Assembly: GCA_963969365.1 (NCBI GenBank)
Contig: OZ017762.1
Location: forward strand, 1,550,001 to 1,614,000
DNA: 64,000 nt
Origin: Asterochloris sp. CNOR1
Taxonomy: Eukaryota; Chlorophyta; Trebouxiophyceae; Trebouxiales; Trebouxiaceae
Reading direction: 5' to 3'
The position numbers and the translations under genes were made by a program. Positions 1 to 64,000 of this stretch are shown piece after piece. The stretch's first letter is position 1, and every line of letters starts with the position of its first letter. The notes below the pieces were generated by a model. That model did not search any database and had not been told where the DNA came from. It saw only the letters and a program-made list of their open reading frames with translations.

Positions 1-3000
1 GTGCTACAGCAGGAGCCTCACTTCTGCAGCCTGCCAGGGGATAAGTGGGGCCTGGCAGCCTTCCAGCCGCTGCGTTGGGGGTTTGCAGGTAAGCACAAGC
101 GTGAAGTGGCTAGCGCTGATATGTGTTCTTGTTGAGCCTGCCAATTGGCAGCGACAGCAGTTAGTTTCCAGGCTGAAGCAGGAGCATGTTATAAGTACTG
201 TAGCTGTGCTCAGTCTGGCACAGTGGCTGGGCAGGCGTGTCTGCAGAGCGCTGCGGCTGGGCTGCCTCCACAATGGTACAGCTGGCATCACTAGTAGACA
301 GGCGTGGTCACATCCTGACCTGCACTCAGGTACCACCCTGGCTAGGCCATGCCCATCACGGGGAAAGTCAGGGCTCAAGCTGATCTTGATGGGTGGTTGC
401 AGTCACCCTGGATCTGGTCGCAAGTGCCTTCACAGGGCTGCAGCCAGAGTGCCGACACAGCAGTGACCACAGCTGGTAGAGTGGCTCCACAGTGGTGATG
501 TGCTGTGCAGGTGCACTGTCTCTGGCATCCTGGCCAGCCTGCAGAAAACTCCCATGCTGTCTGACATGCAGGGACTGCAACAGAGAGGTGCCAGAGTGCG
601 CACAGCTGTTGCAACATGCCCGTCCTCATGCATGAGTGCGCTGTGACTGTGCAGGCACTGGCTTGATCGCAGAGGACTTCATTGAGGCACTGTCCCTGGT
701 GCCTGGGGCCCAGCTGGCAGCGGTTGCAGCAAGAAATCCGGAGCGTGTGTCAGCTGCACAAAAATTTGCAGACATGCACGGTGAGCGACCCTCTCACTGC
801 TGATCAGGGTGTTCTGTATGCACAAGCACGACCATCAAAAACTTGCAGAACCCATGCTCTGCAGACCTGCCTAATGAGAAGCTATCATGTCACTGTACGG
901 GCAGGCCGTATACTGGACCAGCCTGCATGAATTCAGCAGTGTTTGCAAAACGGTCGTCAGGCAGCAGGGTCAGGCTCTCGTGGATCTAAGGGTGCTGCCA
1001 GGTTGATCCACATTGCGTTAGGCTTTGAGCTATGCAGGCAGAAGTGCTGACCGTGTTGCTAAGTCCTGCTGTGCCTGGCTCAGGGGCAACAATCATGCTT
1101 CATTGTACTTCACCTCCCCCCCAGCGCTTCAGTGTAGACTCCCCTGTGGGGAGCACATGCAGCCATGATGCTAGCCAGGCGCCTTTCATCTCCTACCCTG
1201 CAGGCACAAGCAAAGCTATGCAGCCATGTGCACTGAAAGTAGGGCTGCTGGTGCTGCTATGGAGAGCATGGCTCTGCCCTTTACTCAACGGTACTCAACC
1301 TGTGTTCTGCAGGCGTGAAGCAAGTTCTGGGCAGCTACGAGGAGCTAGCTCAGAGCCCGGCAGTGGACGTCGTGTACGTCAGCAACATCCACACCCTGCA
1401 CAAGGAGACAGTGCTGCTCATGCTGCGGCACGGCAAGCATGTGCTGTGCGAGAAGCCTCTGGCGGTGCGCTGCTGCAGACAAGTCTGCTGGCGAGGGTGT
1501 CACACTACCACAAGGAATGTGCTGCGTGTTTGAAGCACAGGAAGCATGTGCTGTGCGAGAAAGCTCTGGCTGTGAATTGTGTCAACAGGGCATCTGTGTT
1601 GAACAGAGCAATTACGATGGAATTGGACGGCCAAGATGAGTGCAGCACCCTGTGCAAGGATGCTGTGCTGCTCAGGCTGCAGCAGGGGAAGCAAATGCAC
1701 TGCAGATCAGTCTGCTGGCCCTGGTGTCTGTGCAGCATTACACTGCTTGTGCTGCGGCTGCAAGAAGGCTGTGGCAGTGAGCTTTCATGCAGCAGCGGTG
1801 GAGAGTGGCAGCTGGTCGCACTGCCAGTCCACAGCCGGTGGTCGCCTTGGCTAGAGGTCTGCTGGCTTGGCCTGCACGGTGTGAATGGCATGCTGGGTGA
1901 GGTTGACCTGTGGCCTGAGTCGTAGAGTGGCCTGGGCCATGCAGGTCAACGCTGCAGACACCCAAAGCATGGTGGACGCGGCTGCTCAGAGCGGCCTTTT
2001 CTTCGCTGCGGGGCTGTGGACACGCTTCTTTCCGGCCACCCAGATGTGAGTGCTCCATGGCGGCACCTGCTGCACACTGGGCCTGGGCAGGCATTCCGCA
2101 TTACCTGCCTCTTGGTGTCTTGCAGACTGCGCCAACTGATCGCACAGGGCATCATCGGCAAAGATCAGCACTTTGGCGCCCGCACTCCGTCTCACTTGGC
2201 AGGGCGCCAATCACGGAGGTCCTGACATGCTTGTGTTCATTGAAGAGGCTGTGCTAGCTGATCGCCAGTGCACCATCTGGGGAGGCCCTGCACTTCACTT
2301 GGGCAGCTGCACCGCAGGCTGTGGCACCTCACTTGGCAGGTTAGCAACCAAGAGGTGCTGACATGTTCATAGTCTTGCAGGCTGCGCCAGCTGATTGCTC
2401 AGGGAACCATTGGGGAGGTGCAACACTTCCAAGGGACCTTTGTGGCCCACATTGGTGAGGAGACATCAAGGCTCTATAACCTCAACTTGGGTGGTGGAGC
2501 TCTGCTGGACATTGGGGTGAGCAGTGGTGTTTTGCAGATGTGCACAGTGATCTTCTGCAGAAAGCCCTGCAAGGCGGAGTGGTGAGTCAACTGCAAGATC
2601 CTGTGGGCTGGAGGAGCTTTGCTGGACACTGGGATGAGTTGTGGTGCTTTGCGCACAATCATCTGCTGCTTGTAAGTAGCTGCCTGCCCATGATGATGAT
2701 TGGGTTGTGGGGCTCAAGTGCACTCTGCGGTCACCGGGATTACCCAGTGCAGGCGCAGGACATTGCTGTAGGAGGGCTCAACCTTGCTTGACGTGCAGTG
2801 AACCCCTGTCCATCTTTGGCCCTGCCAGAGCTGCCTCTGTGATAGAGGACGATCCAGGGGGCTGAACTGGGAGCGGCGCTCAGTATTTGCAAGAGCCGTG
2901 CTTGATGTAGGCCTACATGTTGACCTGCTGGAAATCTGTCAGGCACAGAGGCCTGCTGAGTTACAGGGCTGCAGCAACACTGCTCCAGCAGGGCCAGGAG

Positions 3001-5982
3001 TGTGCTGTGCAGGCCACCTTACAGGATGCTAGATGTTAAGCTGCCCACATAAGCCTGTGGGATGTCTGGGCGAAGCAGGGGTTGCTCATTGCCCTCGTTG
3101 TGCATGAAGCTTTGCTGTGCTTTGGCACGTCCTGCCATGCATCACAGACACATGCAGTTGTCATCAGGACGCAGTTGGGATCATGTCATCTGCTTGGCTG
3201 CTGAGCCAGCCATCCAATGCAGGGAGTCGCCAGCAATGCACGCTTTACTGCTGTGTCCATGCCCTGCCCTGGTGCATGCAGATCTATCCCATCACCATGG
3301 CCAGCTGGATCTTTGGCAGGAAACAGCCCAGTGCTGTGAATGCCCAGGCTGTGCTCCACAAGAGCGGGGTTGATGTCACCAGTGTGGTGAACCTGAAGTG
3401 AGCTGTGATTGCTGCTGCCTGGCTAGGGTGCACACTGGCGCTTGCACCAGCTGCAACACCTGATGCAGCATGCCTTCCGCCATCAGCTGCGCCCCTCACT
3501 TGCATTGTGGATCTCTGGTGAGTTCCCAACCAACTTGCGTGCTCTGCAATAGCTATCAGAGAGCCTGCTACCCGCAGACCTGAAAGCGCTGCTTTCATGA
3601 TCCAGCAGCAGTAACACCTATGCTAAGACATGGGCACTGTGGTCCCAGCCAGCCGTTGGCGTTTCCCTTTATTACTTTGTTCCCTGCAGGTTTGGGGAGA
3701 ATGAGCTGGCCTCCCTGAGTTACAGCATTGCTCTGGCCTCGGCGCCTGTGGAGGGCACTGTGTTTGGGACCAATGGTCGAATCCATATTCACGATGCCCT
3801 GCACCACTCTACACGGTTGAGTGTGCAACTGGCAGGTGGGTCTGCAGCTTGGCTGCAGCTCAGCGGCTTGTCTTGTTGGTGTCACTGCACCAGGTGGTTC
3901 GACTGGCAGCCTGGGCATGCTGAAGCCCTGCCGCTTCATGTGGCTGCCAGGCCTGCATTGCTGGCTGCTGACCTCCCCCACCAGCCTGCACACAGAAGCA
4001 ACGCCAGCAGCATGGCCCCAAGGGGCTGTCTTGTGTGCACATCTCTACTTGACCATAATCGGGCCTCACAATAGCGAGGCTGGCTGTAGCGCAAGGCCAT
4101 TGGACTCACAATGTGCGCGCCTGTGCCTTTCGCCCTGGGTCAGTGGGCTCCCTGACTGCCTGCAAGCCTTGCCTGCTTTGCTGAAACACCAATCACACTA
4201 GGCTCACAACGTGCTCAGGGTTTGAGTATGGCCATGGCCTACGTGTTGAGCAGCTCATGCTGTACGCTATCCACTGGCCTCGCTCAGGCGGTCCTGCACC
4301 TGAAAGATGTGCCTGACAACTGCTAGGCAGCACTAAAACCTGCTTGTCAAGCCATTGTCCTTTTGGTCACAGCTTGAACATCCAGCCCCAGCCATTACAC
4401 CCAGAGCAGCCTGCTGACCTGCACTTGGCATGCCGCCCTAGACAGGTTCTGCCAGGCGAGCTGCTGCAGCACCTACCCAGGAGGTGCACATCCCTTGCTC
4501 GAGAACACAGCCCAGCAAGGAACTCAAGACCGTGCATGGCCCTCAAGCATCGGCTGAGCAGCGGATACAGGTTGCTGCAGACAAGGACCAGGCCTGGGTC
4601 CTGGACTTCCCGCTGCCTGAGAGGCCCGCACGCATCCAGCACGGCAAGGCAGATGGTTTCAACTTTGGGGGCAGCCTTGGAATGGTCTACGAGGTGAGCA
4701 GCAGTGGGACGGTCTGTGGGCGGGCAGATACAGGCAGTCATCCCCTTGCCTTGCATGTGGCACGAGTGGCAGCTGTCAGGAGAAGAAGGCAGCCTTGTGC
4801 CCTCAGGCAGCACCAAACTCGGCATGCCATGCAGTTACTGCATGGCGGCTACCCTGTACTGCATTGCAATACGTCGGGGCCCCGAGCTGCTGCATATGTG
4901 ACAGCCAGCATCAGGATATGGTTTTACAAACAAGCAGCCTGACATCTGCCCATGTGCTCCTGACCAACTCCCTCTCTGTGTGCGCTGCTGCCTCTGTACG
5001 TCACTCCAGCTACCTTTGCATCCTCTGCCGACTCATCCACCACTGGCTCCTGCGGTGCAGGCAATGGCAGTTCACGCTCATGTACTCAAGGGGCGCAAGG
5101 AGGTGTCAGATGTCACCCACAAGGAGATGGTGAGCTACCAGGCTGAGCGGCAGCGCCTATGTTGGCATCCTTATTGCTGCGTTCATACCTCCAAAGAACC
5201 TTCCAGGCCTCTGTGCCTGGCCTGCTGTCAACGGCTGCTGCACAAGAAGGGCGCTGTCTTGGAGATGCGTGCTCCAGGCAGCCTTCCACCCCATCCTGGC
5301 CACCAGAGACATCCATCTGCTTCCTGGGGTCAGCTATCAAGAACACCAGCAAGAGGCAAGTTCTCCAGTTGAAGCCTGATGCCTGTACATATGATGCCTG
5401 GCCGCACTGCAGGTGAGTGTCATGCACACGCTGGACTCCATCAGGCAGCAGATAGGAGTGACGTACCCCCAAGATGGCCCCGCCTCTGCCCCTCGAGCTG
5501 CAGTGCAGGTGGGCCACACAGTGGTCATTGGGGCAGCCAGCTGGACTCCTAATGCCCTGCTTTCATTGTGCATGAGCTGAAAGCCTCTGAGTCAGATAAA
5601 AGCAAGAGTCTTGGCCGCAATGTGGCTGGCTCTGGAAAGTCTTGGTGCTTGCCCTCTGCGCCTGTTGCCCATTGTGTGAGGCTGTGTAGGGGCAGTCATA
5701 ACGCCTTAAGGTTAGCTGCTGATGACATGTTTTGCATCAACTATGCAGGGCCAGCCCAGCTACTTCATAAAATCCCTGATGGATATTGCACAGAAGGGGC
5801 CTCCTGCCAAGGTCTGGGGCGCCACCATGACAGCATTGGTAGTCATGGCCAACATGCTTGCGCTGACCCTGATTTCATGGGCTGCCGGCAAGACTGTGGT
5901 TTCCTGCACCTCCGCCATCGTGTCTTGCGTGTGCGCCATTGCCGCCATAATTGCTCTCTCTGTGTCAGCCTCCAGACGCTGA
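1..5982 (+). CDS. Gfo/Idh/MocA-family oxidoreductase, dihydrodiol dehydrogenase-like (5' partial)
   Basis: NAD(P)-dependent sugar/diol dehydrogenase of the Gfo/Idh/MocA fold, closest in block order to trans-1,2-dihydrobenzene-1,2-diol / D-xylose dehydrogenases; the exact substrate cannot be told. Exons read: <1..88, 655..780, 1313..1464, 1945..2045, 2381..2516, 3282..3397, 3690..3835, 4581..4693, 5061..5129, 5413..5508, 5749..5982; all phases agree. The N-terminal Rossmann part shows [15 protein letters not shown], then [15 protein letters not shown] and the family signature CEKPLAVN (the lysine of the EKP motif). The C-terminal part has [37 protein letters not shown] and the usual end [18 protein letters not shown]. 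The start lies outside the window. The last exon is uncertain: the frame either runs on from 5508 to a stop at 5578..5580, or splices to 5749 and adds a 77-residue tail with two hydrophobic stretches, which is unusual for this family. Introns at 1465..1944 and 2046..2380 carry decayed exon copies. Confidence 0.85.
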
Positions 5983-6005
5983 GGCACTTTGCTGGTGTCA
6001 TTGCC

Positions 6006-6011
6006 AATAAA
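6006..6011 (+). promoter_or_regulatory. AATAAA hexamer after the oxidoreductase stop
   Basis: AATAAA lies 24 bases past the stop at 5982. Green algae mostly use TGTAA for polyadenylation, and I see no TGTAA nearby, so this is only a candidate 3'-end signal. Confidence 0.25.
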
Positions 6012-6043
6012 GCGTTACGCTTTGGCGCCAAGCTTTGATGATC

Positions 6044-6070
6044 CATCATCATCATCATCATCATCATCAT
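6044..6070. repeat. (CAT)9 microsatellite
   Basis: Nine perfect CAT units in the short gap between the oxidoreductase and DCP1. The run is flanked on both sides by GATGATC (from 6037 and from 6072), so the block could fold back on itself. It is non-coding in the models given here. Confidence 0.95.
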
Positions 6071-6217
6071 CGATGATCCAGCGATGTCCATCATGCACGA
6101 AGGTCAAGCACTTTGTTGCGGAACATAGAGAACGGGAAGCCCCGGAACCTGGGCTGATTTTCTAAGCTGCCGCGTCAAAGCGCTCTTCCTTTCTTTCTTT
6201 TCTCCATAGCAATCAAC

Positions 6218-9200
6218 ATGGCCATGCCAAACTTGAGCGAGAAACAGACCAGGCAGATCAACCTCAACGTGCTAAAGAGGGTAGATCCTGATACAGAGGA
6301 GGTCAGTGGGCTGCTTCCCCTCCTTTGAGAGACATGCTGGCTGACTGTAGTGGTCTTCTGCTCACTCGACTGCATCAGCTGGCGTTTGGCCTTCCGTTAC
6401 CATCACCAGTAATTTGGGCTCAGACCCAGGCCAACACCAAGTGTCACGTGCGGCCCAGCAAGATCTGCATCTGCCTCACACCTAAGCTCTGAGACCATGG
6501 CTGCAGGTGCTGGCCAGCGCAAAGCATGTGGTGTTGTATGACTTCCAGGAGGGGCAGTGGGTGAGCTGTTGGATGCCTATGATCCTGGCACAAGTGTAGT
6601 TGTCTTTCTCAGCTGATCAGCTGGCCAGGCCAATCAACGTGGGCACATCAACCACCCAGCAACTGGGCTTCCGACCTCTGCTGCGTCTCAGCTGCCCGCT
6701 GCCCTGAGCAAGTCTGCAGCAGTGACCGAGTTCACCTTTGTGCTGGCGCCTGGGGCGCCACACAGCCTAGGTGAGGTTTTGGCAGCCATGTCAACTCATT
6801 TTCATGCTTGGAATGCAGCGGCGCAAGGATGTAGAGGGGTCCATGTTTCTGATACAGCGGCGCTCAAGTCCTCTGTTTCAGATCGTCATCCTGAATAAGA
6901 AGAGCCAAGGTCAGCTCGCCATCGACGCTTGCTGCATGGTCCTGAGACTTTGGGCAGGCAGCCCACAGGGGGCAGCCAAGCGTGCTGCGCTGGCTGCCCT
7001 GCCCACAGGAAGCAACTTAGCACGCCGCGCTGGCTACTGGGCGCTGCTGCAGGACTACATGCCACCGTCACTGCTCATGCTGAGGGCAAGGTGTGCTGCC
7101 TGCTGGCAGCCAATGGGGGGTGTGGCCAGCACGCTGCTTCAGCTGCAGAGTGCCCTTGCATAACTGCAATCTGGTGCTACCCTGACTGCTCCATGAGCTT
7201 GCCAAGGGCGACCTGAGCAGCTACAGTAAAGTAGGCTGCTGTGGTATTGCTGCTCAGGGAGGCTGCCAACAGCTCTTGTTATTACTGACGTGCCTTCTGC
7301 ACATGGTGGCACTGGATGCAGGCAGGCCCTTCAGGCTGAGACGGCTGCAGAGCCCTGCTTCTGCAGCGATGTGATGCATCTCATTGATTGGACTAGTATG
7401 GCTGCCAGCCAACACATCAGTCCACCAACAGGGATGTCAACAGAGGGAGGACCGAGCAGCATCTCTTCCTCCTTTGCTTGAGACACTTTGAGGCTGCGCC
7501 ACTCTCCCCTGCAGACAACTTTGTGGAGGATCTGACAGACAGCTTCAAATTTGAGATCTCTGGTGACTACCTGCTCTACAACAACAAGCATGGCAAGGTG
7601 CGGTCTGTCTCATCTTGATGAGTTGCTTCCGTGTCGGTGATCTTGCAGGAAAGTGCACATACCATGCTTGCAAAGTGGGAAGTGCCCTCTGGGCTCAGTG
7701 TCTGCCTACCTCTGGGTCTTTGGCACATCACCCTGCAATGTGATGGCCCTCCAAAGACTGGGCTTCGCCTACATAGGGCTTGCTTGTTCCTGTCCTGGCA
7801 CCACACGTCATGATAGAGCAAGCCACTGCGCGTGTACAACTTGGGATGTTGCTTGTAGATTGTGAGCACTGCCCGTGTACAATATGGCATGTTGCTTTTA
7901 GCATCGTGTCGGTGTCACCACCAAATCCTAACACCCCTGTGTCACGCATATGTACAGGCTGTGAGTACATCATACTGCGAGCAGTACTTTGCAACATCCT
8001 GCCCCCACCACTTCCCCCATTTGGCAGCTTATTTTGCCGAGTCTCGTCCATTATGTTGCCCCTGACAAATGTTCCACGTTGCCCACAGATTGTGGGGGTC
8101 TGGTTTTGTGAGCAGGGGGAGCTGCAGCAGATGGACGCCATGCTGGGACGCATCTTTGAGATGCACCCCAGCTTTGAGGCCAGCCGCAGTGGACGTGTGG
8201 GCATGGGAGCAAGCTCTTCAGCCGGTGCTGCTGCAGGGGCGCAAAGGCAACAGGTGGGGTTGGGTCCCTACCTGTGCGGTTTGCAATTCAAGATCCACCC
8301 AGCCCACTGCCTGAGAGCCATGTATGGCGCAGGCTTTCAAAAGCTTCTGTGCAGTTGCGGGGCCGCTACTTTTGTATTGCATAGCTGCCTGCAATTGTTG
8401 CCTACTCTTGTGCAGGATGCCAGCAGCCTCAGCAGCCCACTGCCTGGGAGCCAACCATGGAGCGCGCAATTTGGAAGCTTCCCAGCAGCAGAAGGGCTAC
8501 CAGGCAATGGGTTTGGGACGCCAGCTGCCACACCTGCGCGGGCTGCAGCGCCGCAGTCAACACAGGGAAGCACGCCGTTTGGACTTGTGGGTCTCTTGGG
8601 GCAGCAGCCAGGAGGGGGGAGGGGCGGGGTTGGTGGGGCGGCCAGCACTCCTCCACAGCAGGGCACGCCCCAGCACAGCACACCTCAGCAGGGGACCCCT
8701 ACAGGTGCGTCGGGGTGACACTTGGGTAAAGCACCATGTGACGCATGCTCCCTCGGTCACCCTTCTAATTGCAGTCTGGCTGCACGAACACCTTGGTTGG
8801 GCAGACCCACTGCTTGCATGCAAGGACAACAGCTTGCACCCGCTGTTCAGCATCATGAAGTACTCATCAGATCTTGACTTCCACATGCTCCACTGCTTGC
8901 AGGCAGGGACAACAGCCTGCACCTGCTGTTCAGCAACATGAAGTATGCAAGCTTGGTGGAGAGTGGGTCGCCCGGAGCGGTGCAGACACCCCCACCTGCA
9001 GCTCCCCCTGCTGTGCCAGCAGCGGCGGACTCCCAAACGAGGCCGCTCCTGCTGCCCCCAGCCTTCTTCCAGGGCAAGACGCCCGGAGGCCAGGTGAGGT
9101 TGTTGGTGTACTGGGTTGCAACAGTCCTCCATTCAGAGAAATGGACGTGCAAGGGAGTGGGCTCTCTCAGCGGGCCTGCACACCTGCAATGTCTTGGCGT

Positions 9201-11983
9201 GCCACGCCTTGAATAACTGCTCGGGTCATGGCAGGGGCACCACCTGTGTTGTTGGGAAGCACATGAGATGTGGGACAGCAAGCTGGGGAACCACCCCTGC
9301 ATGTGGGGAATATTCCTGCTGGCATGCTGCACTCTGCTGTACTGGCTGCATGAGAGCCTGCCACAGGCATGCGCAGATCCTCCCTGTCGTGCTCCAAGCG
9401 CTTGTGCAGCGTGCCTGCACCCCGTCGTTCCCTGTAGGTGCGCCCAGCTGCATACTGCCTGAGCCCACCACCCGCAGCCAGCCCCAGCGACCTGACCACT
9501 CCCCACTCGGCAGACCCGAGCAGTGTGGCCAGCAACACAGCCACAGCTGTGAACCCGAGTTCCACCCAGTCCAGGGCTCTGCTGGCAGACACCCTCCACT
9601 TAGCAGACTTGATCCGCAGCACCCCCATGGCAGGGGCCACCTCCACATCGGCAGACCTGAGCACACCCTTGGCAGCGCCCACAGCCGTCCCTGCTTCTGG
9701 ACAGCGCAGGGCGCTGTTGGCAGCTCAGCTGCCCAGCCCCTCTGCCCTGGGCAGCGCCTGGGGGCGCTCCTTATCAGATGCTTCTCCCGTGGGTGACCTG
9801 CTGAGCCCTGCTGCGCTGCTCAGCACAGCTGGGCCTGTCGCATTGATGAGTAAGGGCCGCCCATCGCCACCTCCTGCAAGCAGCCTGGCTGCCACAGCTG
9901 GTGCAAGAGCAGCGGCCCCTCCCCACCCCAAGGCCACAGGTCTGCCTGATGGTGTGGAGACCCGTGGCAGTGAGTCCATTGCCCTGGCAGCCGCTGCTGC
10001 TGCTCCCAGCTCCCCTCCCGGGCTGGCCACAGCCGGGAGCGCGCCTGCCCAGCTGGGCCAGCCAGGCAGTGCGCTGTCTGTGGCTGCTGGGCCTGCTGAA
10101 CTGGCTGCTGCCGTCAGCTTCCCTGCCGGCCGCATGGAGGCGCCTGCTGACCTAACGTCTGCCATCAGCACTCCTGCCGACTTGGCAGCTGCCCTCGGCG
10201 CTTCTGATCCCCCAGCATCTGCTTTCAGCACTCCTGCTGGCCACGTGAAGTCAGCTGCCTGGTTGGCTGCCCCTGTCGACTCCTGCAAGAGTGCAAAGGG
10301 GGAGTCTGCAGGCTGCTGGGCGGTCACAGGGCCTCAGTGGGTGCCCAGCCCTGGTCAAGCCTCTCATGTCTCCAGCACCCCCAGCCCACCCTCTGGCAAT
10401 CCTGGCCAGCCCTTCCCAGAAGGCAGCACCTCTTGCTTAAAAGTGAGGCCAAGCTGCATGTGAATAGGTTCACTGTCCACAAACATGGGCCAGCTGCACA
10501 GAAGCATCTCTCTCTGCTAATTCACATGTCCCTCCTGAGGGCGGTGCGTCCTGCATGAAAGGGAGCCTCTATTGCAGGGGCGCAGACCATGCACGCTGCA
10601 GTCCGGGCTGCTCCCCCCTTCCCCCGCCCCCAACCCCAAGAAACATCATCGCGCTGGTGTGCCTTGCGGCAAGGCAGCCCCTACAGCATGGCGAGGGGGC
10701 CGCAGCCAGTTGCTGGAGGTGGCATGCAGTTCCAGGATACCCCCCTGGTGGTCCATAGCTTGATGCACCAAGTCCAGGAGGACTATGTTCTGTGCTTCAA
10801 GGCTGGTGCCGAGTGCTGGGTTTTGGAGCATGCTGTACGACTGGGGACCCTCAATCCTGTGTTTCGAAATTTTGACATCAATTCCCCAGAGTTTGGACAC
10901 TGTGTCTGAAAAGAACTTGCTGTGCAAGCTGTTTGCATTCTGGTGGCTGCAGGACACTCCTGGCGGTCCTGGCAGCCCCTCCCAGCCGCAGCAGGCTCAG
11001 CGGCGAGAAAGCAGTGATCAATTCAGGAGTCTGCTGGCTAGGTGGGTTAGCTTGGGTTGCATGGAGTTTGGCCTTGGCCTAGTTCGCCAGCTGCCACCAG
11101 TGGGAGCAGCTTGAAATGCTAGGTGCTTGGGTTGACTGCTGCGGGGGGACCTTCCAACTCTCAGATGACTGCTGATTCTGCTGAGGGCAGCGTGTTCGCA
11201 CAGCATTCACTGCACAGCAGCCTCCTGGTGTCCTTGATCTGCGTACTGGATGCTGCAGTGTGGGGGCCTGGCGGGGAGAAGTTGAGTTGACTCGTGCCGC
11301 CTGGCAGGTCGCCGTTGCTTTGGTGCAGTTAACGCTGTGCCTGCCGGGCATGGGTTTGACTTCTCAGGTCTCCAGAGCCGCTGCCAGCTTCAGCGCTGCA
11401 GGTGGTTCACTCCAGGAGAATATTTCCACCACAAGTGGCCAAGCTGGTTGGTGTACCTGCAGGGCGTCTTCCAGTACCCAGGAGGCACAGGGGCAGCCGC
11501 CGCCGCCAGCAGCTATACCAGGGCACTCCAAGAGCAGTGCATCCAGCACTTGCGCAGGCCCCAGTGCTGCTGTACTTGCAAATGGCAGCCATCCGCATGG
11601 GCCTGCCCCCGCGCCACAAGGGCAGGTGGGCCAGCATGTGCTCGCGGGGCATGCCGCCTATTAGTGGCAGCCTGACCTGCCTGCCCAGACTGCCAGCGCA
11701 GGCCGTGAAGGCCTAGGGGTCTTGGTCACACCTGTGCAGATGATTGCCGATGCCAACCAGCGAAGTGGCTGTGCCTGGAAACGGCCGCTGCTGCATGCAA
11801 GCACCTTCACAAGGCTTCACACTTGCATCGACAATGTTGCTGCAGGGTCAGTGGCAGCAGTCTGGTATACAAGCAGGAAGGACGCGGGATAGTGTGCGAG
11901 CAGCTCTTCTAAGTCTGGCGCAGTCTGATGCTTTTGTGGACATCATTGTGGAACACCTGCAGCGACAAGACCTGAAGATGTAG
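6218..11983 (+). CDS. DCP1: mRNA-decapping enzyme subunit DCP1
   Basis: Activator subunit of the DCP1-DCP2 decapping complex, which removes the 5' cap before mRNA decay in cytoplasmic P-bodies. The EVH1-like domain is spread over exons 6218..6301 (starts MAMPNLSEKQTRQINLNVLK), 6507..6560 (VLASAKHVVLYDFQEGQW), 6819..6909 (RRKDVEGSMFLIQRR), 7515..7597 (DNFVEDLTDSFKFEISGDY) and 8089..8253 (IVGVWFCEQGELQQMDAM); these match the family block by block. Exons 8416..8704 and 8903..9093 continue in phase as Pro/Ser/Gln-rich sequence. A single exon 9438..10442 adds 335 codons of Ala/Pro/Ser linker. Exons from about 10570 to 11780 are less sure. The last exon, ending at the TAG at 11981..11983, carries the C-terminal trimerisation helix (RDSVRAALLSLAQSDAFVD). 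The unstructured linker is much longer than usual. The 8705..8902 intron holds a copy of the next exon start. Confidence 0.88.
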
Positions 11984-12166
11984 CTGGCAGTGTTCTTGGA
12001 CACCCATGGTCTGACTATGACACAATGTGACAAAGTCAGAATTGCTGTTTTCTGATAGCATTTCGAAACATGCTGCATATGCACAAGTGAGCTTGTGAGT
12101 CTGCCAGACAGGAAAGAAAGCATGCCTGCCAGGTACATTTGAGACCAAGCTCTCGACCGTGCAGCG

Positions 12167-15100
12167 ATGCAGGCTCGTGTACCTGGTCAGGAAGCTGATC
12201 TGGAGGAATTCCTACTCGATGAGGGGGAGGGCAGGCTCAACCCACAGCCTGCAGAGCAAGTCGGTGAAAGTGGTCTGATCTTGGCAGGGAGCAAGAGGCA
12301 ACAGCAGGAGCTTCTGGTGAGCTGTTCAGCAGCTAAGGAGATGCTGCGTCTGCATGTTCTTGTCTTGCGTGCTGTACTAGTGTGCACCTGATCTCAGCGC
12401 ACACAATGTCCCCACAGCATCCTCTGTCAGGGCTGCTGCATCTAAACATGGCCTGCTGGTATGGCCAGCACATGCACTGCATCAATTTCATCTGCAGGCA
12501 GCTGCTGGCACCAGCGCAACAGCTGCCGAGCGGAATCAACAAGGGCAGCTGATCACGCGCCGCTTCTGGGGCGGCAGCCAGTACGTGGAGACCTATGTCT
12601 TTGCGGTGAGCTCCACCAGGCTGTTTTCACAAGGCCATTTCAAGAGTCAGGTCCTCAGCGACCCTGCGTCGTGCGGCATGTGCCTTCAAGCTTTGCTTAC
12701 ACGGGAGGAGCATGTTCTACATCTAGAAGCAGTGTGTGTGGTGATGTGGCTTAGCTTCATAAGGCACAGGTGCTGCCCAACCGCTAGGGGCTCCCTGAAA
12801 AGATCAGCGGTGGGCCCCACCAGCGGGCTTCCAGGAGGAGGTCCTGACCAGCCTGTTCTCACAGCAGTTGTCACTTGTTCAGGCAGGATTTTCATGATTA
12901 TATGCCACAGAAGATGTTCCATAATCTCCAAGAAACACTGCTGTTTGTCCATCTTGGTCTAGAATGCTGTTGGTATATTGGGCCAGAGCTGCTTCTGCAT
13001 GGGCATTAGCTGAGCTTTTGTGAGCGCACATGTGACAACATCGCGCTGACTTTGTATGTATGCAACAAAGTCAGGTCAGGCTCTGCGCAGCACAGCTGTG
13101 CTATGGAATCAGTCTGTCTGTGCTTCACTGTGAGTGGGCCTTGCCTGAGAGGCCCCTAGGAGCACGTATGACTCCCCATGTCTCAAGGTAGCAGCGCGGG
13201 TCTGTGTCTGTGCATTTCAACGCTTGCAGTCTTCCATCGAGGAAAATATGCAAGTACGCTGCTGCAGGCTGCTTGGACAGAACCCCAGCCCATGTGCTGA
13301 CCCACAAGATCCTTGCGTCTGCATGCTGCTGCAGGGTGTGGCCGGCAAGGCTTCTACCTGTCGGCACCAGTAACCTAGCCTGTCTTCAGAAGCTTGGGCC
13401 AGCAGGGTACGGGAGATGAGTTGACATGGCCTCCTGTGAGCCTGCTGCTGCAGGCTGCTGCAGGCTGCCAGAGATGCCCTGGTCCTGCATGTCATGTTTT
13501 ATGGGCCCTGATGTGCTCCTGCAGGCTGCATGGGACAGCAGTTGCACCTGTGAGCACAAGCAGCCCCACAGATACGCTGCCAGCAGATGTTCACGGACAT
13601 AGTCACAGATCCTGACCATGTGCCTGCTGCTATAGGCTGCCTGGGAGGCACTGGTCCTGCTGGGGTATGTGTCGGCCCGGCTCTGCTGCACCTTCCACCT
13701 GCCACATGACTGCGACCCCCATGACAATCCTTATGAGGCAAGCACCCGGGACTCCCATTGTTGGTGAAGCACCAGGGCAGCACTGTGGCTCAGGTGCCCA
13801 CTGCTGCACACCCAGGGCAGCACTGTGACTCAGGTGCCCACTGCTGTATATCTGTGGTGTCACGCCTTGTGCCTGGCTGTCACCTCTGCTGAGATGGGGT
13901 ACAGCACGGCTGCAGCCCCTTGAACAAGCTTTGCGTGGCGAGCACCAAGCAGCATCACTGCTGGTGCAGGCCCCCACTTGTGGCCTCAGTACCCTGCATG
14001 GTGCTTTGCTATCTGCTCTGTTTTGAGGAGGGTGCAGAAGTGGGCAGCAGTCTCATCATCACCCTGACACAGCAAGTTATTCAGGATCATCAGTGCTGGT
14101 GAAGCAAAGCGCTGGTGCAGAAGGGCTAAGGCCTGCAGCTTCACGGCAACCACTGTGGTGCAACTGGTCATCGCTGTGGCCTGTATCTGATGTTGCTGCA
14201 GGAACTCACATCTAAGTGCATCCCCCCTTGCCCATGCTTTAAGGACTCACAGTCCTTGGCTTGTTTGTCATCTGTGTAGCCCCGCCTGGTCTGCCTGTGC
14301 TCAATGGACATCATCAGCCTGCTGCACTGTGGGATTATTGCATGGAGCTGAGCCACATCGTGTCCCTTACTGCAGGGACGGCTGACTTGCTCTGCTGCAG
14401 GTGCTCAAGGTCGTTGTCAGCATGCTGCAGAAATGGGGGTTCTGTGTGATCTATATTACTGCTCTAGCTGTGCGGGAATGTGCTGTGCCATTTGGTCTGA
14501 GTGTGCTGCAGGTGTTCATGGACATTGCAAACCTGCTGCACTTTGGGTTCCTGCTGACCTGGTTTGTGCGCGGGCTGGAGCACCAGCGCTTTGAGTGGAT
14601 CTTCTCCTGGTGAGGGTGCAGTGTTCAGGGCTTGCTTCATGTGAGGGACACAGAGCCAGATGTCATCAATGATGGTACAGAGCACCAGCGCTGTTGCTGG
14701 ACCCCATCCTGTTGCTACTAAGCTGGTTGCGGCCTTCCAGAGGGGTTTGCTGCCTGGATTCGCATTGGGCCCTGCTGCCCATCTTTGATCACATTTCAAG
14801 TTCTGCTGCCCAAGATGAGACACGCTGAATAGCAGTGCTGGCAATGCATAGTCTGCACCTACCCTGCCGAGGCTCAGCTGCTTCTTTCTCTGGCCTGCCA
14901 CTTGGTTCGTGTGTATGTACCAGTGACACTTGCAGTTTTTGGATGTTCGATTTGCAAGATGTTCGAATTCTGTGATTTGCAAGATGCCGGGTTCGCCGTC
15001 TGCCTAGATGCGGTTTTCTTTGCGCAAGCCCAGTGCATGAAAATGGGGGAGGTGACTTCCGGTAAGTGTCACATATGGGCCAGTTGGGTGTTTTCTTGAC

Positions 15101-17585
15101 ACACATGCCAGCCCTGTGTATAGGTACCGTCAATCGTCTGCTGATGTCATCTTCTGCCCTGTTGCAGGAAGCGCTGGTACCTCTTTGCTTTCTTCCTGGG
15201 CACACCACCGGTCTACTCACTTGCGAGCAATATCCCTGGCCTGCAGCACAGCCTAGCAGACATTCCTGAGTGGGGCCCAGCTATGTGGGCTCTTGTCATG
15301 ACAGGTATGCATTGCTGGTTGCCAGCCTGCAAGTACTGTTTGTAGTTGTGTTGTTTTGTCTTGGCGCGCTTTCCACAGTGACAAGACTGGCAACAGAATG
15401 CCAGATCAATCAGCAACAGAAATTCAGTCTCTTGCCATAGGGTTGTCAGACGTACAAAGGTAGAGGCCAGCATGCAGAAGCTGGAGGAATCTACAGAGCC
15501 GTCAGCAGTCTTGCTCATGTGCTGTACTTCAGGTCGCTGCAGCTGCCATCAGACTGCCTTCCTCACGTCAGCGGTGCTGTGAAAGCATATTCTCTCAGGA
15601 ACCAAACTTAGGCTGCCAAACATCTTGCTTGCACCTGATAGGCACAGCCTGCACAGCTGACAAGCTGTGCTGTAGCCTGTCCTCAGCAGCTGGAGCTTGT
15701 GGCAGTACAATGTAAGCCAGTACACCTTGTGAGCATCTGTGGTGCAGCCTTTTCCCATGACCTTTGACACGTGTGGCAGTGCACTGGCAGCATGCACTCC
15801 TGATCTGCTGATGATCCCCGCTGTGCCTGCCCCTAGCACTCTTGACATGGCAGCATGCACACCTATGTGAACATGACCCCACCTGTGCCTGCAGTGCAGG
15901 GGCCGCCATTGCCTTGGCAGTGGTTGGATGGCACACCTGGGCAGCGTGGGTGACCAAGACACCGCTGGAGCTCGCAGCTTATGTGGTCAGTCGCATGTCC
16001 ATTCAGCTGTAAGTGACGTCCCTTGCCCCTGCAAGTGGAAAGCGGGTCAGTCTGCAGAATGCGCCGAGCCTGGGCCGCTATGGCTTGCCTGCAGCAGGTT
16101 GTGCTGATGGGCCTGCTGCATGGCAGTTTATCAGGGCACTCAGGTCACATGGCCACTGGAGCTCGCAGATTATATGGTCAGCTGCATGTTTGTTCAGCTG
16201 TGAGCACCCGCACTGCTGAACATCAGCCTATGCTGGCGGCAGCCCTTGCTGCCCTTGCTGCCTGCACCAGGCAGCAAGCACCTCAGGCACTGCCTTACTC
16301 CTGAGGTTTGAAAGGGGCACCTGCAGCGCGTTTCCTCTCCCTGCCTGCAGCATGCGCTGTGCTCAAGCCCCTTGCTTGCGCGACCTGGGTCTATTTGCCT
16401 GTAAGAGGAGCTGGCGGTCAACCTGGTCTGCTGCAGATGTACTCGACTGTGACAGAGGATGTCTTGCCTGCAAGAGGGAGCAGCAGCTGCTCAGTCTGCA
16501 GGCGCCACTGCGCCTGAACCTGCCGTGCAGAATCTGCTGCACACAACGTTGCTGTATGGCATTGTGGGTGACATTGCCTGGCCAAGCTGGCACCCTCTGC
16601 CAAGAGACCTACCATGAACAATGGCCATCAGCTGGCGCCCCTTGCTTGTTGGCACATAGGCAGGAGCCAATGCAGAGCTCCAGCGTCCGCGTCTGCCTGC
16701 GGCACAGGCTGTGCATTGGCAATTTGTGCTTGAATGTGATCTGAGTCCATCAGATGTGAGGCTGGTTGCTCAGAGCCAACAGCCAGCTGCCAACCTGAAG
16801 CAACAGCATTCCCATACATGACTCCAGGTAGCCAGACTGATCTGACTTCTTACATGCACCTCCTCACAGCGCTCTGCTCAACCTTCTAAATGCTGCGCAT
16901 ATGCAGATTCTACTTCGTGGGCTACTGGGTGATCCAGCGTAGCTCCCACACCTTCAACCAGAAGCTGCACGTCCATCACTTCTACCTGGGCTGGAGCATA
17001 GCTGTCTGGGCAGAGTTTAACCATGTGAGGTCGCTTTGTAGCATGACCCCTTGTGTTGCAGCGCGCCCGCACACCTCCAGCTGCCATTGCTGTTGGCACC
17101 TGCATGGGTAGTCACCAGCATGTCTATCCGGGTGTCAGATGGAGTTTTCAGATCACCTGAGCACCCAGCTGCTGCAGCTCTGCCATGTTGTACATGCCAT
17201 CATTGTTGGCTTGTGTTGCTGCCAGGTGGTCTCTGCCCTTACACTGGCCATCTCGATGGGTATCTTTTGTCATGGTGAGACTTCGTCTGTGCACGTCTTC
17301 TTGTTGTTAGTGTGTGTTCTACTCTCACAGTAGTACAATTTTGTGCTTGGTTGAGCAACCCCTATTGTGCACTTCCTGCCTGCAGGTGTGGGTGTCTATT
17401 CATTTGCCAGCCTGTTCGAAGACCCATACTGCTTTGTCACACCTGTGGCCAAGAGTGTGACTTGTGCCTTCTGGAGTAACCATGGCCCTTTTCAGGTTCA
17501 CGCATGCCCCTGGACTGGACACACTGCCCCACAGCACGCATGCATGGCAACAGAACAGATGAACACCCTATTGGGGCTGGACTGA
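12167..17585 (+). CDS. Polytopic membrane protein of unknown function (HHFYLGW motif)
   Basis: I do not recognise the family. Nine exons join in phase to 356 residues: 12167..12316, 12498..12605, 13636..13737, 14512..14609, 15168..15304, 15900..16008, 16907..17024, 17226..17274, 17386..17585. The first about 75 residues are hydrophilic and acidic. About six hydrophobic segments follow: around AAWEALVLLGYVSARLCC, NLLHFGFLLTWFV, WYLFAFFLGTPPVYSL, MWALVMTGAAIALAVVGW, HHFYLGWSIAVWAEF and VVSALTLAISMGIFCHGVG. The histidine-rich LHVHHFYLGW entering the fifth segment and the closing GVGVYSFASLFEDPY are the best landmarks for a search. The C-terminal about 45 residues are soluble. The third intron opens with a GC donor (gcaagc at 13738). 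Decayed copies of exon starts lie at about 14297..14333 and of an exon end at about 16157..16205. The gene ends 27 bp from the convergent RPA1. Confidence 0.75.
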
Positions 17586-17612
17586 ACATTCACAGGTTGT
17601 GTTTATGGACAA

Positions 17613-20600
17613 TCATGAAGCAGGGGTTCGGATGTTTTCAATGAGGTGCCTGCACTCCTTTGCGTAGTCGCTGTCTTGGAGGGTTTGCACACTGTTGTTC
17701 CTGTAGGATTTGCCATTATACTCCCTGCAGCACAGTGCAGACAGGCGATGGGGAACACATTGCCCTTGGTAAGCTGCAAGGGTTTTGTGCTGCACCGGGC
17801 AGACCAGGCAAAGAGGCAGAGCTCCTGCATAAGGACAGTGCCATGAATGGTCCCAGCAGGCGTCCCCCAGAATCCATTGCTGGAAAGCGCTGTGCCCATG
17901 CACGACCGTGCACAGGCACAGCAGACTGCCAATGCAACCTGATGCTGTGGGGTGACCAGGCCATTCTTTGCACGCAAGATCCATCTAGGCCCATGCATGG
18001 GCCTACAGCAGGCATGGAAGCCTGTCAACACACTGCACCCTATCTCATTGTCACAATGCTTGCCTGCACTACCTGTGCGCAGGCATGTCAGCCTGATTCG
18101 CACCTGAGGCTGCTGCCAATGGTAATGTACTTGTGCTGCCACTGGACTTTCTCCAGCACAGCCCTGAACTTCTGTTGGGCCTCCTCATTTTCAAGATCCT
18201 CTTGCAGAGGCACCAGCTCGTCAGCTGTCATCTGGAACAGCTTCTCTGCCTGCAGCCAGCGGGGCCCTCATCAGACTGTCTGGTGGGGCGCATTGGGGCT
18301 GTGCAGATGCCCGTGCAGTAGCAGCAGCATGAAAGGCATCTGAAACAACCAGGGAAAGATCACATAGCAGGGAGGGCCCCAACCTGCTCATTGTAGATGA
18401 TGACACGCTCCACCTCCCCAGTGAAGTCCATGAGCTTGGCTCTCACAATGTACCGTCGCACCCTGTGCTCATAGCTTTGCCCATTGCCTTCGCAGTACCA
18501 CCTGTCCTCCTGCTGCACCACCTGCAGGAACAGAGGACAAGATTTGTCCGGGGCATGGGTGGGGCTGGCCAGTCATAGCGCCAGCAAAGTCGCTTGCCAA
18601 CCAGCTGCTGTGCTTGCAGCAGTGGCTGCCCTGCTGCATGGCAAGGGAACCACACATTGCACCCCTGCAGGAGCTGTAGGTGTCCTGCCCCTGTCCTTCA
18701 AGCTGTGTAAGCTCAACACTTACCGCAGGATCATTTCCCCCTCATCATGGTTTTAACTGCCAAGCGCTGAATCTTGGTGCACCTGACAGTACATCAGCAA
18801 TGCACAGCATGCGAGTGCGAACAGCCGCTACACAGAGCGCGCTCACTACCTTCTGGCTGTTGCACGCCAAGTCATGGTGCATCAGCCTTGTCTCGATGCA
18901 TGCACGACGAGCACTCATCCCTGCCCCGAAGTTGCATGAGGGTGCTCACCTTCCTCTGGCTTTGAAGCGCAATGTATTCTCTTGTCCTCAGACTTGCACA
19001 TCAGATGCTTTCTCAATAAAAGCACTTCTGATTATCAGGTTCCTTACTTACTGTGCTTCCTGTCATCCAGATATGCAAATGCGCAAGTAGAGCTTGAAGG
19101 CAATTGCCTTGCAATCGCTGTGGGAAGCTGCAGCATAATGCACATTTGTGCATGAACTCACTCAACTTGGACTGCCAGCCCGTCAACTTGGACTGCCAGC
19201 ACCTGCGGGTGCTTACCTTCTTCTGGCTGTCAGGCGCTGAGTCGTAGTGCATCTTTCCGTCCTCAATCATGGTGATGTAGGCTGACAGGTTGATCCACTT
19301 CCTGTCGCCATTGGCTGGCAGGTCCTCCACCGGCTCCAGGTCCTTGACAAAGGCCTGCTCTCGGGGTGTCGTCCCTGAAGCATGCCTGCAGCAAGGCCAC
19401 ACACATAGTCCTTCTCCCTGTGCTGTGCCCCTTAGGCTTCTGCTCTGAGGTTGGCAGCAGCAACTGCTGTCAGGTGTTTCAACAAGACGGCATAAGGCAG
19501 CATCCTGGGACCAACTGCAAGTCCTTGACAACTGCCTGCTGCCAGGCTTCATCTTTGAAGCAGGCCTGCAAGACATGAGAATGAATGCTTCACCCTTGCA
19601 GCATGCCTGCAGGGCATGAGAATGATTGACTCACCCTTCAAGCATGCCTGCAGGACATTCATTCTCAATGAAGCAATGAGTTGGTGGTGCTGTCAGGTCA
19701 GGGCGCCTGCAGCGCACAAAAGAGCCGCCACTGTCTGCAGCATGCCCAAGCATGAGTTGGTGGTGCTGTCAGGTCACGCCTCCGTGGCCCACCTGCAGCG
19801 CACAAAGGCCCACAGCTGCTGCCTGCAGCATGGGCCTAGGGGGTTGTTGGCCAGGCAATCTGACCCAGAGGTCCCCCTGCAGTGTGACACTGCAGACATC
19901 ATTCCAGCTGACTGCGATCAACAGCTCCAGGCAGGCAAGGTCAGTGGAGCACCCGCCTGGAGCTGCTGACTGCAGTCAGCTGTAACGAGCGTCTGCAGTG
20001 TTGTGCTGCAAGGGGGCCTCTGGGTCAGATCATTGACCTGCCTGGTGCTGTTGCTTGCAGTTGACTGGAACAGGAGTCCGTGAGACAGGTCTGCTCCAGG
20101 GGCTCTGTTCCACAACCCCACCTGTAAGAAGTTCAATCAAGAATATCTCTCCTGTTGGCTGCTGGACTGTCTCTGGATTGTAACCTCTGCACAGACATCA
20201 GCAGCCGATGCTGCATGCGAGGCCTGGAACAAGTTCCAGATCCGTACACAGGCCTGCGCCCAGAACTTCTGCCTGACAGCCTGCCTGCAGGATGATGACA
20301 ACCCCTGATGGAATTGGTGCTGCTGTCTGGTGCGTTGCTGGGGCTAAGAGCTCCAGTTACACAGTACAAGCCTGTCAGCAGTTGCCTGCGGCATTTAAGG
20401 GTCAATGGCTGCTTCTTCTCTCAGCATGTGGAATGCCCTGTCGCATGCCAGTAGCAAGCTGACTGAGGTCTGTGTGTCCATTGCTCAGATGCGAGGGTGG
20501 AGAGAATCCTCAGCCAAACATCTTGCAGGTTAGGTTTCCCATGGCAGGCACTCACGAGTTGGTGAGGCCCTCAGCAATGGGCTGCGTGGGCTGGGCGTGC

Positions 20601-23600
20601 CCCTCAGCGGCCCACCAGTCCCGCAACTGCTGCGCCTCAGGCAGCTCCGGCTCAACTTCCACAATGCCATCGCCCCGCTGAGACACGCTGAACCCTGCAG
20701 GCAGAGACTGGGCGCATGGGGCCTTTGTCCTGCACAGGTGGCGATTGACAACTGCAGCTGCATTGTTACCGACGTGAGAAGGGGAGCACTCCTCAAAATG
20801 CTGAGTGCGGACCACCTGTACACAGAGACCCTGAAGAGTAGGGCTGCATGGCTCTGCAGCAACTGAAAACAGCTACAGCCTGCCTGCCAAATGAGTCGTG
20901 TAGCAGACAGCCCCTGAGCCAGACTGCTGCTTCACTGCAGCAGAACTAGGCACTGTGCCAGAGTACTGCTGCCCTCATGTCACCGCCATTGCACACCATG
21001 ACCTGTTCAGGAGGAAACACAACAAGCATATATTCTTCTCTGTAATGCAGTGATGGGTCGCATGGCAGCAGACGCGCCTTGCCTTCTTGCTTCTGCCATC
21101 TAACATACCCAGTCTAACATGACGGCCCTTGTTCTGCTGGCAGCCATGCAGGCGACGCAGCACAGCGCTTGTGCCTTTCATGATGAGTGAGCGCTGCGAA
21201 AACCTCTGCACCATTGCTGAGACCTCCATGCAGCATGGTCAGGGCACAAGTCCATGCCTGTTCTGCACAGACTGGGCATGAGTCTTTCTCTAGTGCCCAC
21301 CTCACCTCCATTGTACTCCCTGACTTGCCCGGCTGTGAACAGCACGACAGGGCGGCTGGCAGCGTCAATGCCTGCAGTGCTCAACTCCGCCCGCTCAGCC
21401 CACACGGTGACGGTGACTGTCTTGAGGCTGCAGTGCAGGGCAGGCAGCAATTACGAGGGCCTGCTGCTGAGACAGAGGGTCTCTTCTCTTGCTCACATCC
21501 GCAACTGTGGCCGCCTTCCATTTGCAGTGCAGGGGCTGCAAGGCAGGCAGCAGCTGAAGCCCGGCTCTCTCACCACACTCAGTCTAGTGGCCTGGACTTC
21601 TGCCTATCCACCTCAGTCATTGTGACCAAACACAGGCTGTTTCACATGGCAGGCAGCAGTCAACAAAGCTGACTGCTGCTCACTCAGCAACCGCGACAAT
21701 TGTCAGGGGGGGCATCTCAGACAAGGCACAGGCTGCTAAAACTTCTGCTGGGCTCACTTAAAGCCTGCATGCAAGGCAATGACAGGACGCTTTGATGCTG
21801 CTGGGCACTCAGACCTGCCGCATGATGAGGTTTGTCAGGCCGCAACAAGGCAAAGCAAAGGCCGCTCGTTGTTCAGACCCACCTGTTGTCAATCAAAGCA
21901 CCCTTGCGCCTTGCTACCTACATGAACTACACTAGACTTGCAAGCTGATAGCTAGCTCTCTGAAGGATGCTACCCTCTTGCTGCAAGTACATCCGATATG
22001 AGAGCAAGCGCCCACCTCTTGTCCACCAGAGTGAGCTTCATCACCTTCTGGCAGGCAACTGCAACTGCTCGCTATTCGCTGTCAAGAAGGATGAGATCCC
22101 CCTGCTGCGGGTGCATGTTTATGCAGCAGGAGAGCAGGAGCTCACCTCTTGTCCACTGCAGGTGCATCCCTGTGCTGAAAGAAAGCAAGAGCTTACCTGT
22201 TGTCCAATCACGGTGAGCTCACCTTTCATCCACTGCAGGTGCATCCCTGTGCTGAAAGAAAGCAGGTGCTCACACGTTGTCCACCAGGGATGAGCTCACC
22301 TCTTGTCCACCAAGGTGAGCTCACGCTTCATCACCTCCTGCCCATTGTCCTTCCTCTTGCGCGAGGCCAGCTCCCCCACTTCCGTGACCACCCCCAGGAT
22401 GTCCACGGGCACCTGCGGCAACGCAGCAACCACTGCAGACTGGCATCAGGTGAGTGGCTGAGCTTCTCGACAGTCAGATGAGGCACTTTTGACAAATGAT
22501 GTGCCGTGCTGCACACCAGCCCCGCACCAAATGCTGCAGACTACCGTCCAGTGCTGTTGCTGTGCACCTCGACAGTTCTGGTGAGGCACTGCTGACATCT
22601 GGACGCGCCCACCTGCGCCTGCAGCCAGCGCACCAACATATGCAGGCTGGCCTCCAGCAGGGTTCCTGGGCACTCAACAGCAGGCAGACGTGGTGGGGCA
22701 GAGGTGACATCAGATGGCAACTTCTGGCATCTGCAACACTACAGTGGGGCTGCTTCCAGGAGCCATCAGGTGTGTGCCATGCCTGATGATTCACATCAGG
22801 CCGTGTGATGGGGGAGCAGTGCACTGCTGCCTGTGCATAGCATTGACAGATGGAAAAGTGCCCGCTGTCATTGTGCTGAGGCCTCCACATGTCACGCAAC
22901 CCTAAACACTGCAGCACATGTAGTGAACCAGACAGGGCCAGCCAGTCTGGTGCAGCGGAGCAGGTACTACTGCTGGGGAGGCGGCATGAGGCGGCATCTG
23001 CAGCCCCTTCCACGTGTTCGATGTGGCTTGGGTTTTATGTGCATACGCTGCTTCTTGCCATCTATCAAGCCCCGCAGGCTGATCCTCCTGGAAGCTGCTC
23101 TGCCAGGCACAGTGCAGCAGGGGGCAGAACCTGGGGCATGGCAGCAGGCAGTGCATGCCTGCCGCAGCGCCTCTCACCTTCTTGCCTGCAAACTTGCCCA
23201 GCTGCCCAATGGGCACTAGCTGCAGCTTGGCCTGCATCTTGGCTCCATCCTGGTCCTCACACTCCTCTATGTCACCACTGCAGCCAGTACATCACTGCAG
23301 CCAGTAAACCACTGCAAGGTTCCAGATGCCCTGGAACGCCCAACTCTGCTTGACAGTCCAGCATGGTGCCTATGCACCTTGTTATGGCAGCAACGCCACA
23401 TCACAGCTGCTTGGTGCGTCTGCTAAAGGAGGTGCGTGTCAGCAGCTGGACCTCTGGTCTGAACGTACATGACCTGTTTGCCAGGCAAGCTTGGCTGCCA
23501 GACTGCCTGCTTGCGTTATGCCAATCTGCCTCGCAGGCTGCACCATGGTAAGCGGCCCTCAGCATGCATTCCTGCATGGATGGCAGGTTTCCTGAGCAGC

Positions 23601-26600
23601 CAGACATGAGTAGAGCTTTGCCACAAGCTGCAGGCCCCCACACCTTGCAATGCGCTGATGCACGGGCGAAGCTGACCTCTTGCTTACAGCAAATGCAAGG
23701 CTGGAAGCTGTTTGCCAGTGTACCACACCACCAAAGTCAGCCTTATGATGTACCGAGTAATGTGCCAGTTTTGCAGATGTTCGAGGGCAGGTCTGCAATT
23801 GATGTAACCCTCTCCCAAGCACACGCCCCCCTTCCCTCCCCCCCTGCACCCCCTCTGCACACCCCTTCAAGTGGCATGAAGGCAGCCACAGCCACCATAA
23901 TCACCAGACAACTGTGATTCACCTGACATCCATGGTGATGTCGTAGTCATTGCGGACCTTAGCATATTGCTTGTTGGCCGGCTTGACCTTGCCTCGAGTG
24001 AAGAAGTATACCTGAAGGACAGCATTGAGTGCTCGGCTTTGGATCTGATGTCTTTAGAAGTCTGTGCAGGGTTGCTGGCACCCTGGCTCGTGTGACATGC
24101 TGAAGATGCCCAAGTCTGGCAGCACTTTTGAGCTGGCTTGGCCACCAGTGGGCATGCCATTGCCAAGACGTCAGGTGTGTGGCACGCAGCTTACCATGGT
24201 CTGTTTCAGAGGTCCAGCAAGCGCCCCAGTCTGGAATTGTTACACAGAGCCAGCCAGCACAAGAAGCATGGAAGCCGGACCTGATGTCTACAGCTTGCCT
24301 TGCCCTGCTGCAGGCCACGATGTCCGCACATTTTGCTGCACAGCTCGCATGCCAGTGCAGTGCCAAGACCTCACAGCTCACCTGCCTGAGGTCCAGGCAG
24401 AGGTGAGCCACTCACTGTCAGCCATGGTGCCCACAGTCACGGAGCCCTCATACATACTGCATGCAGCTTGTGCCGTGCCCCTGCAGCCCCGTCAGCTCAC
24501 CTTCCCCTGCTCCAGACCACCAAACCACTTGTCTGTGGCCTCCTTCCACATTGTTATCTCAATCGCTGTGCCCTGCACATCAGAGGTGGGGGCAGTGGGG
24601 GGCTCTGCATGTACAGGAATGCTGCTGCCCTGCCCATGGTGCCTGCTGGGCATGGCCAGCGCTTCCAAGGATCATGGCCTGCACTTGCATGGTCGGGCAG
24701 CGAGGACCATCTCCTAGCACAGCAATGCTGCTGCCTTGCCCACAATGCCTGCCGGCAGTGGCTTCTGCTGCGCATCAGTGGCATGCATTCAGCGTGGCCC
24801 ACATCCTCATCACCTACTTTCAGCTTTGCCCAGCAGCTGGGCATGCCCTGCTTGAGCTGAGCTGATTCCTGCTAGGCATTGATGGTCCAGCACCTCTTGC
24901 TGAATCTGCAGACGTGAGCGCTTTGCCACACTACTGCTTCTGACCAAAAGCATGCTTGCAAACTCTTAGACAGGCGCACCTCACAGGGTGATCACTGTTA
25001 GCACATCTGTGCACACCTTATATCCAGCACAGGCTTGGCCTCGCAGCTGGGCACGCCCTGTCTGCTGCTGAAGCCGCCAGTATCAACCTCACTGCAGCCG
25101 TTCCTCATAAGCACATTGGCTCATAGTCCAGCACGTCGAGGTTTCTCAGAAAGGTGGAAAGAGACTGCGCAGTCCCCATTTGCCCACCTCCTCATCGACC
25201 ACCTCCAGCTTGGCCCTGCAGCTGGGCACCCCGTGCTTGTTGTTGAATTCAAAGCGGTCAGCCTTGATCAGGCGCGCCTTGATGGTCCAGTTCATGTTAT
25301 AGGGGTTGAGTGCTGCGATGGGCTGCACGGCCCTGCGTGTGCTGCTGGGGGTCAGAGGGCGCTTTGTCAACCTGCAGCAGAGCGTCAGCATGTGAATTCT
25401 GGGACGATCTGTGATGTTCAGCCTCATGACGGTCAGGGACCGCTCCTTCAGGCTGCAAACATCAGACAGAGCTTTGTATAGGCTGCTGGCCGGTGGCCAA
25501 CTCAACTGCAAGAGTTTTCAGCCTCTTGAATGCACACTCCTTATTGCTGCACAGCTCGGGGGCTGCTGCTGAGGGTCCACAGGCTGCTGTATTAGCCTGG
25601 GCATGGGCAGAGCAGTGCCATGATTATTGAAGCAGAGGAAGGCCTGCAGAAGCTGTTGGGTTCAGCAGCTGCTTCTTGAGTCTGCAACGGCAGATAGCAG
25701 GAGTTCAATGAACTCAGCAGTCCAAATGCTGCATGAAGAGGCCAGGAAGTGCATCCAGAGCATTAAGGAGCTAGGCATGCAGTGTCACGTCTGGTCAAAT
25801 CTCCTCCAGGCAAATGAGCGCCCGCACAGCAGCTGTGCTGGGCTGTGCACCTGCGCTTGTCATGCACATCCAGGCAGCAAGTTGCTGCGGCACCGATCCC
25901 TTGCACCAAGAATGAGCGCGCCAGACTGAGAAGGGTACGGTCAAGTCGAAGCTTCACTGTGCACCAGCGCTCACGGATGGCCAGCAAGTTAGGCACAGCA
26001 ATTGCCACTATAAACAGGCACTTGAAAGAATCACACCTCACCCTGCTGAGGAGGGTGGGGCTCAGCCAGGGTGTCATACATGGGCAAAACAAACCCGACA
26101 AGAGCACCACCCTTGTGTGAGCTCACTCAGGTGGGGTTAGGCCGTGACTGGACCCTGTGGCACCGCATGACCAGCAACAGATGTAACCACAGCCAACCAT
26201 GCACAACACTTGAAGAACAACGATGCACAGCTCACCCGGCTGAGGAGGGGGGGGTCATGCCGGGTGTCAATGCCAGGGTGCCAATGCGGGGTTGGACTGG
26301 CGTCTGCATGCTGCTGGGGGCCCTGTTCTCCTGCTTGACGCCAGCAGAAGTCCCCTTGGCTGCCGCCTGCACAGTCAGTTGCAGACGCCCTTTTTGTGAC
26401 AGGCGACCCCTGTCAGTCAATGGGGCCTGGTGCCCTAGCTTGACGTAGCAGGGGTGGCCTTGCCTGACACCGCCAATGCCTGACGCAGCAGGGCTAGGCT
26501 GGCCTGAAGACAACAACGCCCAGGACCTCTGTCTCTAGGAAGCTGCAAGCGGCCTCAGGCACATGGGTCCCCAGCATACTTTCTGAAACAGTCCCACTGT

Positions 26601-27584
26601 CCTGGTTAATGCCGGCGGGGAGCGCTGCTCCTTGGCGGCCCCCTTGGGCATCGCAAAACTGGATCCAAAACAAGACTCCTGCTTCAGCACATAGAGCTGG
26701 CTTCTGGGACAGCAATTTGGGTTTTAGCCCCACATCACTTGGCGGCCTTGACAAAGAATGCCCACACACAGCTGCATTCTGATGCATAACCACCTGCTTG
26801 GCCGCCCCAGGTGTGCTGGCCCCATCTGGCTTGGCCACCTTAGCAGGGCCTGGGGTGGCTGCCCCGTCCTCCTCCTTGACTCCCGCCTCAGGCGCCTTCT
26901 CGGCCAGCTCCACCTCCGACGCAATCAGAAGGTGGCCACCTGTAAGCAGTGGTGTTGTAGAATCCATGCAAGCAACATTCGCTGCAGCCCTGATTGTTGG
27001 CCAAGCAGCAGCTGAGCAGCGAGCTCTACAGCATGGGCATCAGTTGCAGGCCCTGACCTCTTGCCGCATACAAGCAGGAACACAGCAAGCTCAGCTGAAC
27101 AGAGGGTACATGGCAGGACATGCAGCAGCACAGACTGACAAGTGCTCTAATTGCGGGTTGTCCCCTGCAGCGCCACCTTACAAGCTCACCCTGCAACTGG
27201 TTATAGCTTAGCCCGTCCGCCTTTAGCCTTAGCAGACAGCCAGAGCGCAGGTCCTCATTGCTGGCCCACTCTGCACAGATCTGGCTGTTCAGCGCCACTG
27301 TGCATCTTTCTGCGCCATCAGTGGCCCGCAGCTTAATTTTCCCCTTGTTGTGTTCAACCTCCAGCACCTGCAGGAGGCAGGTAGCACAGTGCCTTATGAG
27401 GATCAACCCATGGCAGGGTTCATCGCTCCTGAAATGAGCAATACTCATCTGAAGCTGCCACAGCATAGCATGTCACAGGACTTCTTTGTAAAGCTTGCCT
27501 AGAGACGCCCACCTTTACCACTAGATCCTCATTGATGTTGCCATCCGCAATACGCTTGATGCAGCCAGGAAAAACACCCGCCAT
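17613..27584 (-). CDS. RPA1: Replication protein A 70 kDa subunit (RPA1)
   Basis: Large subunit of the nuclear ssDNA-binding heterotrimer used in replication, repair and recombination. Fifteen exons join in phase to 619 residues, the usual size: 27513..27584, 27190..27367, 26794..26939, 26236..26366, 25188..25344, 24501..24572, 23923..24011, 23178..23277, 22300..22412, 21306..21427, 20556..20694, 19217..19385, 18384..18521, 18104..18249, 17613..17700. The first two exons are the N-terminal OB fold (MAGVFPGCIKRIADG...). A Pro/Ala/Ser linker follows. DBD-A begins at IAALNPYNMNWTIKAR and contains ITMWKEATDKWFGGLEQGK. DBD-B includes VPVDILGVVTEVGEL and TVTVTVWAERAEL. DBD-C runs to the end. Odd: the DBD-C zinc ribbon keeps only one of its four cysteines. 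Introns at 18522..19216, 21428..22299 and 24573..25187 contain decayed exon-edge copies. It is divergent from the next gene. Confidence 0.95.
18750..19260 (-). repeat. Decayed copies of an RPA1 exon end
   Basis: The end of RPA1 exon 19217..19385 (coding for MHYDSAPDSQKK) and its donor recur, diverged, at about 18835..18890, 18750..18785 and, for the donor part only, 18941..18970. All copies lie downstream in the following intron. They lack a good reading frame and are taken as non-coding. Confidence 0.6.
22006..22330 (-). repeat. RPA1 exon-end copies and a 42-bp direct repeat
   Basis: The end of exon 22300..22412, coding for VMKRELTLVDKR plus its GT donor, reappears at about 22006..22043 as VMKLTLVDKR followed by gtgggc. 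Between them a direct repeat (ttgtccactgcaggtgcatc... to ...ctgaaagaaagc) occurs at about 22154..22192 and 22222..22264. Shorter copies of the GTCCACC/GTCCAAT exon edge sit with each. Confidence 0.75.
24797..25245 (-). repeat. Two decayed copies of an RPA1 DBD-A exon end
   Basis: The end of exon 25188..25344 (HGVPSCRAKLEVVDEE plus donor) recurs at about 25018..25072 and about 24797..24852. The far copy still reads GMPSCWAKLKVGDEDVG. Both copies lie in the following intron. Confidence 0.75.
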
Positions 27585-27971
27585 TGCAGTTGTTTAAACC
27601 GTCTGATAAGCAAGAGGGAATTCGCTTGCTGGTGTCCTGACAGGCTTTAAGTACCCTGGGCAATCAGGAGGTCTCCCAAGTTGCAGATCTGCCCGGTCAA
27701 CCAGAAAGAGAGCTAGAATGAAAATGACACAGACTTGTCGTCAGAGTTGTCGACATCTCTGGTTGTAGGCAGATTGATCTTTCCTCTGTGCAGACCAAGG
27801 TTGCATGTACGCAAAGCAAGCAGATGTGTTGATACAGCACACATGCAGAGCAGTCTCCCAATTGCTGGGCTGCAAACGCTGCAGACCGCTTCCAGGACCT
27901 CACCAGTCTGCAAGAGAACAGTCTGCACAGGGCTGCAAGAGGCAGCGCCTGGCTGCAGGGCGCAAGCAGTC
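27585..27971. promoter_or_regulatory. Shared divergent promoter region
   Basis: About 387 bp separate the RPA1 start codon (minus strand) from the first plausible ATG of the next gene (plus strand). Both promoters must lie here or inside 5' UTR introns. I see no TATA box or named element that I would defend. Confidence 0.4.
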
Positions 27972-30900
27972 ATGGCGGCAGGTGACGCGGGCAGCAGCGC
28001 AGCAGCCTGTGACACGCACAAAGCCCCAGACGAGGAAGCAGGAGGAGGGTGAGCCTGTTGTGCTTACCTTGTCACCTGTATTGCATGCTAGCCAGCTCCT
28101 GCCAAGGGCTGGTGCTTGGTGAGGCACTGCTTGGCCTCCTGCAGGCACCCCTGGTGTGTGTGCATCTCCCTGCTGCCAGTTCTCTTGCACTGCAGCTCTG
28201 GTACTGGCAACTGTCTCCCAGCCTGACAGCACAGTGGACTCCCTGCAGCCCTGAAGCAGGACATAGTGGATCCTGAGGTGCTGGATGACTTGGACGAGGG
28301 CTCAGCTTTTGAAAATGCCCGCTCGCCTTTCTCTGAGAACGGGATGTATTCAGAGCAGCACATGGGCGGCCATTCAGATGATGAGGAGCAGCCAGAGTAT
28401 GAGCGGGACTATGAATATGTGCAAGTGGAGGAGGATGAAGGTAGGCTACAGGGCCATGCAGGCTGCCCTCGCGTGTGCACTTGCATTTGCACCTGCTGAA
28501 CAGCCTGTGGACTTCTGGGCACCCAGTGGCAGCGCCTTGGGCTGCGCAGGCTGTGGGGTGGTGGCATTTGAGGCACGGCGGCTGGGTACTATGCTCGGCA
28601 GGTGGCTCTCTTTCAGTGTGCGTTCGAGCACAGCTGTGTGTGCTGGTACATTGCACCGGCTTGCGGGTTGCGCTGGGCCAGTAAGCTCTGCTGGGCTCCT
28701 CGTGTGCATGGCTTATGAACCACTGACTTCGCGAGCCAGAGGAGGAGGGATGTCAGCTGAGGGGCTGTGCTGGTGAAGAGGCTCTTGCAGGGAGATGCCT
28801 GGGCCACACTGGCCAGGCCAGCAAGCCGTGAGGGCGTGTGGTGGCGCCACTGGGGCCCCCATTCAAATCTGGCAGCTGAAACACAGGGACCAGGGTCAGG
28901 GTCAGCAAATGTGTCCCCAGCAAAAGAGATCAACAGCTCTTATGGTGTCATTTGACCTGGGTGGTGCAGGGGCTAGCAAAGGGACTGCGGCGGCTAGCGT
29001 GCCGTGCTGGATCCGCAGGTCTGGCACCCTGCTCCTTTGTGCACATGCGCCCTGGTGGAGCTCATGTGGACGCACGGGTTGCAGGCAGTCACCTGGGGAG
29101 GTGGAGCAGGCAGCAGTGCTGCTGCCAGCCACCCTCTTGCCAGCCATGCTGTGGCATCAGCAGGGGTTCCTGGTCACAGCTCAGCTGCTACCACCTCTGA
29201 TCCCCCAGACCCTGGGCTCCTGACTGTTTCTGCACTTTGCAGCACGCAGTGCCCCTCCCAGCTGAGCTCGAGGCTGCCAGAGAGGACTTGTTGGCCGGCG
29301 TCATACCACCAACAGTGTCAGGGGGCCCCTGCAGGGATGTATCACGCAATCAGTAGCCAGAGCAGCCCCTGAAGAACACTGAGCCTGCCAGGGGTCCCTT
29401 CCCGCTTTGCTGCAGGCGCTGAGGTGACTGCTGGCTGAGAGCACCGACCACCGCCACAAGCGGCAGCAGCGGCAGCAGGAACACCTCACCGCAGTCCTCG
29501 CTCAAGGCCCCAGAACACACTGCACCAAATGTTCCATTCCTGTGCAGATGACCCTGGTGCCCTGCTAGCCCCTGGCGAGGCATACCATGTGATTGAGCTG
29601 AGCGGCTGCGACTTCCTGATTGCTGTGACGGAGGAGGGGCGCCTGGACTTGAACGACGTGTTTGTTGAAGACTTTGACCAGGACATGTCGGCGCGGCCAG
29701 AGGTGAGGTGGCCTCACTTAGAGAGTCAGAGCCCCCAGCGCAGGGGCTGTCTGCATTGCCGCCCAGCAGGGCTTGCATGACGTGTCTGTCGAGGACTTTC
29801 ACCAGGACATATTGGCGCGGCTAGAGGTCAGGCGGGCTGGCTTGGAGCCCCCAGCGTAGGCCTGTCTGCACTGCCGCCCAGCAGGACTTGAATGACGTGT
29901 TCCTTGCAAATTGTGACGGGGACATGTTGGGGACATGTCGGCACTGCCAGAGGCGAGGATCAGGCTGTTGCTGGCCTGGTCATGTGATCTGATTTAGATG
30001 TCCCCAGCGTATCCTGTCTGCAACTGCCGCCCAGCAGGATGTGCCCTGCATCAGCTTTGCAGAGAAGCATAAGTTCTGTTTGGGAGCCCAGCACAGGAAG
30101 GCTGGTTGCCAGGCACTCCTGCAGAGCACAAGCAGCATGGCTGGCAGAGGCTGCCAGGCAAACGTTGCGGGAGCAGCTCCTAGGTTGTGAGCAAGCCAGA
30201 GCCACTTGATCTGCTGTCACCCCGCGGCTTTCCCCCTCCTCACCTTCATCCCTGCTGCAGGTAGCATGCAGTCTGCCAGAGCAGCCCTGGCTGTTGCCCA
30301 ATCAGCTGTTGTGTGCCTGCTGCTGGCTTTAGAAAACCTGCCAGAGAGCAGCCCTGGCTGCTGCCTTATGAGGTGCCCCGTCCCCTCTGATATTAGGGGG
30401 GTCCACAGGATTCATGCTCGCATGCCTGCTGATGTTGTGCAGCTCATATGCAGCTCAGCTATCCCTGCACTGCCTGCACTGCCTTCTAGTATGTGGTACA
30501 GACGGCAGGCATGCTGCCATGGTAGCCCTTGATGCTTCTCAGTTGGCCCCTGTCCCTTGAGCGGCTTCGCCCGGCTGCGCGCCACGGAAATCATCCTTGC
30601 TGCCTCTCAATCTCAACTATTAGACCCTGTGCTTTGAGCAGCCTGACCTACGTGCATGATGTTCATCCATCCCATGCCAGCTCAGTTCCATGCCCTTTTG
30701 TTGTGGTCCCAGACTTGGGAATTTTCAGATCTCTCAGCTGTTAGCATGTGCACTCCAGCAGCTCTGCAGGTCATCGAGCTGCCAAAGCAGCTGCTGTCTG
30801 CTGCGCAAGCACAGACCCCTACGGCAGTGCTCAAGCCGTCAGATGCTGTCCTTGTAGGATGACGGTTCCGCCACCACACTTGTGAAACCTTGCTGTTTTG

Positions 30901-32143
30901 CTGCAGGTCTTGGGCGAGCTGCCAGAGCAGCCTCTGCTGCTCCAAGAGATTGAGTGGGCAGCCAAGGATTTGGGGGACACTCTGAAGTTCAAGGACCCAA
31001 AGACAGTGGTGAGTTGCTCATGTGTCTAGCCTGTGTCGAGCAGCTGCGGTGAGAATTCTACCGGCAACTGCCTGGCTGCTTTTACAGAGACTAATGCCGG
31101 TCCATGACAGCTGCTTCCTGGTGCATGGCACACTGCTTGACTAACCCATATGTTGCATCCTTGCCTCTGTATTGTGAATAGCAAAGGTAACAAGACAAGT
31201 TTGAGCTAATATCAGTTGTGTTATCGTCGTCTGCTTTGCTCGCCTGCAGCTGGGAAGCAGGTGCAGCTGCTGGGCTGTTCAGCAACATCAGGCTGCTGGG
31301 GAGCACAGATGAATAGCTGTTCTGCGACTAATGATGCAAGCCTCACCTGTGGCACTGCACCAGAGTGGGCAGCTCTTGTATGCAGCCAGACAGCTGGCAA
31401 GTGTGTTTCCAGCAAGTGTCCCAACAGGTGAAGGCAGCCTGGCTGTCCTGAAGCCGGCGAGCCCTGCTGCTGCAGGTGCGCAAAGTGTACCTCGTGGAGA
31501 TCACAGACACACAGCCACACCAGCTCAACCTGAAGAGGGTTTGGGTACTAGATTCTGACACCAGGACTTTAGCGCGGGCTCAGGTTGAGCATCGAGCTAA
31601 GCTGGACGACCCCAGGGAGTGGACCCTGCGCATCCTGTGAGCTCTGCGGAAGCGTTGTGCTGTGGATCATGGAGCTGGTGCCTGCAAGACTGTCAAGTCT
31701 TGTGGCCCTGTCTCCTGTCAGTCACAAATGGATGGCTTCTGCAGCAACGTGTGTCCCCCAAAGCCTTCCCTTGGAGCGGCCAAGGCAAAGCAGTCATGCA
31801 TTGGTGCATGCTGCCTATGCTTGCATCGTCAGTGGCGTCATGTAGCAGCGCTGCCTGTTGGCGGGCAGTGTGGAGTCATGTGTGCTCATCCAGGATAAGG
31901 GGGAACACTTCTGCTGTCATCGCATGACTTGGTCCCTGATCATACAGGCGGGATGGGACACTGGCAATTGATGACACTAGATGGATGCCAAACCCTGAGG
32001 ATGTGGTCCTAGACTCTGAGGCCGAGCACAAGGAGGCGCCTAGTGGTGAAGTAGAGCAGGTCCCCCTAGACCCAATAGAGCAGATGCAGGAGGAAGAATT
32101 TTACGCCCCAGACAATGCCGAGTCAGACAACATGGACTTCTGA
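27972..32143 (+). CDS. Unrecognised acidic protein, multi-exon
   Basis: No family recognised. Secure exons, all in phase from 29548: 29548..29702, 30907..31008, 31476..31636, 31948..32143. An upstream exon at about 28226..28440 reads PEVLDDLDEGSAFENARSPF and EYERDYEYVQVEEDE and is strongly acidic. Joins between 28441 and 29547 are unresolved, and the ATG at 27972 is only a proposal. The folded-looking core reads GEAYHVIELSGCDFLIAVTEE, QEIEWAAKDLGDTLKFKDP and VRKVYLVEITDTQPHQLNLKR. The C terminus is again very acidic (IEQMQEEEFYAPDNAESDNMDF split by a stop at 32141..32143). Exon 29548..29702 is followed by two tandem copies of its end, the first intact. It shares a promoter with RPA1, which may mean co-expression; no function is claimed. 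Confidence 0.6.
29641..30037 (+). repeat. Tandem array: three copies of an exon end plus intron start
   Basis: Units start at 29641, 29770 and 29885 (about 129, 115 and 153 bp) and each ends in ccgcccagcag. Copy 1 is the end of the coding exon (LDLNDVFVEDFDQDMSARPE). Copy 2 (29770..29826) reads GLHDVSVEDFHQDILARLE with an intact CAG acceptor, a GT donor and 57 nt in phase 0. Copy 3 is decayed and has a gc where the donor should be. Confidence 0.9.
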
Positions 32144-32431
32144 TGACCAACTTCAACATGATCATGTCGAAGTCATGACACAATTAAGCAGTGTCACTTA
32201 AGGGGGTCACCCATGACATTGCTTTCTGAAGCAATACTGTCAGCTATAAGGTTCATTACTGTCAACGCATGCAGGGGGCAGGTGGGCACAAGAGGCAGCA
32301 GGTTGGAGTGATGCTGGATGCAGTGACCCTGTCTCCCCTTCTGGTTGGCACTGAACATGGTATCAACGCTCAGGGCGCCATATTTCTCGTATCTCTGGGC
32401 GAGAGGTTGTCATTCCTGAGACAGTGCAGGG

Positions 32432-35400
32432 TCAAATGCGAGAGCCAGACAGGGCCTTCTCCCAACCAAGGTTCAGCACCGCTTGGCAGATGTCACATGC
32501 ATCCTGGATGGCTATCAAGACATCTGTTTCCTCCTGCTTGCTGAAAGCCTGCACGACACCAGCAACCTGTTACACATCATCCAACAGTATGTGTCGATGA
32601 GGTGGGCTTGGGTAGCAATCCCCAAAGTGATCGCCAGAGCCACTGCATTGTCCCTCAATGCTGGCAGACCTCACGGTCATAGCACAGGACTGGCCGAAAG
32701 CTGAGGTAGTGCATGGCTGTCTCAGGGGCCAGATTGATAGCTTACCTGCAACACAAAGGTTGGCACAGGCATGCGGCCCTGGGGTCGTCCAATGCCTGCA
32801 GATGAGGTAGGCTGCATGTGTCAGCTACAGGCAGAAGCATGGTTTGCCTCTGCTCGCTGGGCTCAGGCACTGAATTGACACCATGCCATGCACATGACGG
32901 CTTCAGCTAATGGCTTTCAGGGGGAGCACATAGCAGGGAGAGGGAGTGCATAACAGTCTGCTTGCACTGGACCTCCATGCTGCCAAATTGGGCCTGGTCT
33001 GCTGATACTGCACATGCTTGCACGACTACTGGACACTATGGGCGGCGGCAAATGCCAGTGGCACCCGACACTGTACTGGAGAGCAGGGTCCGCAGGTGCT
33101 GCCGATGCTGTGTAACCCAGGTGCCTGCCATCGAGCTCAAACAAGTGACCGCTGGCCAGGGTCCAGCAACGTTGAGGAGACACACATATTGACTGCCATG
33201 TGTCAGCCAGTGATGCGCAGCCTGTATGCATGCCTCTGCATCCTCCAATCCATACCTGTGTGCCGCCCTCTCACTGGGCCCCCAAGTGCTGCTGACCAGC
33301 AGCTTCAAGTCTTTGAGGTGGGCAGAGACCTGCAGCTTTTATATGTGTTGCCCAATGTCGCGCGGACCTCTAAGTGAGCCTCAAGTGCCAGTTGGCGCCA
33401 GCATGTTCTAGTTGATGCTGTGCAGACTGTACACATCCCCTGACCCCATGCCCAACCCGCCCACCAGCCCACATCTGCAACCACTCAGTTCTGAGGCAGG
33501 CAAGTCTCATGCCCTCTATGTTGCCGCCTGATGCCGTGGAGCCTGTATGCATGCATGCAGCCCTCTCACAAGGCACAACACTTGCCACCCACCATTGCTG
33601 AGGCTAGCAGAGTCGGCGCCCGGCTTGTGCTGGCCCATGCAGCAAAGCATGCATAGTTTGCCCTACATGCAGCCCTTTCACCCGGCAATACAAGTGATAC
33701 TCACCTATTTTGAGGCGCGCAAAGTCAGTGCCCTGCATGTGCTGGCTGATGCTCCGCAGCCCATTGTGACCGCCGTGGCCCCCCTTCTGGCGCAGGCGCA
33801 CCTTGCCCAGAGGCAGGTCTAGGTCGTCTGCAATCACAAGGACCTGTTCTGCAGGCACCTGCAGGTGAAAAGACTGCCTCAGTAACATAGGGGCGCATAT
33901 GTGATGGCCAGCTGGTATGCTTGCCAGCACCTGCTTCATCCTCTCTGGTCTGGAAGCCTCTCTGATCTGCTGGCTCCTGCACACCCAAGGATACAGCTTG
34001 CAAGGGCCTTCTCAGGGGCAGCTTCATGTTGTCCATGCATGGATAGTGCAGGGCGTGGCACCTCGTGTGCTGGCACACGCACTCATGTAGAGCATGTCCT
34101 GGCACCTGCAGTGGCGGACGCAGGGGCCTCAAGCCTCAAAGCATCTGCTCATACGCGGGAGATTGAGCCGCACCGCGCCATATGTGGTTGTGTCGGGTCC
34201 AGGCAGATAGATGACAGCATGCATGGCTGTCAGCCTCACATCACTGAAACAGTGCAGGGGGCACTGCTCAGCAGGAGCTAGCAGAAGAAGTCCAGGCGCT
34301 CCTGGACATCATCAGGCGGGCACATCCACTGCAGAATCGTCATGCATGACATTGATTGCTCCAGCTATTGGCCTGTGCAAGGCAGGAATTCTCACAACGT
34401 TGCAGGCAGGCATGTGCATTGCACATCACAGGGTGCTGCAGTGTGGAACACATGCACACCAGCCATTGAGGCTGATTACCATGCATGTGCCTTGTCTGCT
34501 GTGGGGCCACCCGCCTTGTGGTGACGCAGGAGCTGCATTGTCTCTGCAGCCAATTGTGCATGCAGTGCTGGGGACACAGACACCAGAGCTGATGGTGACA
34601 ACAGGCGCGCCTGAGCAGCTGTGTGTAGCTCATATGCTTGGCCTGCTCTAGGACCACCTGCCTTATAGTAGCGCATGAGCTTGCCCACAGCCTCCCCGCT
34701 GTTGTTCATGAAGGTTATGGGCTTGGCCAGAAGGACTGCCTTGTCTGCTAATCTGAAGGAAGCATGGAAAAAGGGGCTGAGGAGCAGCTTGAGGCAGAAG
34801 GCATGGTAGGGGCGTGCAAGAGGCGTGCGAGAGGGGTCTCGCAGACCGACATGCAAAGACTACTTTCTCAGCGACGAGCAGTGCAGCACAAGGCAGTGTT
34901 TGGCACCAACAGAGCCCTGACTGCAGGCTGGTTGCCTGACCTCCTGGGCTTATCCCAGGCAGACAGGTCAGCACCAGGCAATCTCAGGCATGAAAATGCA
35001 GCATCTGGTCCGAGGCAGCACTCCAGTAGTTCCATTGGTGTTGCTGCTCACAGTGGGGCAGTACAGCACAGAATGGCAGGCAGTCAGTGAGGGCCATGAG
35101 GTCCGTCAGGAGTGGCCACCCCTGAAGCGAGGCAGCACAGCTGCGTTCAAGGCAAGTGTTTCACCTGCCTCTGCCCAGGATCGCATTGAGCTCCACCTTC
35201 TTGAGCTCTATGCCAGCCTGCGAGCCTAGCTCGTCAATGGCTGCAAAGCCCACGTTGTGACGAGTGCCGTCATAGTTCCTGCCTGCCGGCAGAAGGTGCG
35301 ACAGTGGAGTTGCATTTGAAGCAGTCAACTCATGCAATATGGGTGCCGCTTCAAAGCTTCAGGCCGGGCAGAAGATCTGTCACTTCACAAGCAGCATGTG

Positions 35401-35689
35401 CATCCAGCCATATACTGTGAAGGCCTGCATGGACATAAAGCAGGCTGGCACTCTGTCCCAGTGTCAATGAGGGTGGTGTACCTGGGTTGCCGAGGCCCAC
35501 AAAAAGCCAGGGAGCATCTGCACTGGAGGTGCTGGCGGCTGCTGAGGGCACTGCACAGCGAGGAGACCATCTGCCTTTGCTGGCAAGATTACCTATCCTG
35601 CCCTCCGGGCGTACTACGGAGGCACGCCTCGAGTCACGTGAGAGTCGGCGAGCAGATCTCAGCAGCAAATGTTGAGTTGTGCAGGACAT
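32432..35689 (-). CDS. PTH: Peptidyl-tRNA hydrolase, bacterial type (Pth), probably organellar
   Basis: Esterase that frees tRNA from stalled peptidyl-tRNA. Six exons join in phase to 245 residues: 35482..35689, 35165..35282, 34662..34752, 33705..33858, 32746..32795, 32432..32548. After a 60-residue Arg/Ser-rich N-terminal extension, typical of a plastid or mitochondrial presequence, come LFVGLGNPGRNYDGTRHNVGF, then LLAKPITFMNNSGEAVG, VIADDLDLPLGKVRLR, KGGHGGHNGLRSI and GRPQGRMPVPTFVLQ. These contain the family's catalytic His (TRHN), Asp (DDLD) and the tRNA-binding Asn residues (GNPG, MNNSG, GHNG). The C-terminal lid helix is QDACDICQAVLNLGWEKAL. The intron after 34662 starts with a GC donor (gcaggt). 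A decayed copy of that exon end and donor lies at about 34500..34560. Confidence 0.93.
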
Positions 35690-36997
35690 GCAATATGTGA
35701 CATGGCAAGCATGGGGTCATCCCCTTACAAATAAACCGTGGAGTTTGATTCAGTGGAAGCAGCTCAGCTGGTCGCAGCCTGCAACCAGTACTGCTGTACA
35801 GGTGAAGGAATCCTGTGGCACAAGACGGGTGGTCAATGTCTGCTGTGCAACAAAACCTTAAGCCATCTGATGGCCGGTCGGGAGTGGACTTGGGCAGACT
35901 CATCGAGTCTGACTCAATGGCAGCTCAGCGGGCACAGCAGCTGGCAGCATGCTTGCCCCTGTTGGTTCAGCGGTGAACATGAGAGCACCACACTGCAGCT
36001 TTTCTTGCGCCCTTCTTGCGCATGCGAAGCAAAGCACTTATTGCTTATTGCACTAGCTGGGGATGTCTCAACGGAATAGCTGCCATGTGGCATTGCACAC
36101 TGCACACTTCACCAGGTTTGCTACTCATGAGCATGGTTGTGCCGTGCTATTGCTTGGAAAACCCCCTTGCCCCCAACATCTGCAGGCCTCAGAACCCACC
36201 AGGACACGACAGAGTTCGAAGGGGTGATCAGACATCTTAGCTTTTACCAGGGTGCAAGGAGATGGTAGGAAAGTCTCTCAACAAGTAACATGCAGCAGGG
36301 GCAGCCCTCAAAGGGTGCGTGTTTCAGCACTGGCCGCTGGAAGGTCCAGCAGCTTTTCAAGAAGTATGCAGCAGAGAATGCAGTAGCTGCAATGAAAATT
36401 TGTTTTGCAAAACAGCACGTGCATGAAATCAATCTGACAAGCATGGAAGCGTGAACGATTGTGGCAGGCTTGTTGCAGATCTAGTAGGTGAGTGCTTGTT
36501 GGGAACAGCCAGCCGGGCACGCATGTCAGACACACGTCACTCTCCCAGGTGCACCATTCTTGCGCACTTGGGCGCAGAACAGATCAGAAACAACTAGCAG
36601 GACCTGTGGACTGGGGAGGCATATCCAATCACTGCGGGGCAGAGGCATAAAGGAGTGCAGTTAAGACTTCTTATGAGGGGCCTGGCATCCAATGCACAGG
36701 GACCATTGGGGGGAGAGAGGTTCTTTTCCGTGCAGCCGGCGGGGACTTGTGTCTGGCGGGGGAGACATCTGTGAAAGTAACTTTCGGGGGCCTGAAGCGC
36801 CAGCTGCTAGGGTGCTGTGGAGGCTGCGCCTCCAAGGCTGGGGCTTGCGCAAAACCCCAGCCCCGCTCGGGCAGAAGCATCGCAGCGATGGCGACAGGCA
36901 GCAGCGTGACCGCCTGCCAGGGGCCCCCCTCAGGCAGCAGACACGAGAGAGGGGGGCACACCAGCCCCCGCCTGCTGCAGGGGAGGGTCCCCACGCC
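35690..36997. other. Gene-poor interval between PTH and RBP47
   Basis: About 1.3 kb with no exon I can support on either strand. It should hold the PTH promoter and the RBP47 3' UTR (both minus strand). A TGTAA, the usual chlorophyte polyadenylation signal, lies on the minus strand at about 35725..35729, which would imply a very long RBP47 3' UTR. Open frames at 36661..37054 are GC-driven and lack family content. No exon-copy arrays are seen here. Confidence 0.5.
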
Positions 36998-39900
36998 TCA
37001 GGCATGCAGGTGTGCGCCGACCAGCTGGGCCTGGTGCTTGTGCATGAAGTCTGAGTTCATGCGGTCCAGGTCCAGGGGGGCCAGCGGGTCAAACAGCTGC
37101 AGCCAGGAAGAGACAGGGGATGGACCCCAGTGGATCAACAAAGGCCCTCGTGAGGGGCTGGGTAGCAAGCATCCACGGCGTGCAGTCAGACACGCCCTGT
37201 CTGGATACAGATACAGGGACGTGTAGCCCACTGCAGAAGCACATGACTGGGCGACGCCTGACACGCAGTGCTTGACATGCAGCTGGATGTCTCCATCAAA
37301 GCTCAGCTGCAGGAGCACTCGCGGATCTCAATGACCTGCATGCCTTTCGGATGGGCAGGCCCAGAGTCATCCCTGTCACCTGCGCTGCATTCAAGCACCC
37401 CACAGCCCAGACGCCTTCACTCATCAATCAAGCAGCCTCCGCACCTGCACTCGCTTTACCACCAAGTGTGGATGCCACGCCTGCCAGCACTCAGCCACAT
37501 TAACAGAACATTGCAGTCTCAAGCATGAAACTCAGCCTTGTTCAGGCCTCATCTGCACGCCGGAGGCTGTGCTGCTGGTCTCTGCGCCTGCAGCAAGCTG
37601 CCTGTTTAACTAGACCCAACCACCCTTAACTACCTACAACTCCTCCTCACCTGAGCACGCTCGGCCATGCCATTGGTCATTGCGCCTGCAGCGTGTTGTG
37701 CTGGAATGCCCATGGACGTGCGCGCCAGCCCATTGGCAGCAGCGCCATTCATCTGGGCATGCGGCACTCCCACACCAGGGAATGCCTGCAGGCAGGGGGG
37801 CATGAAAAGGGTTTGGATCAGGATGAGGATGATCCTGACTTTATCTGCCCCACATGGTGCAGAACATGTATCACCAGGTACAGCCTCAGCTACTGCTCAG
37901 GCACGCTGTTGCAATGGAAACACCCGCAAGCCAGGATCTCATCATTGTACGGCATCTGACCTTCATGTAGGCCGCGGGGTCAGCCGCTGGCTGTGCCACG
38001 CTCCCATAGTACCCATAGGGGTCCGCTGCAGCCGGTGTTGGCGCTGCTGCAGGAGCAGCGAAGCCTCCATACGGCGGCGTCACTGGGGCTGCAGGCAGCA
38101 GAAGCAGATGTGCTTGATAATGTGGTGTGCAGGCTGTCCAGCAGCTGACAGAGCTGTTATGCTGCTAGGTCAGCCCAGCTCCTACATGCCTTAAAAGGAC
38201 TGCTGGCCAGTGCTGTGGCACGTGCAAGACAGGTGATTGGGAACAGTGCCCTGGTGGGCAGTACTTTGAGCTCAAGGCTCCAGACCCCATGCCAGAAAGC
38301 ATTCTCTGAGCCACAGCGTGCAGGAGTCCCGTTTGGCCTGAATGCAGGCAACTCATGGCCAAAGTGCTGAGGGCAGGAAACCCTCAGGCACTGAAAGCTT
38401 GCCTGCACTGTAGGGGTTGGCTGGCACGCTGGGGAAGGAGTAGGCTGCTGAGGTTCCGGGGGTGCGGTTGGAGTTCGAGCGCCCCCAAGAGATCCTGATG
38501 GCGCTGCTGCCCACCAGCTGCCCCTGCAGCAGGCCAGGCAGTGCTCAGCAATGTAGTCGCAGACAGAAGAGCATTGTGATGTCTGTAGAGTTTCAAAAAT
38601 GTGCATGGTCGCACTACTGCCCACCAGCTGCCCCCGCACCAGTTACAGGCGGCGTCTATTGAGCATGCCACACATGCAGGGGTCTGTTTGGAGTGCCCCC
38701 TACAACATCCAGATATCACTGCTGCCACTGCAGCAAGCAGTGCGGCTTCAGCAGGCATGCCCCCACATGGACTGTCTTGTGCAGGATATCCTTTTCAGTG
38801 TTCCTGCTGGTGATGCTGTCAACCAGCCGCCCCGCAGGAATCAGGCAGTGGACAGCACGCAGGGTCACCAATGCCTGGTGCTCTTTTAGCAATGCAGGAG
38901 CTGCCTCTCTCTGGCTTGCAGGGTGCTGGCTGGTGCAGCATGTGAGTCTGGCTTGTGGCAGGGCACCATGCGGGGGATGGCACTGGCCAGAGGCCTGTGC
39001 AATTGAGGCAGGCGTGATGTGCCTGCCGAAGGCCTCTACAGTTGATGCAAACCAGGCAGGCGTGATGTGCCTGCCAATGGCCTGTACAGTCAAGGCGGAC
39101 ATCCACTGCAAATACACCACGTGACCATGGAAGCAAGCGTCTTCAGCCATTGCAGGATGGTAGCACAGCTGGAACCCCCAGACACCGCATTGGCAACCCA
39201 TGGCTTGGCCAGCCACATGTGTGGGCATGATTAACTACCATGACAGTTTTCAAGCATGTATGACCTCATTGGTACATGCAACTTGCCAGGCACTGCTTAA
39301 GCGTGACTCAGCGATGCGACCAGCACTACATGCTCCAGCCGGCCCACAGGCTGACTCACAGCCAATGCCCACCTAGAAGCTGGCTGGCACATCTCCTGAG
39401 CGCGGGCAGCCACTAGCCTCCGCAGCACCCGCACCGTGGTGTTTGAGATTGAGGCCGCCCAGCTGGCAGTTACGATTACAGCACAAAAGCAGCCGCCACG
39501 GCTGAAGGCATTCCCACAGCGCCAGCGGTTACCTGCCTTCCAGCATGAGGCACCCCTGGCAGCCGTCTGGTGCCTTCATGGCTGAAACACCACAGAATCG
39601 TGCAGCACAAGCAGCCATTGCCCTGCAGCACCTGCCACACAGCCACTTCCAGCTGCGCAGCAAAGCGTGACCCCTCACATGGCAGCCCTGCAAGCCGCCC
39701 AAACATCAGCAATCAGCCCCTGCCCACCAGCATTGCGTAAGTGCAGTGCTTACACCCTTGCTGCCCTGGAAGCCCCACTTGCAAAATCCTCTGCCGGCCA
39801 AAGACTGCTGCAGTCTCCCTCTGTTCCAAACCAGTCAGCTGATTGTAGTGCCCTGCCTACCTGCATGACCTGCATCGCCTGCTCCGCCGCAGAGCGCTGC

Positions 39901-42900
39901 ACGTACTGGACGAAGCCGCAGCCCTTCCCGGGCGGGATCTTCACGTAAACAATGTCCCCGTATGGGGCAAACAGAGCCCTCAGTTGGTCCTCAGTCACGC
40001 CGCCGCTCAAGCCACCTGCAGCAGGTGGAGGGAGAGCACTGGATGTCTTGAAAGGTGGCAGCAAGCAAGCCACCGAAACCTGCTGGGCTGCTCAGGCGTG
40101 CAGGATGCTGCGTGCTTTGCAGGAAGGCAGCCAGACAGGCATCTGCTTGCCTGCCCCCACTAGCATAGTGGTGGGCGAGGAAGTGGGTGCGCTAGCTACT
40201 CAAAGTAGGAGCCCAGGAGGGAAGCTATGGAGGGAAGCACCAAGACAGGGACAAAGTCGGCTGCACAAGTTGGTGCAAAACACCACATGGACAGCAGGAG
40301 GGCAGATAGCCAAACATGATGCTTGCACTGCGACGATGCAGATGCAGAGCGTGTGCAAGGCGTCTCACCAATAAACAGTGTGGTGTTGGAGGGGTCAAAG
40401 TCTGAGGGGTGCGGCGGCTGCTGCAGCACCTGAACTGTTGTGGACAGCGGGTTCTTCTTGGCTGTGGCCAGGCTCACGCGGATTGGGCGATTGTTAATCT
40501 GCAGGGGCAGCAGGGGCCTTGCAAGAGTCGTGCTGCTGCCAGGCTGCCAGAGCACAGGCAGCGGTGCTCAGATGCACGCGTGCACAGGCAGCTTGCTTGC
40601 TGCCTTTCTGCCCCATGTGCCTGCTGCATGTGGCTTTTCTGTGCGTCACGAACGCGCTGTGTTGTGACCTGGCATGTGCCTGCCTTCCCGTACTGCACAC
40701 GACACCTGTCCTCTGCTGAGTCCCCGGACGTCAAAACAGGCGCCACACCCAACAGCAGCACTGCGGCACAGAGGTCTGCAAACCTAGAGGCCAGAACCCT
40801 GAATTTTCAATCCCCTGAATGCTAAACCACGCAGCCCAGCCCACCTGCAGCCCGTTCATTGTGGACAGGGCCGAGTCCCGCTCCGTCTCGCTCCCAAAGC
40901 GCACAAACCCATACCCCTTGCTCCTGTTTGTCAGAGGGTCCAGGATTACCTGCATGGCGTCAGGTCAGTGGGCCACGCTTCTAGCCAGCAGCATGCATGC
41001 ATGATGCAGCCGAAGCTTGTGTCTAGCACAGGCTTCTGTTTGATGTAAGGTGACAAGCCAGCACTGGGTTTTGCTGCCAATGTGGCCTATCTTGGCTTGG
41101 TAGTTTAGCACAGAGCGACTACTGCAGCGCTTGCGGAGAGTAATACTGGGCACGCAGATCATGCTGCAGCTTAGGACTCGTGTAGGGTGTAGCAACCCCT
41201 GGCTGACAGCTTCAAGATAAGACAGCCTCCCATCAACTGGCAGGACTTGCGATGCTCTAAGAGGGGGTTGCTGCTGCGCTGCTACATGCACTGCTGCCAC
41301 AGGACCTACAAGCCGAGCCTGTCATGGCATAGTTTGAAAGACAGTGCTACAGAGAGCTGCATAACAACCACCAGGCAGCTGACCTTGGCACTGCGCACAG
41401 AGGAGTAGTACTGCCGAAAGTGCTCCTGCAGCATGTAGTCTGTCACATCCGGCGCTAGGTCCCCCACAAACACGGAGTGGTCTGCAGCAGGGACACGTGC
41501 TGCACCATCAGTGCACTCAGAACTGGGGCGCATCAGCACATGATGGGCTACCTGAGGACATGGAGAGGCTCATGCCATTTTAGATGTGAGGGGCAGGCAT
41601 CTGCACAGAGCAGGATGGAATGCAGAAGAGATGCAAGCAGGCAGAGCCTAATTGAGGGTGCTGGGCAAGCTACCAGCACAAAAGCACATGCCACCATACC
41701 CAAGATTGGACGCCATCCCGAGCAAACGCAAGGTGCTGTCCAGACGTTCTGAAAGCACAGCCAACGAAGCCCACTTGCTGCCGCCAGCCACTGCCCACAC
41801 ACCCACAGAGCCTGAGACAAGTGCAGCACCCCACAACTGACAGTGCACAGCTCCAACCCTTGCCTGCACCCGATGGCCCACGACAGCAGCCATCACAGCA
41901 CTGGCAATGCTGACTCAGGGCACTCATACGAGCCACAAGTAGGGCTTGCAGCAAACTGCACACTTCTCGTTGTGCCGTTCCCACAAGGCGCCCCCGGGTG
42001 GCAGGGTGCGGGTCAAAGACATCCCCAGATTTTTGTGGACATTTGAGGCTAAATGGTGGTGAGGGAGCAGCTCTCACAGACAGCGGGCAGCCTCCAAGAG
42101 GGTGGATACCATACGCGCCTACTCCGGCAGAGGCAGCGTATGTTGAGGCTGCCGCGTGCCCTGCCTGCAACCCAAAGCAGCCCTTTGCACACACAGCAGA
42201 CTCAGCCCCAGTCCCTCACATACATTATGTGATGTGACAATTCCACAGCCATTCCCAGTCCCAGTCCCTCACACCCAACCCCCAACTGGCAGGGCATAAG
42301 TACCTGAGGCTGCGAGGCGCCCACCTTCTTGGGTCTGCTTGCCCACCCCGAACGCCGCCCAGTTCAGGCGAAAGGTCTGGTCTGTGTTTGGAATAGGGGT
42401 GGCGTTCAGGGTGCGCAGCACATCCTCGGCAGCTGCATGCGTGCTGAACTCCACAAAGCCGTACCCCTCGGAGGCGTTTGAGGCCTTGTTGCGAATGATC
42501 TGCAGGGATGGGTACTGGCTCAGGTACATGCTGGTGCAGGCAGGGCAGGGCAGCCAGCTCTGGGCTCTGGCACAAGATTGCAGCTGCAGTTCAACCAGCT
42601 CTGAAGTCAGGCTGTCCATTGATTTCATGAAGGTGTCTGCAGCTGCAGGTGGGGTGAACTGAAAAAGCTTACGTAGGGGATGTGCGAGGACACGCTAAGC
42701 TGGGTCAGCATGACATTGCACTGCAAGAAAAGTCTCCAGCAGACTGGCCAAGGTTGACATGCCCTGACAGGGTCGAGGGCTGTGTCAAGTACTTGCAACT
42801 GGCTAGGCACCTCCCCTTGCAGCTGGGTGCAGGGTGGAGGATGTAACAGTCATGATTTCGGTGCTGTGTTGATGCAAGCGCCTGCTGAAGGCGCCAAGCA

Positions 42901-43787
42901 CCCCTCACGATGTGAGACTGTCTGGCCAGCAAAGCACGGAGTTCAACAGAGTGAGAGGTTGACACAGGAAGCTGGCATGGCATCTGTGCAGAGGAACAAT
43001 GCCCCTGACAACTTTAGTGAGCATGGTAAGGGTCAGCTGGGGGATCTTTCTGGCAAGTAGGTGGGCCAGATGGTTTACATCATCTGCAGCGCTGCCTCAG
43101 CATGCTGTCACTGAGGAGAGAGTTTCTGCTGGAGGAATGACATTACCTTGACATTCACCAGAGCGCCTGTGGGTGCAAAGAGGCTGTAGAGGAAGTTCTC
43201 GTCCATCCAGTAGGCCAAGTCTCCAATCCACAGCGTCCTGCAGGCAGCCACACACATGAGGGACTGCGCCGAACACGGCCTTGATCAAGGTTGGGGAAGC
43301 CTAGACGGCGCAGCAGCGCCCTGTGGCATGCAGCCCCCATGCAGGACTGCCCGTTGTCAACAGCAGAGCATAGTGGGGGGCAATTGCAGTGGTGTACAGC
43401 AGGAGACGCCATTAAGCCCTCGCGGCGCAGATCAGGACGCAGCAGGAGTGGGTTCAGGCCATGCTTTCGCGTCTGCGCAGGGTAAGGGTTCACCCAGGAC
43501 AGCGCAGGCAATCCAAAGCTGCTGCCAGAGTGCACAGGACAAGTTGAAAGTGCAGCCCGAGTGCTCTCGCAGCCCCTGCCCGCTCTGGAGCGCCTGCTGA
43601 GCCCCCCGGTGTATTCGGATCACAGACAGGCACAAAGGTTCAGCGGAACCCGCCGGCAGCGAGGAGATGAGCAGATCAGAACGCTTCAATGCAGCCAAGG
43701 CATGAGCAAGGCACAGCAGACCCACTTGGCAGACTGGTCATGTGCCAAGCTGCTGTCCACCAGGCTACTTTGCGATTGGTCCCCCAT
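36998..43787 (-). CDS. RBP47: RBP45/RBP47-type RNA-binding protein with three RRMs
   Basis: Plant-type oligouridylate/poly(A)-binding nuclear RNA-binding protein related to UBP1. Eleven exons join in phase to 432 residues, the normal size: 43726..43787, 43147..43237, 42325..42499, 41384..41481, 40845..40949, 40369..40498, 39861..40015, 38403..38523, 37961..38088, 37651..37785, 36998..37096. RRM1: [13 protein letters not shown] (RNP2) and EGYGFVEF (RNP1). RRM2: [13 protein letters not shown] and [11 protein letters not shown]3: [13 protein letters not shown], split by an intron, and GKGCGFVQY. The usual RISWGRS tail follows, then a low-complexity Pro/Ala/Tyr region ([21 protein letters not shown]) and the family end [14 protein letters not shown]. 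The N-terminal arm is only about 20 residues ([13 protein letters not shown]...), shorter than the Gln-rich arm of land plants. The intron after 38403 has a GC donor (gcaagc). Confidence 0.95.
38500..38640 (-). repeat. Decayed copy of an RBP47 exon start
   Basis: The start of exon 38403..38523 (coding [10 protein letters not shown], preceded by ctgcag) recurs at about 38608..38636, in the upstream intron, with the run cactactgcccaccagctg conserved. The copy is short and non-coding. Confidence 0.6.
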
Positions 43788-44000
43788 GAAGATGCGCTGG
43801 CTGGCAACCCCAGCTGAATGACGGCTGGCCTCACAGCATCGCTGGTACTAAAGGGAGATTGTCTGCCTCAAATTTGGCAGGCCAAATTTTCAAGCAGATG
43901 GCAGCTAATAGGGTTGGGAAGGGTTTCTGCTAGTCCGAACCCAGCCAGCTCAGGAGCCACTCACTTTCAAGCTGCCATTGTCTTCATTGACAGCAGAGCA

Positions 44001-47000
44001 TCAATGTGCAAAGTCATCCAGTTCTGAGAGAGGCATCTGCACTACAGCTGACAGCAGGGGGATGCTGCTGCTGGCATCCACTACCAGCACTCGCACTGTT
44101 CCAGCCGCAGCGAGTGGTTTTAGGCAATAGATGTCCACCTCAACAGCATACTGCAGCTGGGGGACCAGGCTGGGGAGGTGCGTCTGGTCGTGGGGGGAGC
44201 TGTACAGCTGTCTGTCGTACACCAACACCTGCAAGCATGCAGCAGTGGGTCATGAGATCTGCATGGCACAAGAAGGGGGAACACAGGCTTTCGAGTGTCA
44301 TGAGCCTCGGTCAGCAGGCGGCAGCACCACTGTGGGAGGCTAGAATCACTTGCTCAGGCAGCAGATGACCTCATGGCTTCCAACAGCTGCCACAGGGAGA
44401 GATGCCGGCAGGTGGAGGGCCAGCATGAGTGCACATGCCGCAACTTCACAGGCGCCATGCCTCACCACTGGGAGGTTTCTTACGACAGATGTGCCGGTGT
44501 TCTGCAGCATAAGCTTGATCTTGAAGGCAGGGCCCAGGCCGGCCACAGCAGCATGCATCTGCAGCGATGCCGCACTGGCATAGGAGGTATCTCCCTGCAG
44601 ACAGGCACCCAACAACATCAGCAGCTGTCTGGTCACGGAGGAAGTATAGGAGAGACCTGGTGGCTGAAGCAGTATGCATGGAGGCAGGCAGCTGTGCACG
44701 CTAGGCAGCTGTGCGCGCTTTCTGGCACGCTCCTGGACGCATGCTGTGCAGAAGATCGGCCAGCTTCAGGCCCTGGGCCCTGTCAGATGCTTGGATTGTG
44801 CGCACACATGGTAGCAAGTAGACTGCAGCCTCTGCTGAGGCTACGCTGGTCAGCGCTTCAGAGGGCTAGAGCAGTGTGCCCCATGCTGACAACCATCTTT
44901 CACAGAAGCTCCTGAAACTCACACGTCCTTGACAGATGTCTTGGCCGGTGGCAGGCCAGGGGATGGTAGCATTGCTTGACCAAGGCACTGGCAGGGTGCC
45001 TCTGTGATCTACTAAGCTGCCACTGGCTAGGCTGATGCAAGTGGGCTGGACTGCCCTGTGTGCTTACCTGGCCATCCCCCATCACCTTGACGTATGCCTT
45101 GGCTGTCATCAGCCGCAGTTTCATCAGCTCCTGCTGAAAGGTGTTGTGCATCTCGACAGCGTTTGCCTTCTCCCTCTCTGTCTGAAAGGGCAGGTCAGCG
45201 GCACAGTTGAGATGCAAAGCCCAGCGCTGTGCAACAGCGTCTCTGCGCTTTGGCTGTGCAATGGAGGCGTACAGGCAATTGCTTTGCTAGAAAAGGGATC
45301 AGACCATCTCAAAGTTGTGCTGCGCCAGAGAAGCTGAGCTGCACACTATCGGCATCATTCAGGCAGGTGGGCAGTCTGCTCTGGGCCCTACTGTACATGG
45401 TTCATGGGCAAGCAGTAGAGAGCACCGCTCTGGGATGCCCAGCCTTGCTGACAAGCGGCATCTGAGAGGCGGGCATCTTCCAAAGCTGACTGCATGGGGT
45501 ATGTATGAGAACGTGATGTCCAACTGAGCTGTTGGGCTGCACTGCTGCCAGCTTCAGTCGCTGCTGGTGTGGCTGCAGGAGACCTGGTGCTGTGTATCTC
45601 CATTCAGACCAACTGCGGAAGTGCCATGGCTGCAGGCTGGGCACATCACAGGTACAGGCTGCAGGCTGTTGCACCCTCCTGGGCAATGCCTGGCCAGGCC
45701 GCTCCAGGCAGGCACCTGACTGTCGTCTGCTGGTGCACTTCTGAGGCGCCATCACTGACCTGCTCAATGTACACCTTGGTGCGCTTGGGTATGTTCAAGG
45801 GAATGTCCTGCTCTGGTGGCGGCCCTGAAGCTTGGCTATTGACCTCCAGTGACGCACTCCTGGGCAGCATCTTGACGTCAAGCGCACCTGCACAACAGCA
45901 GGAGTCCTGAAGAGTGACTGCTGATTAGGGGACACACCTGTGGCAGCAATTGAATTCAAGGGCCCCTGCAGGGCAGAGAGGTTGCAGCCGCCACTGTGCT
46001 GTAAGGCCAATGCCTAACCACGTGGAGCATCAGACTAGAGGTGTCCGATGCAGAGCCTTGCAAGGGACAGTGTGCAGCAGCTCCGACCCACAGATGAGGT
46101 CTGCTGTGACAGGGGTGATGCACACTCGCCGCCTCAACCCGCGCTTGCATGACTGCTGCAGCATTACACCCTGTTATGTGGCTGTGGCAGGGCAAATAAG
46201 CTCGGCCCATCCTATGCTAACACATCAGGCCTTAAGCAGGAACACCCTTCCTGTCAAAAGGGTCCCGGCCAAGTGCTGGAGAGAAGCCCAATGAGGTCTT
46301 GTTGCAGCAGAAACAATACTGTGCACATGCGCCACACAAGATGGCCACAGGCGGATGGCTGGCAGTGGCTGGCAGACCTGAAGGCAAACCAGCAATGTGT
46401 TTTCCCCCACCGCAATGTGCTTACGCCATGCAGGCAATCCTTGCCACATCTGAACACAAAGGTGCTGATGCGAGCATGCTTCTTGTACAGGTGTCTGGCA
46501 CAGCCCCTTGGTGCACGTGATGACGTCATGCAGGCACTCAGGGGCTTACCCTGCAGCACATTCTCACACGGCCAGGATACCTAGAGCACTCTCCATGCCT
46601 GACCTGCTGCACGCTGCAAGCCCCCATGTCAGGATGCTGATGGAGGCGAGTTCCCTGTGCACATAATGGGCAAAGCCCTCACACGCACTGTGTCCATGCC
46701 ATGCAGCCATTGCAGGAAGCCTCGCAACCTGTAGCAATGTCATGCCCGTCTGGCTGACTTCAGCAGGCACACCTGAGCTCAGGATGTGCAGACGCGGCCG
46801 TGCTCCTCGCACCCAGAACAGCCAGCATGCCCCCACAGGCAAAAACACCTTGGTGGTGGACACCTGCTGATGTGCAATCCAGCCACAGCAGTGGCAGGAG
46901 GCCTCCCAGCCTGCAACAATGTCAAGCCAACCCCTGCTGCAACTCGTCAGGCGCACCTGAGGTCAGGATGCTAATGAGAGCATGCTCCTCGCGCCCGTAT

Positions 47001-50000
47001 CTGCCAAACACCATTGCCCCCACAGGCGAGGGCATCTTGGTGGTTGACACCAGCTGTTTCTCATTGTAGACCCGCAGCTCTCCTGCATTACACATCCAAG
47101 TGGATGAGTACAGCGCGCTCTTTGGCAACCTGCAAGAAGTAGACTGCCTGTTGAAGAGGGTAGTCAACATGAAAAGGATCGTCAGGGCAGCACTCAAGGC
47201 TACCTCTAAGCCAGTGGACGGTGCTGAGAAAGTCATCTTGCAGCGGCCGATGTGCTTCTGTAGCAAAGCTGCTGGCCATCTGTCCAGCAAAGCTCCAGTG
47301 ATGGAGGCAACACTCCCTCTACTTCTTTGACAATGGAGCTTTCACATGTTGCGTTTACTCATCCTATCAGCTTCAGGACCCAGGATGGCACCTAGTTACT
47401 GGACTGACAGCAACCAGGAAGCGTCAAGTAGCCTTTGCCTGCCGAAAATACACTATGTCTGTTGCTGTAGAGGGCCAAGTACAGCCAAAGAAGCACAAAA
47501 TGCAGTCAACCTCATCAGCTGCCAATGGCAAACCCCCAAGATGCTTGCTGCCCACCAAGATCTTAACAAGCCAGTTCACAGGCCAGCCAACCCCAAACCC
47601 TGAATCTCTATCTGCAAGCTTCACCAGGGTATGCTTGCCAGCCCGCTGAACCTCATAGCCATTTGCTGGCCGTGAAGTCATGCGCCTGACCAACCTTTGT
47701 CTCGCTTCTTTTCATGTGAAAAGCACTCTTTAGTCTCACCGGCTGCCAGCCCCACCTGTAGCTGCTGTAAACCATAGGCCAGTTGGTGTGTAGGTCAGCC
47801 ACCCCCATGGCCACGACTCACCGTTTGTCAGTCCCACCAGCGTGCACTTGACCAGCCTCTGACGCTGTAACTGCAGCAGCTGCATACTGAGGATGGGCGA
47901 AGGTAGGGTCACACTGTAGGTGCGCTTCCCCTTCAAGCTGTAGCTGTGGAGGCTGCTGTTCAGGCAGCCTACCACCAGACTGCGGGCGGTGCAAACCAAG
48001 CCGACAGGCACAGCCTGCAGCAGGAGGCAGACCCCTTCAGGCTGAAGGTGTGCAGATTGCAGTTCCAGCAGCCCACCAGGGTGCAGACCAGGCCAACAGC
48101 CACACCCTGCAGGATGACAGCAATGGTTCAGCTTGCCATTCAGGCAGCCCATGACTAGGCCATGAGCTTTGCAGGCTGGGCAATTCGCGATTGTCTGCAG
48201 CACGAAATAGGACGGTGAAGCCAAAGCTGTGCAGGCTGCTTTTCACGCAGCGCACCACTAAAGCGCTGACAGTTGAGAGCAGGCCAGCAGCCAAAGCCTG
48301 CAGCTGGAGAGCATTGCTTTAGTGATATTTCAAGCAGCCCAGCAGTCATACCACAAGCGCTGCTGACCAGCTTGATTGTAGCACAAAAGCTTCAAGCACA
48401 GATCGTTTCACATAGCTCAGGTCCTGGCACCCACCTCCAGCTCAATGCCCCCAACCCCTTCCCCATTCTTCATGAGCACTACCTTGTTGTTGCGAGTTGC
48501 TATGGCAATGAGGTGGTCAACCTCCAGAACACCTGCATGGTGACACTGTCAGCTAGAGGCTGCGACAAGGCAGACTTGGCTTTCAGATGCACACCACAGA
48601 GGCGCGCAGAGCAGTGCGCACAACCCTGTTGGGTGAGTGACCACAGCAATGAGCTGCCCACTTGGCAGGCCATGCGCTGTGCAACCCCGAGCGGCAATTG
48701 ACCGCATGCTGGCAGGCTGCAGATCCCATGATGCTGCAGATCCCATCAATGCACTGCTCTGCAACGGCTGCTGAATTCAAGGCCGCTCCACCCTTGGCCT
48801 GGGCGTGACAGCCATGGTGCATACCTGTCACAGTCAGGAAGGCAGGCACACCCCCAGCCTTCCAGCTGTGCATGACTCTAGTGCCAGCAGGATCCAGAAC
48901 CAGCAGGCGCCCGTCCTCTGTGCCCAGCAAGAGGCAGCCCACAGCATCCTCCTGCAGGGAAGAGGAAAGGTGAGTGCCTGCAGGAGGGTCCTGTGAGCAA
49001 AGGGGTGCCAGACTCATCCTGTGATCCTTGTGCTACAACAAGGCAGCCCACAGCATCTTCATGCAGCTGCTGGATGGCAGTGTGTCACTGTTTGGTCATT
49101 GCTTGCCGCTCACACACAGCAATGCAACATGAGGAAGGGAAGTGCATCATCCTGAAGGGAAACATGTGCACACGGCAGGCAGGTGGAGCCTTTGTCCGTC
49201 ATTCAGACTTGGATGATAGCATGTGTAGAATGCATCTCAGCAAAATTCAATGGCTTGCAGGCATCCACCAATGTTGATCCCTGTATGGGAGTGCAAACCT
49301 TCTTGTACCCAAACTCATGTATACAAGGCACCTCAAGGCTCGGACTGGCTGACCAGAGCACAAGTTCTGACCTCATCCAGGGTCTTGTTGATGACGCCCA
49401 TGCAGGTGATGCAGGTCTGCAGCACCAGGGGCTGCCCCTTCTGCCTCTGGCAGGCCTGCTCCCGACTGGGCCCCTCTGGCATGCCCAGCACTGCCTGGCT
49501 GGCAGGGGTCAGAGGGATTCCTGCCCGCTGAGCATTCTGCAGGGCGGTGCAGGTCTGAGCCTCGTCCAGCACTCCTTGACTGTATTTAGACCTGCAGGCA
49601 GGCAGTGTTCACCCTTGCTGAAACATCCTGACAACTGAGGCATGCATATAGCCTCAGTCATAACGAGCTGGCACATGCTCTGCTGAGCATGGTTGCGCGC
49701 ACTGCTGCCTGCTGACAATGTTGATATCACACCCTGACATGGGATAGCAGTCCCTTGCAGGACTACAGAGAGCATCAGGAGCACTGCAATTTGCCACACA
49801 GCAGAAGAAATGCTCGATTGCTGAGCTGGCCGCCATGTCACATGCTGAAGGCTGATGCGAGCATCGGCTGGTGTTGCTGCCAAATCCAGAGAAAGGGTCG
49901 ACCCCTCACCTCAGACATGCAGCTTAGGCCTGTGCTGCTGTTCTGTCTTCTGAGACATCCCTGCTTTCAGGACTCTCCACAGGCAGCATCTACCTGTGCT

Positions 50001-50789
50001 GTAATGTCCTTTGTCCTTGCTGCATGGACCCAAGGCAAGCTTACCAGATGGAGCGCTCCTCATTCTCTGGTGTGTCCACAGGCAGTGTGAACTTGTAGAA
50101 CGGCCTCAGCTGGCGAAACATCAGCACCTGGCACCCGCCAGCGACTGCCAGGACTGGAACGCGTGGCTGCTGTGAGTCTGGGTAAAAGCTGGCAGCTGCA
50201 CTTGGCAGCGTGGGCAGCTGCAGCTCAGCTGCCATCTGAATGCCCTTGTAAACCTGCAAGCAGACCAGGCTTGCTCACACATGGCGATGTCGACAGCTAC
50301 ACCTCGGCAACAGCCTGAACCTCTGTGCACACCTGCAGGCAGCCAGGCAGGTTGGAAGCAGCAAAAGTCTGTGCTGCTGAAATGATGTGCTGTGCCATGC
50401 CAACTTGCAGAAGCTGTTGCTGACTGACCATCGGCTGGGCAAACAGGCAGTGGACAGTACGTAGAGATGCAGCAGACAGTGCCACCAGTGACTATATGTG
50501 CCATGGCCCAGCATACCTTCAGCTGCTGGCTCAGGTCTGCCACTGCAAGGCGCCAGTCGCCATCGCCATACAGGTTGCAGGTCTGCATATGCCCTGTGAA
50601 GGCATTGAGGCCTGCCACAGGATCGAAGTGAGCATTCAGCCATGTCTGGGACTGGGCAGGATCAGCGGCAGTGCTGCCAGCTAGCTGTGCCTGTGCTGTG
50701 GCTTCCTGCTTTGGCCGCTGTAGGTCTGTTTCCTCTTCGGGTACGCTAGAAGGCTGCTTCTTGAGCAGACCTCCCAGCTTGCCCAGCAT
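44001..50789 (-). CDS. BBS1: Bardet-Biedl syndrome 1 protein (BBS1), BBSome subunit
   Basis: Subunit of the BBSome, the coat that moves membrane proteins in and out of cilia with IFT trains. Eleven exons join in phase to 614 residues, close to the usual about 600: 50517..50789, 50045..50253, 49372..49591, 48825..48951, 48435..48532, 47822..48014, 46957..47082, 45760..45887, 45068..45181, 44466..44594, 44001..44228. The N-terminal beta-propeller shows WLNAHFDPVAGLNAF, LYGDGDWRLAVADL, FRQLRPFYKFTLP, EDAVGCLLLGTEDGRLLVLDP, HLIAIATRNNKVVLMKNGEG and SLVVGCLNSSLHSYSLKGK, all in family order. The C-terminal part has the coiled region (EREKANAVEMHNTFQQELMK) and the GAE-like domain (LQMHAAVAGLGPAFKIKLML). 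It starts 267 bp from a divergent plus-strand gene. Several introns carry arrays of exon-edge copies. Confidence 0.95.
46460..46960 (-). repeat. Decayed copies of a BBS1 exon end and its intron start
   Basis: The end of exon 46957..47082 (TTKMPSPVGAMVFGRYGREE...) with its donor and about 50 bp of intron recurs at about 46735..46860, reading TTKVFLPVGACWLFWVRGAR and followed by a matching gtgtgcctgctg. Shorter copies lie at about 46600..46660 and 46460..46490. Decay grows with distance from the exon. Confidence 0.8.
48015..48380 (-). repeat. Array of exon-start copies upstream of a BBS1 propeller exon
   Basis: Immediately upstream of exon 47822..48014, at least three and probably four further copies of its first about 90 bases lie head to tail, at about 48015..48110, 48111..48200, 48205..48303 and (weak) 48305..48380. 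Each ends in or near ctgcag. The copy near 48303 stays open and reads LLSTVSALVVRCVKSSLHSF; the real exon reads LVCTARSLVVGCLNSSLHSY. Confidence 0.9.
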
Positions 50790-51056
50790 GAAACCGGATC
50801 AGCATACAGCGCCAGTGACCAATAGTCTCAGCATTGACATGCAAAGGGTTGCAGCTGCCCTCAGAGATGTGAGTTTGACCAACTAAATCATATCCATTTC
50901 AATCTTCAGCAGTAAAGCTTGGCACAGTTCGCAGCTAAATGTGACGTGAGTCAATGGCCTGGAGGAATTTAGGCTTCGTTGAAGGAACTTTCAGCTAACC
51001 GCCAAATTGCCGGTTTGATCTTGGCCGGCTAAGAAGTCTGCAAAGGTGGGGACAAC

Positions 51057-53180
51057 ATGTATCAAACAAATCACTGGAGGAACATCGACTGGTCATTAGA
51101 GGAAGATCGATTGCAGCATTCATTGATGCAGATGGAAGAGCAGGGGGGGCTGGCTTTTGTGGAAGGCCGCTGCAATAAAGCATTCGCTGAAGGCTTCAGA
51201 GTGGTCTTGGACTTATCACATGATGCCACAGGCAGAGACATCAAAGGTAAGGCCAGCTGTTGAGCGCCTGACCCCACGTTCGTACCACTGCTTATAAACA
51301 CGCTGCTGCTTGCAGAGGCATTCCATCACTGGCTGGTCCAACAGCCCAACAGCTCAGATTACCGGCTTGCCGAGGGGATGCCCTCTGTTATACGCAATGG
51401 CAGGCCCTTCGCTTTGACGTCCCTGGACATGCCTATCTTCTGTAGGCACTTGGCAATCTCATGCTTGCTGTTGTGCCCAGCTGAACTGTGTGGCCGACTT
51501 GCTCCCGCGCAAAGCAGCCCACTTGCTGCAGATCCGAGCAAAGAGGTTGATGTTGCCATTGAGTTGGTGGCAGAAGGCTCACTGGCAGAAGGCCAGCACG
51601 ATATGCAGGTGAGCCCCTCAGGGTTGCTGCTTGTATCAATTTGCATACCCATAGCAAGGAGCCGTCATGTGCTTCCGTTGACCGGCCGCATGCTGGCGAC
51701 CTGTGGCAATCTGCTGCAAGAAGCCTTTGATGTGCTTCCCCATGGCCAGCATTAAAGTGGCTTCCTGTGCCAACACAGTGGACACAAAAATGATTGGCCC
51801 TTGCCTGCTCTGTCATGAGCAGCCCTGACATGCGTGCAGCTGGTGTCCAGGACTGGCTGTGACTGCTAGCCTTGTGGCGTTTGTGAGCCTTCCCAGCACA
51901 AGGGCAGACCTAGATCGGTCCTGTACGTGTATTCACTCGGACCCAGACAATGAACCCTGGCCTGCCTCCTGCAGGTGGCGCAGCTGGGCAGTGCCCCAGC
52001 TGAGGAAGCGGCGCCTCAGGCGCAGCTGCCAGCTTTTGGTGAGGCCCGCTCAGCACGATTCCTGTGACGCAAACCACACGCACAGAAAGCAGGCCTGACA
52101 ATGCACCCGCATCGCGAGTCTGAGGTGCCTTGCTAGCACAGCTGCTGGGCAGCGGCTGGATGGAGGGCCAAGGGCAGCGGCTATCTGGGCTGCTTCTGAG
52201 CTGCTGCCCTGGGGCTGTGCCCACTCCAGAACCACAAGCAACCCTGACGATGTGCCCGCACATGGTACCGGCTGACGTTGCATCTTCAGGGGCAGCAAAC
52301 CTGACAGTTCAACCTAAGTCGCAAGTGGCTCTCCCCTAAGGGGTGGGATGTGTGATGCAACCCACACAGAGAGCAGGCTGATTTCTCCCTCGTACAGACA
52401 AAACCAGTGACAATGCAATGTGTGCCGCAGGGGGCTCTCCCAGCAGGAGCGAGAAGGTGGGGAGCACAGGGACGCCGCCCAAGGGTCCAGAGCGTCTGTG
52501 TCAAAGGCGCCGCCGAGCGCCTGATGCATCTCAGCAGCAGCAGCATGCCAGTGCCAGCCAGGTAGGTCCATCTGTAGTGTTGGCCTGCAGCAGCAGCACT
52601 GTTACAGCAGCATACAGTGCCTTTAAACCTGAAGGTGACCAGGGGGAACATGCCTCTGCTGGCTGGCCTGGTGCAGGGTAACAAGAGGCACAGCAACAGT
52701 TGTGCTGTGACTTGCACACCTGCAGCATTGCACACCCTCTGCGCTTGAAGGTCACACTGGAAAGTTAACCTTCACCGGCTGCCCTTGTGCAGGGCAACAA
52801 GAGGCAGAGGTTGCAGCGGGTGGGGCAGCGGTGAGCAGCTGATGTGAGCCTGCTGAATGCTGCCTATATAGTCTCCCCCGCCCCCCCAACAAAAACTCGT
52901 CATGAAAGATTGAAAACAAGTGACCTGCAGGGTATGCTGGAGCGAACTGACAGGGCAGCTGGTGCTGCAGCAGCTCACAGCAGGGTACGCGTAAATCCTG
53001 ACATCCCTGCCACGGGCTTTCAGGTTGGTGCTTGCGCCTCATTCAAGCACTTGGTACATGCTGTTGAGGGCCTGCTGGCTTCTCATGTGCTCCCATGTAT
53101 GCCGCAAGTCATTCACAGCAGCTGAAATGTGCCTGCAGGAGGAGCTGCCTAAAGTAAAGCCGCGTCGCGCGCGGAGGTAA
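51057..53180 (+). CDS. Unrecognised protein, probably nuclear, multi-exon
   Basis: No family recognised. Exons 51057..51246 (starts MYQTNHWRNIDWSLEEDRL) and 51316..51608 (FHHWLVQQPNSSDYRLAEG, PFALTSLDMPIFCRHL) join in phase. 51975..52038 follows in phase. A Ser/Gln-rich stretch around 52431..52560 contains QRRRRAP. 52793..52830 reads GNKRQRLQRVGQR and looks like a nuclear localisation signal. About 52929..52982 continues with ELTGQLVLQQLTAG. A likely end is EELPKVKPRRARR before the TAA at 53178..53180, although gtaagc overlaps that stop and could be a donor. Phases from 52039 onward are not fully closed, so the 3' half is a sketch. It is divergent from BBS1 with 267 bp between the two start codons. 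Confidence 0.5.
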
Positions 53181-53820
53181 GCACAAGACAAACATCCCTG
53201 ACAGCCACTCTGCAGGATAGTCTGCTTTAGATTTCATGAAGTAGGGTCTTGCCTGCAGAACCACAGATCTCCATCTCGTGCATGGCGTGCCCAAAGGCAG
53301 CCAACGAGGAGCAGGCAGAGGCCTCGAGAACGCCCGTGTTCAAAGCTGAATTGGACAAGGTGGGCCTTGCTCACAGCCAGCCTGGAGTGGGACAGCTTGT
53401 GCTTTTGCCAGCACGCTGACCGTATTTTGGCCCCTCAATGAGGGCCATTCAATGTGCTGCTGACATGCTGCTGCCCATGCAGCTGTGCGCCTTTGTATCA
53501 GTTGTGGGCAACCTGGTGCACTGCAGAATTACAGAATTTACCAAAATGTAGGCTTGTCAGCACACCTGGTGACACCAGAAGTTATGTGAACTTAAAAGTG
53601 CCACATGCCTGAGTCCTCAAAAGTCATGCACATCAGCACGACAAGGAGGGTTTGAACAAGATATGTACCAGAGGACAGCAACAATGTACACACTGCTTGC
53701 AATGTGAAGCAGCACACCTGTGCACAGGGTTAGGTGAAGCTATACTATAGATGTAGCTACAGTACAAAACTGACACCACTGCGGACACATTTCAACCTCA
53801 CACTGCAAACTTCTCACCAC
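53181..53820. other. Interval between convergent genes
   Basis: About 640 bp between the likely end of the unknown plus-strand gene and the guanylate kinase stop. A possible extra exon of the former lies at about 53262..53360 (Arg/Ser-rich in one frame) but is not convincing. Otherwise it seems to be 3' UTR sequence. Confidence 0.4.
53529..53533 (-). terminator. Candidate TGTAA polyadenylation signal for guanylate kinase
   Basis: TGTAA on the minus strand about 290 bases past the guanylate kinase stop. TGTAA is the usual chlorophyte poly(A) signal; a chance match is possible. Confidence 0.4.
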
Positions 53821-55799
53821 TCAGAGGCGGTTTTTGCGTACACGACACTTCTCAGCATCTATGATGGCTGCCAGCTGTGCAACTGTCTGTTCCAGCTTGC
53901 CATCCCTGTTGACCACGACTGCAGCAGAGACAAGGGAGACTTGTCTTGCGAGTCAATACAGTGTTTGTTGGGCCACCCCATCGGTGACTGCAAGCTCTGG
54001 CAGTATCATGCAGACAGCTGCAGCTCCTTTGCGAGCAGATCAGAAACACAATTGCGGGCAGCGTCAAGGTAAAGCATCTGCATGCGGCATGATGCAGGCC
54101 TCACCATAATCAAATTCATGAGTGCGGGCCAGTTCGTCTCTGGCCGTTTGCACTCGGGTCAGCAGGGTTTCCTGCAATCATGTCTGCCAATGAGACTCAC
54201 ACCAGCATTTAAGCACGCAGAGGCCATATTTGAAGCCCATTGCAGCACTTTTCAGCCATGGAAAGGCATCAACAACAATAGCAATGCTAAAGCATGTAGA
54301 GCACGCTGCTCTCATTGCACCTGCCAAGCAGTCCATAAGGAGGCCCTAGCTCTTGAGGTTGCAAAAAGCATTGCCAGAGCCTGCCAAGGCAGACATGCTC
54401 TCACCGGACTCTCAGTTTTCCTTGCGACTAGGCGGTGCCCAAGCTGATGCTCGGACTCAGCCACCTGCAAATAGGCACAGTGGTAGTGACGACAGAGAGC
54501 AGTGGCTGGCTGAAGAGGCTTCAGGGCGCCCAGGCTCTGAACTCAGCCAAGCCCCGCTCCTGCCAGGCCAGTGGGCAGACATGGATAGATGGGGGTTTTT
54601 GGCCCCATGCTCTGACTGTTTCAGCTGCTCAAGGAACTGGTGATAAGCAACAAGGGGTGCAGCCAACCGCATATGCCCTGTGGCTGTCTGAAGGCAGGCA
54701 GCAAGCAGCCAGCTTCGCCACAAGGCAGGCTGCGGCTGGCGCTGCCCAGTCAGAAGCCAGTCAACAACACGCCTTACCAGGAAGATTGTGACAGCTGCAG
54801 GCATCAGCTTTCGGACAGTGGCTGCCCCTTGCACATCGATGCGCAGCACCACGTCAGTTCCTCGCTGCAAGGCGGTGGTGACCTGCTGCTTGGGGATGCC
54901 CTTGTACTCCCCATACACGGTGGCGTGCTCCAGCAGCTGACCCTGGTCGATCCAGGACTCAAACTCCCCCCTGCTAACAAAGATATAGTCGACGCCATGC
55001 ACCTCGCCCCTCCGCTTGGCTCTGTAGAGCACTGAGAACACAACCCTTCAGAGGGGGAATCTCACTGACAGCTCCCTGTCAGCCTTCCAGAGGTGCGGCT
55101 GTTGCTGCCTGCATATTGAGCACTATTCGGCACCCAGCCACAGCCTTATGTGCAACAGCTGCTGTCTTAGCAATAAGATTGACCTTGGGTGTAAGCTGCC
55201 TGCAGGACTCCTCAGCAGACCATGCTTGCATACAGCAAACTGGTGATACAGTAGGCACTGGCCACAGCAGAAGCAACACAAGGCATGTGCCGGCGCACAT
55301 CAAGCAGAAGCGTTGCCTGCTCTACCCCATGTGGAGGTGGCCAGGACTACCAATCTTTGAGCTCATTGTAGCCCACGGCAAACAGGACACGACAAGCAGA
55401 ACACAACAGGTGGAACACAGTGCCCATCTGGCCGCCAGCCTGCCTTTCGTCACCTGGAGGTGGCTGTGACCACAAAGTGCAGGTCTGGCCGCACTGACTG
55501 CAGCCTCTTGATCACAGCGTCCTTGCCAACGCCACTGGGGCCGCTGATGACAGCCAGCACAGACTGCTGTGCAGGCACCTACATTGCAAAAGAGACCTGA
55601 GGAAGGCCACTTGTGAGAGCAGAGCGACGCACGATCGCTGCCTTTCAGTAGGTACAAATCGGTCCGAGACGGACTCCAGAGCGAAGCAGGACTGGACCAA
55701 CTTGAAGTTGTAAATACATGCCACCTCGTGGGGCTGCCTTACTGTGGGTGCAGTGGACAAGTTCCGGAGCACCTCTTGAAGGGCGCTGCTGCCAGCCAT
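53821..55799 (-). CDS. GMK: Guanylate kinase (GMP kinase), plant type
   Basis: Phosphorylates GMP/dGMP to GDP/dGDP with ATP. Six exons join in phase to 245 residues: 55656..55799, 55454..55578, 54778..55021, 54405..54464, 54105..54171, 53821..53918. The P-loop [15 protein letters not shown] follows a 58-residue N-terminal part. Then come the GMP-binding region ([34 protein letters not shown]), the core strand [18 protein letters not shown], the lid ([20 protein letters not shown]) and the end [20 protein letters not shown]. In phase [10 protein letters not shown] and the GVGKD form of the P-loop match plant enzymes, including plastid or mitochondrial ones. The frame stays open upstream of the chosen ATG after a good acceptor, so a longer N terminus, possibly a transit peptide encoded around 55800..56330, cannot be excluded. 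Confidence 0.93.
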
Positions 55800-56621
55800 G
55801 TCGCTGTCTGAGGGCGCTGCTCGCAGGGGTGCCTCCTGCAGGACACACAGGCCAGGTGAGCCACCCTGTGCCAGGCTTGGGACTGCAGGTGCAGCTCCTG
55901 TGCACTCTTAGGCAATGCTGAGAGAGAGTCAGCTGGTCTGCATACATTGCCCTGCCCTTGTCACATGGTGAAGGCCAAATCTTGTATCTCAGGGTCCAGC
56001 AGGGGTCTCAGATAAGCAGGGTTGCGCCCCACGAGAGGCAGCCCCAGAACGGTGCAGCGGTGAGTCATGCATACAACACTACTTGGAGGCCTATGCATTG
56101 TCACCTGCAGGGCTGAGTGCTGCGCTTGGCAGCAGGTCTGTCTGCTCCTCTGGAGCTGAAAGCTGCGCTGGGGGATGTGCTGCTGCAACCTGGCGAGCCA
56201 CATGCCAATCTGAGGCTGTGCATGAAAGCTGAGATTGCACAGCCTGGAACATGTGTGCTGGCCGACAAGAGCTGCCTGTTCCCATGCACAGATGGGCATT
56301 GCCAGGGGCATCAACGTGGGCACCACACAATCCTGCCGGACGCTACAAGAGTTGGCAAACTGGGTGTATGGTTGTTGCTATGTCAGCCAGCTGGAGCCTC
56401 AGGTTGATCAGGAGGCAACTGACTGGTCAACAGGTCAACCTGTTTACTCCCGAACCCAAGCCAGCTGTTCCTTGACAGCATTGGCGATCGTAGGCGCCAC
56501 ACAGCTGCCAGCGCTTTCTGGCGAGGACATGGGTGTTGGTGTGCGGCCCAGGCACTGCTGAACCCACCAGCGGAACGAGCTACAGTCTATCTGCCAATCC
56601 CCAGATATCCGAAGATTCAAC
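55800..56621. promoter_or_regulatory. Divergent intergenic region between guanylate kinase and CEP76
   Basis: About 820 bp between the two start codons. It must hold both promoters and may hold an upstream exon of guanylate kinase. A minus-strand open stretch ending at 55961 (GLPLVGRNPAYLRPLLDP) looks partly coding-like, but I cannot attach it to a gene. No defended promoter motif. Confidence 0.4.
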
Positions 56622-59600
56622 ATGAGCAATGGCAGCTCTGCTGGAGATAACAGCACAGGCATTCCACCAGAGAAGCTGTCAGAGCTCAGGCAAGGGCGCT
56701 AGCTGCATGCTGGCTTTGCATGGGTGCCCTATATGGCAGCAGCTGCGTTTTCAGACACAGTTATCCCACGTGCCACCTCTGGCTGCCTGTGAGTCATGTC
56801 TTGTCTACCACGTCTACTGGCTACCATATGATGCCTGCCTGCCGTCTGGCATGCATAGTGCTGAGACAGCCTCACAGCAACAAGAGATGGGCAGTGCCAC
56901 AGTGGTGGCGGTGCAGGTTTGGTGGGGGACAGCATGGTGCTGCCTGCATGCTGTCCCCAAGTGACTTCTGCAGCTGACATGCAGCATGGCCTCCCATATA
57001 GTCACTGCCATCTTGTGTTCAGGACGTGCAGGCCAAAGCCGACTCACAGCCATGCCCTGTTACCAGGTCTCTGCTTTGAATCTGGAGCACTGCAGGCAGG
57101 TAGACAACAAGCGGCTGAACCGTCTGGGAGTAAGTGTCCAGCCTATGCCTCTACTTGGGACCTGAAAGCAACGCACAGTCCTGCGCCTTTCTGCTGTGCA
57201 GGAAGGCAGTCAAGGAGCAGCTGAACACGCTGGGAGTGAACACCCAGATCAAGGCTTTGATCAAGGAGGGGAAGCAGGGCGCGCAGAAGGGGCCCTCTGG
57301 CAAGGGGTCTGGCTTCACCAAGGAGCAGGCTATAGAGGAGCTCAAGGTGTGTGCCTGCATGGGGCTCGCATGTGTCGCTTGCAGCTTAGCTTCACTAAGG
57401 AGCAGGCTGGCTTCACTAAGGGGCAGGCTAATGAGGCTGGCTTCACCAAGGAGCAGGCTATCGAGTAGCTCAAAGTGTGTGCCTGCATGGGGGTTGCACC
57501 TGCCATTTGCAGCTATGTAATGCTTCCCAGGCTGCAGTTAGGACCAGACCATGGAGGAATGCAAGGTGTGCGCCTACATGCAGTTTCCTGATGCAATCAT
57601 GAATTGCACAGTGCTGTCCAGCCTTCATCAGGGATCTCAGGGTGTGTGCATCCACGCAGTTTAAGCATGCAGTCCAAGCATGCTGTCTTGAGCCACACAC
57701 TGCTGTCCAGGCCTGACCAAGAGCGGGCCCAGTGAGGACCTGAAGGTGCTGGCTTGCTGTGAGGGATTCACGACCTGTGCTGGGTAATGCAGTGCTATTC
57801 ATGCATGTGTTGACAAACAAAACAAGCTCAGACTGCTTGCTGTGGGTGTGACGGGGCCGTTACAGGTCATGCTTGTCTAGACGCAACACTGCAGCACAGT
57901 CAGTGCATTAGACAGGGCATGCCAGACAACAACGTCTGGATGGTCTGTAGGCAGCACCAGGCGGCCTCTGCAACCCACGCATGGCTGAATGAGGGAATGT
58001 CTGGGCTAAGCGACTGCAACAGAGCTGCTGGTTTGCTTGCCTCAGCTCTGCAGGAGGCTGTTGCACACGACACCGGCTCCTGTCCAAGCTGATCCTGACA
58101 GTCTCTGCTGCTGCAGGGGCATGGCATTACTGGTGAGCAGGTCAACTTGCTCAGCCATACATGGGGCCATGTCTGCTACTGCTGCAGGAGTGTGCTGTCT
58201 CTGGCATGGGTCTGCTCTAAGTCATCTTTCACTGTCCTGGTGGCTGAGGGAGACTGGCAGACGTGCACATCCCCAGCTGCTCGCATGTTCCCAGAGGCAA
58301 CATTGTGTTTGCAGGGGCGTGGCGTCATCGATGAGCTGGTCAAGTCGCTCAGCCACACAGGGCAGCACCTGACCGCTGGAAAGCACCAGGCAGGCCCCTT
58401 TGTGCAGAGGTGAGTGGCAGCTGGCCTCCCTGAAGGGGGGCACATTGCTTCTTGCATAAAGGCGCCTTTGAGCAGCCACGAAGCACAGCCATGAGTCTGT
58501 GTTTTACCTATGCTTCTGTCCAACGGTTAGACCCAGGCAGCTGACAAACTATGAAGCACTTGCACTGGGTCCTGATGGCACCACCCTTTACACATCATTA
58601 CAGACACATACACTATTTGGCCATCACTGCATCGGTCGCCAGAAAGCCAACTCATCCCTTGATGTGGCTGCAGTCGCAACAAGCGATACCTGCACGTGCG
58701 CCTCAGGGGGGGCAATCGCTTCCTGCGCTACAGCGGGCGCCAGCCGCCCCCAGGGGAGCAGCTGGTTTGCTGTGGGGAGCTGCTTGGACAGCGCTTCAGG
58801 TGAGCAACACCATGGTGGTACAGCCTTGACACCAGGCACTGCCTGCTGCATGGCAGACTTTTTTTGTTGGGGTGGAGAGCTGGTGGGCAGCAATCTAGGT
58901 CACCACACAGCAAAATGTTCATTGTCCAGCCAGAAATCACATTGGTACTGCTTGCATTTTGTAAAGTGAAGGCGTTATGCTGTTGGGCCGCTGGTCTGCG
59001 GTGGGGAGCTGGTGGGGCAGGTCAGGTGAGCACACAGCAAAAGATTTGCAGTCACAAAGTTACACAGGTACTGCTTGCTGCGTGGCACCTTCTAATGTGT
59101 GGTGGTTGTCTCAGGCAGGCCCGGAGTGACAGCTGGTGCACTGCTGGGAGCTGCTTGGGCAGCAAAGTGCAAACATGGCAGCGTCAGTTCCTGGGCACCC
59201 TTGACCCTGCACAGGCACTGCCATGGCCATCTTCACCGTCAGGCCAGGGTTGACAGCTTGGCTGTCGTGAAAAGCTGCCCAGGCAGTGTCTCAGATGAAC
59301 ACACAGACAATTTGTAGTGGTGCAGCTTCAACCCACACAAGCGCTGGCCCTGCTGTGTGGCAGATCCTGCTGTTTGGCCAGGTGTGTGCAGTGCTGTGGG
59401 GAACTGCTGAGGCTGTGTTACAAGTCAACATACACAGCATCCAGATCTGCTAGCACAGCTGTGGAGACAGGCGTGCACTGCCCTCTGCGGCACAGATGGG
59501 GGTCCTTGTGCAGCACACTGTGCAGTGCTCCAGGTGGCACACTGTGGGTGCCCCTGACTGCTGCCTGGGCATGCTAGAGGGTGCTGTGCCTGCTGGCGCA

Positions 59601-62600
59601 ATGACTCATCAGTATCAACGCGTTCTGTGGCCGCATCAGCACTGTAGGATCCAAGCACAAGCAATGCCCCTGTGCAGGTCTGCGCCTGCTGCTGGTGGAG
59701 CAGCTCCTCGCCTGGAGGCATCGGCGCTGATTGAGCTCCCCGGCAGCAGCACGGCAGACCCAGTGACCCTCATCAGTCAGCGGCAGGCCCTGCACCTTGT
59801 GGTCATCAGGCTGCAGCCACCAGCAGGGAATCTGGAGCACGTCGCCAGCGGCAGCAGCTCCGCATCAGGTGCGCGTGAGTCCTGCCGCAGCATCTGTGCA
59901 GCAGGAAAATGTTGTTATGCTGAGCTGTTGAGAAGCAGGGATTGGGGCACCGACCCCGCAGCCAGTCTCCAGTGGGGCCCCCTACCCTTGCTGTGTCCAT
60001 TTGCTGCGCTGCACTGCCACCCTGCGCGCAACTGCTGCCCAGCCCCTGCGGGGCTCAGGGCTGCGACCCTGCAGCCGGTCACCAAAGGGGTATAGGTGCT
60101 GCTTGCTGCTGCCCACTGCCCTGGACTGCCCAGCTGACGTGCCACCCAGCGACGTGTAGGGGACTGGGCGCCGACTCACTAGCCAGCCTACATTGGGACC
60201 ATTGCCCTTTTTCTGTTCATGCACAGCCACCCACTCAGCGACTGCTGCCCAGACCCTGCAGGGAACGGGGCGTCAGCACAGCAGCCAGCCACCAACGGGG
60301 CTGCAGCCCCTGCTGCTTCTGGCACACAGCAGCGCCACAGCCCGCCTGGACCCACAGCTGTACCCGCCGTCAGTGGCACCAGCGGCACTGCCACGCCTAC
60401 CCACCCCCGCCACAGCCCTCCGGGGCAGCAGCCTCTGCTGGCAGCTGCGCTGGCAGCTGGGCCCCAGCACCAGCAGCAGCAGCTCAACGCGGAGCTGCAA
60501 GTGGGTGCTGGGACGCTTGAGTGTGTCCTTGTCGGTGCTGGGCGAGACATGAACGCCAGCAGGGGCCAGCCTGCACGATGGGGTGGTGTGCCTGTGCACA
60601 TGCTGCCCGGCAACCACGGCAAGCACTAACGGCCTTGTGCGGTCCTGGGCAGCTGAACCCCAGGGTTAAAGGCCAGGATCAGTGATCCTGACTTGGGCCA
60701 CATTGCACAACATTGGCCTCCCTGCCACCTGCAGGTGCTGCACAGCCCTGGGGAGGTGGTCGGCACCTGCAGTCTGGACTGGCGCAAGGCGCTGATCAGT
60801 CAGGGGCAGCCGGCGGTGCTGACGGGGGAGCTGCTGCTGGGCAGCCAGAGCGGGCAGCGGGGGCTGGACATGGTCGGCGTGCTGTCCCTTGAAGTCGAGG
60901 TGGGCTCCTCGTCTCAGATCGTGTCACCAAGTGATGGGAAGCTGGCTAGGAGGGTGTTCAGCCTGTCACCTCTGCCCAGCACCAGCGCCTGTGGGCCTGT
61001 GGGGGGCAAGCGCAGGGTGGGGAGGGCACAGAGCTGCTGCTGGGGCGTCAAGATCGGGCAGCAGGGACTTGAGACGGTCATTGTGGTGTCTCTTGGACTC
61101 ACAGGTGTCTCGTGAGTTCAAGGGGCATCATGCAATGCAGATCAAGGGTTGGGGCTTCGCCAGGGTTGTGCTGGGGAGTCAGAGCAGGCAGCGGGTCATT
61201 GACATTGTTGGCATGCTGTCACTCCACCATCTCAGCTGGGACAGCCTTCAAGCAGACCTGAGAGGTTTGTGTGCAGGTGGTCCCCTCGCTGAGCAAGCCG
61301 CTGGACCAGGCAGCCCTGGCGCGCCAATGCGAGGCGGAGGGGCAGAGGGACAGCGAGGCCACTGCCTTCACTGCCAGGGCACGGGAGTGGTGGGCGGAGT
61401 ACACAGCTGGAGGGCTGGACTTCCAGAGCCGCGTGGTCAAGCTGCTGGCCTATGCAGAGGATGGCATGCAGGTGGGCACATCGCAGGGCTGAAGGCACCG
61501 GGCAAGCTGCAATGGGATGTGGCGGAGATGGTTCTCACACTGTCAGAGCTCATGCACCAGACTGTGACGGCCGACAGGCAACGCTGCTGGTTTGTGCAGA
61601 GGACGCCATGCAGTGCAGGGTCAACCTGGGCTGCCTCCTGATTGCAGGCTGCAAGCACAGGCAGGTGCTTGGCTGCAGGCAGCACCAGATGTTCTGGTCA
61701 GCGTTTGCCCTTGTGAGATGGAACACGCGTCTTGATCGAGCTCATACACAAGGCCAGTGATAGTTTGTCCTGCCTGCAGAAGCCCACATGTGCCTTCGTC
61801 AAGCCCCTGCAGCTTGGGCGCTGGCTGGCCACCCCAAGGGAGGCAGCGCGATTCGTGAGCCTGCTGCAGCCCAAGGAGGGGGCGGCCCAGAAGCTGTCCA
61901 CAGCCTCCCCTGCAGAGAGCTGGGCGGCACTGCACACTGTCATCGAGTCGCGGCAGGCTTCGCAGGTGCGCCTGCTCTGGAGCAGCCACAGCTTCTGAGA
62001 GGGGCATTGTATCGCATCTGGCCTGCACGAGGAGAGGGCCCTGCTGATGTGCAGCCTTCACTCCAGTCTCAGCTGAGCAGATCAGCCCCATTGAGCGACC
62101 TTGTGGACCCTGATCAAAGTCCTGAAGCTGCGTTTCCCGCCCACTGCTTGCAGGAGGGGAGTGGTTGCTGTTGTGTGGGCTGCTCCCGGCTTCATTTCAG
62201 CTTGCCGCTGCCCAGTGTTCACTGCCCTTCCCCTGCCTGCAGGAGGAGAGAGCCCTGCTGCTGTGTGGCCTGCTCCTGGGGTTTGGGCTGGATGCATGGG
62301 TCTGCTGCGGCACGAGCGAGCGCGGCGGGCACATGTGGGTGCTGACACGGTCTGCCAGGAACAATGCAACCTTCTGGGAGCCTGTCACAGGTCAGTGTGC
62401 CGTGTGTCAGGTCATGCCTGCTCCTAGACTGATAAAAGTTGGTCTGTGTGGGATGAAGGCAGCCTTTCAGGGCCTTTCGTCATGTGTATGTGGGTATGGC
62501 AGCAGCAGGGCCGAGGATGTGCATGCCAACTGGTTGATGCCTCGGCTGCGCGCACAGCACTGCACCATGCCCATGCTCCATGCCTGCACAGCAACAGCTG

Positions 62601-63566
62601 GCCCAAAGCATCTGGCTCCACCTCACGTGTGCCAGTGCCGATGCCTGGGCTCTGTGTTCAAGCCTCCAGGACCAGCCCTGAAGCCAATTGCTTTGCACGT
62701 GTGGGTAGCTGGTGATGCATACCAAGAGGCATTACTTGTCTGTGTAAAATAATTTTTGTTAAGCCTGAACTTTCTGCAGGCCAGCGATGCGTTTTGTTAT
62801 TGAAACTTCTGAACTTCTGCCTGCAGGGCAGTGATGCATTCTGTTGCTATAACCTCTGCACTTCTGCCTGCAGGGCAGCGATACAGCCCAGGGTCCCCTG
62901 GCCAGCCCAAATCGTGCCAGTGCCGCCGCCTGGGCTCCGTGTTCCAGCACCGGCGCGTCCTGGCCAACTGCCAGCGTGACGACAGTGTACTATCAGTGTG
63001 CTACAATTTTGAGGACAGCTCCCTCTGGAAGGAGCTGACTGTACAATCGCAGGATGTGTGTGGGCCCCCCTGGGTCCGATTTGACCTTCAGGTGGGGTGA
63101 CCCAACATTCTGCAGGTGCAGGCTGTGGGCTGAAGAGTTGCAGGCAGTTTGTGAGGGCCACAATGCGACCATGACATCGGCTTGGTCTTGGGTGGTGACA
63201 ATCAGCATTCCCAGGTTGTGAGTAGCGTTGCAGAGTGTGGACATCTTTGGGGCTGAGCTGTATGTTGGGGAGGAACTCAACACATGGCTTTCAACTGCAG
63301 ATGCTCCCACTGGATATTCCTGTGGCCGAGCACAGGCTAGAGGCAGACCTTCGAAAGTCGCTGACCGAGCACCGAGCGGAGGTTCTGGGCATTCCAGCGA
63401 CGCAGTGGGACGAGGGACTGGCCTTCCTGCTCATGCCAGCCCTGGCCTCATACGAAGCTGAGGCTGTCACAGGGCAGCCGGCGGCTGGGACGGAGGACTT
63501 TCAGCAGAGCATCAAGCGCAGCACGCCGGCAGGGTCAACATTCAAGGGTGTGCCTCAGCACCACAG
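56622..63566 (+). CDS. CEP76: Centrosomal protein CEP76 (3' partial)
   Basis: Centriole-associated protein; in animals it limits centriole reduplication. Twelve exons join in phase: 56622..56689, 57202..57346, 58315..58409, 58674..58799, 59678..59868, 60262..60500, 60735..60899, 61277..61471, 61780..61965, 62243..62390, 62874..63091, 63301..63566, about 680 residues so far. Start GIPPEKLSELRKAVKEQL and then RGVIDELVKSL match the family N terminus. The C2-like domain runs from RYLHVRLRGGNRFLRY through QRFRSAPAAGG, SLDWRKALISQGQ and LDMVGVLSLEVE. Next are AREWWAEYTAGG, FVKPLQLGRWLATPREAARF, the transglutaminase-like fold (LLLCGLLLGFGLDAWVCCG, GHMWVLTR, ATFWEPVTGQRY), GSVFQHRRVLANCQ and WDEGLAFLLMPALASYE. 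Exon 60262..60500 adds about 70 residues of Ala/Pro/Gln/His-rich insert. The first intron has a GC donor (gcaagg). The last exons lie beyond the window. Nearly every intron carries exon-edge copies. Confidence 0.95.
57320..57760 (+). repeat. Decaying copies of a CEP76 exon end plus donor
   Basis: The end of exon 57202..57346 (GFTKEQAIEELK plus gtgtgtgcctgcatg) recurs after 57380. The core ttcac(t/c)aaggagcaggct appears at about 57391, 57411 and 57441, and the gtgtgtgcctgcat intron start at about 57475. Weaker copies follow at about 57540..57580, 57625..57655 and 57735..57755. The best copy has GAG TAG where the exon has GAG GAG. Confidence 0.85.
58115..58370 (+). repeat. Decayed copy of a CEP76 exon start
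   Basis: The start of exon 58315..58409 (GRGVIDELVKSLSHTG) has a diverged copy at about 58117..58166, preceded by its own ctgctgcag. Conserved blocks are cag-gggc-tggc and gctcagccacac/gctcagccatac. Confidence 0.8.
58766..59445 (+). repeat. Array of five copies of a CEP76 exon end plus donor
   Basis: The end of exon 58674..58799 (CCGELLGQRFR, donor gtgagc, then a short intron part with cacacagcaaa in the copies) recurs at about 58870..58915, 58985..59045, 59135..59175, 59265..59315 and 59385..59440, a spacing of about 110-150 bp. Each keeps the ctg-tggggagctg core; decay increases away from the exon. Confidence 0.85.
59936..60300 (+). repeat. Array of decayed copies upstream of CEP76 exon 60262..60500
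   Basis: The start of exon 60262..60500 (ggaacggggcgtcagcacag...ccaacggggctgcagcccct) is preceded by three diverged copies at about 59937..60000, 60050..60105 and 60158..60212, spaced about 110 bp. Each keeps gg-xxc-gxcgcc/cgac-xx-cagccagxcxxcx-xgggg. Only the last is used as an exon. Confidence 0.75.
60820..61230 (+). repeat. Copies of the end of CEP76 exon 60735..60899
   Basis: The segment coding for ELLLGSQSGQRGLDMVGVLSL recurs in the following intron at about 61030..61100 and 61165..61225. The second copy still reads LGSQSRQRVIDIVGMLSL and is less changed than the first. Confidence 0.85.
62148..62290 (+). repeat. Copy of the start of CEP76 exon 62243..62390
   Basis: The sequence tgcaggagg-ga... 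through tgtggcctgctcc at the exon start has a diverged copy at about 62149..62200, including its own ttgcag acceptor. The two are about 93 bp apart. Confidence 0.8.
62587..62900 (+). repeat. Stacked copies of the start of CEP76 exon 62874..63091
   Basis: A short unit, cttctgcctgcagggcagcgatgc-like, is repeated at about 62776, 62824 and 62871, with period about 48 bp. A longer decayed copy at about 62587..62695 still shows gtgccagtgccgatgcctgggctctgtgtt against the exon's CQCRRLGSVF segment (split here for length). Confidence 0.85.
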
Positions 63567-63860
63567 GTGCGGTTATCATGACGTGCTGCCCATTCTCTGG
63601 GGTGAGGCTGAGAGCTCTCACCCTCTCACTCAAGCAGCAAATGCAGCACGCCTGCAGACCACCGCTCAAGGTTGTGCCCCAGCACTACAAGTGCGTCCAG
63701 AGGGTGGTCAAAGCATCAATCGCAGTATGCTGGTTCCAACATCGAAGGGGCTGCCTGCGCTGCACCACAGCATCTTGAGGGGTTGCATTGACTTGATGAC
63801 AGGTACATGCCGGCAGCCATTGTTGCCAGAAGGGTCGCCCCAGCACCAAAGGTGTGCTTT
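63535..63860 (+). repeat. Copies of the end of the last visible CEP76 exon
   Basis: The exon end TFKGVPQHH plus donor gtgcgg recurs at about 63660..63695 (GCCCCAGCACTACAAG), about 63735..63775 and about 63820..63852, spaced about 80-125 bp, all in the following intron. Confidence 0.75.
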
Positions 63861-64000
63861 AAGTCAAGAGCTGGGATTGCATGAAATGAAAGGGAGGCCT
63901 CCTATAGGTTGGCCTTGATCCTGCTGGTGGCTGACAGGACATAACTCTTGCAGGGCTTCCTTAACGACTGTCTCTCATTGCTGCAGGTCGCTAGCCCCGC

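Follow-up and report, generated by a model that had tools for sequence, protein, structure and literature searches.

In the 64-kb window analysed here, a stretch of 64,000 nucleotides read as a whole (contig C17, 1550001-1614000), introns contain passages that resemble the edge of an adjoining exon, which raises the question of whether introns in this genome are built by a duplication process acting at splice junctions, as a first-pass annotation of the window had proposed. We examined a main sample of 314 kb, consisting of the window and 250 kb from contigs C1-C11, and a hold-out sample of 40 kb from contig C13, all taken from a source genome of 56.4 Mb in 21 contigs.

Exons were predicted purely ab initio by a gene finder that combined codon-periodic Markov chains with splice-site matrices and was trained by the Viterbi method, starting from 14 short peptides (1,731 bases) of the window; 93% of the seed bases were retained, the seeds being training data. 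The gene finder reached a donor consensus CAG|GTGAGC and a very strong acceptor consensus CTGCAG|G, and the gene model used held 825 exons, with a median exon of 95 bp, a median intron of 222 bp and a predicted intergenic share of 5% of the sample. It fuses same-strand neighbouring genes and calls some worn exon copies exons. In introns per gene and in its cilia genes, the genome is similar to what PMC6652019 gives for Asterochloris glomerata. Pfam, run on 10 of the 11 predicted window proteins, matched GFO/IDH/MocA, DCP1, RPA domains, BBS1 together with its GAE domain, guanylate kinase and CEP76; one protein contained three RRMs plus a peptidyl-tRNA hydrolase, indicating that two genes had been merged, and 3 of the 10 proteins submitted gave no match.

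Copies of exon edges in the adjoining introns

Comparing the 60 bp of exon at each edge with the adjoining intron at a match threshold of score ≥28, we found own-intron matches for 54 of the 988 edges in the 314 kb (donor 30/490, acceptor 24/498). The controls gave 8 matches in 9,880 comparisons with foreign introns (donor 6/4,900, acceptor 2/4,980), 3 in 988 with the reverse complement of the own intron (donor 1/490, acceptor 2/498), 1 in 311 with the far edge of exons of at least 150 bp (0/155 and 1/156), and none in 788 when donor edges were set against the second or third intron along. That introns hold local, direct copies of the edges of their adjoining exons is therefore confirmed, and the excess over foreign-intron controls holds across the 314 kb. 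In the window alone, the same threshold gave matches for donor edges in 6 of 105 cases and for acceptor edges in 9 of 104, compared with 0/2,100 and 1/2,080 for foreign introns, and these copies were spread over 8 of the 12 gene units. The earlier count of copies in at least nine of eleven genes agrees with this picture, as 10 of the 12 units carry local pairs at score ≥30, such pairs being absent from units 27718-29223 and 53821-56203. The hold-out sample pointed in the same direction more weakly: 2 of 144 edges matched, against 0/2,880 foreign comparisons and about 8 expected from the first sample, while a threshold of score ≥24 gave 5/144 against 10/2,880. It also contained 22 direct and 3 inverted pairs, and intron middles matched in 1/18 cases (control 2/360).

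The similarity is local and overwhelmingly direct in orientation. When each of the 12 sequences was compared with itself by blastn, lags below 600 at score ≥40 yielded 110 direct pairs, 1 inverted pair and none after shuffling; at score ≥30 the 314 kb gave 250 direct, 13 inverted and 9 shuffled, counted in overlapping 10-kb chunks with the overlaps still included. Dropping repeat listings of one pair and lags below 30 left 238 direct pairs at score ≥30, and local tandem duplication was present in all 12 sequences sampled. An ungapped scan over lags 8-1500 found 300 direct pairs compared with 1 in the complement control and 10 after shuffling. Its lag distribution peaked at 80-130 bp, within the unit range of 50-150 bp proposed earlier, and fell off past 300, with a tail to ~400. 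A minimum unit size of ~60 bp, suggested by blastn, was dropped because shorter lags turned up in the ungapped scan; the apparent floor looks like blastn culling near the main diagonal. Head-to-tail pairs whose aligned length equals the lag are a minority (for example, 121 bp at lag 119 and 100 bp at lag 100), most pairs aligning over only part of the lag, as expected from decay. Unit ends were inspected in eight tandem pairs for microhomology or blunt joins, and divergence was too high to place them.

The copies and arrays in the window are as follows (coordinates, strand, description).

1428-1463, +, donor-side exon edge of the dihydrodiol-dehydrogenase-like gene; intron copy at 1535-1570 (36 bp, 0.89 identity, lag 107)
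1392-1439 / 1646-1693, +, further pair at the 1428-1463 donor edge
2117-2413, +, duplicated acceptor-side exon start of the dihydrodiol-dehydrogenase-like gene (2117-2158 / 2372-2413; 42 bp, 83%, lag 255)
8807-8862, +, intronic copy of 8890-8945 in the DCP1 unit, which comprises an acceptor junction and the start of its exon (56 bp, 91%, lag 83)
19515-19570, -, intronic copy of the RPA1 acceptor-side exon edge 19334-19390 (57 bp, 77%, lag 181)
22105-22310, -, multi-copy tandem array of ~77 bp in the RPA1 gene
24797-24854, -, intronic copy of the RPA1 donor-side exon edge 25182-25239 (58 bp, 81%, lag 385)
25033-25072, -, second copy of the RPA1 donor edge 25182-25239 (lag 175)
29645-29958, +, three-copy tandem array of exon plus donor edge (period ~115-124; 141 bp aligned, 79%)
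33554-33640, -, intronic copy across the donor junction 33666-33752 of the peptidyl-tRNA hydrolase (87 bp, 74%, lag 112; intron-side z=7.6)
34484-34565, -, intronic copy across the donor junction 34631-34713 of the peptidyl-tRNA hydrolase (gapped alignment, z=7.8)
38611-38642, -, intronic copy of the acceptor-side exon edge 38501-38532 of the RRM protein (32 bp, 88%, lag 110)
38802-38857, -, further copy of the RRM-protein acceptor edge
46704-47056, -, tandem duplication in the BBS1 gene (46704-46869 and 46886-47056; 174 bp aligned, 72%, lag 182)
47928-48341, -, multi-copy array in the BBS1 gene (lags 104, 191 and 283)
49041-49066, -, intronic copy of the BBS1 acceptor-side exon edge 48932-48957 (26 bp, 92%, lag 109)
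57309-57514, +, junction-spanning donor-edge duplicate with GTGTGTGCC in both copies (57309-57386 / 57437-57514; 78 bp, 87%, lag 128)
61583-61613, +, intronic copy of the donor-side exon edge 61441-61471 in the CEP76 unit (31 bp, 0.84 identity, lag 142)
62029-62057, +, intronic copy of the acceptor-side exon edge 62243-62271 in the CEP76 unit (29 bp, 0.86 identity, lag 214)

Homologous proteins support three of these edge-copy cases. The alignment of the peptidyl-tRNA hydrolase with CRS2 (1ryb) breaks after ...RYYK and picks up at QVPAEQ..., and the predicted peptide between them, which includes the worn edge copy, has no counterpart in 1ryb. In the dihydrodiol-dehydrogenase-like protein, residues 139-146 of 2o48 match two successive places that correspond to the two exon-start copies. 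The human RPA70 alignment runs across the RPA1 donor that has edge copies at 24797-24854 and 25033-25072, and is interrupted there by only one gap, of one residue, immediately past the junction; it supports the junction, while the copy itself rests on the DNA. Both exon-start copies of the dihydrodiol-dehydrogenase-like gene (2117-2158 and 2372-2413) were called exons by the gene finder. The copy at 34484-34565 was first spotted by eye and is not among the pairs at score ≥30; part of it (34480-34543) was likewise called an exon.

Position of the copies relative to splice junctions

The copies were said to lie always after their exon at donors and always before it at acceptors, and this holds mostly rather than always. 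Among the 238 pairs, a donor fell in the upstream copy only in 34 and in the downstream copy only in 4 (14.5 and 13.3 under random placement), while an acceptor fell in the downstream copy only in 26 and in the upstream copy only in 3 (14.5 and 13.1). Another 46 pairs were mixed, with predicted junctions in both copies or of more than one kind, and 125 had no junction; part of the mixed class consists of copies that the gene finder called exons. With mixed pairs included, the counts were 67 upstream and 22 downstream for donors and 58 downstream and 34 upstream for acceptors, with ~23 expected each. The rule follows because a copy on the wrong side would sit in the exon, so that selection on the protein is enough as its cause.

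We consider it probable that the copies of exon edges were left behind by short tandem duplications of an ordinary kind, which were blind to junctions, were filtered by selection and date mostly from one past episode. On this reading, tandem duplications with units mostly of ~60-180 bp, densest near 100, would have fallen regardless of splice junctions. Those within an exon, or switching the junction in use, would mostly have been lost because they altered the protein. A duplication crossing a donor would have survived if the first donor stayed in use, leaving the second copy in the intron, and one crossing an acceptor if the last acceptor stayed in use, leaving the first copy there; a duplication wholly within an intron would have been free. 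Junction-spanning events would make up a large share of the survivors because introns measure only ~220 bp (model median), and their pairs would remain detectable for longer, since only the intronic copy drifts and the one in the exon is conserved.

The competing proposal, that the event recurs specifically at splice junctions, with the junction or co-transcriptional events there forming a hotspot from which the intron is built out of edges, finds some footing in the data. Junction-bearing copies exceed random placement (34 donors and 26 acceptors, each against 14.5), and at score ≥34 the match rates were 0.037 for donor edges and 0.024 for acceptor edges compared with 0.017 for intron middles. 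At score ≥28, however, the 60-bp middles of introns of at least 360 bp matched the rest of their own intron in 8 of 180 cases (control 1/180), about as often as exon edges did. Nor do copies between noncoding segments crowd near exons: their coverage by distance from the nearest exon was 0.009 at 1-30 bp, 0.018-0.023 at 30-150 bp, 0.036-0.039 at 150-300 bp and 0.022-0.023 at 300-600 bp, with 0 of 510 bases covered beyond, the low value within 30 bp being due in part to the room that a copy needs next to the exon.

Using simulations, we modeled tandem duplications of 105 ± 28 bp that fell with uniform probability on the actual arrangement of exons and introns, with the noncoding DNA shuffled, and rejected exon-altering events; noncoding sequence then drifted neutrally, and exons at one quarter of the neutral rate. 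The simulation was run first on 6 of the 12 sequences and then on all 12. With a single pulse of 250 events per 314 kb at t=0.20, it produced 146 clusters (real 136), with a median best score of 44 and an upper quartile of 56 (real 44 and 54) and scores of at least 100 in 5 (real 7), whereas the same pipeline without duplications produced 14 clusters. The real pairs divide into 63 exon-noncoding, 51 mixed-noncoding and 59 noncoding-noncoding; the simulated split was 48/37/74 at t=0.20, 72/30/65 at t=0.25 with 600 events, and 97/20/28 at t=0.30 with 1,200 events. The other 65 of the 238 real pairs are EE, EM or MM, some of them copies taken for exons by the gene finder. As unit size, indel rate and exon constraint were chosen by hand, the fit speaks for adequacy rather than uniqueness.

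In the model, uniform placement combined with selection on exons would roughly give the observed mix, so that no separate junction rate would be needed; the difference between the real and simulated splits leaves room for a junction preference of up to ~1.7-fold. Real arrays are richer in pairs than simulated ones (238 in 136 clusters compared with 172 in 146), which can be counted in favour of a hotspot; duplications seem to recur at one place more than independent events would. Re-duplication of an already duplicated segment is usual for tandem repeats. With most of the excess at junctions following in the simulation from selection and slower decay, we regard a junction-specific process as rather unlikely. 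The pattern reported at first pass is thus real but was misread as junction-specific, and uniform short tandem duplication seen through selection describes it better; tandem duplication as the likely origin, and the lengthening of introns by fossil exon edges, both stand.

Whether the units span the junction, as also claimed, can be followed in the decay of similarity across it. In the 30 donor matches, identity was ~0.7 on the exon side and dropped to 0.3 within a few bases past the junction. Over the first six intron bases it was still 0.53, which favors spanning, yet deeper homology was found in few copies: intron-side homology (z>2) was kept in 11 of 49 testable copies, 5 of the 54 being too short for the test. 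A first impression of a sharp real boundary at the junction was dropped, as simulated drift yields much the same fall: tandem drift at t=0.2-0.3 gave 0.46-0.54 over intron bases 1-6 and 0.31-0.37 over bases 6-20, where 0.29 was observed. Exon-only pieces ending at the junction would predict 0.26 over the first six bases and were rejected. Direct snippets of 20-60 bp placed anywhere did less well over those bases (0.36-0.45) and equally well over the rest of the profile; the profile alone does not settle that reading, and the full-length tandem pairs argue for tandem duplication for part of the set.

Age of the duplications

The copies are all old, and the data thereby raise a new question, namely what caused this. 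Of the 136 clusters in the 314 kb, 7 reach a score of 100, and none contains a duplicate that is ≥88% identical and near full length (aligned over at least 0.8 of the lag). A simulated pulse at t=0.20 likewise left no near-full-length duplicate at ≥88%, whereas a steady-state simulation of similar density left 18 of 121 and brought 49 of 121 to a score of at least 100. Steady-state ages also failed in earlier, simpler simulations, in which old ages fitted better. The fit suggests an age of ~0.2-0.25 substitutions per site per copy in the model, with almost nothing younger, and most of the duplication input seems to come from one past episode.

Steady and still active short tandem duplication without any pulse is an alternative account: a broad mix of ages would be the default expectation, and short tandem duplications are, according to passages of PMC8355091, a normal class of mutation. 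Given the 49 high-scoring and 18 near-full-length clusters that such input would leave, compared with 7 and 0 in the data, we find it unlikely. Deletion of young copies is not the cause of the deficit, because survival under constant input only falls with age. Copies already diverged at birth were rejected, as wear would then be the same in the exon-side and intron-side parts of a copy, and the observed profiles differ. Collapse of identical tandem copies in the assembly is unlikely to account for the missing young pairs, because the assembly comprises 21 contigs and the 354 kb examined (main sample and hold-out) contain no N.

For the junction-blind duplications preferred here, we tentatively propose, as a possibility short of an even call, a genome-wide and roughly synchronous pulse of ~100-bp tandem duplications that lengthened introns with echoes of exon edges and then nearly stopped. 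Extrapolated from the fitted 250-600 events per 314 kb, such a pulse would total ~45,000-110,000 events in 56 Mb. If true, it would mark a temporary repair defect or a bottleneck fixing slightly harmful insertions, and a single-age pulse would offer a test of intron growth by steady mutation against growth by episodes of failed repair or weak selection.

Fate of the copies and relation to known systems

Do any of the copies serve a purpose, as alternative or mutually exclusive exon ends or as decoy splice sites under selection? GT is still present in 10 of 30 donor copies and AG in 5 of 24 acceptor copies, and some copies are good enough for the gene finder to call them exons. Against this, mismatch rates at codon positions 1, 2 and 3 were 0.145, 0.102 and 0.166, a weak bias in place of the third-position-dominated mismatches expected of mutually exclusive exons; in two decoy cases set against homologues the extra peptide has no separate counterpart; and similarity decays across the junction as under neutral drift. 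Functional copies thus appear very improbable: the copies are not maintained as coding sequence, the copy drifting neutrally. Substitutions in the pairs comprised 125 transitions and 88 transversions, with per-base rates of 0.094 for A>G, 0.093 for T>C, 0.083 for C>T and 0.065 for G>A and a mild CpG excess (21/134 CpG compared with 53/868 non-CpG). Repeat-induced point mutation was rejected, since the spectrum has no strong C-to-T or G-to-A excess.

Intron gain by tandem duplication of exon segments containing AG|GT, each intron being one duplicated segment, would leave an in-register repeat of both intron ends. Among the 571 of 755 introns whose exons were long enough, the upstream exon end was repeated at the 3' end of the intron in three (control 0.0002), and the intron start was repeated at the downstream exon start in none (control 0.0005). 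The three introns with the expected 3' homology are listed here.

L013:5701-5850, upstream-exon-end homology at its own 3' end
L015:8812-8913, upstream-exon-end homology at its own 3' end
L014:7327-7701, upstream-exon-end homology at its own 3' end

Old gains would have faded from this test, and with 3/571 and a reciprocal match of 0/571 such an origin is hardly credible for these introns; as the model fits only the three, the duplications point to intron lengthening and not to intron creation. Least credible of all, to the point of near dismissal, are introner-like mobile elements, whose sharing between unrelated introns was absent when exon edges were compared with foreign introns (8/9,880), and spliced transcripts copied into introns by a cDNA route, since the flanks of copies are unlike the exon across the intron (mean score 11.0, control 12.4); no evidence for either origin was found in the sample.

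For ordinary tandem duplication, the molecular step would most likely start from staggered breaks or paired nicks that are filled in by synthesis and then closed by end joining. Small tandem duplications form in this manner in mouse stem cells, by fill-in and joining of broken ends whose 3' overhangs are complementary, as described in passages of Schimmel et al. 2021 (PMC8355091), which also cite work in rice on natural small tandem duplications and refer to Vaughn and Bennetzen 2014 on short tandem duplications. As far as those passages go, the resemblance is that the copies are direct, adjacent and some tens to a few hundred bases long, whereas the algal copies are old, dense (136 clusters in 314 kb) and seemingly of one period, and the breaks and enzymes behind them are inferred.

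Tandem duplication as a route to intron gain is reviewed in PMC3443670, with Drosophila cases in PMC2891723, to judge from parts of these papers. As the type of Hellsten et al. 2011 and Gao and Lynch 2009 is portrayed in portions of PMC3443670 and PMC4974935, it resembles ours in lying near splice signals and in having copies spliced out, but here existing introns grew, and the copy is of the upstream exon end (donor) or downstream exon start (acceptor), whereas the intron-gain model has a registered repeat of both intron ends. The potato RdRp gene (Ma et al. 2016, PMC4974935) appears, in the text available, to combine both levels of tandem duplication, with an intron-exon structure tandemly duplicated and an 83-bp tandem duplication inside an intron; it is, however, a single young case making a new intron, in contrast to the many old copies and mostly unchanged exons of the alga. 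Titles and abstract openings, with subscription papers mostly outside the search, yielded no report of exon-edge copies filling introns genome-wide.

These observations bear on the source of intron DNA in compact genomes, part of which would be traceable to the adjoining exon, and the exon copy provides a slowly changing reference for dating each duplication event. They also advise caution with gene finders, as worn exon copies can pass as false exons, as they do in the present models. At longer range, the ungapped scan recorded 18 direct pairs at lags of 1000-1500, and matches beyond 12 kb at score ≥40 within the window numbered 3 direct and 1 inverted.

Candidate intron gains and the splice acceptor

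Three introns have a 3' end that resembles the end of their upstream exon, and on this sequence resemblance they are candidates for true gain through tandem duplication (all in the sampled sequences):
L013:5701-5850, intron
L015:8812-8913, intron
L014:7327-7701, intron
One of the three lies inside what looks, by its motif, like a DnaJ domain. Across the window and samples, the acceptor consensus obtained from our ab initio gene finder, CTGCAG|G, is unusually long and strong, with matrix frequencies of 0.91 for T, 0.95 for G, and 0.95 for C in the bases preceding AG.

Further repeats

Several further repeats were recorded in the window and in sampled sequence L019:
Window 6044-6071, (CAT)9 microsatellite, zero mismatches
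Window 10093-10237, imperfect coding repeats (family D3), 34-bp copies spaced 51, 30, and 30
L019:4554-4729, multi-copy minisatellite in noncoding DNA, 70-bp unit, 83% identity
The mismatch-free microsatellite contrasts with the old ~100-bp duplicates. The coding repeats belong to the DCP1 gene unit, where the long exon that carries them is rich in Ala, Ser, and Pro; they are of a different kind from those duplicates. At lags of 1000-1500 bp, the ungapped scan of the samples yielded 18 direct pairs, compared to 0 and 2 in the controls, an excess that the ~100-bp duplications do not explain.

Ciliary and centriolar genes

Two genes in the window suggest that the organism forms cilia or centrioles during some phase of its life:
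Window 44001-50789, BBS1
Window 57551-64000, CEP76
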